A stretch of DNA of 64,000 nt, from assembly GCA_029891385.1 (NCBI GenBank), contig CM057232.1, forward strand, positions 63,611,824 to 63,675,823. The letters run 5' to 3'. The position numbers were made by a program, and so were the translations under genes. This DNA comes from Erythroxylum novogranatense (lineage: Eukaryota > Streptophyta > Magnoliopsida > Malpighiales > Erythroxylaceae). Shown here one piece after another: positions 1 to 64,000 of the stretch (the first letter of the stretch is position 1; every line of letters starts with the position of its first letter). The notes below the pieces were generated by a model, which saw only the letters and a program-made list of their open reading frames with translations, did no database searches and was not told the origin of the DNA.

Positions 1-296
1 CATAATTTCCTTCATGCTATGTCATATATCATGGACTTCATTAATCTGATTAAAGATCCAATCAATTCATAAACAATGTTCATGAACATCAAATTAATGA
101 ATTATGCCTTTTCTTTATTTATTCATTCGGTCTGCATACGACTATGAATAAAACGCGCTAAAGGGGATTGCCTTTAGGGCACAAATAAACAGTACCGTCC
201 TTGAATAAGTCGACTTATCCAATGTACAAGTCGACTTATCGGTACTTTTCAAGAACAAGTCGACTTATCAGTAGTACAAGTCGACTTGTACTTATA
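1..296 (-). repeat. Copia-1 3' LTR, first 296 bp only
   Basis: Bases 1-296 match 7738-8029 closely, which shows they are the U3 end of the second LTR. On the minus strand this LTR begins TATAAGTAC, whereas the other copy begins TGTAAGTAC, so the terminal TG has become TA. Four AAGTCGACTT palindromes lie at 207, 228, 257 and 278; the last is the centre of a 20-bp perfect palindrome at 273-292. Confidence 0.92.
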
Positions 297-297
297 A

Positions 298-310
298 ATC
301 TCCCACTTGA
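298..310 (-). promoter_or_regulatory. Copia-1 polypurine tract
   Basis: On the minus strand a purine-rich run containing AAGTGGGAGA directly precedes the 3' LTR. This is the expected position of the plus-strand DNA primer in reverse transcription. Confidence 0.6.
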
Positions 311-326
311 CCTAAAGCCAATCGCC

Positions 327-1027
327 TTAGTATCTAATACCATAAGCGAGTCCATGAGAAACACAATTCTCCTGTGACAATGGCTTTGTCAACGGAACAG
401 CAACACTTTGCTCTGTGGGAATTCTCTCTAGCAGGATATCATCTCGACTAATGATCTCCCGAATCGGCGAAGTACGAGTTCGGATCGTCGATAAGACCTT
501 GGTTCCTTTGCTCACATTTAGCCCCATTGTATCACAATACAATCCTATGGGCCCATCACGACTAGGGACCGCCAAGTTCAAGAATGAACTTCTTGATCCA
601 AACTGCTTCCTTTGCGCATCTCATGCGACAATGTACTCTGCCTCGGTTGATGAATCAGCAGTCCTTTCTTGTTTGGAACTTTTCCAACTGACCGCCACGC
701 TATTTAGTGTGAATGTGTATAACCTAATCATGATTCAGAATCATCCTTATCAGATTAGATACTGGCATCTGAATGCCCGCTCACTAGGAGATTTCCATCT
801 CCAAACATCAAGAAAACATCCTTAGTGCTTCAAAGGTACTAGAGGATATTCTTGACAGCCACCCAGTGACCCTCACCAGGATCCGATTGGTATCTGCTCG
901 TAACATTTAGAGCATACGATACATCGGGCCTCGTACATAGCATTGTTTCATGCTAAACCTCTTTAGCATCTCATCTATGTACGATACTTGTGAAAGACCA
1001 AGCAACCTTTGATCTATCTGCATAAAT
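327..1027 (-). pseudogene. Copia-1 RNase H region (pol C-terminus), broken
   Basis: The minus-strand reading contains GPIGLYCDTMG, a degenerate form of the copia RNase H motif IxLYCDNTGA, followed by the usual C-terminal segment with IPTEQSVAVPLTKPL. Upstream, weaker matches to SSTEAEYI appear in another frame (about 640-680). In a working element RNase H removes genomic RNA during cDNA synthesis. The intact stretch is only 84 codons, and several frameshifts separate it from the RT segment. The decay is typical of an old insertion. Confidence 0.75.
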
Positions 1028-1700
1028 CTATATGCCAAGGATATAAGTTGCTTTACCAAGGTCTTTCAAGGCAAATTGTTTGGACAACCAAATTTTAACT
1101 GATTGCAGCATAGAGACATCGTTTCTGAGTAACAGTATGTCATCTACATACAACACAAGGAATACGATTGCAGTCCCATTAACCTTCTTATGCACACAAT
1201 GATCATCCGAATTTTGTGAAAAATCAAACTCTTTGATTGACTCAACTAAACGGATAATCCAACTCCTGGAAGCTTGCTTTAATCCATTAATGGATTTCTG
1301 AAGCTTGCATACCATTTCGCCATCAACTCTCAGGAAAGCTATCTTTATATCCATTTGCCATATCTCATAATCATAATGAGCGGCAATGGCTAGGAGTATC
1401 CTAATGGATTTAAGCATTGCTACGGGGCTGAAGGTTTCATCATAGTCAACTCTTTGTCTGTGACGATATCCTTTGGCCATTAGCCTCGCTTCATAGGTAA
1501 TCAGATTACCATCCATGTTGGTTTTCTTCTAAAACCTCTTTGCACCCTGTGGGTTTTATCCCTTCAGGTGTAACAACCAAAGTCCATACTTGGTTTTATG
1601 TACATGGAATCCATTTCAGATTTCTGGCTTAAAACCATTTCTCAAACTCTGAACTCTTCAGAACCTGTTCATAAGTAGTAGGCGCATCATCTGGTATGAG
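1028..1700 (-). pseudogene. Copia-1 reverse transcriptase, partial
   Basis: An open stretch of 162 codons (1516 to 1028) carries copia RT landmarks in order: EARLMAKGYRHR, DYDETFSPVAMLKSIRILL, MDIKIAFL, INGLKQASRSW and the catalytic LYVDDILL (YVDD near 1139-1150). The enzyme would copy element RNA into DNA in virus-like particles. The usual GxLEExIYMxQP segment is shortened, which points to a deletion between IAFL and VCKLQ. RT sequence upstream (about 1517-1700) is in other frames. The paralogous Copia-2 RT at 39957-40630 has the same QASRSW..R signature, so the two families are related. Confidence 0.88.
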
Positions 1701-1749
1701 CAATACGTCATTCTGTTCCCCACGAGAAATCCATATTTCTCAGGAACAG

Positions 1750-2800
1750 TGCGTATCCTACTTAACCTACGAAATTAGTGTGTAATAGAAGGTTGAACTG
1801 CTACCTCATCTACATGAGTTACGCTTTCAAGTTCAGCGATTGATTGTTTGTTCGAGCATCTTGAACTTCTAAGTTCAACTTTGCTCCCATTGCCTTATTG
1901 TAAAAGAAACTATTTCTTTAAGAAAATAGCAAGCTTTGAAACAAACAACTTTTGTTCCTCAGCAAGGTAGAATTGATATTCCACGAACAAACACTTGTCA
2001 GCTTTTACATCAAGCTAATCTGACTGTGTCCGCTTCACGTAAGCAGGACAATCCCAAACTTTGAAATGAGAAAGATAAGGTTTTTCTGTTAGTCCATATC
2101 TCCATATGGAGTAACATCAACTGTCTTTAATGGAACTCTGTTTAGCAAGTAAACAGTTGTCTCAAGCGCATATTCCCAAAACTGTGCAAAACCTATCATC
2201 AATCGCACCATGTCTAACAAGGTTCGATTTCTCCTTTCAGCCACACCTTGTGCTGCGGCGTGTAAGGTGGAGTGTACTGAGATAAAATCTCATGATCTCT
2301 GAGATAATCCAAAACTGTTGGTCTAAGTATTTTCCACCACGATCAGATCGTAATGTATTCATACTTTTACCAAGTTAGTTTTCTACTTCATTTCTGAATT
2401 ATTTGAACTATTCAAATACTTCAGATTTGTATCTCATCAAATACAGATACCTATATCGTGAATAATCACCGATAAAAGTAATGAAGTAAAAACAACCACT
2501 TCTGGCATGGATGGACATCGGACCACATACATCCGAATGTATTAGGTCTAATATTCCATTCACTCGTTCACCCTTTCCTTTAAAGGATAACTTAGTCATC
2601 TTGCCTAATAAACAAGATTCGCATGTGTCATATGATTCATAATCAAATGACCCTAAACATCCACTCTTATGGAGCTTAGCGATGCGTATCTCATTTATAT
2701 GGCCAAGGCGACAATGCCATAAGTACGTTGATTTTAAATTATCTCAATTATGTCTTTTCGCGTCATTGACATTCATAATTGGATATGACATATCTAATAT
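1750..2800 (-). pseudogene. Copia-1 integrase and GAG-pre-integrase region, broken
   Basis: Minus-strand translation from about 2750 gives an LWHCRLGH-type zinc-binding start, then CESCLLGKMTKLSF and the integrase core entry ILDLIHSDVCGPM (2408-2599). Further along, HSDRGGKYL carries the second core aspartate in a different frame, and PAYVKR and KCLFVEY follow in pieces. The protein would insert the cDNA into the genome. Many frameshifts and stops exclude function. It lies between protease and RT, as expected for copia. Confidence 0.82.
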
Positions 2801-2839
2801 GTCAATTCCATTGCATAATGTACCAGTACCATAGAGCAT

Positions 2840-3235
2840 TCCATTGCAACTAATATAGCAACCATTGCTACTAAAAGTCAAATGGAAATCAGCTCTAATT
2901 AAACATGAAACATACAATATGTTCTTTGTTTAAAACAGGTACAAAATGTCAATCATCCAATTTGAATGCAAGCCTAGTAGGGAGTAACAAGACATAATTG
3001 CCTACGGCTAATGTAGCAACTCTTGCTGCATTACCTACACGAAGGTCTAGTTCTCCTTTTATGAGCTTTCTACTGTCCCTGAGGCCCTGCTTATCATTTC
3101 ATATGTATGAGCCACATCCGGTATCAAATACCGATATGTTTGGATCAGGAATAGTATTAACCTCAATGACAAACATATTTGAAGAAGTAGAGGCATCTAA
3201 TGCCTTCTTCTGCTTCAAGGACTCCAGATAGATTT
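2840..3235 (-). pseudogene. Copia-1 aspartic protease region
   Basis: Minus-strand translation of about 3235 to 2840 shows the catalytic triad as VFDTGCGSYI, followed by ELDLRVGNAARVATLAVGNY, a common signature of plant copia proteases. A stop interrupts soon after the active site. The protease would cut the Gag-Pol polyprotein. The plus-strand open frame here is a shadow. The matching Copia-3 region (46440-46620) keeps RVGNGARVAALAV. Confidence 0.75.
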
Positions 3236-3960
3236 TACAGTTTCGCCTCTAGTGGCTAGACTTGCCACAATGAAAGCAAAATCCTTTGGGGCGAATCTTT
3301 GGTTTTCCTTGATGGCACTTCCTTTGGTTTCTTGGCCTTTTCTTCTTTGAACTAGAAGAAGAAGCATCCACCATTAGCACTTGCTATCTATCTTGATAGC
3401 ACAATCAATTGTCGTGAAAGCAGATTGATCACTCAGAATTGTTGTGGATATTTGGTTCATCCGATAGTTTAACACTAACCGTGAATAACCATCAGACAAT
3501 CCAACCAGAATTAAGTCTCTACTTAACTCATAATCCATTACAAATCCTAAGATGACCAATCTCTCAATATAGCCATTCATCTTCAGGGCATACTGCACAG
3601 CAGTTATCCTTGGAGCCATCTTTGTGATGAAGAGAAGCCTTGAGGTCTTGAACCTTTCAGACCGAACTTACTCATCAAACAGCTCCCTAAGATGAGATAC
3701 TATAACGTGAGCATCCATGGACTCGTCTTTATACGCAGCTCTCTGGTGACATCGAGACAAGCATAATGCAAGTATCCATATCAACGCCCTTTAGATGCTT
3801 ACGATATGCTTTCGATCCTTATCGAAGCATTGGCGCAGTGCATCTGGAAGTGGAACATCTAGGGCGTATCCGGTTTCTCGATCGAGAACAATTCTCGATT
3901 CCTTAGCCAATCAAGAAAATCGGTCCGAATAGAGAGCGATATTCACATCGAAAGACTTCT
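3236..3960 (-). pseudogene. Copia-1 gag (capsid and CCHC knuckle), broken
   Basis: A stretch at 3619-3374 reads NGYIERLVILGFVMDYEL and continues to LNYRMNQ; it aligns with the Copia-3 gag at 45986-46120. Upstream (about 3640-3940) are frame-shifted pieces matching Copia-3 DWLRNLRIVLRSEE and EDQKVYRKHLK. Downstream, near 3240-3290, a CCHC knuckle is visible as CFHCGKSSH*RRNC with a stop inside. Gag would form the particle shell and bind RNA. The start of the gene is not intact. Confidence 0.78.
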
Positions 3961-6068
3961 TCAATCAACCTAAACGCGATAGAGAGAAGGAATGATAGAA
4001 TAAAATGCTGCATGATCATAAGGACTTGCATGACATGCATATGGCTCCCACTAGTTTCCTAGAATCCATAACCCTCTTTACGAATCCAGAGAAACAATGT
4101 GACATAATGTCCTAGTGGGTCGATATCCGACATTGCTAAGAGTGACCTTGGGTTTGCCCAACAAGCCACAACTTAGGTCAATCGGTAGGTATCGGTCATA
4201 CCAATTGCATCATCGATAACCGACATTAAGAATGACCTTGAGGTTAGCTCAACAAGCCACCTTATGTCTCGGGAGGTATCAGATATACCAATTACATCTT
4301 AGACACAACTATCGATCAGTGCTATCAACTTGTTGATGTGTGCACTTCATTGGGTATCAACTCTTTGATGCGCATACACCTAATGTATGCTACCCAACTT
4401 CGCCTCTGTCCACGTTGACCTTGAGGTTAACTCAACAAATCAACGTTTCTAGGAAAACCGACCCATTAATCCGAAAATCTTATTTTCATGGTTTGAACAT
4501 ATTCGTATAGAGTGAGCTTGAGGTTAGCTCAACAACCCAACCCTATAAGAACTCTGGTTCTTACCATATTAATGGAAGGCGTTAGTTTTCATATACCGAG
4601 GAGGGATTTCGAGTCTCTTCTTCTCCAAGCTTAAGGATTATAGTCACGAAGACTATATGGAATGATTTAGGTTTCATCAATCGTATTGAATCAATCCTTA
4701 TAATCATCCATCATCCAACTGAGCATGCCACAAGTCGACTTTCATCAAATGCAAGTCGAAGCTATGCTTCTGCTTGACACAAGTCGACTTGTATGACACA
4801 AGTCGACTTATTTCACTGCTTACATGAACAAGTGGACTTATAAGGTACTACAAGTGGACTTATATCGAGATCTGAACAAGTCGACTTATTCATAGACAAG
4901 TCGACTTATCCTAAAATCTGAACAAGTGGACTTATTTCACATACAAGTCGACTTATCCAGGTAAATTTGCTAAAATCTCTAATCGGCTAATTCCTCAATT
5001 AATGCAATTCCAATTCACAACACCTACATACCTAAGGTAATATCTGATAAATTTGATGTATCAATGAACAATTCATTGAACCATGAAAGCCTTAAATAGT
5101 CAAACTATATGAAAAACTTGAAATGAGTCAAAACTCATTAATGTCCAAACAATTTAGGAACACCCAAATTATCATCCTAAGCATCTCTAGCTAGCATATA
5201 CATTATCAAATTTATTTCAGCACATGCCATAAAAAATATGACGGTCAAAACAAACAAGATAATGCAATATACTAACGAGACGCTAATGTGACCAATTCGG
5301 CATTCAAAAATTCTTGGAAAAGCAACTTCAAGCAATTCACTTTGGCAATCATACCACATCAAGATAACACATTTTTAATCACATTAAAAATGGTTCAAGG
5401 CATTGGAACTGAAAAAGCACACTCAATCAAGCCAAGCAAAACAGTCTCAACAATTTTCACCAAAACTGTCCAGTTCTGTACATTGCTTGAAATGATCAAT
5501 GAAACAATTTCAATAAATCATGAGAAAATTATATAGGTTATTACATGTTCAGAACATGCTTCATGAATATTTTCAGGATTTTAGGCCATCAAAAACTCAG
5601 TCAACCTAAATAACAAAACCGATTCAAAATCTGTGTTCATCAGCACAGCAATTCCCAACAGCATAGAATAAATTCGTGAATAAATATCCAATCACCTTGA
5701 AATCCAATTTACATGCTCACAAACATTCACCAACATCTTAGAGACATGTAGGTGAAGGAAAATCCAGAAAAAGATTTTTCTAGAATTTATTCTCGATTTT
5801 ATACTACTGCCTGTTCTAGAATCGTTTCACAAAACAGCATCTGTAACTTTAGGGAATTAATTAGCAAAATTATATCAAATCAAATCGATAAATTCTGAAA
5901 ATTCATAGACATATTCTCTAACATGTTATGAATAATCCTGGGCAGAAAAATTTCGAAAACCCTATCTCTATAGCAATTCGAAATCTGGGCAGTACACATG
6001 CATCAACATCAACAGCACTTAGGGTTTCTGATCTAGCTTAGGTTTTAGTTTCATACGGGATACCAGAC
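3961..6068 (-). other. Copia-1 untranslated leader between primer site and gag
   Basis: About 2.1 kb with no plausible gene. It aligns with the Copia-3 leader (43526-45577) in inverted orientation; both contain an 8-bp inverted repeat TTTTTAAT/ATTAAAAA around a 3-bp centre (near 5371-5389 here). Alternating phrases such as 'aaggtcactcttag' and 'ggtttgcccaacaagcc' recur between 4140 and 4560, so this part is internally repetitive. The AAGTCGACTT array is listed separately. Confidence 0.7.
4732..4953 (-). repeat. AAGTCGACTT palindrome array in the Copia-1 leader
   Basis: Exact AAGTCGACTT occurs at 4732, 4781, 4800, 4878, 4898 and 4944, with variants carrying GTGGACTT (three) and GTCGAAG (one) between them. 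Spacing is irregular, about 20 to 80 bp. The motif is self-complementary and contains a SalI site (GTCGAC). The same motif occurs four times in each Copia-1 LTR and as a cluster in Copia-3. Confidence 0.93.
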
Positions 6069-6080
6069 GCTCTGATACCA
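6069..6080 (-). promoter_or_regulatory. Copia-1 primer-binding site (tRNA-Met)
   Basis: The minus strand reads TGGTATCAGAGC one base after the 5' LTR. This is complementary to the 3' end of plant initiator tRNA-Met, the standard primer for minus-strand DNA. It fixes element orientation and the LTR inner edge. Confidence 0.93.
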
Positions 6081-6081
6081 C

Positions 6082-8029
6082 TGTAGGAAAATCCCGGGAG
6101 GTACATCACATGTACCGGCAGTGGAAAACAAAAATTTTGGTTCCCGGGACCTTCCCGAACCCAGGATCTTGGTATCCGTATGAAGACATCAACCTAAATA
6201 GCCAATAGAGACTATCTCTAAAGGTATCCACACAGAGATCAGAAAACCTAACCGAGTCAAACCCCTTTGACCCGGGAATAGCTAGAACAGATTAAAGCCT
6301 GCTAGAGCCTACCTCTTTCCTAGAGAGCTTGAGGAGACGTTGGAATCCATGCCTTGGAGAAGAGAAGAAAACATGATGCTTGATGGAAGAAGAAGAAACA
6401 TGAAACTTTTCCAAATCAAAGCTTAACCTTTAAGCTTTCAATTTCTTATCCTCCTTCACGCAAACCATACGGCCATTCAACTCTCCAAGCCATCTTTTAT
6501 GTCTTTTTAACAATTAAAAAGCCAACCATGAGATGATGACATGTGTGGAGCTAATGGCCATTCATTTCATAAATGATTAAAGTAATAACTTTGAAAAGTC
6601 AAATGACTTTATCCTCTTCTCCCACATCCAACGTACACATGGCATATGTTTATATATATTAATTAATTATTTAATTAATTAACACATATATATAATTACT
6701 AAGAGGTCCAATAAACTGGGTTGGTCCTACCTAAGCCTATCAGACCCCGATCTTTGGCAAACCGAAAACCTTTCTTAGCAATATTGATGTTGCGATCTCA
6801 TCGGACATATCCCAATCCCATTGGGATCCATTTAATCTAATGCTCTCCATAATTGAAACTCGTCCAATTACTATTTCTGATTCTCCGAGACACTCTTAAG
6901 CGTGTGACCCTTTAGGCTTCCGGTTATGTTGGCCACTTAGATTAACAATTAATCTGAGCAAGTCATGAGCGGTATCTAGCAACACATCATGACCCCCAAT
7001 TGACCGGAAAGTAATCGGTTTGATGTATTCATCACGAACCGGATCACAAACCCTTCCATAGACAATTACCGTGCAATTCGTCCTTTCACCATTCTATACC
7101 CCACTTGGTTATGAGTATGGTCAAAGTGTCAACTCTCACTAGACAGAGTCTAGCCCAAGTGATAACAGATCTCGTCCTAGGACTCATTACTTTATATGTC
7201 CATGAAGACACTCTTCATGACATATTCACTCTGGCCAGAGATTTACAAGTAATGATCCTGACAAGAGGCCATGGGTATCTCCTCTGCTAATCCAGAAGTG
7301 GTGAATCCTTTATTGGCTACTCAATTACCTTCGAATACCTCAAGCTGTACCCAAGCACCACCCTATGAGTTACCTCCGAAGGCAACAAGGAATGGAGTCA
7401 AAGTACGAATCAAGATATCAAGATATCCTTGAGTACCTCAAGTCTAAGGATACTTGCACCATTCTATGATGAGATCATCACCGACACTAGATAAGATATC
7501 CATGTGATGATCTCATGGCGAGTCATCCAATGAACTTACTACCGCTAGTAAGCATCCACATGTCAATTCTAAATATCTCATATTTACGGTTTAGAGATCC
7601 ACCGCTTGATCCAATCAGGAATATGACATGTGTTAGTCTATCCGGATTAATGATGTCCAGTCTCATTAATCCTTTGACTAGGAGAATTTGAACAACGACA
7701 TAATTGCACATGATAGGAATCTCGGAGTATGATCACATCATAATTTCCTTCATGCTATGTCATATATCATGGACTTCATTAATCGATTAAAGATCCAATC
7801 AATTCATAAACAATGTTCATGAACATCAAATTAATGAATTATGCCTTTTCTTTATTTATTCATTCATGCGCATCATTTGTGAATAAAAGCGCTAAAGGGA
7901 TTGCCTTTAGGGCACAAATAAACAATCATCGCCTTGAATAAGTCGACTTATCCAATGTACAAGTCGACTTATCGGTACTTTTCAAGAACAAGTCGACTTA
8001 TCAGTAGTACAAGTCGACTTGTACTTACA
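6082..8029 (-). repeat. Copia-1 5' LTR, 1948 bp
   Basis: On the plus strand the LTR runs from TGTAGGAAAA to GTACTTACA, giving TGTA/TACA ends. The inner edge is set by the primer site and the outer edge by the return of LINE coding sequence. AAGTCGACTT palindromes lie at 7940, 7961, 7990 and 8011 near the U3 end. An AT-only inverted repeat of TTAATTAATTA type lies at about 6648-6693, in the same relative place as the AT tracts of the Copia-3 LTRs. The body (for example the GACCGGAAAGTAATCGG block near 6999) matches Copia-3 LTRs. Confidence 0.9.
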
Positions 8030-9475
8030 GATAGTAGTCGTCCCTTCCATCCATTTAATTTTGAATTCACTTTTTCTATCAACGGCTGGAATTAGACACC
8101 TTTCTTGCGACCATGGAAAAGAGTACATCCTAAATATCTCAGAGGGAGTTCAGAGCGATTAATTCCTAGTAAGCCCATTAATACTCGCCCCTGAGAGACA
8201 GGACATCGCTTGGAGAGAAAGAGAAAACTTTTATCTCCATTATTCTTTTGGCCTGAGACTTGTTCGAATTGTTCCAGGAAAAGTCTTAATGCCTTGATAG
8301 TCTTACGTGTCCCTCTGGTAAAAACCACTAAGTCATCAGCAAAACATAAGTGGGAAATTAAAGGAGCCCCTCTGCCTAAAGAGTAAGGCTCGATACGATT
8401 GGATTGAACTAGGAATTTAAAGCTCCTACTGAAAGCCTCGGTAAGCAAAATAAAAAGAATAGGAGATAAGGGTTCACCTTGTTTCAGGCCCCGTGATGCT
8501 TGGAAGAAACCAACAGAAATACCATTCACCAATATAGAAAAATGACTAACCCGAAGGTTATTCATAATCAGTTCAACAAATAACCGGTGGAAGCCTAACT
8601 GAAGTAGCAAGGATTGGAGGAAGCCCCATGAGACACGATCAAAAGCTTTCATCATGTCCAGCTTCAGGATTAGGTTGTGACCACGTACGCGCTTATGCAA
8701 ATGTTGGATCATCTCCTGAGCAAGCATAATATTACCTATAATGTCTCGACCTTTGAGAAAAGCTGACCGTTCCTCTGAGATCAATAAGGGCAAAAGAGAG
8801 CTCATTCTGTCACAGATTATCCATGTGAACACCTTATTCAAGAATGTACATAAACTTATCAGATGGAAATCTGCAAAAGAGTGGGGACTTTGTTTCTTTG
8901 GCAATAATATGATTTGAGTACTACTGATAATACGGGGTAAAGGCACCCCTGCAAAGAATTCTTTCACCGCAAGTAGTAAGTCAGGGGCTATAATATCTCA
9001 ACAGGTTCTATAAAACAGTCCAGGATAACCATCTACCCCAGGTGCACTATCTGCATCAAGCTCAAAAACAGCTAAGCGAACATCCTCTATAGTTATTGGC
9101 GCCATCAATCGAGTGTTGTCCTCAGTAGATACTAAAGTAGGAATCTGCTGTAAAAAGAAATCAACAACTTCTCCCTTAGGCTGCATCCCCTCGTCAGACA
9201 ATAAAGTTTGAAAAAAATCCACTGTATGTTCTCGAATAGCAGTTTGGTCCTCAATCCATAAACCTGCACCATTCTTAATACGTGATATATGCAGCCTCGT
9301 CCGTTTATCCAATGTAGTTGCATGAAAAAATTTGGAATTCCTGTCCCCATCAGCTAACCACTTTACTCTAGCCCGTTGCTTCCAAAAAGATTCCTCGTCC
9401 GCTAGTGCTCATAAATAATGAGCTTGGCCCTTATTAAGAGATACCAGGTCTGATGTTGCCCCAGTTTGGTCAAAC
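8030..9475 (-). pseudogene. L1-type LINE ORF2, 3' half: reverse transcriptase
   Basis: Minus-strand translation starts at 9475 with DQTGATSDLVSLNKGQAHYL, continues through SFWKQRARVKWLADGD and SKFFHA, then DADSAPGVDGYPGLFYRTC and an in-frame stop (TGA near 8999). It continues with IILLPKKQSPHSF, LILKLDMMKAFDRVSW, GLKQGEPLSPILF and the catalytic HLCFADDLVVF, ending in RYLGCTLFHGRKKG and NGWKGRLLS at 8030. These are the ordered motifs of plant L1 reverse transcriptases, which prime on nicked target DNA. The N-terminal half is not adjacent: it is at 22384-24764 on the opposite strand. The left end is cut by Copia-1. Confidence 0.93.
9471..9475 (-). repeat. Target-site duplication GTTTG (LINE side of B')
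   Basis: CAAAC on the plus strand (GTTTG on minus) lies directly outside the left end of B'. Its partner GTTTG is at 24760-24764, outside the 5' end of the other Gypsy-B copy. Joining the two LINE halves through one GTTTG restores the reading frame LEAQF-DQTGA. Confidence 0.88.
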
Positions 9476-9582
9476 TGATACGGCAACAACCTAGAATCAA
9501 TGTCTAGATTACCTCCGTTTCAATTATTGTTCCCAAACCTAAATTCAATCAATCTAACAAGACCCTTCACCCCCAAATAAAC
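9476..9582 (-). repeat. Gypsy-B' third LTR, 3'-terminal fragment
   Basis: The plus strand starts TGATACGGCAACAACC and matches the ends of the other Gypsy-B LTRs as far as 'cttcacccccaaa'. It then jumps to leader sequence matching 11701 onward. Confidence 0.85.
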
Positions 9583-10283
9583 ACAACAGCAACGTAATTC
9601 AAAAGGAAAGCAACGAATACCTAAATAAAGGAAGAAAAACACAAAGCTCGATGCAATTTAATGTAAAGAAAACAAGGAAGACGACAATAAACACATACTA
9701 GATGGAGAAAACGTATGTGAACGATTTTTGGTACCAATTGAGCAATATGAAACAAGATTACTCAATTCAAGTGTAATGGAAACAAAAAGGACAACAAACA
9801 AAAAAACAACCAAAGAGTTGAAGAAAAGACGAAACTAGAATTAAACTCAACCCTAAACCCAAATTAACAAAACATTCCAATCTGCCCCAATTACTCAAGA
9901 ACATAAAGATAAGCAATTATATCAAAGACACACGTTTTGAGCGAAGAACGTAAATCTTGAAACAAGAAAGTGTTTCTTGATGCAAGAAAACAAGTCTTGA
10001 TGAGTTTCTTCAATGAAGGATGTGTTCTTGATGAATTTGAACAATAAAGAAACGAAATTAAAGAATTCTTGAATGATCAGATTCGTTTCTTGATGAATCT
10101 TGCAAGCAAATCAACTCAAACTCACAAAGATTCACAATCTTGATTTTTTTTACTTCTTTCTCTCTTTCTTTTCTTTCTTTTCTTTTTTTCGAATTTTAAT
10201 GATGAACTAACTATAATAATCAAGAACAAACAAAAAATTAAAGATAAAGATTGAATTTAAAACCTAGGCTTTGATACCAAAGA
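9583..10283 (-). other. Gypsy-B' duplicated leader
   Basis: No gene. It matches the leader at about 11700-12442 and, inverted, 25672-26455 of Gypsy-B. It ends at a primer site reading TTGGTATCAAAG on the minus strand (about 10271-10282) and includes a short TTTC-rich tract (about 10146-10190). Confidence 0.85.
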
Positions 10284-11188
10284 TGATACGGCAACAATCT
10301 AGAATCAATGTCTAGATCACCTCCGTTTCAATGATTGTTTCCAAACCTAAATTCAATCAATCTAACAAGACCCTTCACCCCCAAAACAACAAGGAATTGG
10401 TAACAAAGAGTATAAGATTGTAGGAATTGAATTAACGCCACAAGTTAGAACTTACTTGATAAGTTGAATCAATCCTTAAGGTAAAACAAGCAAGAATCTC
10501 AATTCTCTCTTGAAGAATGCTTTCTAATTTTATTGATCTCTCTAAAACTCGTGTTCATGGCTAAAGTAAAGGTTTAAATACCCTTTGCAATGTAAACCCT
10601 AACAAAGATAACCTAAAAACCCTAAAGAAAGCCCAAAATATCAAAAGGCCTTCTTGAAACAAATCTGCCCAAGAATAAATCCCACATGGATTTGGGCTTC
10701 AAAACTAATTAAAATTGACTAGTCCTTGTCCAAATAGGATAAGAAAACCACAAAATAGAAGACTAACTTAAGAGGGGCGAATTGGGCTTTTAAACTAGGC
10801 CCACAAGCTTGGTTCCTTAAAATAAAACATGCACATGACTTTTTTAATGACGCACATGCACACTTAATGCAAATCAGCCCATGAAAAAGCCTAAAAGAAG
10901 TCCACATGCCCCTTATAAGATAAAATAAGCCCAAGCCCATTTATTAGACTTGTGCTTGTGAAAATTGGCTAAGTGTTAGCCCTCTTAGTTTGAAGCCTCC
11001 AATGTGCACACACACTTAGGTGTCTTCCTAAGCTCTTCTCCAAGCTTGATCAACAAAACTTCTTGAAGTTCTTGTGAAACAAAAGCTTGTACATAAATCT
11101 GAAATTGTGCTTTGAGCTTGTTGGAGCGCGACCTTGTAATTGGACCCATTGGCATCCTCAAGTCTCCATTGCCTTGGTGAGTTGTATC
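10284..11188 (-). repeat. Gypsy-B' middle LTR, about 905 bp
   Basis: Starts TGATACGGC and ends GTTGTATC on the plus strand, matching the Gypsy-B LTRs at 24765-25671 and 31316-32221. The final A of the terminal GTATCA is lost at the junction with gag. Confidence 0.9.
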
Positions 11189-11503
11189 TCCTCTCCCACC
11201 AAATCTGGTACTATGCCAATCTTCTACATCTTCCCCATCATCATATTCATCTTCATACTCATAGCGCATAGGAGTTGGCTCCCTGGCATTTTGCCTCCTT
11301 GTTGCACCATTAGATGAAGCCTCTCTTTGTAAATTCCTAATGGCTTGATCTTGTCTATCAAATTTATCACTCACATCCCTGAACATGTTCTCAATCCTTT
11401 GGAATTGATGTTGCATAGCCTCCAAAGTAAAGAATGTGTGTTGATCAGCCTCACTATTCTTTTCATCCTTGTCACTACCTTTACTATCCTTTGAATTGGT
11501 CAT
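11189..11503 (-). pseudogene. Gypsy-B' gag, N-terminal fragment fused in frame to LTR
   Basis: The minus-strand frame starts MTNSKDSKGSDKDEKNSEAD at 11503, matching the Gypsy-B gag at 26644, with the acidic YEYEDEYDDGED segment. After RFGGRG it passes without a stop into LTR-encoded DTTHQGNGDLRMP, GPITRSRSNKL and on to 10985. The fusion would give a 172-residue hybrid lacking the capsid core and zinc knuckle. The N-terminal part is probably a disordered, coiled-coil-prone Gag head. The fusion is seen directly; whether it is expressed is unknown. Confidence 0.85.
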
Positions 11504-12442
11504 GATGTAAAACCTGCAAAAAACACGTTAGAATAGCTCCTCACACACTCCCTCACGTGTTTCTCTCTAAATCAGATTGGATACCCTCGTGTTTCACTCA
11601 AGAAGATGGCTTTTACCCTCAAATGAGCTTACACACTTTTGCCTTTTACCACTTTAGATTCTAGCACAGTTTTACTTGTCCGGATCAATCACTACCAACC
11701 AAATAAGCACAACAGCAACGTAATTCAAAAGTAAAGCAACGAATACCTAAATAAAGGAAGAAAAACACAAAGCTGGATGCAATTTAATGTAAAGAAAACA
11801 ATGAAGACGACAATAAACTCATACTAGATGGAGAAAACTTATGTGAACGATTTTTGGTGCCAATTGAGTAATATGAAACAAGATTACTCAATTCAAGTGT
11901 AATGGAAACAAAAAGGACAGCAAACAAAAAAAAACAACCAAAGAGTGCAAGAAAAGACGAAACTAGGAATTAAACTCAACCCTAAACCCAAATTAACAAG
12001 AACATTCCAATCTGCCCCAATTACTCAAGAACTTAAAGATAAGCAATTATATCAAAGACACACGTTTTGAGCGAAGAACGTAAATCTTGAAACAAGAAAG
12101 TGTTTCTTGATGCAAGAAAACAAGTCTTGATGAGTTTCTTCAATGAAGGATGTGTTCTTGATGAATCTTGAATAATAAAGAAACGAAATTAGAGAATTCT
12201 TGAATGATCAGATTCGTTCTTGATGAATCTTGCAAGCAAATCAACTCAAACTCACAAAGAGTCACAATCTTGATTTTTTTACTTCTTTCTTTCTTTCTTT
12301 TCTTTCTTTTCTTCTTTTTCTTTCTTTTTTTTTTTTTTTCTTTTTTTTCGAATTTTAATGATGAACTAACTATAATAATCAAGAACAAACAGAAAATTAA
12401 AGATAAAGATTGAATTTAAAACCTAGGCTCTGATACCAAAGA
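11504..12442 (-). other. Gypsy-B' leader with TTTC/GAAA tract
   Basis: Untranslated leader between primer site and gag. It contains a long T/C tract at about 12278-12350 (GAAA-type on the element strand). The lysine-rich open frame across the tract is a by-product of the repeat. The primer site reads TGGTATCAGAGC on the minus strand at 12427-12438. Confidence 0.85.
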
Positions 12443-13347
12443 TGATACAGCAACAACCTAGAATCAATGTCTAGATCACCTCCGTTTCAATGATTGTTCC
12501 CAAACCTAAATTCAATCAATCTAACAAGACCCTTCACCCCCAAAACAGCAAGGAATTGGTAACAAAGAGTATAAGATTGTAGGAATTGAATTAACGCCAC
12601 AAGTTAGAACTTACTTGATAAGTTGAATCAATCCTTAAGGTAAAACAAGCAAGAATCTCAATTCTCTCTTGAAGAATGCTTTCTAATTTTATTGATCTCT
12701 CTGAAACTCGTGTTCATGGCTAAAGCAAAGGTTTAAATACCCTTTGCAATGTAAACCCTAACAAAGATAACCTAAAAACCCTAAAGAAAGCCCAAAATAT
12801 CCAAAGGCCTTCTTGAAACAAATCTGCCCAAGAATAAATCCCACATGGATTTGGGCTTCAAAACTAATTAAAATTGACTAGTCCTTGTCCAAATAGGATA
12901 AGAAAACCACAAAATAGAAGACTAACTTAAGAGGGGCGAATTGGGCTTTTAACTAGGCCCACAAGCTTGGTTCCTTAAAATAAAACATGCACATGACTTT
13001 TTTAATGAAGCACATGCACACTTAATGCAAATCAGCCCATGAAAAAGCCTAAAAGAAGTCCACATGCCCTTTATAAGATAAAATAAGCCCAAGCTCATTG
13101 ATTAGACTTGTGCTTGTGAAAATTGGCTAAGTGTTAGCCCTCTTGATTTGATTCCTCCAATGTGCACACACACTTAGGTGTCTTCCTAAGCTCTTCCCCA
13201 AGCTTGATCAACAAAACTTCTTGAAGTTCTTGTGAAACAAAAGCTTGTACATAAATCTGAAATTGTGCTCTAAGCTTGTTGGAGCGTGACCTTGTAATTT
13301 GACCCATTGGCATCCTCAAGTCTCCATTTTCTTGGTGAGTTGTATCA
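12443..13347 (-). repeat. Gypsy-B' outer 5' LTR, 905 bp
   Basis: Plus strand TGATACAGC to GTTGTATCA, giving TGATAC/GTATCA terminal inverted repeats. It is followed by ATGAA and then Gypsy-A LTR sequence. Confidence 0.92.
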
Positions 13348-13352
13348 ATGAA
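13348..13352 (+). repeat. Target-site duplication ATGAA (Gypsy-A side of B')
   Basis: ATGAA directly follows B'. The partner is TTCAT (ATGAA inverted) at 32222-32226 beside the other Gypsy-B copy. The intact 3' LTR of Gypsy-A has AATGAAACTTG at this site (near 21235). Confidence 0.87.
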
Positions 13353-13959
13353 ACTTGTAGATAATCCTTTCTTCTTTCTAATGAGGTATTCCATGCCTTA
13401 TTTCGAGTTAGGAGTGAAAAGTTATGGGATTTAGAAGACAACGATTCTCGCTCATTCTTGTTTCATTGGCTAGTTTTAGGCTGAACCTTTGGCTGTGTTT
13501 CTACCCCTCTAAATGATTGTTTCGATTTTTGTTCCCTTCATGAAACTTGTAGAGGGCCTTTTCATCTTTCCATGGAGGTATAATATGTCTTATTCGGAGT
13601 TAGGAGTAAGAAGCTAGGAGGGTCGGAAGTTGGCTGATTACTACTCATTTGTTCATTCCGATTTTCCTCTTATAACTTTTGCAATTGGTTGAAAATTCTA
13701 GAACATGAGTCCGCATTTTGGAAAATTCTAGCGAAATTAAGGAAACTCCGATTGAAGTGATTTTTATTGCTGATTTTAGGTTAATTACGATGAATCTTAC
13801 GATTTTGGTACGAAGGACTTTTATTGACTTTATACTTGTATATAGGTATAAGGGTTTCGGGCTAAGTAGTCGGGTTCCGACATATTGTGGTATCAAAGCA
13901 AAAGCAAGAGTGTTAAGTTATAAGCAGTTGGGGTCCGGTTTACGGATCGGGTTCCGACA
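13348..13959 (+). repeat. Gypsy-A 5' LTR, last 612 bp
   Basis: Matches 21236-21842 of the 3' LTR closely and ends GGGTTCCGACA. It holds an internal primer-site-like TGGTATCAAAGC at 13888-13899, preceded by its own LTR-end-like GTTCCGACA. The rest of this LTR is at 32222-34551 on the other strand. Confidence 0.92.
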
Positions 13960-13965
13960 TTTTTG

Positions 13966-13977
13966 TGGTATCAGAGC
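13966..13977 (+). promoter_or_regulatory. Gypsy-A primer-binding site (tRNA-Met)
   Basis: TGGTATCAGAGC lies six bases after the LTR end CCGACA, matching the 3' end of initiator tRNA-Met. Confidence 0.92.
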
Positions 13978-14177
13978 AGCTCTAGGTTTACGATTTCCTA
14001 GGAACCCTAGTGGGTAGCCTCAACGGTAGAGTCAGCATGCATCATGTTACATGAACCCTATGAATTGTTTTAAATACAGTACATGCAGCATTGGTTTTGA
14101 ATTGTTTTACATGATTTGAACTGGTTTCACAAAGCATGAGCTAAAGATTTGAAATGGTTTTCATTTAAAGGAGTAAT

Positions 14178-15290
14178 ATGCTGCCTCGAAGGAGAACTCG
14201 AGGAGCTCAATCTCGATCAGGCTCTCAACGGGGAAGTGCGGATGAATCCCATATTCCCGGGATGCAGGACAATCCACTTTGATTCAGAGTCACCAAGTGT
14301 GTAGCATGAAGTGCCTCTCAGCCCCTCCTATGCCTCAAGTAAATCCAGAGATCCCAGTTCTTCAGGCCTTCGCCCGAGCTTTCACTTACGCCATGGGCCA
14401 AGGAATGCAAGCTCAGATGCCAACTTCAGCAGATCAGAGCGGGCAGTATGACAAGCTCCTGAAGTATGGGGCTATCGAATTCAGCGGGACTACTAATCCC
14501 GAGGAAGCTGAAGCATGGTGAAGCGGACCGAGAGGTCTGAATCGGATGAAGTGCTCGGATGAGGAGAGGTTAGAATATGCAGCTAGTTTATTGCGGGGGA
14601 TCTGCAGACCGGTGGGAGCCGGTGCCCACACGTCAAACAGTACCTCCAGTCTTGACATGGAGGAGTTTCGAAGTATTCAAAAAAGTACTTCTCGAGGTTT
14701 ACATCCAAGAGAAGGCAAGGGAGTTTCGAGCCTCACGCAGAGGAGTTGAGCATAAGTGAGTATGAACTGAAGTTCACTCAACTATCACGGTATCAGAAGA
14801 AACATTGTGGCGGCAAGAGGATAAGTGCCGCAAGTTTGAGAGTGGATTACACTTAGGGATCGGGGAGAAGGTGCTGATCCATAATTTCCATGACTACCAA
14901 GGTTGGTAGATCTTTGCTCTCAGCGTAAAAGTTGGAGAACATCAAGTCGAGGTAAGCGAAAAGAGGAAGACCGGGGCGCTTCCAGAAGGGAGTGAGTGCT
15001 CCAAACTGAAAGGAGCACCAGGACTTTTCATTCTCAGGGTGGTATGGGCAATAGTGGTCCTGCCAAGAGCCAACAATCAAGGCGGTTTCGGCGGGTCTCT
15101 CTAGTGTGGGAGGCCCAGGGAAGACATGGAAGGGCAAGTATACAAACCCTCAGTGTGATCAATGTGGAAAGTTTCATTCGGGGAAGTGTCTCAGGGGGTT
15201 TGGTGGTTGTTTCCAATGTGGAGAGAAGGGGCACATGATGAGAGATTGTCCTCAGAGGTCAAGGCAAGATGGCTCTTAATTTCAAGTCCA
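14178..15290 (+). pseudogene. Gypsy-A gag, broken
   Basis: The start MLPRRRTRGAQSRSGSQRGS at 14178 matches the MPPRR head common in Tekay gag. The frame stops after 34 codons. Capsid pieces follow in shifting frames: PEIPVLQAFARAFTYAMGQ, YDKLLKYGAIEFSGTTNPEE and AEAW. Near 15137-15258 two zinc knuckles are readable, CDQCGKFHSGKC and CFQCGEKGHMMRDC. The product would package RNA and build particles. The same architecture is better preserved in Gypsy-D (50783-51947). Several frameshifts exclude function. Confidence 0.85.
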
Positions 15291-15854
15291 GAGGCAGACG
15301 GAAACAATGCAGAACTGACCGATTCTGTAGTAGGCGCTCAGAGCCATGAGGAAGGCAAATCTGTAGGGAGGCCAAGGCACAGGTCGAGCACCAGTAGAGT
15401 ATTTGCCATAACCGGGGAAGAAGCGCAGCTGCTCCGGAGTTGTGGTGGTATGGCTCAATTATTTAATTCAGCGATTTATGTTACGATTGATCTTGGCTCT
15501 ACACATTCATTTGTGTCCTCAAGTCTGAATATGCATGCAGTGAATCCTGAGATTATGGATAATTTTCTGGTCGTTAGTACTCCTTTAGGGAGTAAGGTGG
15601 TGATCAGTTTAGTCTACAAGGAGTGCGAGCTCAGTATTGATGGTGTTAGATTGGTAGTAGACTTGCTACCTCTAGACCTAAAGGGGCTAGATGTCATACT
15701 AGGTATGGATGCCATGGAAAAGTACCGGGCAAAGTTAGATTGTAACCGTAAAGAAGTGAAGTTTGACCAGGGAAATGGAGAGAAGGTGGTCTTCAAGGGG
15801 GACAAGAAGATGCCAGCACCGAGGATCATTTCAGCTTTGCTAGGTGACAGATGA
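15291..15854 (+). pseudogene. Gypsy-A aspartic protease region
   Basis: The open frame (15162-15854) includes VFAITGEEAQ, then the active-site region IDLGSTHSFVS, followed by VVSTPLG, LLPLDLKGLDVILGMDAMEKY and LDCNRKEVKF. In related elements the motif is D-[PST]-G-[AS]; here it is D-L-G. The VILGMD(A/W)L segment is the usual retropepsin C-terminal loop. The frame ends with a TGA after ISALLGDR, before the RT. The homologous Gypsy-D segment at 63551-64000 keeps IDPGSAHSF. Confidence 0.85.
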
Positions 15855-16750
15855 TGGGCGAAGTGAGTCCTTTTGGCACATGTAGTGGATCGGAGGTGGA
15901 AGTAGGAAGGTTGGAGGATTACCCTATAGTGAGGGAGTTCCTGATGTATTTCGGAGGAGTTACCAGGTTTGCACGGTGAGAAAATTGAGTTTGCAATTGA
16001 CTTGATTCCCGGAACCGCATCCATTTCAATACCACCATACCGGATGGCTCCAGTTGAGTTAAGGGAGCTTAAGGAGCAATTGCAGGAATTATTAGAAAAG
16101 CAGTTTATCAGGCCAAGTTCATCACCTTGGGGAGCGCCAGTTTTATTTGTTAAGAAGAAGGATGGAACATGGCGGATGTGTATTGATTACAGGAAACTCA
16201 ACAAGGTGACGATTAAGAACAAGTATCCTCTGCCCAGGATAGATGATCTGTTTGATCAGCTGCAGGGAGCAAAGGTCTTTTCGAAGATAGATCTTAGGTC
16301 AGGTTATCATCAACTCCGAATCAGGGAGTCTGATGTTAGCAAGACTGCTTTCAGGACCCGTTACGGGCACTATGAGTTCAGGGTCATGTCATTCGGACTG
16401 GCCAACGCTCCAGCTGCATTCATGGACCTTATAAACAGAGTTTTTCAGGAGTTTTTAGATCAGTTTATCATAGTATTTATCGATGACATTCTGGTCTATT
16501 CCAAGGATGAAGGGGAACATGCAGAGCATCTCAGAATAGTGTTGCAAAGATTAAGGGAAAGAGAGCTATATGCCAAATTCAGCAAGTGTGAATTTTGGCT
16601 GCATGAAGTGGTTTTCCTTGGACATGTGATTTCTAACAGAGGGATCCATGTTGATCCGAGAAAAGTAGAAGCAGTGGTGAATTGACAAGAGCCTAAGACA
16701 GTAAAAGAGGTACGGAGTTTTCTAGGCCTGGCAGGTTATTACAGGAGGTT
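15855..16750 (+). pseudogene. Gypsy-A reverse transcriptase
   Basis: A 238-codon open stretch (15969-16685) carries full Ty3 RT motifs: [91 protein letters not shown], the catalytic FIDDILVYS and FLGHVIS. It stops at TGA (16684), where W is expected before the [14 protein letters not shown] segment. Apart from this stop the catalytic domain looks complete, better kept than gag. The enzyme copies element RNA to DNA. Confidence 0.92.
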
Positions 16751-17360
16751 TGTGGAAGGATTCTCCATGATAGCTGCGCCGATAACAAAATTGTTGAGGA
16801 AGAATCAGCAGTTTATCTGGAGCGAAGAATGTCAGAAGAGTTTTGAGGAACTCAAGTATAGATTAACGAGTGCTCCAATCCTAATCCTGCCTAATGGAGA
16901 TCAGGGGCATACAGTGTATAGTGATGCTTCGAGAAAAGGCTTAGGTTGTGTGTTAATGCAGAATGACAAAGTGATAGCCTATGCGTCACGGCAGTTGAAG
17001 CCATATGAGTTGAACTATCCTACTCATGATTTAGAGCTAGCAGCAGTAATTTTTGCACTGAAAATTTGGAGACATTATTTGTATGGGGTACAGACTAGGA
17101 TCTACACGGATCACAAGAGCCTTAAGTATTTACTGAGCCAGAAAGAGCTGAATTTGAGGCAGAGAAGGTGGATTGATCTACTTAAGGACTATGAATTGAT
17201 GATTGAGTACCATCCAGGCAAGGCAAATGTAGTGGCGGATGCATTGAGTAGGAAGTCATCCCTAGCTCATGTCCGGGTAGTTTACTTGCCTTTGTTGGAA
17301 CAGATGGCTAAGCATAAGATAAGCTTGAAGCAGGATAAGTCAGAATGCATTCTTGCTTAG
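16751..17360 (+). pseudogene. Gypsy-A RNase H
   Basis: Open from 16752: [45 protein letters not shown] (first catalytic D), [33 protein letters not shown] (second acidic residue), [12 protein letters not shown] (third D) and [16 protein letters not shown]. All the usual Ty3 RNase H blocks are in order. The frame is shared with RT across the TGA. It would degrade RNA in RNA-DNA hybrids. Confidence 0.92.
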
Positions 17361-18640
17361 TTCAGGGTGAGGCCGATACTTAGAGAGAAAGTCAAGGAGT
17401 TGCAGGAGCAGGATGCAGAATTGAGTAAGCTTCGTTAAGAAATCCAGAATGGCAAGCAGTCTGAAGTGGTAGTGAGAGATGACGGACTTATGGTAGTCGG
17501 AAGCAGATTGTGTATTTCGAATGTTAAGGAAGTCAAGGATGAGATCTTGGATGAGGCACATAACGCGCCTTATTCCATGCACCCAGGCAGCACCAGGATG
17601 TACAGAGATTTGAAGGAGCATTTCTGGTAGAAAGGCATGAAGAGGGATGTAGCAGAGTATGTGAGCAGATGTCTAGTGTGTCAGCAAGTCAAGGCTGAAC
17701 ACCAGGCACCTTCAGGCACATTAAGGCCATTGTCCATGCCAGAATGGAAGTGGCAAAGGATCACTATGGATTTTCTGATGGGTTTACCCAGAACTAGTAG
17801 GAAGCATGATGCCATATGGGTTATTGTAGATCGGTTAACAAAGTCAGCCCATTTTCTGACAATTAAGCAGACAGATTCGTTGCAGGTGTTAGCAAAGAAA
17901 TACATTGATGAGGTAGTGAGGTTGCATGGAGTTCCAGATTCCATAGTATCCGACATGGATCCTCGATTTACGTCAAAATTTTGGAGTAGTTTGCAGGAAG
18001 CTCTAGGGACTAAGTTGAGTTTCAAAGACAAAGATTTCATCCTCGAATGATGGTCACCATGCGAGACCATTCAGACCCTAGAGGGAATGCTCAGAGTGTG
18101 TGTCATGGACTTCAAAGGAGCATGGGATGAACATTTGTCGTTGGTCGAATTTGCCTATAACAATTCGTACCATTCGAGCATTCAGATGGCTCCTTATGAA
18201 GCGTTGTATGGCAGGAGATGCAGGACTCCAATATGTTGGGATGAAGAAGGTGAAAGGAAACTGGTAGGACCAAAATTGGTGCAGATGACAGTGGATAAGG
18301 TTAGTTTGATCAAGCAGCGGCTTAAGGCAGCTCAGGATAGAATGAAGAGTTATGCAGATGCTCACAGGAAGGAGATGGAGTACGCAGTAGGTGACAAAGT
18401 ATTCCTGAAGATGTCTCCATGGAAGGGAGTCATGAGGTTTGGCAAGAAAGGCAAGTTAAGCCCTCGGTATGTGGGTCCGTATGGGATTCTAGAGAGGATC
18501 GAACCGTTAGCTTACAGGTTGGCATTGCCTCCAGAGTTGTCTCAGATCCATGATGTCTTTCATGTTTCCATGTTGAGAAGGTACAGATCAGATCCTTCTC
18601 ACATTATTCAGGCCTCGGAGGTTCAGCTGAGTGATGATCT
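17361..18640 (+). pseudogene. Gypsy-A integrase, frameshifted
   Basis: The zinc-binding part is partly readable (CLVCQQVKAEHQAPSG at about 17670). The core begins WKWQRITMDFLMGLPR (first D), then DAIWVIVDRLTKSAHF and DSIVSDMDPRFTSKFW (second D). Near 18020-18080 the expected FHPQTDGQSER segment is destroyed by frameshift and deletion; the frame then resumes with TLEGMLRVCVMDFKGAWDEH, SLVEFAYNNSYHSSIQMAPY, GRRCRTPICW and the C-terminal GKLSPRYVGPYGILERI. The catalytic glutamate region is disturbed, so no active enzyme is expected. Confidence 0.9.
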
Positions 18641-18838
18641 GAGCTATGAGGAGATGCCAGTGGCAATTCTGGATAGCAAGGAGAAAGTTCTCAGGAACAA
18701 GACAATTCAGTTAGTTAAAGTCCTTTGGAGGAATCATGCAGTTGAAGAGGCGACGTGAGAACCTTTGGATGCAATGCAGGAGAAATATCCACACCTCTTC
18801 AATGAATCAGGTATGAATTTCGAGGACGAAATTTCTTA
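18641..18838 (+). pseudogene. Gypsy-A chromodomain and pol C-terminus
   Basis: The end of pol reads EMPVAILDSKEKVLRNKTIQ, LVKVLWRNHAVEEAT, a TGA at 18756 where W is expected, then EPLDAMQEKYPHLF and NFEDEIS. This is the chromodomain pattern of chromoviral integrases (LVKVxWxxxxxEEATWE), thought to direct insertion to particular chromatin. Two of three aromatic positions are visible; the last W is the stop. Confidence 0.88.
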
Positions 18839-18853
18839 AGGGGGGCGGGGAAA
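18838..18853 (+). promoter_or_regulatory. Gypsy-A polypurine tract
   Basis: AAGGGGGGCGGGGAAA directly before the 3' LTR start TGTTAGCC. It primes plus-strand DNA. Confidence 0.88.
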
Positions 18854-21842
18854 TGTTAGCCCCAAATTTTTTTAAAAAAAAATTAAGCATGATTAGATTA
18901 ATTGAGTAAGTTATGTTAGCATAAATTGAGTTGATATTAATTAATTTGTGATAGCATTAAAGAGTTAGGTGGTGAGTTAATGAAATTAAATGTGTTAGTT
19001 GGGCCTTAATGAGGTAGGAAAGGAAAAGAGAATAAGATGGGCTTAAAATATTAGTGGGCTTGAGTATTTTAAAGAGGATATAAGAAGGGAGGAAGAAAAA
19101 GTGAGTGGGCTTTGGGCCTATGGGCTTAAGTGAGTTAATAAGGAGTGTAAAAGGGAAAGGATTAAGTGAGTTAGGAGAGGAAAGGAGGGAAGTCACGAAA
19201 TTTAGAGGGAGAAGAGAGAGGTTTCGTGGAAGAGGAAAGGAGAAGAAGAAAAAGGAAAGGCTTGGCTAGGTCTTGAGATTCCAAGAGTTCAAGTAAGTGT
19301 TTGAAGAAACTTCAAGAAGGAAAAGTGTAGAGGAAGAGCTAAGCTACATTTTGAACCAAGAAACTATTGGGTTGAGTCAAGAATCAAGGTAAGTCATGAA
19401 TTCAAGTGTTAATTTTTAGTTGGGTTTTGGTGTAGAAAGCTTAGAAATGAAGTGGGTTTAGTGAATTTAAAGTTAATTTCATGAAAGAGGTTATGTAGAA
19501 TTTCAATTAAATTTATGTTGAAATGGGTTTTTATTCCTCTTGAAGTAGAGCAAGAGAGAGGAGAAGGGCACTCCTAAGCAAGGATTAAGCAAGTTATAAG
19601 GTGGGTTTCATTTTTATCTTTATGCTAGTAAGTTCTAAAGACTATCTCAACTAATAGAATTAATGTTTTTTTCAATTGCCTTGAGATGAACATTGATTGA
19701 GCTTTGATTGTGTACAAATTGAATTATGATTGCCATTATGTGAAAGCTTCAACAGTATATGACATTGCTTGATATTGCTTGAAAAGTCCATGAATTGAAT
19801 GAGCATGAATATTAGTGAAATCATGAAATGTGAGTTAAGCATGAAATACAATTTCCAAAAATCAGCTATGTGGATGCATGAAAAATCCATTTTCAGAAAT
19901 CAGCCAGTGGACAAGAAACGTCCAGATTTTGATGCATGAATACATGTTATGTGGGTACTTAAGTCCACCCAGCAGAGTCACGTGCACGTTGACCAGTATA
20001 GGCTTCGCCCGCCTACCCGATTGTGGCATAGGATGTTCCTCTTTGGACTCCTCAGCATACGACTACACTTGTGTAGCTAAATCGATTATTAATGGACTTA
20101 TTTTACCAAACCATCAGCTGTGTGTTTATGTGTTAGCATGTAGGTGCAAGAATGCTAGATGCTTGAATCATTAAAGTTATGCTTTTAGCTTGATGAATTT
20201 ATGAAATGCAAAATTGTATGAATGTTTGATGAGAGATTTGCTAACGATATGGATAATGAAATAAACTCAGCTTATTTGCATAAATATAAACATGTTACCC
20301 ACGTAAGCTCACCCCTCAATTCCGTCCCATCTCCGGTGAGGAGCACAAGATCCACCATCGAGCTTAAAGGCATTACTCCGAAGCGGATAGTTTTGTATTT
20401 CAAGTTGATTTTGTAAATCAATGCTTTAGATGCATTTTGGGCAAATGATGTTTTTTGCAAGCTTGTATTTTGGGATTTGATGTAGTGGCTTAAAATGCCC
20501 TCTAAAGCCTTGTAATAACTCATATTTTCATATGAATGCAAGAATGTTCAGTTCTAATGTATTTTGTGCAATTCATGCATGTTTTAAAACAATTGCATCA
20601 TTGTATGGTTTGAATTTGACAAGAAAGGGGGGGAAATGTAATTGTGCTATAGTTTGGATATGATTAGAATGCTAGGAGTGTGTTTTTGCCTTTGAATATT
20701 GAATTATTATGCAGGTTGTAGCATTGAAATGAAGATTTGGGTTAGGAATAAAATAGGGGAGGTGTTGTCCAATTTTCCAGAAATTGGGCAGCAACTTCCA
20801 TTTGATTTTAGACTAGTTTAGAGCTTGAATTGGTTTTGATGGTCTTCTTGAAGAATGTAGAGCATGATTAGAGCTTTCTAACGACATAAAAGTTGTCTCA
20901 ATTGGATTTAGGATGAAAAATATATGAGAGTGGAAAGGTTTCAGCCACTGTTGTTAGTCATGAAATTTTGCAGAAACTTTGGAGGGATTTTTCACCCAAT
21001 TAGAGACTGATTTGGTTTTTGCTTTCTTCATGAAAAATGTAGAATATCTTTCTATATTTAAAATGAGGTATGATTTGCAATCATCGGAGTTAGGAATGAA
21101 AAGATATGAAGTTAGGAGTGTTGATAGTTACTGTTCATTATGCCAAATTACTGTTCCATTGGTTTTTCATTTAGGCTGAAACGTTAAGTGTGTTTTTACC
21201 CTATTTAATGATTGAATTGATTTTTACACTCCTAATGAAACTTGTAGATAATCCTTTCTTCTTTCTAATGAGGTATTCCATGCCTTATTTCGAGTTAGGA
21301 GTGAAAAGTTATGGGATTTAGAAGACAACAGTTATTGTTCATTACTGTTTCATTGGCTAGTTTTTAGGCTGAACCTTTGGCTGTATTTCTACCCTCTAAA
21401 TGATTGTTTGATTTTGTTCCTTCATGAAACTTGTAGAGGCCTTTTCATCTTTCCATGGAGGTATAATATGTCTTATTCGGAGTTAGGAGTAAGAAGCTAG
21501 GAGGGTCGGAATTTGGCTGATTACTACTTATTTGTTCATTCCGATTTTCCTCTTATAACTTTTGCAATTGGTTGAAAATTCTAGAACATGAGTCCGCATT
21601 TTGGAAAATTCTAGCGAAATCAAGGAAGCTCTGATTGAAGTGATTTTTATTGCTGATTTTAGGTTAATTACGATGAATCTTACGATTTTGGTACGAAGGA
21701 CTTTCATTGACTTTATACTTGTATATAGGTATGAGGGTTTCGGGCTAAGTAGTCAGGTTCTTACATATTGTGGTATCAAAGCAAAAGCAAGAGTGTTAAG
21801 TTATAGGCAGTTGGGGTCCGGTCTACGGATCGGGTTCCGACA
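18854..21842 (+). repeat. Gypsy-A 3' LTR, 2989 bp
   Basis: Runs from TGTTAGCCCC to GGTTCCGACA. The left part matches 34551 back to 32222 inverted, and the right part matches 13348-13959. Four imperfect tandem repeats of about 190 bp lie at roughly 20770-21580. A primer-site-like TGGTATCAAAGC lies at 21771-21782, inside the LTR. A GC-richer block (about 19976-20060) and a CTCACC...GGTGAG stretch near 20310-20340 are also present in the 5' copy. No gene. Confidence 0.92.
20770..21580 (+). repeat. About 190-bp imperfect tandem repeats in the Gypsy-A LTR
   Basis: The phrase GAGTTAGGAGTGAAAAG and variants recur at about 20901, 21085, 21291 and 21478 (spacing roughly 184, 206 and 187 bp). Each is preceded by a TTCATGAAACTTGTAGA-like phrase and followed by GTTACTGTTCATT-like or GCTGAAAC-like phrases. 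The ATGAA target site used by Gypsy-B lies in the third unit. Confidence 0.75.
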
Positions 21843-21847
21843 CATGA
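21843..21847 (+). repeat. Target-site duplication CATGA of Gypsy-A (3' side)
   Basis: CATGA directly follows the 3' LTR. The other copy is TCATG (CATGA inverted) at 34552-34556, next to the displaced LTR start. Opposite strands, so the pair was separated by inversion. Confidence 0.86.
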
Positions 21848-22330
21848 TATGGTAGAAGGATAATAATAAACATAAACAAGATGAAGGGTATTGCCGACTC
21901 CTTTGCTATAGCTTTAATTCCTTGTTGCGCTATCCTCTCCTTCTTCTTGTATTCAAAGCCTTTCTTTTGAATCTTTTCCTCTATCAATCTATCTTCTCCT
22001 TTTTGTTACATCCTCAACCAATTTGATTTACCTCTTGTTCTCCTAGGAAAACTTGGTTAACAAAATCCTTTGGTGGGAAAGGTGAAGAAACACTTTGAAG
22101 GAGTATTGTCTTAGAAGAAAGAAGGAAACAATGAGACACTCTCATGCAATTTTCCATTTTTTCATACAAGATGAGAGAGAGAGTGATAAAAATGTAAGAA
22201 CACCTTCTTACTCACTCCCACTTTCAGTTAACAATAAAGGAAAGAAGAGTCTTCCATCCAATGCATCATTTCTTTATTTAATCAATCATAAAGAAGCCAT
22301 TAGGTATTTAAATACTTCTTAAAACCTAGA
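21843..22330 (-). mobile_element. Copia-2 5' LTR fragment, inverted
   Basis: On the minus strand it matches the Copia-2-family solo LTR at about 62500-62965: the blocks CCCACCAAAGGATTTTGTTA, GGTAAATC.AATTGGTTGAGGAT and ATTATCC..CTACCATATCATG line up. It ends at CATGA (21843-21847), the target duplication of Gypsy-A. The LTR continues at 34552 on the plus strand. The short open frame here is a shadow. The upstream limit, where LINE sequence starts, is uncertain. Confidence 0.85.
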
Positions 22331-22383
22331 GCCGCCAATTAGGTATTCTGCCGCCAAGAGAACACTGGAATCTTTGCCAGTCA

Positions 22384-23595
22384 ATGGCCAATCCACGGCC
22401 TCTGCCTGATGGACAGCCCCCTCCATCATTTAAGGATGTGATTTCCCGTCCAACTGTCCCCATCGTTGAGAGTACTGAATTGAAACAGGGCGGCTCTTAT
22501 AGAGGGGAACCTGCCCTGCTATATTCTCTAGAGTAATTTACCAAGCTTGCCGCTCTATTTGATATGGCTCTGGTGGGTCAATTTGCTGATATACGCCCTA
22601 ATATGACCTTCTTGAGAAAAGGGTTTCAAATGATTGTCTTCAAAGGTGATGTTTCCCTAGGTTTACTTTATTCCTACCATGTTCTAATCCGTTTTTCATT
22701 GCATGAGGATTATTATCGCTGTTGGATGCGGGGTTCTTGGAACTTCAAAAAACATGTGATGAAAGTAATCAAGTGGACGCCAGATTTCACGGCGAACCAT
22801 GAGCCACCAATTGCCCCAGTTTGGTTTTCTTTTCATCATCTCCCCATACATCTCTTTCAGAAGGGTCCCTTGATGTCTCTCGCTTCTTTAATTGGTCTCC
22901 CTCTCCGTATTGATGCAGCGACTCGCAATCTTTCATGTCCATCAGTGGCGCAGATTTGTATCGAAATTAATCTCTTACGAAATCTGCCTAAACGTATCTG
23001 GATTGGTAACGGTGATTCAGGTTTTTGGCAATTGGTAACCTATGATGAATTGCCCTTGTATTGTACTGATTGTTCATGTCTTGGTCATGCCACAGGAAAG
23101 TGTTCATCTTCAGAACATCCTGCTCGTTTATCCAAAAAGACTCAGCTTGAAAAGATATGGAGGCCAAAAGATATTCAATCTGATCAGCCATCAGGATCTG
23201 GACTATCCCATGCTAACAAAGCCATTATACCGACGGATGTGTCCGCGGATACAACTCTGGAACCAGTGCCTAGACAAGATAAGACTCCTACAGATGTTAC
23301 CACAGATACTATCCCAGATGTTTCTGCTCACATGCCTCCAGTAGTTAATCCACCTTCAGTTGTTGATCCATCAAAGCCAGTCGAACCAATAGTTCGACCT
23401 CTTAGACATACTGAAACAATAAATCCTGTGATTACAATACCTACGGATTCTGATGCACTACGTCACCTTTCGGTGACGGATCCCCTACGGCAATCGCTTT
23501 CTGTGGTAATCAGACTATTTTTGTTAACAACAAAGAAATCTCATCCGATGAAGATGAAGGTTTCATCATTGGCCCTGACCCACCTGATTATGTAG
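22384..23595 (+). pseudogene. L1-type LINE ORF1 (RNA-binding protein)
   Basis: ATG at 22384 gives MANPRPLPDGQPPPSFKDVI and runs 50 codons to a TAA (22534), then stays in the same frame from 22564 to 23595. The middle (FLRKGFQMIVFKGD, DYYRCWMRGSWNF, IPAPVWFSFHHLPIHLF-like, GLPLRIDAATRNL) is the DUF4283-type domain of plant LINE ORF1, and YCTDCSCLGHATGKC (about 23059-23103) is a CCHC knuckle (CX2CX4HX4C). A Pro/Thr-rich tail follows. The product binds LINE RNA. About 50 bp upstream (22331-22383) may be the remaining 5' leader. Confidence 0.88.
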
Positions 23596-23829
23596 CCTTA
23601 TCAAAATCAGCCTCTTTCTCTAGTTTTCTGCCCCATGCTTCACAACAAAACCCTTCTCAGGACTGCAGTTTTTCTCAGCAAAGCAGTTTTTCACAGCTCG
23701 ACCCAGAACTAGTGCAGGATGGTGATGGCCCTTGGATGGTGAAAAAGTCTTGGAAGTCAATTCAGAAACGTTCTTATGGTCAGTCGAATATGGTGACCTG
23801 ATCACAAGCTCTCCAACCAAGTTTAAACG

Positions 23830-24764
23830 ATTAGCGGTCTTTTCTGGAATATACGTGGAGTTGGTAATACTGCTTCTTTGCGTCGTTTATGATGCTTATC
23901 ACGTTTATACAACATATTTGTCATTGCTATATTCGAGCCTTTAATTTCTAATGATCGAATAATTGATACTCAGCAAGCACTACACTTTGAACATTCTATG
24001 TCATTTAATAAAATGTGGGTTCTCTGGCGTGGCAACCTACAGTTACACTGTATAGAGCTTTCTGATCAATTTATTCATTTTGCTATTCAAGATTCTGCTG
24101 GGGTTTTTTTTAAGCTATCTGACTGCCATCTATGCTCAGTGCTCTAGACAAAGCCGTAGGAGTCTCTGGAATTCCTTGCATGATAAAGCAGAAGTAATTG
24201 CTCAAGAGAACAAACCATGGGTCCTTGGGGGTGATTATAGTGTCATTTCTTCTCTTGAAGAGTATTCTGGTCGGGCCACTCCTCACCTAGGATCCATGCA
24301 CGATTTTAGTTCATTTGTTAATGATTTGGCTTTAGTTGATTTGCCAACAACGGGGGGACCTTTCACTTGGACTGGAGTGAGGCGACAAGGTCGAGTATGG
24401 AAGAGATTGGATCGTCTTCTGGTAAATCAGGCATGGCTTTCATGTCCTTGGCAAACATCTGTAGATATTCTCCCACGCACTACATCGGATCACAATCCTT
24501 TGCTCTGAAAAGTGGAATGGTCATTCTCCAATGTTCCAAAACCTTTTAAATTTCAGGCTTTTTGGATTGGCAAACCTGATTTCATAACACTGGTAAAATC
24601 CAATTGGGACCTCCCAGTTGATTTTCATAGCCCATATCCTTTTGCATGGAAACTCAAGCGTCTTAAAGGGGCTCTCAAGGAATGGAATAAGACAACTGTG
24701 GGAAATATCTTCGTTAATCTTCAGCAGGCCGAGAGCAGACTTAAAATCCTTGAGGCACAGTTTG
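23830..24764 (+). pseudogene. L1-type LINE ORF2, 5' half: endonuclease
   Basis: Starts with WNIRGVGN near 23844, the typical N-terminus of an apurinic-type endonuclease. After frameshifts the open part (24080-24508) reads AIYAQCSRQSRRSLW, KPWVLGGDYSVI (usual GGDFN changed to GGDYS), DLPTTGGPFTWTG, VWKRLDRLLV and RTTSDHNPLL. The linker to RT follows: FKFQAFWIGKPDF, WDLPVDFHSPYPFAWKLKRL and ESRLKILEAQF at 24764, where Gypsy-B interrupts. The frame continues at 9475 on the minus strand. The nuclease would nick target DNA. Confidence 0.9.
24760..24764 (+). repeat. Target-site duplication GTTTG (LINE side of Gypsy-B)
   Basis: GTTTG directly precedes TGATAC of the Gypsy-B 5' LTR; the partner is at 9471-9475 on the opposite strand. 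Confidence 0.88.
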
Positions 24765-25671
24765 TGATACAACTCACCAAGGCAATGGAGACTTGAGGAT
24801 GCCAATGGGTCCAATTACAAGGTCAGGCTCCAACAAGCTTAAAGCACAATTTCATATTTATGTACAAGCTTTTGTTTCACAAGAACTTCAAGAAGTTTTG
24901 TTGATCAAGCTTGGGGAAAAGCTTAGGAAGACACCTAAGTGTGTGTGCACATTGGAGGCATCAAATCAAGAGGGCTAACACTTAGCCAATTTTCACAAGC
25001 ACAAGTCTAATCATTGGGCTTGAGCTTATTTTATCTTATAAAGGGCATGTGGACTTCTTTTAGGCTTTTTCATGGGCTGGTTTGCATTAAGTGTGCATGT
25101 GCTTTATTAAAAAAAGTCATGTGCATGTTTTATTTTAAGGAACCAAGCTTGTGGGCCTAGTTTAAAAGCCCAATTTGCCCCTCTTAAGTTAGTCTTCTAT
25201 TTTGTGGTTTTCTTATCCTATTTGGACAAGGACTAGTCAATTTTAATTAGTTTTGAAGCCCAAATCTATGTGGGATTTATTCTTGGGCAGATTTGTTTCA
25301 AGAAGGCCTTTTTGATATTTTGGGCTTTCTTTAGGGTTTTTAGGTTATCTTTGTTATGGTTTACATTGTAAAGGGTATTTAAACCCTTGCTTTAGCCATG
25401 AACATGAGTTTAGAGAGAACAATAAAATTAGAAAGCATTCTTCAAGAGAGAATTGAGATTCTTGCTTGTTTTACCTTAAGGATTGATTCAACTTATCAAG
25501 TAAGTTCTAACTTGTGGCGTTAATTCAATTCCAACAATCTTATACTCTTTGTTACCAATTCCTTGCTGTTTTGGGGGTGAAGGGTCTTGTTAGATTGATT
25601 GAATTTAGGTTTGGGAACAATCATTGAAACGGAGGTAATCTAGACATTGATTCTAGGTTGTTGTCGTATCA
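24765..25671 (+). repeat. Gypsy-B 5' LTR, 907 bp
   Basis: TGATACAACTCACC to TGTCGTATCA. The first 210 bp encode in one frame GPITRSGSNKLKAQF and KLGEKLRKTPKCVCTLEASN, the same peptide encoded by the start of every Gypsy-B LTR. The rest is non-coding, with TATTTAAA near 25376 as a possible TATA region. Confidence 0.93.
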
Positions 25672-25675
25672 TCTT

Positions 25676-25687
25676 TGGTATCAGAGT
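25676..25687 (+). promoter_or_regulatory. Gypsy-B primer-binding site (tRNA-Met)
   Basis: TGGTATCAGAGT four bases after the LTR; 11 of 12 bases fit initiator tRNA-Met. Confidence 0.88.
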
Positions 25688-25776
25688 CTAGGTTTTAAAT
25701 TCAATCTTTATCTTTAATTTTCTGTTTGTTCTTGATTATTATAGTTAGTTCATCATTAAAATTTGAAAAAAAAGGA

Positions 25777-25812
<36 letters not shown>

Positions 25813-26643
25813 AAAGAAGGAAAGAAAGAAAGAAAATGAAGAAAAGAAAGAAAAGAAAGAAAGAAAGAAGTTAAAAAAAAAAAGAAAATCAAGATTGTGA
25901 ATCTTTGTGAGTTTGAGTTGATTTGCTTGCAAGATTAAATCAAACGAATCTGATCATTCAAGAATTCTTTAATTTCGTTTCTATTCAAGATACTTCAAGA
26001 ACACATCCTTCATTAAAGAAACTCATCCAAACTTGTTTTCTTGCACCAACAAACACTTTCTTGTTTCAAGATTTACATTCTTTGCTCAAAACGTGTGTCT
26101 TTGATATAATTGCTTATCTTTATGTTCTTGAGTAATTGGGGCAGATTGGAATGTTCTTGTTAATTTGGGTTTAGGGTTGAGTTTAATTCCTAGTTTCGTC
26201 TTTTCTTCAACTCTTTGGTTGTTTTTTTTGTTTGTGTCTTTTTGTTTCCATTACACTTGAATTGAGTAATCTTGTTTCATATTGCTCAATTGGCACCAAA
26301 AATCGTTCACATACGTTTTCTCCATCTAGTATGTGTTTATTTTCGTCTTCATTGTTTTCTTTACATTAAATTGCATCTAACTTTGTGTTTTTCTTCCTTT
26401 ATTTAGGTATTCGTTGCTTTCCTTTTGAATTATGTTGCTGTTGTGCTTATTTGGTTGGTAGTGATTGATCCGGACAAGTAAAGCTGCTAGAATCTAAAGT
26501 GGTAAAAGGCAAGAGTGTGTAAGCTCATTTAAGGGTAAAAGCCATCTTCTTGAGTGAAACACGAGGTATCAATCTGATTTAGAGAGAAACACGTGAGGGA
26601 GTGTGTGAGGAGCTATTCTAACGTGTTTTGCAGGTTTTACATC
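25688..26643 (+). other. Gypsy-B untranslated leader with GAAA microsatellite
   Basis: About 950 bp with no gene. A purine tract of GAAA/AAAGA repeats covers about 25769-25890, just after the primer site. The same tract, shorter and different in phase, occurs in both leaders of B'. The rest ends in 'acgtgttttgcaggttttacatc' just before the gag start; TTTGCAG there resembles a splice acceptor. Confidence 0.85.
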
Positions 26644-27933
26644 ATGGCCAATTCAAAGGATAGTAAAGGTAGTGACAAGGATGAAAAGAATAGTGAGGCT
26701 GATCAACACACATTCTTTACTTTGGAGGCTATGCAACATCAATTCCAAAGGATTGAGAACATGTTCAGGCATGTCAGTGATAAATTTGATAGACAAGATC
26801 AAGTCATTAGGAATTTACAACGAGAGGCTTTATCTAATGGTGCAACATGGAGGCAAAATGCTAGGGAGCCAACTACTGTGCGCTTTGAGTATGAAGATGA
26901 ATATGATGGTGGGGAAGATGAAGAAGATTGGCATAGGGCCAGATTTGGTGGAAGAGGGGGACGGAATGATAGAGGAAGAGGAAGAGGTTATAGAGGCCAA
27001 GACAATGCAAAGGGAGAAGACAGGGTCGAGCGTGTGGATAGAAACTTGGGCAGTATCAAGATGAAAATACCATCTTTCCAAGGTAAGAATGATCCGAAGC
27101 TTACTTAGAATGGGAAAGAAAGGTGGAGATGATTTTGAATGCCATAACTATTACGAGGAGAAGAAGGTGAAGCTTCTTTGCCGTAGAATTTCATGATTAT
27201 GCACTTATTTGGTGGGATCGACTTGTTTTGAACAAAAGAAGGAATGGGAGGATCCTATTGATACTTGGGCTAAAATGAAGAGGGTCATGAAGAAGAGGTT
27301 TGTGCTAGTTACTTCTATAGGGAGCTCCATCAAAGGCTCCAAACCTTGAGACAAGGCACCAAAAGTGTAGAAAGAGTACCATAAGGAGATGGAGATAGCC
27401 ATGATTAGGGCTAATGTAGAAGAAGAAAGAGAAGCCACCATGGCACGTTTCTTGGCTGGTTTGAACAAAGACATTGCCAATGTTATTGAATTGCACCATT
27501 ATGTGGAGTTAGAGGAGATGGTGAATATGGCCATGAAGGTGGAGAGGCAACTCAAGTACAAAAGCTCCAACAAGGCTTCTTACCCAAGCTCTACTACAAA
27601 TTGGAACTCGAAATGGTCCAAGAAAATGAGAAGGACAAAGACAAGCTAAAGGAAGAGAAGAACAAGGCGGATCCAAAAGGTACTTTTAAAACTCCAAGTT
27701 CTTCTAGTTCCAATTCTGAAAAGCATAGGACTATTAAATGCTTTAAATGTCTTGGTGTTGGTCATATTGCTTCTCAATGCCCAAACAAGAAAACAATGTT
27801 TGTGAGAGGAGGAGAAGTTGTGTGCGAGAAGGAAGAAGATGATTTGGCTTCCATGCAGAGTTGGAAGATTGTTACGATGTGGAAGTTGAGGATGCACCTA
27901 GGGGTGAATTACTTGTTACTAAGCGAGTTTTGA
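26644..27933 (+). pseudogene. Gypsy-B gag, frameshifted
   Basis: ATG at 26644 (MANSKDSKGSDKDEKNSEAD) is chosen because B' uses the same start. The head carries a glutamine-rich helix (MQHQFQRIENMF), an acidic stretch and an RG-rich patch (GGRGGRNDRGRGRGYRG). The capsid begins MKIPSFQGKNDP at about 27060 and shifts frame at 27108. It resumes as EYHKEMEIAMIRANVEEERE and HHYVELEEMVNMAMKVERQL (27389-27649), and the knuckle IKCFKCLGVGHIASQCP is in a third frame (about 27738-27782). Function would be RNA packaging; broken here. Confidence 0.88.
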
Positions 27934-28330
27934 ATGCTCAAGTGAAGGAAGATGGAATTGAGCAAAGGAAAATATTTTCATTCCGATGCCTAGTGAATGA
28001 GAAGATTTGTAGCTTTGATCATTGATGGGGAAGCTGTACTAATGTGGCTAGTACATTGATGGTGGAAAAACTAGGGTTGGAGTGCTTGAAACACCTAGGC
28101 CATATAGACTACAATGGTTGAATGACATGGGGAAATCAAGGTAAATAAACAAGTCCTTGTATCTTTCTCCATTGGAAAGTATTACGATCAAGTACTTTGT
28201 GATGTTGTACCTATGCATGCTAGTCATTTATTGCTCGGTGACCTTGGCAATATGATAGAAGAGTGTTACATGATGGTTTTAAGAATAGGTATTCATTTAC
28301 TATGGAGATCAGAAATTTGTTCTTGCTCCA
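27934..28330 (+). pseudogene. Gypsy-B protease region, remnant
   Basis: Between the knuckle and the next open stretch, pieces such as RVLNAQVKED, FSFRCLVNEKIC, WGSCTNVASTLMVEKLGLE and LLLGDL-like appear in different frames. This is the place and style of the retropepsin in related elements (IDxGSCTNVAS), but the catalytic aspartate sits beside a stop. Confidence 0.6.
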
Positions 28331-28830
28331 TTGGCACCAAAAGAGGTATATGAGGACCAAATGCAATTAAAAAGGAGTATGGAGGCAATGCAACAAAGAC
28401 AGGACAAAAAACTTCAAGAAAAGCATGATAATACAAAAATTGAGGGTAAGGTTGAGGACATTGCAAAAGGGGAGCATAAATTTAAATCAAAAGAAAAGAG
28501 AGAAAGTGAGGCCGAGAGTGAGAGAAGAAAAGTGGGAAAAGAGGCCTCAAAAGAAATTCAATTAAAAGGCCCAAATGAGAGAGAGGGTAGAAAGAAACAA
28601 AACTTCTATGCAAAAATGAGAGATGTAAGGGTTGCTTGTGTGGAAAGGAGATGTTTGTTTGTACTTTTGTACAAGCAAGCTTATTTTAGTGAATCTGACC
28701 TTGACACTTATTTGCCTAGTAGTGTTGTTTCTCTTTTGCAGGAGTATGGAGATGTTTTCCCAGAGGAGTTGCCTAAGGAATTGCCGCCTATTAGAGGAAT
28801 AGAACATCGAGATTGACTTCATGCAGAGCA
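28331..28830 (+). pseudogene. Gypsy-B pol: charged linker before RT
   Basis: A 161-codon open stretch. The first 100 residues are very rich in K, E, R and Q (MEAMQQRQDKKLQEKHDN, KFKSKEKRESEAESERRKVG) and probably helical or disordered. The end, LLQEYGDVFPEELPKELPPI with RGIEH, is the standard start of the Ty3 RT domain. I cannot assign a function to the charged part; such linkers between protease and RT vary between families. It stops at 28816 within the RT entry. Confidence 0.75.
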
Positions 28831-29600
28831 AAATTCCAAATAGACCGACTTATAGGGCAAATCTGAAGAAACTAAGGAACTCAAAAGCAAGTGGCAGAAT
28901 TGCTACAAAAGGGACACATCGGGGAGAGTCTTAGTCCTTGTGTCGTGCGGTGATATTGGTTCCAAAGAAGGATGGGAGTTGGGCGCATGTGTGTGGATTG
29001 CAGAGTTAACAAGATAGCAGTAAAGTATCGCCATCCTATACCTAGATTGGATGATATGATTGATGAATTGCATGGTGCATGTGTGTTTACCAAAATTAAT
29101 CTTATGAGTGGTTACCATCATATTAGAATGAAAATTGGTGATGAATGGAAAACGCTTTTAAAACAAAACATGGTTTATATGAGTGGCTTGTGATGCCTTT
29201 TGGCTTAACTAATGCTCTAGTACATTTATCGTTTGATGAATCATGTTTTGAGGTCATTTATTGGTAAGTTTGTTGTGGTATATTTTGATGACATATTGAT
29301 CTATAGCAAAAGCATTAATGAGCATATTAAGCATCTTAGGCTTGTGTTAGATGCACTTAGGGCAGAAAAGTTGTATGCTAAGTTAAAGAAGTATACATTT
29401 GCATGGATCGTGTCATATTTCTTGGTTATGTTGTTTCTTCTAATGGAATTGAGGTGGACCAAGAAAGGTCAAGGCAATTAGGGAGTGGCGAGACCTACAA
29501 GTGTTACTCGGTGAGATCTTTTCATGGACTTGTTAGTTTCTATAGGAGGTTTGTGAAGATTTTAGTTCCATTGCAGCTCCATTGGTGAGATTGTTAAAAG
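28831..29600 (+). pseudogene. Gypsy-B reverse transcriptase, broken
   Basis: Pieces in order: RMCVDCRVNKIAVKYRHPIP, RLDDMIDELHGACVFTKINL, SGYHHIRMKIGDEWKT (28972-29193), then NHVLRSFIGKFVVVYFDDIL with catalytic FDD (29233-29481), HLRLVLDALRAEKLYAKLKK, VIFLGYVVSSNGIEVDQE in the next frame, and FHGLVSFYRRFVK. At least three frameshifts are needed to join them. Confidence 0.88.
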
Positions 29601-30240
29601 GAGGTAGGATTTAAGTGGGAGAGGCGTGGAAATTGCTTTTAACACTTTGAAAGAAAAACTTTGTTCGCACCTATTTTGAGTTTACCTGATTTTCTTCTAC
29701 TTTTGAGATTGAATGTGATGCCTCTGGGATAGGTATTGGTCTTTTTTATTGCAGGAAGGCGTCCATTGCCTATTTTAGTGAGAAGTTGAATGGTGCTCAA
29801 TTGAAGTATTCCACTTATGACAAGGAGCTATATGCATTGGTAAGAGCTCTACAAACTTGGCAACATTATCTATGGCCAAAGGAATTAAGTGATTCACACT
29901 GATCATGAGAGTTTGAAGCATCTTAAGGGCCAAGGTAAGTTAAATAAAAGACATGCTAAGTGGTTGGAGTTCATAGAGACATTCCCATATGTTGTGAAAT
30001 ACAAGCAAGGTAAAGAAAATGTTATCGCTGATGCATTGTCTAGGAGGTATGCTCTAATCTCTTCTCTTAGTTCTAAGTTGATTGGGTTTGAGTATATAAA
30101 GATTTGTACAAATCAGATTCTGACTTTGCTAATGTGTATGATGCATGTGAACAAGTTGCTTTTCAAAAGTTTTATAGGAATGATGGATATTTGTTTAGAG
30201 ATAATAAACTATGTATTCCTACTTGTTCTATCGTGAGATG
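29601..30240 (+). pseudogene. Gypsy-B RNase H, broken
   Basis: [14 protein letters not shown] with the first catalytic D (about 29708), [40 protein letters not shown], then after a frameshift [40 protein letters not shown] and [13 protein letters not shown]. All blocks of a Ty3 RNase H are present but spread over two frames. Confidence 0.87.
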
Positions 30241-31303
30241 CTTGCTAGGGAGTCTCATGATGGAGGTTTAATGGGACATTTGGTATTGCTAAAACACTTG
30301 AGATATTACAGGAGCATTTTTATTGGCTAACATGAAAAGGATGTTAAAAGAGTTTGCTCTAGTTGTGTAGCGTGTAGGCAAGCCAAGTCAAGGTGCAACC
30401 ACATGGGTTGTACACGCCTCTACTGTCCCTATTAGTCCTTGGATTGATATATCTATGGATTTTATGTTAGGATTGCCTAGGACAAGGAAAGGGCGTGATA
30501 GCATCTTTGTTGTAGTTGATAGATTTAGTAAAATGGCTCATTTTATTGCATGTCATAAATCGATGATGCTACACATGTTGCTGATTTGTTTTTAGGGATG
30601 TTGTTAGGTTGCATGGCATTCCTAGAACCATTGTTTCAGATAGGGATTCTAAGTTTTTAAGTCACTTTTGGCGTGTTCTATGGAATAAATTGGGAACAAC
30701 ACTTTTGTTTTCAACAACTTGTCATCCCCAAACAGATGGACAAACTGAAGTGGTTAATAGAACCTTAGGATCTTTATTGCGTGCTATTGTGGGTAAAAAT
30801 TTGAAAGCTTGGGAAGATTGTTTGCCTTTGATTGAGTTTGCATATAATAGAAGCATTCATTCTTCTACAGGTTATTCTCCTTTTGAGATTGTGTATGGTT
30901 TTAACCCATTAACTCCATTGGATTTGTTGCCTTTACCCTTGAATGAGATTGTTAATGTAGATGGGCAGCAAAGGGCCGAATTGGTTAAGACAATACATGA
31001 GAAAGCTAGGCAGCACATTGAGGAAAAGAACAAGAAGTATGCTCAAAGAGCCAATCAAGGGTGTAGGGAGATGAAGTTTGAACCTGGAGATTGGGTTTGG
31101 GTGCACTTCAGGAAAGAGAGATTTCCTAAACAAAGGAAGTCTAAGCTTGATCCTAGAGGGGACGGTCCTTTTCAAGTACTTGAGCGCATAAATGACAATG
31201 CCTATAGGTGGACCCGCCAGTGAGTATGGTGTTAGTGCTACTTTTAATGTTTCGATTTATCTCCTTTGATAATGTAGGTCTTGATTAGAGGACTAATCCT
31301 TTT
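30241..31303 (+). pseudogene. Gypsy-B integrase, partly open
   Basis: Zinc-binding remnants ([13 protein letters not shown], about 30355) precede [20 protein letters not shown] and [16 protein letters not shown] in other frames. A 204-codon open stretch (30609-31223) has [20 protein letters not shown] (second D), [17 protein letters not shown] (catalytic E), [39 protein letters not shown] and the C-terminal [33 protein letters not shown]. After a small frameshift SATFNV and NPFEEEE lead to the LTR. Confidence 0.9.
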
Positions 31304-31315
31304 GAGGAGGAGGAA
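31304..31315 (+). promoter_or_regulatory. Gypsy-B polypurine tract
   Basis: GAGGAGGAGGAA directly before the 3' LTR start TGATAC. Confidence 0.85.
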
Positions 31316-32221
31316 TGATACAACTCACCAAGGCAATGGAGACTTGAGGATGCCAATGGGTCCAATTACAAGGTCACGCTCCAACAAGCTTAGAGCACAA
31401 TTTCAGATTTATGTACAAGCTTTTGTTTCACAAGAACTTCAAGAAGTTTTGTTGATCAAGCTTGGAGAAGAGCTTAGGAAGACACCTAAGTGTGTGTGCA
31501 CATTGGAGGAATCAAATCAAGAGGGCTAACACTTAGCCAATTTTCACAAGCACAAGTCTAATCAATGAGCTTGGGCTTATTTTATCTTATAAAGGTCATG
31601 TGGACTTCTTTTAGGCTTTTTCATGGGCTGGTTTGCATTAAGTGTGCATGTGCTTTATTAAAAAATTCATGTGCATGTTTTATTTTAAGGAACCAAGCTT
31701 GTGGGCCTAGTTTAAAAGCCCAATTCGCCCCTCTTAAGTTAGTCTTCTATTTTGTGGTTTTTTTATCCTATTTGGACAAGGACTAGTCAATTTTAATTAC
31801 TTTTGAAGCCCAAATCCATGTGGGATTTATTCTTGGGCAGATTTGTTTCAAGAAGGCTTTTTGATATTTTGGGCTTTCTTTAGGGTTTTTAGGTTATCTT
31901 TGTTAGAGTTTACATTGCAAAGGGTATTTAAACCTTTGCTTTAGCCATGAACACGGGTTTTTAGAGAGATCAATAAAATTAGAAAGCATTCTTCAAGAGA
32001 GAATTGAGATTCTTGCTTGTTTTACCTTAAGGATTGATTCAACTTATCAAGTAAGTTCTAACTTGTATGTTAATTCAATTCCTACAATCTTATACTCTTT
32101 GTTACCAATTCCTTGCTGTTTTGGGGGTGAAGGGTCTTGTTAGATTGATTGAATTTAGGTTTGGGAACAATCATTGAAACGGAGGTGATCTAGACATTGA
32201 TTCTAGGTTGTTGCCGTATCA
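31316..32221 (+). repeat. Gypsy-B 3' LTR, 906 bp
   Basis: TGATACAACTCACC to TTGCCGTATCA. The reading RNDTTHQGNGDLRMPMGPIT enters the LTR from the purine tract and stays open to 31529. The LTR is followed by TTCAT and inverted Gypsy-A LTR. Confidence 0.93.
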
Positions 32222-32226
32222 TTCAT
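32222..32226 (-). repeat. Target-site duplication ATGAA (Gypsy-A side of Gypsy-B)
   Basis: TTCAT on the plus strand is ATGAA inverted, the partner of 13348-13352. Confidence 0.87.
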
Positions 32227-34551
32227 GAAGAGTGTAAAAATCAATTCAATCATTAAAGAGGGTAAAAATACACTTAACGTTTCAGCCTAAATGAAAAACC
32301 AATGGAACAATAATTTGGCACAATAAACAGTAAGTGTCAACACTCCTAACCTCGTATCTTTTCATTCCTAACTCCGATGATTGCAAATCATACATCATTT
32401 TAAAGATAGAAAGATAATATACATTTTTCATGAAGAAATCAAAAACCAAATCAGTCTCTAATTGGGTGAAAAATCCCTCCAAAGTTGCTACAAAATTTCA
32501 TGACTAACAACAGTGGCTGAAACCTTTCCACTCATATCTTTTTCATCCTAAATCCAATTGAGACAACTTTTATGTCGTTGGAAAGCTCTAATCATGCTCT
32601 ACATTCTTCAAGAAGACCATCCAAACCAATTCAAGCTCTAAACTAGTCCAAAATCAAATGGAAGTTTCTGCCCAATTTCTGGAAAATTGGACAACACCTC
32701 CCCTATTTTATTCCTAACCCAAATCTTCATTCCAATGCTACAACCTGCATAATAATTCAATATTCAAAGGCAAAAACACACTCCTAGCATTCTAATCATA
32801 TCCAAACTATAGCACAATTACATTTCCCCCCCTTTCTTGTCAAATTCAAACCATACAATGATGCAATTGTTTTAAAACATGCATGAATTGCACAAAATAC
32901 ATTAGAACTGAACATTCTTGCATTCATATGAAAATATGAGTTATTACAAGGCTTTAGAGGGCATTTTAAACCACTACATCAAATCCCAAAATACAAGCTT
33001 GCAAAAAACATCATTTGCCCAAAATGTATCTAAAGCATTGATTTACAAAATCAACTTGAAATACAAAAACTATCCGTTTCTGGAGTAATGCCTTTAAGCT
33101 CGATGGTCGATCTCGTGCTCCTCACCTGGAGATGGGACGGAATTGGAGGGGGTGAGCTTACGCTCGTGGGTAACATGTTTATATTTATGCAAATAAGCTG
33201 AGTTTATTTCATTATCCATACTGTTAGCAAATCTCTCATCAAACATTCATACAATTTTGCATTTCATAAATTCATCAAGCTAAAAGCATAACTTTAATGA
33301 TTCAAGCATCTAGCATTCTTGTACCTACATGCTAACACATAAACACACAGCTGATGGTTTGGTAAAATAAGTCCACAATAACTGACGAGCTACACAAGTG
33401 TAGTCGTATGCTGAGGAGTCCAAAGAGGAACATCCTATGCCACAATCGGGCAGGCGGGCGAAGCCTATACTGGTCAACGTGCACGTAACTCTGCTGGGTG
33501 GACTTAAGTACCCACATAACATGTATTCATGCATCAAAATTATATTTCATGCTTAACTCACATATCATGATTTCACTAATATTCATGCTCATTCAATTCA
33601 TGGACTTTTCAAGCAATATCAAGCAATGTCATATACTGTTGAAGCTTTCACATAATGGCAATCATAATTCAATTTGTACACAATCAAAGCTCAATCAATG
33701 TTCATCTCAAGGCAATTGAAAAAAAACATTAATTCTATTAGTTGAGATAGTCTTTAGAACTTACTAGCATAAAGATAAAAATGAAACCCACCTTATAACT
33801 TGCTTAATCCTTGCTTAGGAGTGCTCTTCTCCTTGCTCTTCTCCTCTCTCTTGCTCTACTTCAAGAGGAATAAAAACCCATTTCAACATAAATTTAATTG
33901 AAATTCTACATAACCTCTTTCATGAAATTAACTTTAAATTCACTAAACCCACTTCATTTCTAAGCTTTCTACACCAAAACCCAACTAAAAATTAACACTT
34001 GAATTCATGACTTACCTTGATTCTTGATTCAACCCAATAGTTTCTTAGTTCAAAATGTAGCTTAGCTCTTCCTCTACACTTTTCCTTCTTGAACTTTCTT
34101 CAAACACTTACTTGAACTCTTGGAATCTCAAGACCTAGCCAAGCCTTTCCTTTTTCTTCTTCTCCTTTCCTCTTCCACGAAACCTCCCTCTTCTCCCTCT
34201 AAATTTCGTGACTTCCCTCCTTTCCTCTCCTAACTCACTTAATTCTTTCCCTTTTACACTCCTTATTAACTCACTTAAGCCCATAGGCCCAAAGCCCACT
34301 CACTTCTTCTTCCTCCCTTCTTATATCCTCTTTAAAATACTCAAGCCCACTAATCTTTTAAGCCCATCTTATTCTCTTTTCCTTTCCTACCTCATTAAGG
34401 CCCAACTAACACATTTAATTTCATTAACTCACCACCTAACTCTTTAATGCTATCACAAATTAATTAATATCAACTCAATTTATGCTAACATAACTTACTC
34501 AATTAATCTAATCATGCTTAATTTTTTTAAAAAAATTTTTTGGTGCTAACA
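32222..34551 (-). repeat. Gypsy-A 5' LTR, first 2.3 kb, inverted
   Basis: On the minus strand it starts TGTTAGCACC at 34551 and matches 18854-21235 of the 3' LTR through 'tttttacactctt', ending at ATGAA (32226-32222), exactly where the piece at 13348 begins. Together the two pieces give about 2937 bp, close to the 2989 bp of the 3' LTR. It holds the first tandem-repeat units. The open frames in it are shadows. Confidence 0.93.
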
Positions 34552-34671
34552 TCATGTATAGATTGGCTTTATGATTTGGATATATTGCTTTTGTTGCAAA
34601 TAAGATTTCTAAAAAGTTTTGAAATCTACCAGTTTTCCAATATAGCATGTTTTCTTTTTTTCAATCCAACA
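34552..34671 (+). repeat. Copia-2 5' LTR, last 120 bp
   Basis: Matches 62957-63076 (GATTTGGATATATTGC, AGTTTTGAAATCTA) and ends CAATCCAACA. The first five bases TCATG are also the Gypsy-A target duplication. Confidence 0.9.
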
Positions 34672-34673
34672 AT

Positions 34674-34685
34674 TGGTATCAAAGC
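34674..34685 (+). promoter_or_regulatory. Copia-2 primer-binding site
   Basis: TGGTATCAAAGC two bases after the LTR; one base differs from the usual tRNA-Met site (A for G in CAGAGC). Confidence 0.85.
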
Positions 34686-36133
34686 CAAGTTTCTTATTCA
34701 TGATTTTGGTTCCTATATGTTTGATGCATGGGTTAGCAATGATTTGTGTATGCTGCATTTTTTATATGATTGAAATATATATGGTGTATGTGTTGCTTTT
34801 TTGGCTGTCCATAGAAGTTAAATCTACCATGTAAGATTTCTTCTTTTGGTTGTAACAAGGAGGGTGGTCTATCATCACCACGTTTCCTCCTTGGCTTCAT
34901 TTCTCTATTTTCCTTGATTTTGTGATGAACAAATTGATGTAATGATGAAGATGAAGTAGGCATCGATTGAAGAAATGGAGAGATAAAGGTTTCGGTGTAT
35001 CCTTTTGTGTATTGGCATAGTTTCGGTTTTTGTGAAAACAAAGTGTTGGAATTTTATTTCAATGAATCTAGTTTTGGATTTTTAGCTCAAAAACAAGTCC
35101 TGGATTTTTGTTTCAAGGAATCAAGTTTTGGTTTTGATAAAGTACTAAGTGCGGGTTTTTTCTTTAATGGAATGAGTTTCGGTTTTAATGAAAACAAGTG
35201 CTGAAATTTTTTATCATGACAAAGATTTGGTTTTTATGAATGCCATTACATTTTGTTTACCGAATGGGCCGGATCATATGAGCGAAGAGTTAGAAGAGGA
35301 AGATCTAACTCCAAGAAGAATATTTTGGGCCTTAAAGGCTTGTAATTATTTTTATGTTTCTGATGGACAATCAAAAGTGGCTTAATTAGTTTGTGTGATA
35401 AATGGAGAAATGAATGCAAATAATATGTGATATTATATGATTGCATGTCATTTAGAAAATTGTCAACCCTAGGCCTTGCCATGCATTCATTATGTATGGG
35501 ATATATAATGAAACAATAGAGGATGGATAATAAATTGCATCTAGACAAGATGGTTTTTAAAAACTTAAAGCCTAAAAAGATTGAGTGGGAGAGGATGCTC
35601 AGGTGAGAGTCCATGGTCTCCAAATGATGGCCCATTTGCATGTGGTGAAATGTTACTCCCCATCGGAGGGCATGAATCCTAGATCTTGCATGGTTTGGGT
35701 CTCCTTAAAGATAAGTCCACTTATTGGTAGCAAATGTGACCTCCCACCAAGGCATGGTTTGTAGGTATCTTTAGTGAACGAATCAAATGGTTAAACACTT
35801 AATATTTTTTATCAATAAACTGCCTACCGTAGCTCTGTTGGTAAAAGTATGGACCAAATTATGACGCTTCTCAACAAGTTGGGCGTGAGATGCTTAGTAG
35901 TTTTTTGAGTGGGAGGGTCATAATTTTTCTTTTAAAAGATAAGATGGCCCACCATCACTTAGTCTGTTATATATAAGAAAAATAACCGTCGTATAATATT
36001 TTAGTTTTTTTTTAAGTTTTGTTAAATCTATCATCACACATACATGCATCATGATTTTATACAAAGTTCCAATATTATTGACTAGTATGCTCATGTTTTA
36101 ATAATTTATATTTTAGACATAATTAACCATAAA
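34686..36133 (+). other. Copia-2 leader, contains a short degenerate repeat
   Basis: About 1.45 kb without a recognisable gene. Between about 35030 and 35215 a unit of roughly 50-57 bp recurs about three times with drift; if translated it gives ESSFGF, ESSFGF and GMSFGF after KVLEF, QVLDF and KVLSA. The remainder is AT-rich and holds no gene I can support. Confidence 0.65.
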
Positions 36134-36915
36134 ATGAATCCACTCACCCTGCTCTTGACTAATAACAAATTGGAAAATGGAGACAATTTTAATGAATGGA
36201 GACATAACCTTGACATTGTTCTTCAATATAAATGCATTTCATGCATATTAACTGAAAATGAGCCTACACCTTCGGGTGGAGTTTCAACTCCTGAACAAGT
36301 TTAACAACATGAGCGTTGGTAGAATACTGACAAGACTACTAAGTGTTATATTTTAGCTTCTGTTAGTGGCATGTTACAAAATCAACTTGCTTGTATGAAA
36401 ACTACTAGTTCAATGGTCCATCACCTACATGAGATGTTTGGTGCGAGGACCATGTTTATAAGAGTGAAAGCTATCCAAACCTTTCATAATCTCAAATAGA
36501 AACCTAGTGAGTCAGTGCAGAATTACATGATAAAGGTAATCTCTTCAGTTACTGAGGCTAAGATGTTTGGGGTAGATATGGATACGGACATGCAGATGAT
36601 TATAATCATCAATAGCTTGAAATCTTCTTTTCAGTTGTTTAAGTTGGACTATGAGCTCAATAACAAGGATTACACCTTGAGTGAGTTGATGAATACCCTT
36701 CAGAACATGGAGGAGATATTGAATATCAAGGCTTGTGGGCCCAAAGCTAATGTAGCATCTTCTTCTAAGCCTAAGGGTAAGGGCAAACAAAAGAAGAAGG
36801 GTCTAATGAAAAAGAAGACCCAAACGAGGGTCAAGGTCAAACCCATGAAAAAGTAGGCGAAAGAGAACATCAAAGAAAAGTGTTTCTACTGTGATGAGAT
36901 GGGCCACTAGAAAAG
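36134..36915 (+). pseudogene. Copia-2 gag, with stops
   Basis: ATG at 36134: MNPLTLLLTNNKLENGDNFN then EWRHNLDIVLQYKCISCILT, the usual copia gag start. Stops interrupt after TPEQV and before KPSESVQNYM. A 113-codon open part (36515-36856) has MIIIINSLKSSFQLFKLDYE and a lysine-rich tail. A CCHC knuckle follows as CFYCDEMGH*KRNC near 36880-36921, with a stop inside. It would build particles and bind RNA. Confidence 0.88.
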
Positions 36916-37310
36916 AAATTGTCTAAAGCAAACAAGGTATGGGTTATCTAAGTTTGTTAGGAACTATAAATGTGGCAGATTTATTTGTTTCTTGGATATT
37001 AGATTCAGAAGCCACTAACCATGTTTGCAATTTGTTGTAGGGGCCCAGCAAAGGAGAAGACTACCTAAAAGCCAGTTTTCAAGTCAAGATAGCAGATGGT
37101 TCTTATGTTTAGCAGAATCAGTGAGAGTAGTTATCTTGGACTTTTCTAGTGATCATAGGTTATATTTTAAGGATGTTTATTACATGCCAATGATTGCAAG
37201 GAACATGATTTCTATTTTTTGTCTAATAAAATCTAGTTACTCCTTATATTTTGGAAACTTGTTTCAATATATGAGAATAAGGATTTTATTTGTAATGCAA
37301 TAATTAAATA
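36916..37310 (+). pseudogene. Copia-2 protease region
   Basis: SWILDSEATNHVCNL at about 36993 is the copia protease site (normally DSGATxH) with the glycine changed to E. FQVKIADGSYV, LYFKDVYYMPMIARNMIS follow. The frame is broken by frameshifts. Confidence 0.75.
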
Positions 37311-37773
37311 GCAATTATTCTTTATACAACCTATGTCAAGCTCACCAAATACTACAGAATTGATAAAACCAAGACAATCTAATGACTCTAACATTAATTT
37401 AAAATATCTGTGGCACTTAAGAATCGGTCATATCAATTAGAAAAGACTTGACAGGTTAATAAAGGATGGGATCATTATGGGCTTGGATAGTGTTCCATTA
37501 CCCACCTTTGAATCTTGTATTGAAGGAACAATGACCAAAGCCTCATTTCCTTCTAAAGGAAACATATCTGAATCCACATTGGACCTAGTACATACTGATG
37601 TGTGCGGGCCCATGAATGTATAAGCTAGAGGATGTTATGAATATTTCATAACCTTTATAGATGATTACTTAAGACATAGCTATTTGTATTTGATGCATAA
37701 AAAGAGTGAATCCTTTGAAAAGTTCAAAGAATTCAAAGCTGAAGCTGAGAAGCAACTAGGCAAGCCATAAAAC
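37311..37773 (+). pseudogene. Copia-2 integrase, N-terminal part
   Basis: LWHLRIGHIN (zinc-binding HxxxH-type start), RLIKDGIIMGLDSVPLPTFE, SCIEGTMTKASFPSKG, LDLVHTDVCGPMNV (first catalytic D), a stop, then YFITFIDDYLRHSYLYLMHK and EAEKQLGKP. The solo LTR inserts at 37774 and the gene resumes at 39200. Confidence 0.88.
37769..37773 (+). repeat. Target-site duplication AAAAC, left
   Basis: AAAAC before the solo LTR; identical copy at 39200-39204. Confidence 0.9.
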
Positions 37774-39199
37774 TGTTGGATCGCATATGGCCTGAGTATT
37801 TATAATACACTGCAGAAAAGACTATATAACAACATGAAGTATAACCGAAAATACTCAGAATGTACAAAAATACCTTTATGTCGTGGATTGGTTATTTCTT
37901 TTCGGATTCCAAGACACTGCAATATGCGAATGCCCTCTACTGGTATCCACACGAGTATGCACGATCCAGGCTGCAGCTATAGTGTGCTAGCACGTCATGA
38001 AACTCTTCCCGAATGCCGCACGATTTTCCTCTCGGATGGTGGCTAGGGTTTCGTGTGACAATGGTGTCTTCTTCTAATGAGACCTAAGTTTCTCTATTTA
38101 TAGAGAAACTCTAATCCCATTGAAGCCCAATAAGTTTCGGCCCATTATATCTCATATAATAAAAGCCCGACAACTTAATTCAATCTAGCCTAATAAATAT
38201 ATCTACATATATTTATTCAATACCTAATTAATTAGGCCCAAGAGAATAAGCCCATATCACATCACTCTTTGTTTGCAACCCTGTAGGCTCATTTGATGTT
38301 GGCAATGGGCTTGATCACACTTTAAGGCCCATAAGTCATAAGTGGCCTCTAGCAAGGCATTATGACTACCCAAATCAAATGAGGATCGCTAATCCGATTT
38401 AACCTATAACCATGGTTATAAGCTCAATCCTTTTGTAACATGATATCAAGATTAATCACAAGGCATGGTACATGTCAACCTTTGATTAATCATAGTCTCT
38501 TGATCCCCAAGTTGACTGATTATAATAAATGACATTGATGACTCTTCATTAATTCATTTGAGCACGGCCATGTATTTCCTCAGTCACACTTGTCAAGATG
38601 CCCAAATGATATCTCTCTCATTTGAGAGACATACAAATCCCATCTACGTCATTCACATCCCTCCGCATGATTCATTTGATGTCCAACATAAGACTACTTG
38701 TTATTCGGTTAAGAATAACTTCGTTTAATATCAAAACACCAAATTCCTCATGTAGGGAACCGTGATGACTTCAGGTCAAAGGACTAAAGTCAAACCATAT
38801 TAAGAATCACTAATGACATGAAACCATGTATTATTCTTTATATGGGTCGGTTCAATATATGTTCTCTAACATATATCTATGTTTCTGATTTGATATCTCA
38901 TATCCATGATCAGTAAAACGTGATCATCAACAAGAACACATACTAGCCTTAATTCATTATTGTTCCATCAATAATGATCGACCAGGGACAGTCTAGAATA
39001 ATCTTATAACGCTTATGGTTTTACTATCAAGTCACATACTTGATGACATAAGTCTAAAACCATCCATGGAATGTAAATCACATTACATAAACGAAATACA
39101 TGCATATATGAAAGGAATACCTCATAATATATTATTAACAAGTCATAATGTTAATACATGAATCACAACTATCCATTGGCCTAGGGCACACTACTAACA
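37774..39199 (+). mobile_element. Solo LTR (1426 bp) inside the Copia-2 integrase
   Basis: TGTTGGATCG to CTACTAACA, flanked by a perfect 5-bp duplication AAAAC, exactly interrupting the integrase frame. No internal element genes. A CTATTTATAGAG stretch near 38093 could be its TATA region. It does not match the other LTRs in the window, so it is another family. A solo LTR forms by recombination between the two LTRs of a complete insertion. Confidence 0.88.
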
Positions 39200-39204
39200 A
39201 AAAC
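39200..39204 (+). repeat. Target-site duplication AAAAC, right
   Basis: Perfect match to 37769-37773. Confidence 0.9.
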
Positions 39205-39800
39205 AACTATGACCTGATCGAGGTGACCAGTACTTATCTGAAGAGTTCCAGCAATATTTAATTGACAATGGAATTGTTTCCAATTTGTTAGCTCCTCGAA
39301 CACCTTAATTGAATGGTGTAACTGAGAGGAGAAATAGGGCTCGATTGGAAACAGTAAGATCAATGATGGCCTACGCTAGCCTTCTAGAATTGTTTTGGGA
39401 ATATGTCATACAAACAGCAAAATCAGTGCCTAAAACACCTAGGGAGTTATGGACTAGTCGAGTGCCTTCATTAAGGAGCTTAAGGACTTGGGGCTACCCA
39501 GCCCATGTTTTAAAGCCTGAATCCACAAAGATGGAGCTAAGGTCAGAAGTATGTTTGTTTGTGGGATATCCTACAGGAACTCAAGAGTACTATTTTTACA
39601 GTCCTCAGGATAGGAAGGTATTTATGTCAACAAATGCGATCTTCTTAGAGGAAGAGTTTATGAGAAATCACAAAGGAAGAAGTGAGGTAGTAATAAAGGA
39701 GTTAGTTATTTCATCCAAACCAAGAGTTGTTTTGGATATAATAGAACAAGATGTCGAAATGGATTCAAGAGTTGAATCAGAAGTATAACCTAAACATCAA
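39200..39800 (+). pseudogene. Copia-2 integrase, C-terminal part
   Basis: PDRGDQYLSEEFQQY (second D), then LAPRTP-like and NGVTERRNRARLETVRSMMA with the catalytic glutamate, FWEYVIQTAKSVPKTPRELW, LRTWGYPAHVLKP, KMELRSEVCLFVGYPTGTQE and YYFYSPQDRKVFMSTNAIFL. The 159-codon open stretch begins at 39309 after several stops. Confidence 0.9.
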
Positions 39801-39899
39801 GTTGTGCCTAAACGTAGTGGGACGGTTGTGAGATAGCCATATAGGTATCTAGGTTTAGGAGAAGGTTTAATTTTCATCTCAGACCAAGAGGAAATGGAT

Positions 39900-40640
39900 C
39901 CCATTACGTATACGTAGGCTATTAATGATGTTGATGAAGAAAAATGGCTCAAAGCGATGGAATCAGAAATAGATTCCATGTACATTAATAAAGTCTGGGT
40001 CCTTGTAGATCTACCATCAGGTATAAAAGCCATAGGGTGTAAATGGATGAGCAAAAGGAAAAGAGGGTTGGATGGAAACGTAGAGACCTTTAAAGCAAGA
40101 TTGGTAGCTAAAGGTTATACTCAAAAGGAGGGTATAGACTATAAGGAGACTTTTGCTCCGGTTGCCATGCTTAAGTCCATCAGGATTCTTTTGTCCATAG
40201 CAGCCTATTTTGATTATGAAATATGGAAAATGGATGCAAAGAACACATTTCTTAATGGGAATCTTGAGGAGACCATTTATATGGCCTAACCAAAAGCATT
40301 CTTTGAGTTGAGAAATGAGCATAAGGTTTGCAAGTTGCAAAGGTCCATTTATGGACTTAAACAAGCATCTAGGTCTTGGAACATTAGGTTTAATAAGTCT
40401 ATCAAAACCTATGGGTTCATACAAAACCTAGATGAGCCTTGTGTTTGTAAAAGAATACAAGAAGGTAAGGTTACTTTCCTAGTCTTATATGTTGATGACA
40501 TTCTGCTCATTGGGAATGACGTGGGAATGTTATCTACGGTTAAGGGATGGTAGAATGAACAGTTTTCAATGAAGGATTTAGGAGAGACTAACTATGTTCT
40601 AGGGATCAAACTTATAAGGGATCGTAAGAACAAATAGATA
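39900..40640 (+). pseudogene. Copia-2 reverse transcriptase
   Basis: KWLKAMESEIDSMYINKVWV-like entry, CKWMSKRKRGLDGNVETFKA, RLVAKGYTQKEGIDYKETFA, PVAMLKSIRILLSIAAYFDY, MDAKNTFLNGNLEETIYMA then a stop, VCKLQRSIYGLKQASRSWNI and LYVDDILLIGNDVG (catalytic YVDD near 40488-40499). The MDVKTAFLNG motif is changed to MDAKNTFLNG. The frame is open in two pieces, 39957-40289 and 40308-40553. Related to Copia-1 RT. Confidence 0.92.
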
Positions 40641-41345
40641 GCCTTATCTCAATTAAACTACTTTGAGAATATGTTCAATAAGTTTGCTATGCAAGATCCT
40701 AAAGGGGGTTTCACACCTACTAGGCATGGAATCAAACTTTCAAAGGAACAAGCACCTAAAACCCAGGAGGTTAAAGCATGCATAATATTCCATATGCTTC
40801 GGCAGTTAGAAGTTTAATGTATGCAAGGCTTTACACAAAAGTAGAATTCAGTCCAATCCAAGAATGGAACATTGGACTACAGTTAAGTGTATACTTAAAT
40901 ATCTTCATAGGACAAAGAACTTAATGCTTGTTTACTATGAAAGTAACCTTATTTTGATAGGATATAAAAATTCTGATTTCCAATCAGATGTTGATTCAAG
41001 GAAATAAACTTTTGGTTCTATATTTACTTTAGGAGGTGTAGCCATAGTCTAAAGGAGTGTCAAGCAATCTTGTATTACTGATTCGATTATGGAGGCTGAG
41101 TATGTTGCTTCTTGTGAAGCAGTAAAGGAAGCAGCCTGGCTCTGGAAGTTCCTAAATGATTTCGAGGTAGTTCCAGAGGCAAAAAAAGCCATTACACTTT
41201 ATTATGATAATAGTGGGGCAGTGGCTAATTCTAAAGAACCTAGGAACCACAAAACTGCCAAACATATCGAGAGAAAGTATCATCTCATAAGGGATATAAT
41301 ACAACGTAGAGAGATGGATGTGGTAAAGATTCCCACAGAGTAAAA
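40641..41345 (+). pseudogene. Copia-2 RNase H
   Basis: After MQDPKGGFTPTRHGIKLSKE-like sequence in pieces, an 84-codon open stretch (41089-41343) reads MEAEYVASCEAVKEAAWLWK, YYDNSGAVANSKEPRNHKTA (DNSGA catalytic block), KHIERKYHLIRDIIQRREMD and VVKIPTE, ending with a stop. FTKILTQKNFKGHLEGKGMR follows out to the LTR. Confidence 0.88.
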
Positions 41346-41453
41346 ACTTATTGATCCGTTCACAAAGATTTTGACTCAAAAGAACTTTAAGGGTCACCTA
41401 GAAGGGAAGGGAATGAGGGATATGTGAAACTTGTTTTAGGAAAAATGAGAGAT

Positions 41454-41689
41454 TGTTGGAGTTATGTACATATAATGCCCTAGAAAGCAAGTGTATTTAC
41501 ATGTAACTTTATCTTCTTCAGTTAAAGTTTTGTAATGAAAATATTTATTATTAATAAAACAAAAGAGATTATTATTTTGTCCATTATATATCAAGATTCT
41601 TTTATGAGCATTATACAAAACAAAAGTGTGTAAGCATTATATATCAAGTCAAAAAGGTAACACGATTCTTTTGTAAGTAATATACATAT
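41454..41689 (+). repeat. Copia-2 3' LTR, first part
   Basis: TGTTGGAGTTATG onward matches the solo LTR from 60973. It breaks at CATAT (41685-41689) where Copia-3 is inserted. A weak purine run (GAAAAATGAGAGAT-like) precedes it. Confidence 0.9.
41685..41689 (+). repeat. Target-site duplication CATAT of Copia-3, left
   Basis: CATAT precedes TGTTAGAG; an identical copy lies at 48568-48572. The uninterrupted solo LTR has ATATACATATACATAG at this point (near 61152). Confidence 0.92.
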
Positions 41690-43512
41690 TGTTAGAGTAG
41701 TGCCCTGAAGGCAATCGCCTTTAGCGCATTTTGTACAAATTTGTGTACAGTTTTTATGAATAAATAAAGAAAGGCATTTTCATTACGTTCTTTGTTCATT
41801 ATTTATGAACCGATATTGATCAATAAGCAAATTAATGAAGTCCATGATATATGACAACATGAAGGAAATTATGATGTGATCATACTCTTGAGATTCCTAT
41901 CATGTGCAATTATGTCAAGATCTAAATTATCCCTAGTCATAGGATTCTTGAGGCTGGACATCGGTGTCTGGAAAGACTAGCACATCTCAAGCTCCTTGAT
42001 TTGATCAAGCGGTGGATCTCGAAGCTGTACATATGAGATATTTAGGGTTGAGATGTGGATGCTTACTAGAGGTAGTAAGTACATTGGTTGACCTGCTATG
42101 AGATCATCACATGGATGTACTATTCTAATGTCAGTGATAATCTCATCATAGCAATGGTGCAAGTATCCTTAGACTTGAGGTACTCAAGGATATCTGTGCT
42201 TTGACTCCATTCCTTGTTGCCTCACAGAGGTCGCTCATAGGGTGGTGATTGGGTACAGTTTGAGGTATTCGAAGGTAATTGAGTAGCCAATAGAGGATTC
42301 ACCACTTCTGTGATAGCAGAAGATGATACCCATGGCCTCTTGTCAGGGTCATTACTTGAAAATCTCTGATCAGAGTACATATGTCGTGAAGAGTGTCTTC
42401 ATTGACATATTAAGTAATGAGTCCCAGGACAAGAACTGAAATCACTTGGACTAGATTTGACGTAGTCAGTCTAGTAAGAGTTGACACATTGCCCATACTC
42501 ATAACCAAGTGGGGTATAGCATGGTGAAAGGACGAATTGCACGGTAATTATCTATGGAAAGGTTCGTGATATGGTCCATGATGAATATATGTTCATTCGT
42601 CAAAACAATTACTTTCCGGTCAATTGGGGGTCATGATGTGTTGCTAGATACCGCTCATGACTTGCTTAGATTAAGTATTGATCTAAGTGGCCAACATAAC
42701 CAGGAACCTAATGGGTCACACGCATAAGAGTGTCTCGGAGAATTTGTAAAATAGTTTTGGATAGAGATCCAATATATGGAGAGCAATCAGACTAAATGGA
42801 TCCCGATGAGATCGAGATATGTCCCGATGAGATCGCGACATTGATATTGCTGAAAAGGGTTTTCGGGGGTTTTTCCATACCAGGATCCGATAGGACCGAC
42901 CCCAGTGCAACTGAACCGCTTCAGCAATTATATGCATATATATATATATATGATTAATTAATTAAATAATTAATTAATTAATATATATATATATGATGTG
43001 TACGTGGATGGAGGAAAGGAGCTTTAGAAGCTTCCTTTATTTTGCTTAGTCATTAAGAAATTAAATGACTACAAGACAAAATGATGATGAGGAAAGATGA
43101 GGATTTTCGTTGATGATATAAAAGGGTTTTAAAACAAGTTTTAAAACCTAACAAAAAGAAGGAGTTCTTCGTGGGTTTAGCAAGGAAGAAGGAAAAGAGT
43201 TTTTCATCTTTCAAGCTCTCCATCGATCATCTTCATCTTTCAAGCTTCTTCATCATCATTTCCCAAGCTCTCCAGAACAAAGGTAAGATCTAGCAGTCTT
43301 TACTTTGTTCTAGCTATTCCCGGGTCAAAGGGTTTGTCCCGGTTAGGTTTTCAGATCTCTGCGTGGATACCGTTAGAGACGGTCTCCTTTGGTCGTTCGG
43401 TTTGAGTTTGTTATATATACACATGGATCCTGGCTTTCGGGAAGGTCCCGGAATAAAAAATTTTATTTTCCGCACCGTGCGCATGTGATGCTCACACCGA
43501 AATTTTCCTACA
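41690..43512 (+). repeat. Copia-3 5' LTR, 1823 bp
   Basis: TGTTAGAGTAGTGCCC to ATTTTCCTACA. An AT-only tract with TTAATTAATTA arms lies at about 42937-42996. The U3 start has the GGCAATCGCCTTTAGCGC block that in Copia-1 is preceded by the AAGTCGACTT repeats, which are absent here. Confidence 0.92.
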
Positions 43513-43513
43513 G

Positions 43514-43525
43514 TGGTATCAGAGC
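43514..43525 (+). promoter_or_regulatory. Copia-3 primer-binding site (tRNA-Met)
   Basis: TGGTATCAGAGC one base after the LTR, as in Copia-1. Confidence 0.93.
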
Positions 43526-45583
43526 CACTTGTGTCGTATATAACGAAGAAACCATGACTAGGTCGGAGTTCTTTATTGCTTGTGACGATGATGCGTGTTA
43601 ATTGAGTGAATTTCAAATTCAGTATAGCAATATAGTTTTCGAAATTTTCTTGCCCAGATATGCTCACAAGATGTTGTTGCATATGTCTGTGGAAGCTCGG
43701 GATTTATCAATGTGATTTGATATGGTTTTGCTAATTTATTCCCTAATGTTCTGGTTGCTGTCTTTGTGCACATTCCTTGAACAGGCATGCTTATAAATTC
43801 GAGAATAAATTGTAGAAATTTTTTTTTGGATTTTCTTTCACCTAAATGTCTCTAAGATGTTTATTAATGTCTATGAGAAAGGAAAATGTTTTCGAGGTGA
43901 TTTACTATTTATTTGAGAATTTATTGTGTGCTGCTGGGAATAACTGTGTTGAAGAACACAGATTCTACATTGGTTTTGTTGCTGAGGTTGAATGAGTTTT
44001 TGATGGAAATAAATCCTGAAAAAATTCATGGAGCATGTTGTGAACGTGTTGTAACCTCTGTAATTTTCTCAGAATTTATTGAAATTGTTTCAATGAGTTT
44101 TTCAAGCAAAAGGCAAAGCTTGGCAGTTTTGAGAAAGTTGCTGGAGCTGTTTTGTTTGAAATAAGAAATTGTGTAGTTTTCAGTTCCAATTCCTTGGATC
44201 ATTTTTAATGTGATTAAAAATGTGTTACATTGATGTTGAAGGCTTGCCAAACTGATTTTCTTGAAATTGGGTTTCCAAACAATTTTCGGATGCCAAATGT
44301 GTCTCATTAGCGTCTCGTTAGTATATTCCCTTATCTTGATTGTTTTGGCCGTCACAAATTTTGTGACCAGGTCAAGTAGTCTTGATAAAGTGTAGACTAC
44401 CTAGAGATACTTAGGGTGATAGTTTGATATTACAAAATTATTTGGAAATCTAAATGAATAAGAGTGTATTCATCGATTTCAAGTTTTTCATGTATAGTTT
44501 GACTATATATGGTAAGCAACAATGAAAGTGTTTCATTGGTACATCAAGGTAAAGTGTAATAGACTTGGTATTGTGAATTTGAACTGCACGGATTAAGAAA
44601 TTAGCCGATTAGATAGCAATTCTACACGGATAAGTCGACTTACACATGCACAAGTCGACTTGTCTGCGGCATCAGATGTATAAGTCGACTTGCACAATGT
44701 TACAAGTCGACTTGTTCGTGCACAGTTGCAAAGGTCGACTTACACTTGCTTAAGTCGACTTATACAGAGGCATAAGTCGACTTATACATATACAAGTCGA
44801 CTTACAACATGCATAGGTGGGATGATGGATGATTTTAGGTATAGATTCAATGTGATTGATGAATTGCCTAAATCATTCCATATAGTCATGGTGACTATAA
44901 TCCTATAGCTTGGAGAAGAAGTAGATTAGACCTGAAAACCTCACACTTAATATGAAAACTCCGTCTTCCATTAATATGGGAGAACCGAGTTCTTATAGAG
45001 TTGGGTTGTTGGGTAAACCCAAGCTCACTCTATACTGAATATGTTCGAACCATGAAAATAAGATTTTCGGATTAATGGGTCAGTTTTCACTATAAGCGTT
45101 GATTTGTTGAGTAAACTCAAGGTCAACGTGGACAGAGGTGAAATTGGGTAGTGTACATCAGATGTACACGCATCAAGAGTTGATAACCCAATGAGTGTGC
45201 ATACATCACGAGTTGATAGCACTAGTTGATAGTTGCATCTATGAATCAATTGGTATGACCAATACCTGCCGACTGATCTAAGGTGGCTTGTTTGGTAAAC
45301 CCAAGGTCATTTTAGTAATGTCAGATATCTATGATGCAATTGGTATGACTGATACCTACCGATTGACCTAAGGTGGCTTGTTGGGTAAACCTAAGGTCAT
45401 TGTTAGTAATATCGGATATCGACCCACTAGAACATTTTGTCATAATGTTTCTTGGATTCGAACTGAGGGTTATGGATTCTTTGAAACTAGTGGGAGCCAT
45501 ATGCATGACATGCAAGTCCTTATGATCATGCATTTAATTCTATTCTAACATTCTTTCTCTCTTTCTCTTTAGGTTGATTGAAG
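43526..45583 (+). other. Copia-3 untranslated leader
   Basis: About 2 kb without a gene; short open frames are scattered and not conserved with the Copia-1 leader. It includes the TTTTTAATGTGATTAAAAA quasi-palindrome near 44203 and repeated phrases around 'gatacctaccgattgacctaaggtggcttg' (45260-45400). Confidence 0.75.
44632..44802 (+). repeat. AAGTCGACTT palindrome array in the Copia-3 leader
   Basis: Exact copies near 44632, 44652, 44682, 44703, 44752, 44774 and 44793, plus one AGGTCGACTT variant near 44732. Spacing is about 20-30 bp except one gap. Confidence 0.93.
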
Positions 45584-46380
45584 ATGACATCAAGTGTGAA
45601 CTTGTGCTCGCTTATGGACTCAAACAAATTAACTGAACCAAATTTTCTCGATTGGCTGAGAAATCTGAGAATTGTTCTCAGATCTGAGGAACTGGGATAT
45701 GTCCTTGATGTTCCACTTCCTGATCCACCTGCTGTTGAAGCTTCTGATGAGGATCAGAAAGTTTATCGAAAGCATCTCAAAGACAGTGACATTGCAACCT
45801 GTATTATGCTTGCCTCGATGTCACCAGTAGTAGAAAAGCAACATGAGTCTATGGATGCTCATACCATAGTGTTTCATCTTAGGGAGCTGTTTGATGAGCA
45901 AGCTCGATGCGAAGGTTCGAGACCTCGAGGTTACTCTTCACTACTAAGATGACTCCGAGTTCATCTGCGATCAAGATGCATCAAGATGAATGGGTATATT
46001 GAGAGGTTGGTTGTCTTAGGTTTTATCATGGATTATGAATTAAGTGTTGACTTAATTCTAGTTGGATTGTCTGATAGTTATTCACAGTTTGTGTTAAACT
46101 ATCGGATGAATCAGAATATCCACGACAATCCACGAGTTGATCAACTCGCTCGAGACAATGAAAGCAAGCTATCAAGAAGGATAGCAAGCAAGTGCTTATG
46201 GTGGACTCTTCTTCTGGTTCCAAGAAAAGGAAACTAAAGAAGAAGAGGTCTAAGAAACCGAAAGGAAGTATAGCCAAGAAGAAAACCAAAGAGATCGCAC
46301 TAAAGGAACTTGCTTCCATTGTGGCAAGGCCGCCACCTGGAAGAAAGCTGTAAAGTCTATCTGGAGGAATTGAAGCGAAG
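45584..46380 (+). pseudogene. Copia-3 gag, frameshifted
   Basis: ATG at 45584 gives MTSSVNLCSLMDSNKLTEPN and continues FLDWLRNLRIVLRSEELGYV, EDQKVYRKHLKDSDIATCIM and AHTIVFHLRELFDEQAR, a standard copia gag. The frame shifts at about 45950 and resumes with MNGYIERLVVLGFIMDYELS and LNYRMNQ (45986-46237). A decayed knuckle CFHCGKAAT lacks its histidine and last cysteine (about 46312-46350). Confidence 0.88.
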
Positions 46381-46803
46381 AAGGCATCGGATGCCTCGAC
46401 TTCTTCGTGTATGTTTGTCATTGAGGTTAATCTGCTTCGATCATAACATATGGTTATTAGATACGGTTGTGGCTCACACATATGCAATGATATCACGGGG
46501 CCTCGAGGACGATGAGACGACTCATGAAAGGAGAACTAGACTGCGTGTGGGAAATGGAGCAAGAGTTGCTGCATTAGCCGTGAAACACTTACTTTTTGTC
46601 ACTCCCCATCGGGCGTGTAATTAAATTGGATGAATGTTATTTTGTACTGTATTAACAAAGAACATATTATGCATTTCTTGTTTAAATAGAAATGGTTTCC
46701 ATTTGACTTTTAGTAACAATGGTTGTTCTATTAGTTTGAATGGAATGCTTTATGGTGCGATACATTATGCAATGGAATTTACATATTGCTGTTCATTATG
46801 TAA
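46381..46803 (+). pseudogene. Copia-3 protease remnant ending at a deletion junction
   Basis: Readable pieces are IWLLDTVVAHTYAMI (active-site DTG now DTV) and LRVGNGARVAALAVKHLLF, matching Copia-1 (about 3150 back to 3000). Homology to Copia-1 continues through 'cattatgcaatggaattNacatatt' to about 46788 and then stops; LTR sequence begins at about 46804. The junction contains TGCTGTTCATTAT twice. Confidence 0.82.
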
Positions 46804-47997
46804 TTTTCATTACGTTGCTGTTCATTATTTATGAACTGATATTGATCAATAAGCAAATTAATGAAGTCCATGATATATGACATAACATGAAGGAAATTAT
46901 GATGTGATCATACTCTGAGATTCCTATCATGTGCAATTATGTCAAGATATCTAAATTATCCTAGTCATAGGATTCTTGAGACCGGACATCGGTAATCCGG
47001 AAAGACTAGCACATCTCAAGCTCCTTGATTTGATCAAGCAGTGGATCTCAGAAACTGTACATATGAGATATTTAGGGTTGAGATGTGGATGCTTACTAGA
47101 GGTAGTAAGTACATTGGTTGACCTACTATGAGATCATCACATGGATGTACTATCCCAATATCAGTGATAATCTCATCATAGCAATGGTGCAAGTATCCTT
47201 AGACTTGAGGTACTCAAGGATATCTTGGATGCTGATTCTGTGATTTGACTCCATTCCTTGTTGCCTCACAGAGGTCGCTCATAGGGTGGTGATTGGGTAC
47301 AGTTTGAGGTATTCGAAGATAATTGAGTAGCCAATAGAGGATTCACCACTTCTGTGATAGCAGAAGATGATACCCATGGCCTCTTGTCAGGGTCATTACT
47401 TGGAAATCTCTGATCAGAGTACATATGTCGTGAAGAGTGTCTTCATTGACATATTAAGTAATGAGTCCCAGGACAAGAACTGAAATCACTTGGACTAGAT
47501 TTGACGTAGTCAGTCTAGTAAGAGTTGACACATTGCCCATACTCATAACCAAGTGGGGTATAGCATGGTGAAAGGACGAATTGCACAGTAATTGTCTATG
47601 GAAAGGTTCGTGATATGGTCCATGATGAATATATGTTCATTCGTCAAACCAATTACTTTCCGGTCAATTGGGGGTCATGATGTGTTGCTAGATACCGCTC
47701 ATGACTTGCTTAGATTAAGTGTTGATCTAAGTGGCCAACATAACCGGGAACCTAATGGGTCACACGCATAAGAGTGTCTCGGAGAATTTGTAAAATAGTT
47801 TTGGATAGAGATCCAATATATGGAGAGCAATCGGATTAAATGGATCCCGATGAGATCGAGATATGTCCCGATGAGATCGCGACATTGATATTGCTGAAAA
47901 GGATTTTCGAGGGTTTTTCTATACCGGGACCCGGTAGGACCGACCCTAGTGCGACTGAACCGCTTCAACAATTATATGCATATATATATATATATTA

Positions 47998-48051
<54 letters not shown>

Positions 48052-48567
48052 TGTGTACGTGGATGGAGGAAAGGAGCTTTAGAAGCTTCCTTTATTTTGC
48101 TTCGTCATTAAGAAATTAAATGACTACAAGACAAAATGATGAAGAGGAAAGATGAGGATTTTCGTTGATGATATAAAAGGGTTTTAAAACAAGTTTTAAA
48201 ACCTAACAAAAAGAAGGAGTTCTTCGTGGGTTTAGCAAGGAAGAAGGAAAAGAGTTTTTCATCTTTCAAGCTCTCCATCGATCATCTTCATCTTTCAAGC
48301 TTCTTCATCATCATTTGCCAAGCTCTCCAGAACAAAGGTAAGATCTAGCAGTCTTTACTTTGTTCTAGCTATTCCCGGGTCAATGGGTTTGTCCCGGTTA
48401 GGTTTTTCGATCCCTGCGTGGATACCGTTAGAGACAGTCTCCTTTGGTCGTTCGGTTTGAGTTTGTTATATATACACATGGATCCTGGCTTTCGGGAAGG
48501 TCCCAGAACAAAAAATTTTATTTTCCGCACCGTGGGCATGTGATGCTCACACTGGGATTTTCCTACA
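46804..48567 (+). repeat. Copia-3 3' LTR, 5'-truncated, about 1764 bp
   Basis: Begins at TTTTCATTACGTT, matching 41777 of the 5' LTR, so about 87 bp of U3 are missing. It ends GATTTTCCTACA. A long (TA)n run lies at about 47981-48050, where the 5' LTR has a shorter AT palindrome. Confidence 0.92.
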
Positions 48568-48572
48568 CATAT
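48568..48572 (+). repeat. Target-site duplication CATAT of Copia-3, right
   Basis: Identical to 41685-41689. Confidence 0.92.
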
Positions 48573-49727
48573 ACATAGCTATATATGGGAAACATGTATA
48601 TTATAAGAATCTAAATTGATTGATTCATAGTTGACTAATCAGGTTGGTCGCTTGATTATGGTCTAGACTATAATGTTACAATTTATCTCCATGTAAGTAA
48701 AGGAGTTTACTTCAAGGAAATGATGAGTTTCAGATCATGATAGTATTTGACTATTGATAATGGCACTAGTAAATGAATTTGGAATCAAATATGTTTTCAA
48801 GAATAAAGTGGGTCGTTACTTTAATCTTAAAACATACAACTTAAGCATTCACTTATTATTAACCACAATCTTGATAAGTGGTGGACTCGTATATGCTTTA
48901 TTATAATTCTTGATATGATCGGAATGGATTTTTGCAGAGAAGTAATCAAGTGTCTGCATGTTGGAATTATCAATTGAAACATGTATCAGGGAACATTAAC
49001 TCAAATAAAGAGTTTATAGTGCTATCATCACTTCTAGATGTTTTAAAAAGATTTGGAGATTAAACTGGCCCCAGTAGTTTGATGGACTAGCTACCCATCA
49101 AGTTTTAACCCCAAGATGAGATCTTGTGTGTTAATCACCATATAAAGTAAAACGGGAGATCTAGAAGAAAAAAATCAACATAAAGGAAAAATGGTAATTT
49201 TACCCTTTATTGTGTGGACGGCTATAATAAAGTTCTAAATAGGGTTTACGATTGGACATAAAATATATGTTCTTATAATATTTAATAATTCAAGAGTTCA
49301 ACTAATTGTCTTTAGTGGAATGACATTTAGTTAATAATCTAGAATTAATTCTAATGAGATTAAGTTAATACTAGGCTTATTAGGGCTTGAATTATCAAAG
49401 TCCAATAAGATTCTTCACTTGACTTCAAGGAAGGTTATCAAGCTAAGTAAGAAATATAAATGGAGATTTTAGAAGCCCATAATTGAATGTTGGACTTGCA
49501 CTAATTAATAGTTAATTAAAAGCCCAAATGTTCATTTAGAAATGTTCTAGACTTTGGTTTAATATAATTGATTAGATTAATTATATTAAAACAATTTTTT
49601 TAAGAAATGAAGGATCAATTTCGGTTTTATTAGGTTTGAATGTGCAGCTGCACATTTGACATTAAAATGCTAAATAAAGATGGTCTTTATTATCGTTTAT
49701 CATCAATAAATGGAGTTATGAACTTAC
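48573..49727 (+). repeat. Copia-2 3' LTR, continuation, truncated
   Basis: Resumes ACATAG.TATATGGGAAACATG and follows the solo LTR from about 61158 to about 62305. The last roughly 770 bp of the LTR are missing. Homology is lost at the hairpin at 49705-49743. Confidence 0.88.
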
Positions 49728-49743
49728 CATAACTCCATTTATT
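49705..49743. repeat. Perfect 16-bp inverted repeat at the Copia-2/Gypsy-D boundary
   Basis: AATAAATGGAGTTATG at 49705-49720 and its exact complement at 49728-49743 around a 7-bp loop. The solo LTR keeps the left arm but has different sequence after ACTTACCAT. Confidence 0.88.
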
Positions 49744-50593
49744 CACAGTATAAACTTCGGTTTATCCATTTTGTTCCATGGAACTCTCGAGCCATTTGTT
49801 GTGCATTTCATTATTGATTTGTTAGGCATGATGCATAATTAATGGTTATGTTATGATGAAGAAATTACATGACATATTCTTTGTGATGACATTTTGGTAG
49901 CTATAAGATTGTGATTAAATTGTTAAGTATTCAATTGCTACATATTTATGTTTATATATGCTTGAGTGTGTGGCTCGTTGCCAATGGCTATAAACTTATA
50001 AGCCACTAAGCTTCGCAGCTCACCCTATTACCTTACACTCCTCAGGTGTAGAACAAAAAGATCGTTGATCCTTGCAAGGCATCGAAAACTCCACGATAGT
50101 TAGAAGCTTTTAGACTAAGTCAGTGATTTTTGTTAGCTTTTCAAGCATATCAACATTGAGCATCCTTATGTATTTTGTTTTAAGCTTTGATATGTATGGT
50201 GTTATGTTAGCAAAGTTTGTTCAATCTCTTTGAAATTGTAATGACATGAAGAATTGAAGTTCCTTTTGTATATGAGTGTGTTTAACTTTTAGTTAAAATG
50301 AACGTTAATGTGTTAGTATGGATTGCTAAATGTTGGGAGTCGGGTTTCGAAAATTTGGGAGTTCGTCGCGACGTCACCATGACACTTCGCGGCGGCGAAG
50401 CCAAAGTTCGGCCGCGGCGAACCCTCTCCTGCGAGGCGTCCGCCGCAGTGAGCATTTTGTCGCCGCGGTGAACCTGCCTTTTCCCGTTGTTGATCCTTTA
50501 AACTTGAATGTTTTCGACCCTCCCCTCGCGCGATCCTTACTCGACTACCCCGAGCGGTCGTCTCGGGATAGGAAACGGGACTCGGGCCCAACA
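49744..50593 (+). repeat. Gypsy-D 5' LTR, probably 5'-truncated
   Basis: Ends CTCGGGCCCAACA just before a tRNA-Met primer site. It has the layout of the Gypsy-A LTR end (AAGCTTCGCAGCTCACC..., then a GTATCAGAGC site), but is not closely similar. GC-rich repeats at about 50362-50480. The true start is uncertain; nothing else was recognised in 49744-50330. Confidence 0.65.
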
Positions 50594-50597
50594 TGTT

Positions 50598-50609
50598 TGG
50601 TATCAGAGC
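50598..50609 (+). promoter_or_regulatory. Gypsy-D primer-binding site (tRNA-Met)
   Basis: TGGTATCAGAGC four bases after the LTR end. Confidence 0.9.
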
Positions 50610-50782
50610 TTAGGCTTTTTCCTAGGCTTAGAATGCATAATAGTATGAATTGCTTTAATATATGATTATTTGTTGCATTGTCAATTTATTGATTGCATTA
50701 AGTGACATGCATATCATGCATACATGTAGGAAATAAGATTGAAATGTAGCTAATCCTTAGTGTTTATATTTGAAGGAGTAAG

Positions 50783-51947
50783 ATGCCACCTCGTAGAAAG
50801 ACACGAGGAGTTCTGCAAGGATCAGTTGCACCTGACTCTCCGACAAGATAGGAGAGTATTGATGAGTCGGTAGCCCCAAGAAATGTTGAGGCTTCTGTAG
50901 GGCAAGGTAGTGAGCCCATTCAATCGCAGACACAGGAGTCGCCAGTTCTACAAGAGCAAGTGCCTCCGTTGGATCCGAGGATGTTCCAAGCTTTTACTCA
51001 AGCATTTGTCCAGGCTATAGGTCAGATGCCACAGTCTTCTGCTTCGACCCCAGCTAAGAAGGGGAAATAGTTTGATAAGTTGAGGAAGTATGGGGTAGTC
51101 GACTTCTATGGGACAGCGGATCCAGAAGAAGTCGAGACTTGGTTGAGAAAGACCGAGAGGATACTAGATCAAATGAAGTGTAAGGATGATGAGAGGGTTG
51201 TGTAAGCTGCAAGCTTGCTACAGGGAGATGCTCTACATTGGTGGGATGGAAGGACTTCTTAGCTGCTTATAAGAAGAAGTACTTGCCTAAGGTGTACATT
51301 CAGCAGAAGCAGAGGGAGTTTCTAAGTCTCACCCAAAGGGAGATGACAGTGAGCGAGTATGAGCGTCAGTTTACACAGCTATCCCGATATGCAGCTGAGA
51401 TGATGATGAGTGAGGTGGCTAAGTGCCGTAGGTTTGAATCGGGTTTGCATCTAGCCATCAGAGAGAAGGTAGTAGTGCAGAATTTTTATGATTTTCAGCA
51501 GTTGGTCGAAGCGGCACTGAGGGTTGAAAATATAGAGAATATAAAGACCGTCGTGAACAAGAAGAGAAAGGGGAGAGAATAGTTCAAGAGGGGAGGTGGT
51601 ACTCCTATGCCCGAAAGGAGTGCCAGGACCTTCCCTGGGCAATCTGAGGAGCGGAGCAGTGGGGCTAGCCTTTACGAGGAGTGGTACTCCAAATCTATGA
51701 GGACTCCCACTTTTTCTCATCAAGCCTTTACGACGGGAGGCAACAAAAGGGGAGAGGGAAATGCATCATCCATCCCTAAGTATGATCACTGCGGGAAACT
51801 CCATAGAGGAGAATGTTATAGTTTGACAGGAGCTTGCTTCAACTGTGGGAAAAAGGGGCATATGGCTAGAGAGTGCCCTCAACATGCAAGACAGAAGAGA
51901 AGTCAGATGCAAGTTTCCAAGAGATCTGAAACTGTGGGGCACAAGAC
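50783..51947 (+). pseudogene. Gypsy-D gag, with stops, cut by Copia-4
   Basis: ATG at 50783: MPPRRKTRGVLQGSVAPDSP, the Tekay-type gag head. TAG stops follow SPTR and KKGK, and TAA follows ERVV. KLRKYGVVDFYGTADPEEVE, TWLRKTERILDQM and LLQGDALHWWDG mark the capsid. A frameshift near 51240 leads to KVYIQQKQREFLSLTQREMT, VSEYERQFTQLSRYAAEMM and FESGLHLAIREKVVVQNFYD. Two knuckles, YDHCGKLHRGEC and CFNCGKKGHMARECP, lie at 51780-51880. Copia-4 interrupts at 51948; protease resumes at 63547. Confidence 0.9.
51943..51947 (+). repeat. Target-site duplication of Copia-4, left (AAGAC)
   Basis: AAGAC before TGTTAAGTC; right copy AAAAC at 63542-63546, one mismatch. Confidence 0.72.
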
Positions 51948-52974
51948 TGTTAAGTCAAGTTGACTTTACATATATATGATTTTGATGAATAACAAAGAAG
52001 GAGTAAAACAGACGTAATATAGAAAACAGACGCAGACGAAGAAAATACAGACATAGATTGAGAAGCAGACGCAGACACAGATGTAAAGTAAAAAGCAGAC
52101 GCAGACGCAGACAAAAGTAAAAAGCAGACATAGACGTATACGCAAAATGAAAAGAAGACGCAGACGCAAAGTGAAAAACAGACACAAACGCAGACGCAGA
52201 CGCAAAATGAAATCTGAGCGAAACACGTACACAAAAATACGATGGAGAAAAGGGGCGATAATTGAAAGAAGATGCAAGAGTCAGTTCGAGTTAGTTACAG
52301 AACTCAACTGATTAACTGTTTTTTTAAAGATTCAAGAAACAAGATTCAAGAAGCAAGAATCAAGAAAAAGTTGCAGACGAAGGCTATAAATAGAAGTCGA
52401 AGTCGAAGATTGCAAATTTAGCCAAAAGTTAGCAAGTTAGCCAAAAAGGCAGTTAGCAAAATTGATTTATGTACGAAAATGAAAAAGCTTGTCTGTAAGA
52501 CAATTGTGCAAATTAGCTGAGAGCTAATTCTACTGTAACAAGTTCGAAATACTTTTGTAAGAAAGTAGTGCAGATAGCCTGCAGAGGCTAAGAGTGAAAG
52601 AATACTGGGTGTAGAGAACTAAAGAGGCTCGTAAAGAATACTTGTAAAAGTTGAAGAGATAGTGAAATCTCAGAAAGAATTCTGAGGACTGGACGTAGCC
52701 CATGGTTTGGAGTGAACCAGGATAAAATCTCTGTGTCAACTTCTCTCTATCCTATTTCTCTTTAAGTTCAAAGTTTTGTTATTACTCAATTTTCGAAACA
52801 AGTTCTCAAAGCTTTGATTAATTCAAACTTACTGAAGTTTCGGTAAAGGAACTTGTTTTTAAACAAAATAGTTTTGAAAGAGTTTTTCAAAAAGGGGAAT
52901 ACACAATTCAACCCCCCCTTCTCGTGTATTTGTTATCGTTTTATAAGCATTGTACTAATGTGTGATTTACTTCA
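51948..52974 (+). repeat. Copia-4 5' LTR, 1027 bp
   Basis: TGTTAAGTCAAGTTGAC to GATTTACTTCA. The first 270 bp contain a CAGACG-rich simple repeat (about 52010-52215). CTATAAATAG near 52385 is a plausible TATA box. Confidence 0.92.
52010..52215 (+). repeat. CAGACG-rich degenerate microsatellite in the Copia-4 5' LTR
   Basis: Repeated AGACGCAGACGCA units broken by AAAGTGAAAA spacers. The same array lies at about 60475-60690 in the 3' LTR. Long open frames on the minus strand here only reflect the repeat. Confidence 0.85.
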
Positions 52975-52976
52975 AT

Positions 52977-52988
52977 TGGTATCAAAGC
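52977..52988 (+). promoter_or_regulatory. Copia-4 primer-binding site
   Basis: TGGTATCAAAGC two bases after the LTR, a one-base variant of the tRNA-Met site. Confidence 0.85.
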
Positions 52989-53031
52989 GAGGTATCTAAG
53001 AATCACTGTAGCAAAGTGTGGATTAAAGAAA

Positions 53032-54675
53032 ATGGCAGAATCACATATATACATTGTAGAAGGTGCCTCAGTCACGAGACCTCCAGCATTCAACGGAGAA
53101 GACTATCACTACTGGAAAGATAGAATGCGGTTGTTAATAGAATCTACTCATGTTGATCTTTGGGATGTGATAGAGAATGGACCATACACACCAGTAGACG
53201 AAGATGGAAATCTTATTCCACAGACCAGATGGACGGCTGACCAAAAGGCGAGAATTCAGCTCAACTCTAAAGCAAAGTTTTCTTGACGTGTGCCCTTAGC
53301 AGGAGTGAATATGACAAAGTTCACTGATGCGATACTGCGAAGGAGATGTGGGACACACTATCCATCGCGCATAAAGGCACAAATTAAGTCAAAGAATCCA
53401 AGATAAGTATCCTTGTGCACCAGTACGAGCTTGTCAAGACGAAGGAAGAAGAATCTATTGATCAAATGTTTGGAAGATTTCAAACAATTGTCAATGGATT
53501 GAAAGCCCTTGGAAGAACGTACAATAATCAGGATCACGTAAGAAAGATCTTAAGAAGTCTTCCGAAGAGGTGGAGACCAAAAGTTACAACAGTGCAAGAA
53601 GCGAAGGACTTGAGCGTGCTAAAGCTTGACGAGCTGCTTGGATCACTGAAGATTCATGAAGTAGAGCTTGATGTTGAAGACAAGCCCAAACGAGAAAAGT
53701 CAATAGCATTGAAGGCCGGACAGAAGAACCACAAGACTCAAAGAAGGAGAAAGTCATCAAAAGCATTAAAGATAGAAGAATCGAAGAATGATGACTCAAG
53801 CGAATCAGAACAAGAGTCAAGTGATGAAGATGACGAATTATCATTCATTTCTCGGAAGATTTGACGGATGTGGAAGAAGAAGTCCAAAGGAAGTCAATTC
53901 CTCAAGAAGAATAGCAAAGATGATGGCAAAGCAGAAAAGTCATCTATCATACGCTACGAGTGTAATCAACCTAGACAATACAAGTCCGAATGTCCTACTC
54001 TAAAGAAGAAATCAAAGAAGAGTAAAGAAGGCAAGAAAAGCATGATGGCAACATGGGAAGATTTAGACTCATCATAGTCAGATAAAAATTCTGAATCATC
54101 CGAACATACTAATATCTGCCTTGTAGCCGAGGAAGAAAGTGATGAGGAGGTAACTTCTGAATACGATAACCTGCATGAAGCTTATTCAGAATTATTAGAA
54201 GATTATCATGCTATTTTGAAACATTACAAGCTGTTAAAGAAGAAGTATGTAGAAAATCTTAAACATACTGAAGAAATAGAGAGAGAAAATGTTTATTTAA
54301 AGGAACAACAAGAAGAGAAAAAGAAAGTCGTAGATAAATCAATTGAAGCTGAGAATTAAAAGTCTCTCATCTGATTTAGCTACATTCACTGAAAGCACTA
54401 AAAGAATGAATGAGATGCTAGGAAAATGCAGACACCCTAATGATAAAACTGGATTAAGGTTTACGGGTAATAAGTCTCATAATCATATAAAACCACTTTC
54501 TCAAAATAAAAGGTATCATCAAACACGTTTTCATCAACATTCTGGTAAAAAGCATCAAAAGACTCATTATGTGCATTTTACTAACCAAAAAGGACCCAAG
54601 AAAATATGGGTACCAAAGAGTAAAATAGTTTCTCCTGCAGATATCCTTCCTTGGAAAATCGACAAAGCACCGCTT
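53032..54675 (+). pseudogene. Copia-4 gag, with stops and frameshifts
   Basis: ATG at 53032: MAESHIYIVEGASVTRPPAF, NGEDYHYWKDRMRLLIESTH and WDVIENGPYTP, the UBN2-type gag of Sireviruses. After a frameshift (53285-53415) it continues MHQYELVKTKEEESIDQMFG, FQTIVNGLKALG and KILRSLPKRWRPKVT. A knuckle is visible as RYECNQPRQYKSEC, where the first C and the H are lost. A long acidic and coiled-coil region follows (NLHEAYSELLEDYHAILKHY). The tail reads KKHQKTHYVHFTNQKGPKKI and WVPK. Confidence 0.88.
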
Positions 54676-54925
54676 GGTATTTAGGCAAGGTGCTCACGAC
54701 ATATGACGGGAAGAAGGTCTATGTTCCTAAATCTTCAATATAAGAAGGGAGGATCGGTGACTTTCGGAGACAACCAGCAGGGTAAGATAATTAGAATCGG
54801 TAAGATAGGTAAAGATTCCTTTGCATGCATAGATAATGTACTGCTTGTTGATGGTCTAAAGCACAATTTGATTAGTGTAAGTCAATTGTGTGACTCTGAT
54901 TTCATAGTCACGTTGAATTAAAATC
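54676..54925 (+). pseudogene. Copia-4 protease, active site frameshifted
   Basis: TGGTATTTAG followed by GCAAGG and TGCTCACGACATATGAC corresponds to the family motif W-Y-L-D-S-G-C-S-R-H-M-T. About two bases are missing, so D-S-G is lost and the frame changes. [33 protein letters not shown] and [19 protein letters not shown] follow in the open stretch 54703-54921. Confidence 0.85.
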
Positions 54926-56000
54926 TTTGTGAAGTCAGAAACAAGGATGGGTCTATATTCTTTTCTACCAAGAGAAGAAATAATCTTTATAAAATTGATT
55001 TAGAAGATTTTCAAGAACAAAATGTTTCATGTTTTCTATCTTCTGAAGAAGAAAGACTAATCTGGCATAAAAAGCTAGGTCATGTCTCTTTTAAACACAT
55101 TTCAAAATTGGCAAAATTTGATTTGGTAAGAGGTCTACCAAAAATGAGTTTTGACAAAGAATTTTTCTGTGAAAGTTGTTTGAAAGGAAAACAAGTTAAA
55201 ACATTGTTTTCTTCTAAAAATTTGGTAACATCTTCTAGACCTTTAGAGTTGTTACATATAGATTTATTTGGTCCAACTAGGACAATAAGTCTTGGTGGAA
55301 AGAAATATGGACTTGTTATTGTTGATGACTTTACTAGATTTTGTTGGATATTGTTTTTGTCACACAAAGATGAATCTTTTAAGTGTTTTAGGACCCTTTT
55401 CTGAAAGTTACAAACTGAAAAAGGAGTACCTATAGCCAGCATCAGGAGTGATCATGGTGGAGAATTTGAGAATGAGAAGTTTAGATTATTTTGTGAGGAG
55501 AATGAAATTTCCCACAATTTCTCTGCTCCTAGGACCCCACAACAGAATGGAGTTGTTGAAAGGAAGAACAGGACGATTCAAGAGATGGCAAGGACTATGC
55601 TATGCGAGATGAATCTTCCTAAGTACTTTTGGGCAGAAGCTGTGAATACAACGTGTTATATTCAGAACAGAATACTGTTGCGACCACAGTTGAAGAAGAC
55701 TCCCTATGAGCTATGGAATGGAAGGAGACCAAACATATCTTACTTTCATCCATTCGGTTGCAAGTGCTCTATTCTGAATACAAAGGAATTGCTGGATAAG
55801 TTCGATTCGAAGACCTATACAGGAATCTTTCTAGGCTACTCATCATCTTCTAAGGCGTTTCAAGTTTATAACCCTATCTCAAAGACAATTGAGGAAACCA
55901 TCCATGTCAAGTTTGATGATCGTTCCCAATCCTACAAGGAAGATGACATGGAGGGTGAAGGTCTTTCGAAGAATTTAGATGATGCAACAGAAACTCCATC
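54926..56000 (+). pseudogene. Copia-4 integrase
   Basis: LIWHKKLGHVSFKHISKLAK (zinc-binding), CESCLKGKQVKTLFSSKNLV, LELLHIDLFGPTRTISLGGK (first D), VIVDDFTRFCWILFLSHKDE and a TGA after RTLF (CGA in the expected frame). Then SIRSDHGGEFENEKFRLFCE (second D), SAPRTPQQNGVVERKNRTIQ with catalytic E, and YFWAEAVNTTCYIQNRILLR. From 55585 the frame is open for 339 codons into RT. GIFLGYSSSSKAFQVYN is the typical copia integrase C-terminus. Confidence 0.93.
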
Positions 56001-57000
56001 ATCAGGAACTCAAGTAGACAAGGCTGAGGATATTCCAGAAACTATAGAATTGAAAAGAGATTGGAAATATAGAAGTTCTCATCCAGAAGAGCTAATTATC
56101 GGAGAGACCTTAGAAGGAGTTAGGACAAGGTCCAAATTCAGAAGAGAAGCTAATATGGCTTTCATCTCTGAAATAGAGCCTAAGAAGATTGAGGAAGCTC
56201 TTCAGGACGAAGCTTGGATTTTAGCCATGCAAGAGGAGCTGAATCAGTTTATTAGGAATAAAGTTTGGTCCTTAGTTCCAAAACCTTCAAAGAAATCCAT
56301 TATCGGAACCAGATGGGTTTTCAAGAACAAGCTAGACGAATCAGGCAAAGTAAGCCGGAATAAAGCTAGATTAGTAGCACAAGGCTATAATCAGCAAGAA
56401 GGAATAGACTATAATGAGACATATGCTCCAGTAGCAAGACTTGAAGCTATTAGGATATTGTTGGCATATGTTGTGTGTCATGATATAAAGCTTTTTCAGA
56501 TGGACGTGAAGAGTGCTTTTCTGAATGACTTTATAGATGAAGAAGTGTATGTGAAGCAACCTCCTGGCTTTGAAGATGTCAAGAATCCAAAGCATGTATA
56601 TTGACTTCATAAAGCTTTATACGGCCTGAAGCAAGCTCCTAGAGCTTGGTATGATCGTCTAAGTAATTTTCTCTTAGTGAATGGGTTTACTAGAGGACAA
56701 GTGGATAAGACGCTTTTCAGAAAGGTTTATGAGAATGACTTTATCTTAGTGCAAATTTACGTTGATGATATCATATTTGGTGCTACCACAAAGAGGTTGT
56801 GTATGAGTTTTGAGAGTCTGATGAAAAATGAATTTGAAATGAGTATGATGGGTGAGTTAAAATTCTTTCTTGGGTTGCAAGTTAAGCAAACCGAAGAGAA
56901 AATTTTTATTCATCAACAAAAATATGTGAAAGAATTGCTGTCCAAATTTGACATGAATAATGTGAAGCCTATGGCGACCCCGATGCATCCTTCAAACCTT
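56001..57000 (+). pseudogene. Copia-4 reverse transcriptase
   Basis: EEALQDEAWILAMQEELNQF, VWSLVPKPSKKSIIGTRWVF, NKARLVAQGYNQQEGIDYNE, TYAPVARLEAIRILLAYVVC, FQMDVKSAFLNDFIDEEVYV and KQPPGFED, then TGA at 56602 where CGA (R) is expected, LHKALYGLKQAPRAWYDRLS, LVQIYVDDIIFGATTKRLCM with catalytic YVDD, and MGELKFFLGLQVKQ. Only the single stop separates two long open frames. Confidence 0.94.
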
Positions 57001-57666
57001 TTGTTGAAAGATGAACTTGGTAAGAAGGTAGATCAAACCCTGTATAGAGGAATGATCGATTCTTTACTGTATCTTACAGCAAGTAGACCTGATATTTTGT
57101 TCAGTGTATGCTTGTGTGCAAGGTTTCAGGCCGATCCTAGAGAGTCTCATTTTATTGCTGTGAAAAGGATTATGAGATATCTCGCAGGTACTACTGATCT
57201 TTGCTTAATGTTTAAGAAAGGTAAAGATTTCAGGTTAATCGGATATTGCGATGCGGACTATGCCGGAGATAGAATTGAAAGGAAGAGCACCAATGGAGGA
57301 TGTCACTTTCTTGGCGCAAACTTTGTTTCCTGGTCAAGCAAGAGACAAAGCTCGATAGCTCTATCAACTGCCGAGGCCGAGTATATGTCTGTCGCAAGCT
57401 GTTGCTCACAAACATTATGGATCAAATATCAACTGGAGGATTATTCAGTTCGAGAAGATGAGATCCCAATCTATTGTGACAACACCAGTGCCATAAATCT
57501 ATCGAAGAATCCGATACAGCATTCAAGAGTGAAGCACATCGAAGTCAAACATCACTTCTTAAGAGACTACATTCAGAGGAAGGTGGTGACACTACAGTTC
57601 GTTGAAACAGAATATCAGTGGGCAGATATCTTCACTAAACCATTAAGTGAAGAACGATTATGTTAA
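57001..57666 (+). pseudogene. Copia-4 RNase H
   Basis: YRGMIDSLLYLTASRPDILF, VKRIMRYLAGTTDLCL, LIGYCDADYAGDRIERKSTN (catalytic D), WSSKRQSSIALSTAEAEYMS (catalytic E), IPIYCDNTSAINLSKNPIQH (catalytic D), SRVKHIEVKHHFLRDYIQRK and QWADIFTKPLSEERLC, ending at a TAA. All catalytic acids are in place. It shares one frame with the second half of RT (56677-57666). Confidence 0.94.
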
Positions 57667-57878
57667 ATGACCAGTCAAGCTAAGAGATCATCAAAGTTAA
57701 CGGCGTTAGAAACAGTGGTTGACAGCTAGTAACTTCTCTCACAAGGAAGTTGTGGAGGGAAAATCTCATAGGCCTTGAGGATTCCAATGATTCTAGAACA
57801 CACAGGATAAGACCCCTACAAGTAGTCTGAAGTTAAAATCATTACGATTTTATAGACGTTTCATCTCACTAAAAACCC

Positions 57879-60212
57879 TTGCAATTAACTTTACCATTCA
57901 AGAACAGAACCAGAGACAGCCTCTATTTAGAAGCAATGGAATCAGCTATGATGTATGGAAGACATGTCGATTTCGAATCCCTGAAGAAAGAGGATGTTGA
58001 ACTAGAAATCATAGAAGTTGGATGGAGAAAATTCTTCCAGGTACGAGAACCAGTATATACTGATGAGGTGTATGACTTATGGAAAAATGAGCAACTAGTT
58101 GATGAAGCTATTGTCTCAATAGTAGATGGAATATCTATTATTGTTACAAAGGAGATAGTGGAGAAGGTAACCGAATGTCCATCGGTTGGGGAAATACTGA
58201 CAACCAAAGCCAGATGGATGTCCCAGGTTAATATGAAGGAAGAAGATGTGAGGAAATAGTTATATGGAGTGAATGACCCATGGGAGAGGAAGACCTCGAG
58301 TCTTGTCCCAAAGGCTAGGGTTCTTCATGCAATCCTGTTTAATTGCATTCTACTGAGAGCCGGGTCAAGACATTTAGTGACCACCCTGGATGAACAATGT
58401 TTGTTCTTTCTGTTTAATCGTCGTCCCGTAGATTTACCATATTTAATTTTTCATTTTATGGTTAAGGGAATGAAGGATACCAATAGCTATCCTTACGACA
58501 TGTTGCTCACAAGGATTTTTAAGGAATCCGGAGTCCTTCTTCATAGAGGAAACAGAAGGATGGTATCTGTTAAGAGTACTATTAACTCTGATACAGTAAG
58601 AAGAATGGGCTTGAAGGTGAAAGAAGAAGCAGAGTCTACAATGAAAGCAAGAACTGAGGGGGAGCGGTTATTGAAGAAGACTCCCACCACAAGTTCTAAG
58701 TCTCAAGTGAGTACGAGCTTACCGATCGATGAAAGAAGAAAGCTATCTGGAAGACCGTTGATCAAACAGGCTAGTCCTCAAAGAGACGTAAGCCAAGTCC
58801 GAAGGACAGATGAAGGTGCGTAGAAGAGAAAAGGAGAGAGTCTTTTGGGTGAGATTTCCAAAAAGGCGAGGAGATCACCAAGGATTCGCACTCTTCGATA
58901 ATAGGTAGAGAGGAGAACCAGAGAACAGAGTGAGGTAGAAGTTCATGGATCTTGCGTATCAAAAGCGACAAGATCTCTAGTCTCGATTCTACAAGAAGAT
59001 TCAGCCAAACAGGCTAAAGAGACTGAGAAGAAAAGAAAGTCGGAGTCTGAGAAAGAAAAATCTCAAGTTTAGAAAACTCCGAGACTAACTGAAGCAGAAG
59101 AGAAGACTAAGAAGATTAGTTGGAAGAAGAGTATGTCTACTGCTGAGGAGGTTAGTCAGAAGAAGCAAAGCAAAGTTTAGGAAACTCCCATTGTTATCCA
59201 ACAGGAGGAACCAGCGGAGCCTAGTCTGGTTCAATCTATTCCCTACACAGATCAACAAAAGGCAACTGCATAATTAAACTTGGTTCAAGAACCACAGGAG
59301 AAATCTGATGATTCTGGTCTAACTGTATACAACTATTCGAGAATTTTAAGAAGACACAAGTTGAAGATCAGAATGGTTGAAGTGGTGACTAAGAGGAAGA
59401 CTGCAATCGCCATCTGTGATCAACCCAGGAAGAAGGGAATGGCTGTCGTACAACCTATCTCAATAAATAGTGACATATGGCATTTACTGAAAGAAGATGA
59501 AAAGATGTTCTATGATGTCTTGAGGGATGTTGATACAAAGCCATACCCTACGAAAATGTCCAACAAACTATGTACTATTTATCCAATCACAGAGAAGTCG
59601 GTTATAAAGGTTGTACCGGATATTCAGCCAAGATATCCTTTGGATTTTAATAAAGGGAAGATGAAGCTATTTCCTGAAGAAGTTAGTGATGATCTGTCCG
59701 CAGATCAAATTGAAGAAGAAGTGCGTCGAATTGATGCAGCATGCGCTTCAAAAGAGAATACTGATGGAGCTAGTTGTAGCTATACTGATAAGAAAGAAGA
59801 CTGTCCAATAAGGGGAAGACTGATAACAGGGAAATTTATTGAATTCCTTGTCCAAACAATTTTGCGTATTAGGCCTTTATCTAATACACTGTCAATTCAA
59901 GCTGAAGGCATACCCTTGCAAGGAAGACAGTTGCTTATGCTACCTGCTCCCTATGACTTGGACATTCGAGAGTCAAATGTATTCATTCATCCACCCACAT
60001 TTGCGATTAATGAAGACTATGTTCCATCCTCGGACGCATATGCTACAACAATTGCATTCACAGTACCCTCAGAAGATAATGATCAATCCTCCTCACCGTT
60101 TGCCTCCTAAGCAGAAATCAACCAATTACGTAGAGAAGTAAACGAGATAAAGGAGATAATGAATGATATGAAGAAGATGATGGCAGAACTGATGAAGTGT
60201 CATCTTCCTTGA
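57879..60212 (+). pseudogene. Copia-4 post-pol gene (plant transposon-type domain), one frame with about eight stops
   Basis: One reading frame runs from 57879 (or MESAMMYGRHVDF at 57936) to 60212, broken only by stops near 58257, 58821, 58902-58905 (two), 59071, 59179, 59272 and 60108. The N-terminal part, EVGWRKFFQVREPVYTDEVY with ARVLHAILFNCILLRAGS, FLFNRRPVDLPYLIFHFMVK and YPYDMLLTRIFKESGVLLHR, resembles the family annotated as 'putative plant transposon protein'. A lysine-rich middle, a conserved-looking segment (59280-60100) and a C-terminal coiled coil EINQLRREVNEIKEIMNDMK follow. No clear membrane segment. Sirevirus 'env-like' genes occupy this position. Function unknown. Confidence 0.82.
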
Positions 60213-60407
60213 TCATTTTTTATTATAACAAATAGGGGGAGAAGAGAATGAGCAGAAGAGGAATGGAAATCGTCAAATCTTAAGGGTGTGATTGAAGGAG
60301 TTGAAGATGATGAAGAAGAAGATTTTTGAAGATAAGATTTTTTTCTTATACATTGTATTTTTGTTTTCTTTTTTTATATAATTTTTTATCATCAAAAAGG
60401 GGGAGAT
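60213..60407 (+). other. Copia-4 3' untranslated segment and polypurine tract
   Basis: AT-rich spacer with no gene, ending in AAAAAGGGGGAGAT (about 60394-60407) directly before the LTR start TGTTAAGTC. That run is the plus-strand primer. Confidence 0.85.
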
Positions 60408-60474
60408 TGTTAAGTCAAGTTGACTTTACATATATATGATTTTGATGAATAACAAAGAAGGAGTAAAAATAGAT

Positions 60475-60690
60475 GTAATATAGAAAACAAACGCAGGCGA
60501 AGAAAATACAGACACAGATTGAGAAGCAGACGCGGACGCAGATGCAAAGTAAAAAGCAGACGTAAACGCAGACGAAAATAAAAAGCAGACGCAGACGCAG
60601 ACGCAAAGTGAAAAACAGACACAGACATAGATGCAGACGCAAAATGAAATACAGACGTAGAAACACAGACGCAAAAATACAGACGGAGAA
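60475..60690 (+). repeat. CAGACG-rich microsatellite in the Copia-4 3' LTR
   Basis: Same degenerate AGACGCAGACGCA pattern as the 5' LTR, with different copy details, so it has changed since insertion. Confidence 0.85.
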
Positions 60691-60967
60691 AAGCAGATGC
60701 ATAATTCGAAAGAAGACGCAAGAGTCAGTTCGAGTTAGTTACAGAACTTAACTGATTAACCGTTTCTTTAAAGATTCAAGAAGCAATAATCAAGAAGCAG
60801 TTGCAGACAAAGCCTATAAATAGAAGTCAAAGTCGAAGATTGTAAATTTAGCCAAAAGTTAGCAAGTTAGCCAAAAAGGCAGTTAGCAAAATTGATTTAC
60901 GTATGAAAACGAAAAAGCTTGTCTATACGACAATTGTGAAAATTAGCTGAGAGCTAATTCTACTGTA

Positions 60968-60972
60968 ACAAG
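60968..60972 (+). repeat. Target-site duplication ACAAG of solo LTR, left
   Basis: ACAAG before TGTTGGAG; identical copy at 63077-63081. The 5' LTR of Copia-4 has the single uninterrupted AACAAGTTC (near 52540). Confidence 0.93.
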
Positions 60973-63076
60973 TGTTGGAGTTATGTAAATATAGTGCCCT
61001 GGAAAGCAAGTGTATTTACATGTAACTTTATCTTCTTCAGTTACAGTTTTGTAATGAAAATATTTATTATTAATAAAACAAAAGAGTTTAGTTTTATCTG
61101 TATGAGCATTATATATCTGGTCATAAGGTACCAAGATTCATTTGTAAGTAATATACATATACATAGAGATGTATGGGAAACATGTATATTATTAAAATCT
61201 GAATTAATTGATTCACAGTTGAATAATCAAGTTGGTCGTTTGATTATGGTTTAGACTGTAGTGTTGCGGTTTATCTCCATATAAGTAAAGGAGTTTACTT
61301 AAAGGGAATGATGAGTTTCATATCATGATAGTAGTAGACTATCGATAATGGCACTATTAAATGAATTGGAATCAAGTATGCTTTCAAGAATAAAGTGAGT
61401 AGTTACTTTAATCTTAAAACATACAACTTAAGCATTAAACTATTATGAACCACAATCTTGATGAGTGGTGAACTCATATGTGTTTCATTATAATTCTTGA
61501 TATGATCGAATGGATTTTTACAGGTATTAATCCGATTATGCATGTTGGAATTATTAATTGAAACATGTATCGAGGAACATTCACTCAAATAAAGAGTTTA
61601 TAGTGTTATCATCTCTTACAGATGTTTTAAGGAGATTTGGTGATTAAATCTGGCGCGATGGTTTGATGGACTAGCTACCCATCAAGTCTTAACACTAAGA
61701 TGAGATCTTATGTGTTAATCACCATATAAAGTAAAATGAGAGATCTAGAAGGAAAGACCAACATAAGGGCAAAGGGTAATTTTACCCTTTGTTGTGCGGA
61801 TGGCTATAATAAGGTTCTAAATAAGGTTTGCAATTGGACATATTCTCATAATATTTAATAATTCAAGAGTTCAACTAATTGTCTTTAGTGGAATGACATT
61901 TAGTTAATAAGCTAGAATTAATTCCAATGAGATTGAATTATTTACGGGCTTATTGGAGCTTGAATTATCAAAGTCCAATAAGATTCCCCACTTGGCTTTA
62001 AGGAAGGTTATCAAGCTAAGTAAGAAGTAGTTTGGAGGCTTTAGAAGTCCATAATTGAATGATGGGCTTATAATAATTAATGGTTAATTGGAAGCCCATA
62101 TGTTCATTTAGAAATGGGCTTGTTTTGGTTTAATGTAATTGATTAGATTAATTATATTAAAACAATTTTTTTTTAATGGAGAAGAAGCAATTTCGAAATT
62201 GTGTTAGGTTAGATGTGTAACCACACATTTGACATTAAAATACTAAATAAAGATGGTCTTTATTATGGTTCATCATTATTAAATGGAGTTATGAACTTAC
62301 CATTAAATGGTTTAATGGTTGGCTTTTAATGTTGGCATGTAACCTATTTGCATTCATTAGATTAAAGATGAAAGATGTGCATTAGATGGACCATCTTCCT
62401 TCTTTCTTCTTGCCAAAACCGAAATGGGTATTCAATTATAGGTTATGGTCTTTTCAAATAGCCATTTTAAAGATAAATGAAGTAAGTCTCATTTATTGGC
62501 TATTTGATGAGTGATTAATGTAAGAAGTGACGCATTGGATGCCTCTCACTCTTTTCCATTCATGCATATTTCGAAATTGAGATGTGAGAAAGGGTTATTG
62601 CATGGTTTTTAGACATTCTCTCCTTTCATGCAAGGTAGAACCGAAATTCCTAAGTGAAAGAATTGAAAGAATTTCAATTTTGGTTCTTCTTCTTCTAAGA
62701 AAATCTCCTCCAAATATTTCTTCTCCTTTCCCACCAAAGGATTTTGTTAACCTAGTTGTCCTTGAAGAACAAGTGGTAAATCTAATTGGTTGAGGATACT
62801 ACAACAAGGAAGAAGATAGATTGCTAAAGGAAAAGACTCAAAGGTAAAGGATTTGGATATAAGAAGGAGAGGATAGCTGCGAATGAGGATTTAAAACATA
62901 TGTGAAGTCGGTAATTCTTTTTATCTTGTTCTTGGTTTTATTATCCTTATACCATATCATGTACGAATTAACATGTTGATTTGGATATATTGCTTCCGTT
63001 GCAAGATGATTTCTTAAAAAGTTTTGAAATCTATCGTTTCTCCATACTAAGCATGCTTTCTTTTTCCGATCCAACA
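60973..63076 (+). mobile_element. Solo LTR of the Copia-2 family, 2104 bp
   Basis: TGTTGGAGTTATG to GATCCAACA with TGTTGGA/TCCAACA terminal inverted repeats and a perfect ACAAG duplication. The left part matches 41454-41689 plus 48573-49727; the right end matches 34552-34671; the part at about 62500-62965 matches 21843-22330 inverted. No internal genes. It is the reference that identifies the scattered Copia-2 LTR pieces. Confidence 0.94.
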
Positions 63077-63081
63077 ACAAG
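63077..63081 (+). repeat. Target-site duplication ACAAG of solo LTR, right
   Basis: Identical to 60968-60972. Confidence 0.93.
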
Positions 63082-63541
63082 TTCAAAATACTTTTGTAAG
63101 AAAGTAGTGCAGATAGCTTGCAGAGGCTAAAAGTGAAATAATATTAGGTGTAGAGAGCTGAACAGGCTCGTAAAGAATACTTGTAAAAGTTGAAGAGATA
63201 GTGAAATCTCGTAAAGAATTCTGAGGACTGGACGTAGCCCACGATTTGGGGTGAACTAGGATAAAATCTCTGTGTCAACTTCTCTCTATCCTATTTCTCT
63301 TTAAGTTCAAAGTTTTGTTATTACTCAATTTTCGAAACAAATTTTCAAAGCTTTGATTAATTCAAACTTACTGAAGTTTTGGTAAAGGAACTTGTTTTAA
63401 AAAAACAGTTTTGAAAGAGTTTTTCAAAAAGGGGAATACACAATTCAACCCCCCTTCTCGTGGGGAATAGACAATTCAACCCCCCTTCTCGTGTATTTGT
63501 TATTGTTTTATAAGCATTGTACTAACGTATGATTTACTTCA

Positions 63542-63546
63542 AAAAC
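63542..63546 (+). repeat. Target-site duplication of Copia-4, right (AAAAC)
   Basis: One mismatch to AAGAC at 51943-51947; the Gypsy-D reading continues across (GHKT then AMEVGS). Confidence 0.72.
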
Positions 63547-64000
63547 TGCAATGGAAGTGGGCAGTTCTAATGCAGCTAAGAGGGTGAATCCTCAAGGGAG
63601 ACCAAGAGAACAGGCACCAACTTGGGTGTTTGCAATGACACGAGAGGATGCAGAAACTGCTCCAGAAGTTATTACTGGTATGGTTAAATTATTTCATATT
63701 GATATTGTTGTTTTGATTGATCCTGGGTCTGCCCATTCATTTCTTTCGTCAGGTAGATCTATGCATGGTAGAGATTTGAGCCCATTGGATACTCCGCTGA
63801 TGGTGAGTACTCCAATCGACTAGTATATTGTTATCAGTCAAGTGTACAGAGAGTGTGAGATATGTATTGGTGGGAAACTCTTGGTGGTGGACTTAATGCC
63901 ATTGAAGATGGGAGGATTGGATGTGATTTTAGGTATGGACACATTAGAAAAATGCAATGCCTGTCTGGATTGTAAACAGAAGACAGTAGAGTTCGAATTG
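63547..64000 (+). pseudogene. Gypsy-D protease region, runs off the window
   Basis: MEVGSSNAAKRVNPQGRPRE, APTWVFAMTREDAETAPEVI, then the active-site block VLIDPGSAHSFLSSGRSMHG, PLMVSTPID and a TAG stop, VYRECEICIGGKLLVVDLMP, GGLDVILGMDTLEKCNACLD. It aligns with Gypsy-A 15400-15780 and has a better active site (D-P-G-S). RT and integrase should follow beyond the right edge. Confidence 0.92.

What the first reader, a model, noticed from the sequence alone, without database searches (positions are those of the whole stretch)
9471..34556. 11.4-kb inversion between two inverted Gypsy-B retrotransposons, proven by exchanged target duplications
B' (9476-13347, minus) is flanked by CAAAC (LINE) and ATGAA (Gypsy-A LTR). 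Gypsy-B (24765-32221, plus) is flanked by GTTTG (LINE) and TTCAT (Gypsy-A LTR). Each copy thus has two different flanks, and each duplication has its partner at the other copy in inverse orientation. The duplication of Gypsy-A (CATGA, 21843 and 34552) is split the same way. Inverting 13348-24764 restores at once the LINE ORF2 frame (LEAQF joined to DQTGA), the Gypsy-A 5' LTR (612 + about 2325 bp, against 2989 for the 3' LTR), the CATGA duplication and the Copia-2 LTR (CCATATCATG joined to TATAGATT). Several independent sequence facts agree with one event.
Basis: partly seen in the sequence, partly recalled or inferred. Interest (0 to 1): 0.88.

Follow-up and report, generated by a model that had tools for sequence, protein, structure and literature searches.

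The report
Small inversion between two retrotransposons
An 11.4-kb stretch of what is likely plant DNA was most likely flipped when two oppositely oriented copies of one retrotransposon recombined; such events are already well known, but here the insertion scars record this one unusually clearly.

Summary
B' (9476-13347, minus) and Gypsy-B (24765-32221, plus) are inverted copies of one Ty3/gypsy family. Each has two different 5-bp flanks, and each flank has its reverse complement at the other copy (chance 2.1e-6). Reversing 13348-24764 restores three interrupted sequences: the Gypsy-A 5' LTR (305 bp, 93.5%, no gap at the junction) and a Copia-type LTR (77.8% to a solo LTR at 60973-63076), and the LINE ORF2 (92 of 120 relatives examined align across the join, 42 of these without a gap within 25 residues). 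A crossover between inverted repeats is the best explanation. Corrections: B' is a three-LTR, internally deleted derivative, and the crossover lies somewhere inside the B copies, not at 13348/24764. Whether the copies are chimeric was tested and is unresolved. Assembly error is unlikely (longest exact inverted match between the copies 146 bp; no N) but not excluded without reads. Exchanged target duplications are a published signature of such inversions in Drosophila, so this is a new member of a known kind.

The parts
9471..9475 (.). CAAAC, target duplication half at the LINE site; partner is 24760-24764
   Evidence: sequence
9476..13347 (-). B', three-LTR internally deleted derivative of the Gypsy-B family (LTR 12442-13347, middle LTR 10283-11196, LTR end 9476-9577)
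   Evidence: self-comparison, alignments
13348..13352 (.). ATGAA, target duplication half at the Gypsy-A LTR site; partner is 32222-32226
13348..24764 (.). inverted unique segment (11,417 bp), inferred to be in derived orientation
   Evidence: three joins restored by reversing it
13348..13959 (+). downstream 612 bp of the Gypsy-A 5' LTR, cut off from the rest of that LTR
   Evidence: matches 21234-21842; empty-site alignment
13960..18852 (+). Gypsy-A internal region: protease, RT, RNase H, integrase and Tf2-1-type SH3 domains in ORFs 15159-18755
   Evidence: Pfam; boundaries
18853..21842 (+). Gypsy-A 3' LTR, intact reference for the split 5' LTR
21843..21847 (.). CATGA, Gypsy-A target duplication; partner TCATG at 34552-34556
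21848..22131 (-). one piece of the Copia-type LTR into which Gypsy-A inserted; joins 34557-34672
22537..24764 (+). 5' part of a LINE (DUF4283 ORF 22537-23592, then endonuclease part of ORF2 ending ...LEAQF)
8095..9475 (-). 3' part of the same LINE ORF2 (starts DQTGA..., reverse transcriptase ORF 8095-8997)
24760..24764 (.). GTTTG, target duplication half at the LINE site
24765..32221 (+). Gypsy-B, Ty3/gypsy-type element with two LTRs (24765-25672 and 31316-32221), coding region broken into several ORFs
   Evidence: domains; ORFs
32222..32226 (.). TTCAT, target duplication half at the Gypsy-A LTR site
32222..34551 (-). upstream part of the Gypsy-A 5' LTR, left outside the inverted segment
   Evidence: matches 18853-21239
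34552..34556 (.). TCATG, Gypsy-A target duplication
34557..34672 (+). other piece of the Copia-type LTR, ending CCAACA and followed by a primer-binding-like TTGGTATCAAAGC (motif recalled)
   Evidence: 34551-34672 matches 62956-63077; join

Best explanation
The 11.4-kb segment 13348-24764 was most likely inverted by a homologous-recombination crossover between two oppositely oriented copies of one Ty3/gypsy-type retrotransposon family. Inferred order of events: Gypsy-A inserted into a Copia-type LTR; one Gypsy-B copy inserted into the Gypsy-A 5' LTR (target ATGAA) and a second, in opposite orientation, into a nearby LINE (target GTTTG); the two copies paired and exchanged strands within their shared part. 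That flipped everything between them and gave each copy one flank from each site. Shown directly: the exchanged duplications and the continuity of the three host sequences. Inferred: that the event happened in the plant, that it was a crossover, and where in the repeat it took place.
For: Inverted copies of one family: B LTRs against B' LTRs 96.05-97.7% identical in the self-comparison. Each copy has unlike flanks and exchanged partners, chance 2.1e-6. With reversed flanks the Gypsy-A LTR aligns over 305 bp at 93.5% with no gap at ATGAA, while each present flank's main match ends at the junction. The Copia-type LTR flanks join across TCATG and align to 62861-63062 without a gap at the junction; that reference is a solo LTR with its own intact 5-bp duplication ACAAG. 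The LINE halves join in frame: of 120 relatives examined (of 248 found), 92 align in one piece across the join and 42 of these have no gap within 25 residues. Two Drosophila papers take exchanged duplications (in one of them with chimeric copies) as unequivocal evidence of ectopic recombination (PMC2775673, PMC3355041; passages).
Against: A crossover should leave chimeric copies, and this was not resolved. Among substitution columns of the four long LTRs (gap columns and the first 8 columns dropped), 6 are informative: 3 favour the pairing expected after exchange (B'5'-B3'), 2 the unexchanged pairing, 1 neither. The best single tree (exchanged) leads by 1.7 log units; a switch point has permutation p 0.47. 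A further site, 882, pairs B5' with the short B' LTR end, which fits an exchange beyond the LTR but not one near columns 260-323. The excess of B-specific changes in the internal region (p 0.005; two three-state sites and gap columns set aside) fades when clustered sites are merged (p 0.23) or columns 1000-1240 are also left out (p 0.37). No reads and no non-inverted relative were available.
Confidence: 0.88

Rival explanations
1. Assembly artefact: the true order is the non-inverted one, and the assembler switched between the two inverted B copies at both ends of the segment.
For: A switch inside the repeats would give exactly these junctions and exchanged duplications; the shared 5' part (LTR plus internal) is about 2.15 kb, 93.6-96.4% identical in its BLAST pieces.
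Against: The longest exact inverted match between the copies is 146 bp, and 122 bp at corresponding positions, so reads or words longer than that tell the copies apart. The 64-kb window has no N. A switch at each end would be needed. How the assembly was made is not known.
Confidence: 0.08
2. Crossed integration: two Gypsy-B cDNAs integrated together, each with one end in the LINE and one in the Gypsy-A LTR, so that integration itself produced the inversion.
For: Predicts the same exchanged duplications. The pairing of B's own two LTRs as sisters, which it needs, is not excluded.
Against: Needs two near-simultaneous crossed integrations; I know of no precedent for LTR retrotransposons (recalled, not searched for). 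B' is a three-LTR deleted form, unlike B. The closest LTR pair is B'5'-B3' (18 differences in 904 sites, against 28 for B5'-B3'), as expected after exchange, though this does not settle the pairing.
Confidence: 0.02
3. No inversion: the LINE halves and LTR pieces belong to different copies and the 5-mers match by chance.
For: The region is dense with nested and related repeats.
Against: Chance of the two 5-mer matches 2.1e-6. Three host sequences are continuous across the joins, with the Gypsy-A LTR pieces overlapping by the target duplication plus one base.
Confidence: 0.01

Closest known systems
Inversion 2z3 of Drosophila buzzatii, by ectopic recombination between Galileo copies (PMC2775673; passages read)
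   Same: Two copies in opposite orientation at the ends of the inverted segment, with exchanged target duplications that are reverse complements of each other
   Different: Galileo is a P-superfamily transposon with 7-bp duplications; there the copies are chimeric and the non-inverted chromosomes were examined. Here LTR retrotransposons with 5-bp duplications, chimerism unresolved, no non-inverted relative available, and a much smaller segment (the size of 2z3 is recalled, not read).
Inversion 2s of D. mojavensis, by recombination between BuT5 copies (PMC3355041; passages read)
   Same: Exchanged, inverted-complementary target duplications used as evidence
   Different: Another type of transposon, in a fly; a fixed inversion whose breakpoints were mapped
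TE-associated inversions of the rice pan-genome (PMC10030860; passages read)
   Same: Ty3/gypsy elements enriched at inversion breakpoints in a plant
   Different: There association statistics; in 100 sampled inversions, inverted repeats were seen at single breakpoints of 30, and the passages read do not mention exchanged duplications
LTR-LTR inter-element recombination in plants, giving solo LTRs and elements without duplications (PMC7251063, PMC7156093; passages read)
   Same: Homologous recombination between LTR elements that leaves copies without matching flanks
   Different: The passages read concern removal and deletion (in PMC7156093 between LTRs of the same orientation); here inverted copies and an inversion

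Membership tests
Inversion by ectopic recombination between TE copies | Two homologous TE copies in opposite orientation at the two ends of the segment | tested here: met
   B' minus and B plus
Inversion by ectopic recombination between TE copies | Exchanged target duplications, each the reverse complement of its partner at the other copy | tested here: met
   CAAAC/GTTTG and ATGAA/TTCAT; chance estimate
Inversion by ectopic recombination between TE copies | Both copies chimeric, switching parent at the same point | tested here: inconclusive
   6 informative sites, permutation p 0.47; internal region
Inversion by ectopic recombination between TE copies | Reversing the segment restores interrupted sequences at both ends | tested here: met
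   Gypsy-A LTR and Copia-type LTR; LINE ORF2
Inversion by ectopic recombination between TE copies | Non-inverted chromosomes exist, with the original order | not testable with these tools
   search of the window's own genome did not complete in 8 tries
Ty3/gypsy LTR retrotransposon (Gypsy-B) | LTRs TG...CA and domain order RT - RNase H - integrase | tested here: met
   RVT_1, RT_RNaseH, rve, SH3_Tf2-1 in that order on the plus strand; the rve match is weak (E 0.01, below Pfam's cut-off), the others have at least one piece above cut-off; ends
Ty3/gypsy LTR retrotransposon (Gypsy-A) | LTRs, 5-bp duplication, domain order RT - RNase H - integrase | tested here: met
   RVP_2, RVT_1, RT_RNaseH, Integrase_H2C2 above and rve below cut-off, SH3_Tf2-1, in that order; duplication

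The most novel reading that the evidence does not exclude
Two Gypsy-B cDNAs integrated in one crossed event, each joining the LINE at one end and the Gypsy-A LTR at the other, so that retrotransposon integration itself inverted 11.4 kb without any later homologous recombination.
Probability: 0.02. Interest if true: 0.75.

Novelty: new member of a known kind. Interest (0 to 1): 0.3.

Why it matters
It is a clean, base-level example of a small inversion made by inverted LTR retrotransposons in what is likely a plant genome, with three host sequences and the exchanged duplications agreeing. Such small events inside repeats are easily missed by synteny methods. An automated annotation that checks target duplications would find none at either B copy, and LTR dating of either copy could mix two insertions. 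The exchanged-flank signature can be searched for genome-wide to count such inversions. (These consequences are my inference.)

Tried and rejected
Rejected: chance match of the 5-mers and LINE halves from different copies. Tried without result: locating the crossover from the four long LTRs. By eye, sites 85, 202 and 260 favour the exchanged pairing, 158 a third pairing, and 323 and 348 the unexchanged one, which suggested an exchange at LTR columns 260-323; a likelihood scan with 2000 permutations gave no support (p 0.47). A three-way comparison of the internal regions looked favourable (22 B-specific against 9 and 7) but weakened to 14, 8, 7 after merging clustered sites and to 10, 6, 5 when columns 1000-1240 were also left out. 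Search for further copies of the LTR by an 18-base pattern in viral contigs: 0 matches. Two other LTR pairs were printed as possible controls for intact duplications (41776-48567 and 51944-63542); no duplication was evident at the BLAST ends, whose boundaries I did not refine. The solo LTR 60973-63076 does show one (ACAAG). Rfam and tRNA scans of the window: nothing. The genome search did not complete in 8 tries, so copy number, relatives and polymorphism are untested. While checking this report I doubted the label Copia-type LTR; one search supports LTR (TG...CA, 5-bp duplication), and the Copia-type label rests on an SH3_retrovirus domain at 39309-39785 downstream in the same element, as I read it.

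Full report
What is in the sequence. A self-comparison of the window shows B' (9476-13347, minus) and Gypsy-B (24765-32221, plus) as inverted copies of one family. The Gypsy-A LTR is intact at 18853-21842 and split elsewhere into 13347-13959 (same strand) and 32222-34552 (opposite strand; BLAST ends). The two pieces match the intact LTR up to 21239 and from 21234, an overlap of six bases: the target duplication plus one. The flanks are CAAAC and ATGAA at B', GTTTG and TTCAT at B. Each is the reverse complement of one flank of the other copy. With the window's own 5-mer frequencies, both cross matches by chance have probability 2.1e-6.

Three joins tested. Flanks of 150 bases, reversed and joined over one ATGAA, align with the intact Gypsy-A LTR over all 305 bases at 93.5%, with a single gap far from the junction. 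A weaker match (74%) to an internal repeat of the same LTR also exists. The main match of each present flank ends at the junction. Flanks of 100 bases on either side of Gypsy-A join over TCATG and align with 62861-63062 at 77.8% (9 gap columns), without a gap at the junction. That reference belongs to a solo LTR, 60973-63076, with TG...CA ends and its own duplication ACAAG. The LINE halves read LEAQF | DQTGA in frame. Of 248 related proteins found, the 120 listed were examined: 92 align in one piece at least 40 residues to either side of the join, and 42 of these have no gap within 25 residues; the other 50 have one or more gaps there. The closest relative, P0001, aligns at 55% identity over query residues 1-512 and carries endonuclease and reverse-transcriptase domains in one protein. 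The query was the joined sequence, so the search favours such hits; that they exist in number is still what an uninterrupted ORF2 predicts.

The elements. Gypsy-A and Gypsy-B have Ty3/gypsy domain content and order. The integrase-core matches are below Pfam's cut-off in both. B' is not a plain copy. Read on its own strand it is LTR - internal part - LTR lacking its first base - internal part - last 102 bases of an LTR. The internal parts appear to end at short matching stretches, as after small end-joining deletions (read by eye).

Mechanism. The best explanation is a crossover between inverted repeats, which inverted the unique 11,417 bp 13348-24764 plus an unknown part of the repeats. The non-inverted order is ancestral because only it leaves the insertions whole (inference). 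Papers on Drosophila inversions describe exactly this expectation: chimeric copies with exchanged duplications (PMC2775673 and PMC3355041, passages read).

Chimerism test, not resolved. If the exchange took place beyond the 5' LTRs, B'5' and B3' should be sister LTRs. They are the closest pair (18 differences in 904 sites, against 23 to 31 for the other five pairs of the four long LTRs). Only 6 informative sites exist (3, 2 and 1 for the three pairings; gap columns and the first 8 columns dropped). No switch point is supported (permutation p 0.47). The internal regions gave a first sign that B' is of one origin there (22 B-specific, 9 and 7; two three-state sites and gaps set aside) that fades when clustered changes are merged (14, 8, 7; p 0.23) or columns 1000-1240 are also left out (10, 6, 5; p 0.37).

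Age. K80 distances are 0.0305 between the Gypsy-A LTRs and 0.020-0.034 among the four long B LTRs. The inversion postdates both B insertions; no firm date is claimed.

Assembly. The longest exact inverted match between B and B' is 146 bp, and 122 bp at corresponding positions. The window has no N. An assembler using reads longer than that should not confuse the copies, but without reads an error is not excluded. The window's own genome could not be searched.

Source. Most named relatives of the LINE are plant proteins (Coffea, Solanum, Ipomoea, Sesamum and others); one bears a bird's name (P0008), and many have no name. The species is not known.

Novelty. In the library searched, five exact phrases for exchanged duplications occur in only two papers, both on Drosophila. 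Broader searches, seen as listings with titles and abstract starts (14 of 14 listed; 24: 15 of 308; 25: 14 of 14; 33: 15 of 48), showed no title reporting the same signature for plant LTR elements. Most of those papers were not opened, among them a maize study of rearrangements (PMC2686159), and many subscription papers are not held, so this is no claim of a first. A review of plant inversions names ectopic recombination between repeats as an established origin (PMC7093584, passages). I file it as a new member of a known kind.

Noticed in passing
9476-13347: B' has three LTRs (the last only 102 bp) and two internally deleted segments that appear to end at short microhomologies: a tandem, twice-deleted derivative.
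   Followed up: partly
60973-63076: Solo LTR of the Copia-type family that Gypsy-A split, flanked by ACAAG on both sides and sitting inside another element's LTR.
   Followed up: partly
2796-7915 and 41700-48567: A second set of inverted related repeats (76-86% identity) flanks a much larger stretch; not examined for exchanged flanks.
   Followed up: no
7739-8027 and 1-294: Direct LTR-like pair (94.6%); the LINE 3' half becomes unreadable near 8.0 kb, beside it, and the rest of the LINE was not looked for.
   Followed up: no
13348-13959 versus 32222-34551: The Gypsy-A LTR piece inside the inverted segment differs more from its partner (K80 0.043) than the piece outside (0.027); the standard errors (0.008 and 0.003) make this weak.
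   Followed up: partly
21050-21450: The Gypsy-A LTR holds a degenerate internal repeat (about 74%), and the B target sequence recurs in its second unit.
   Followed up: no
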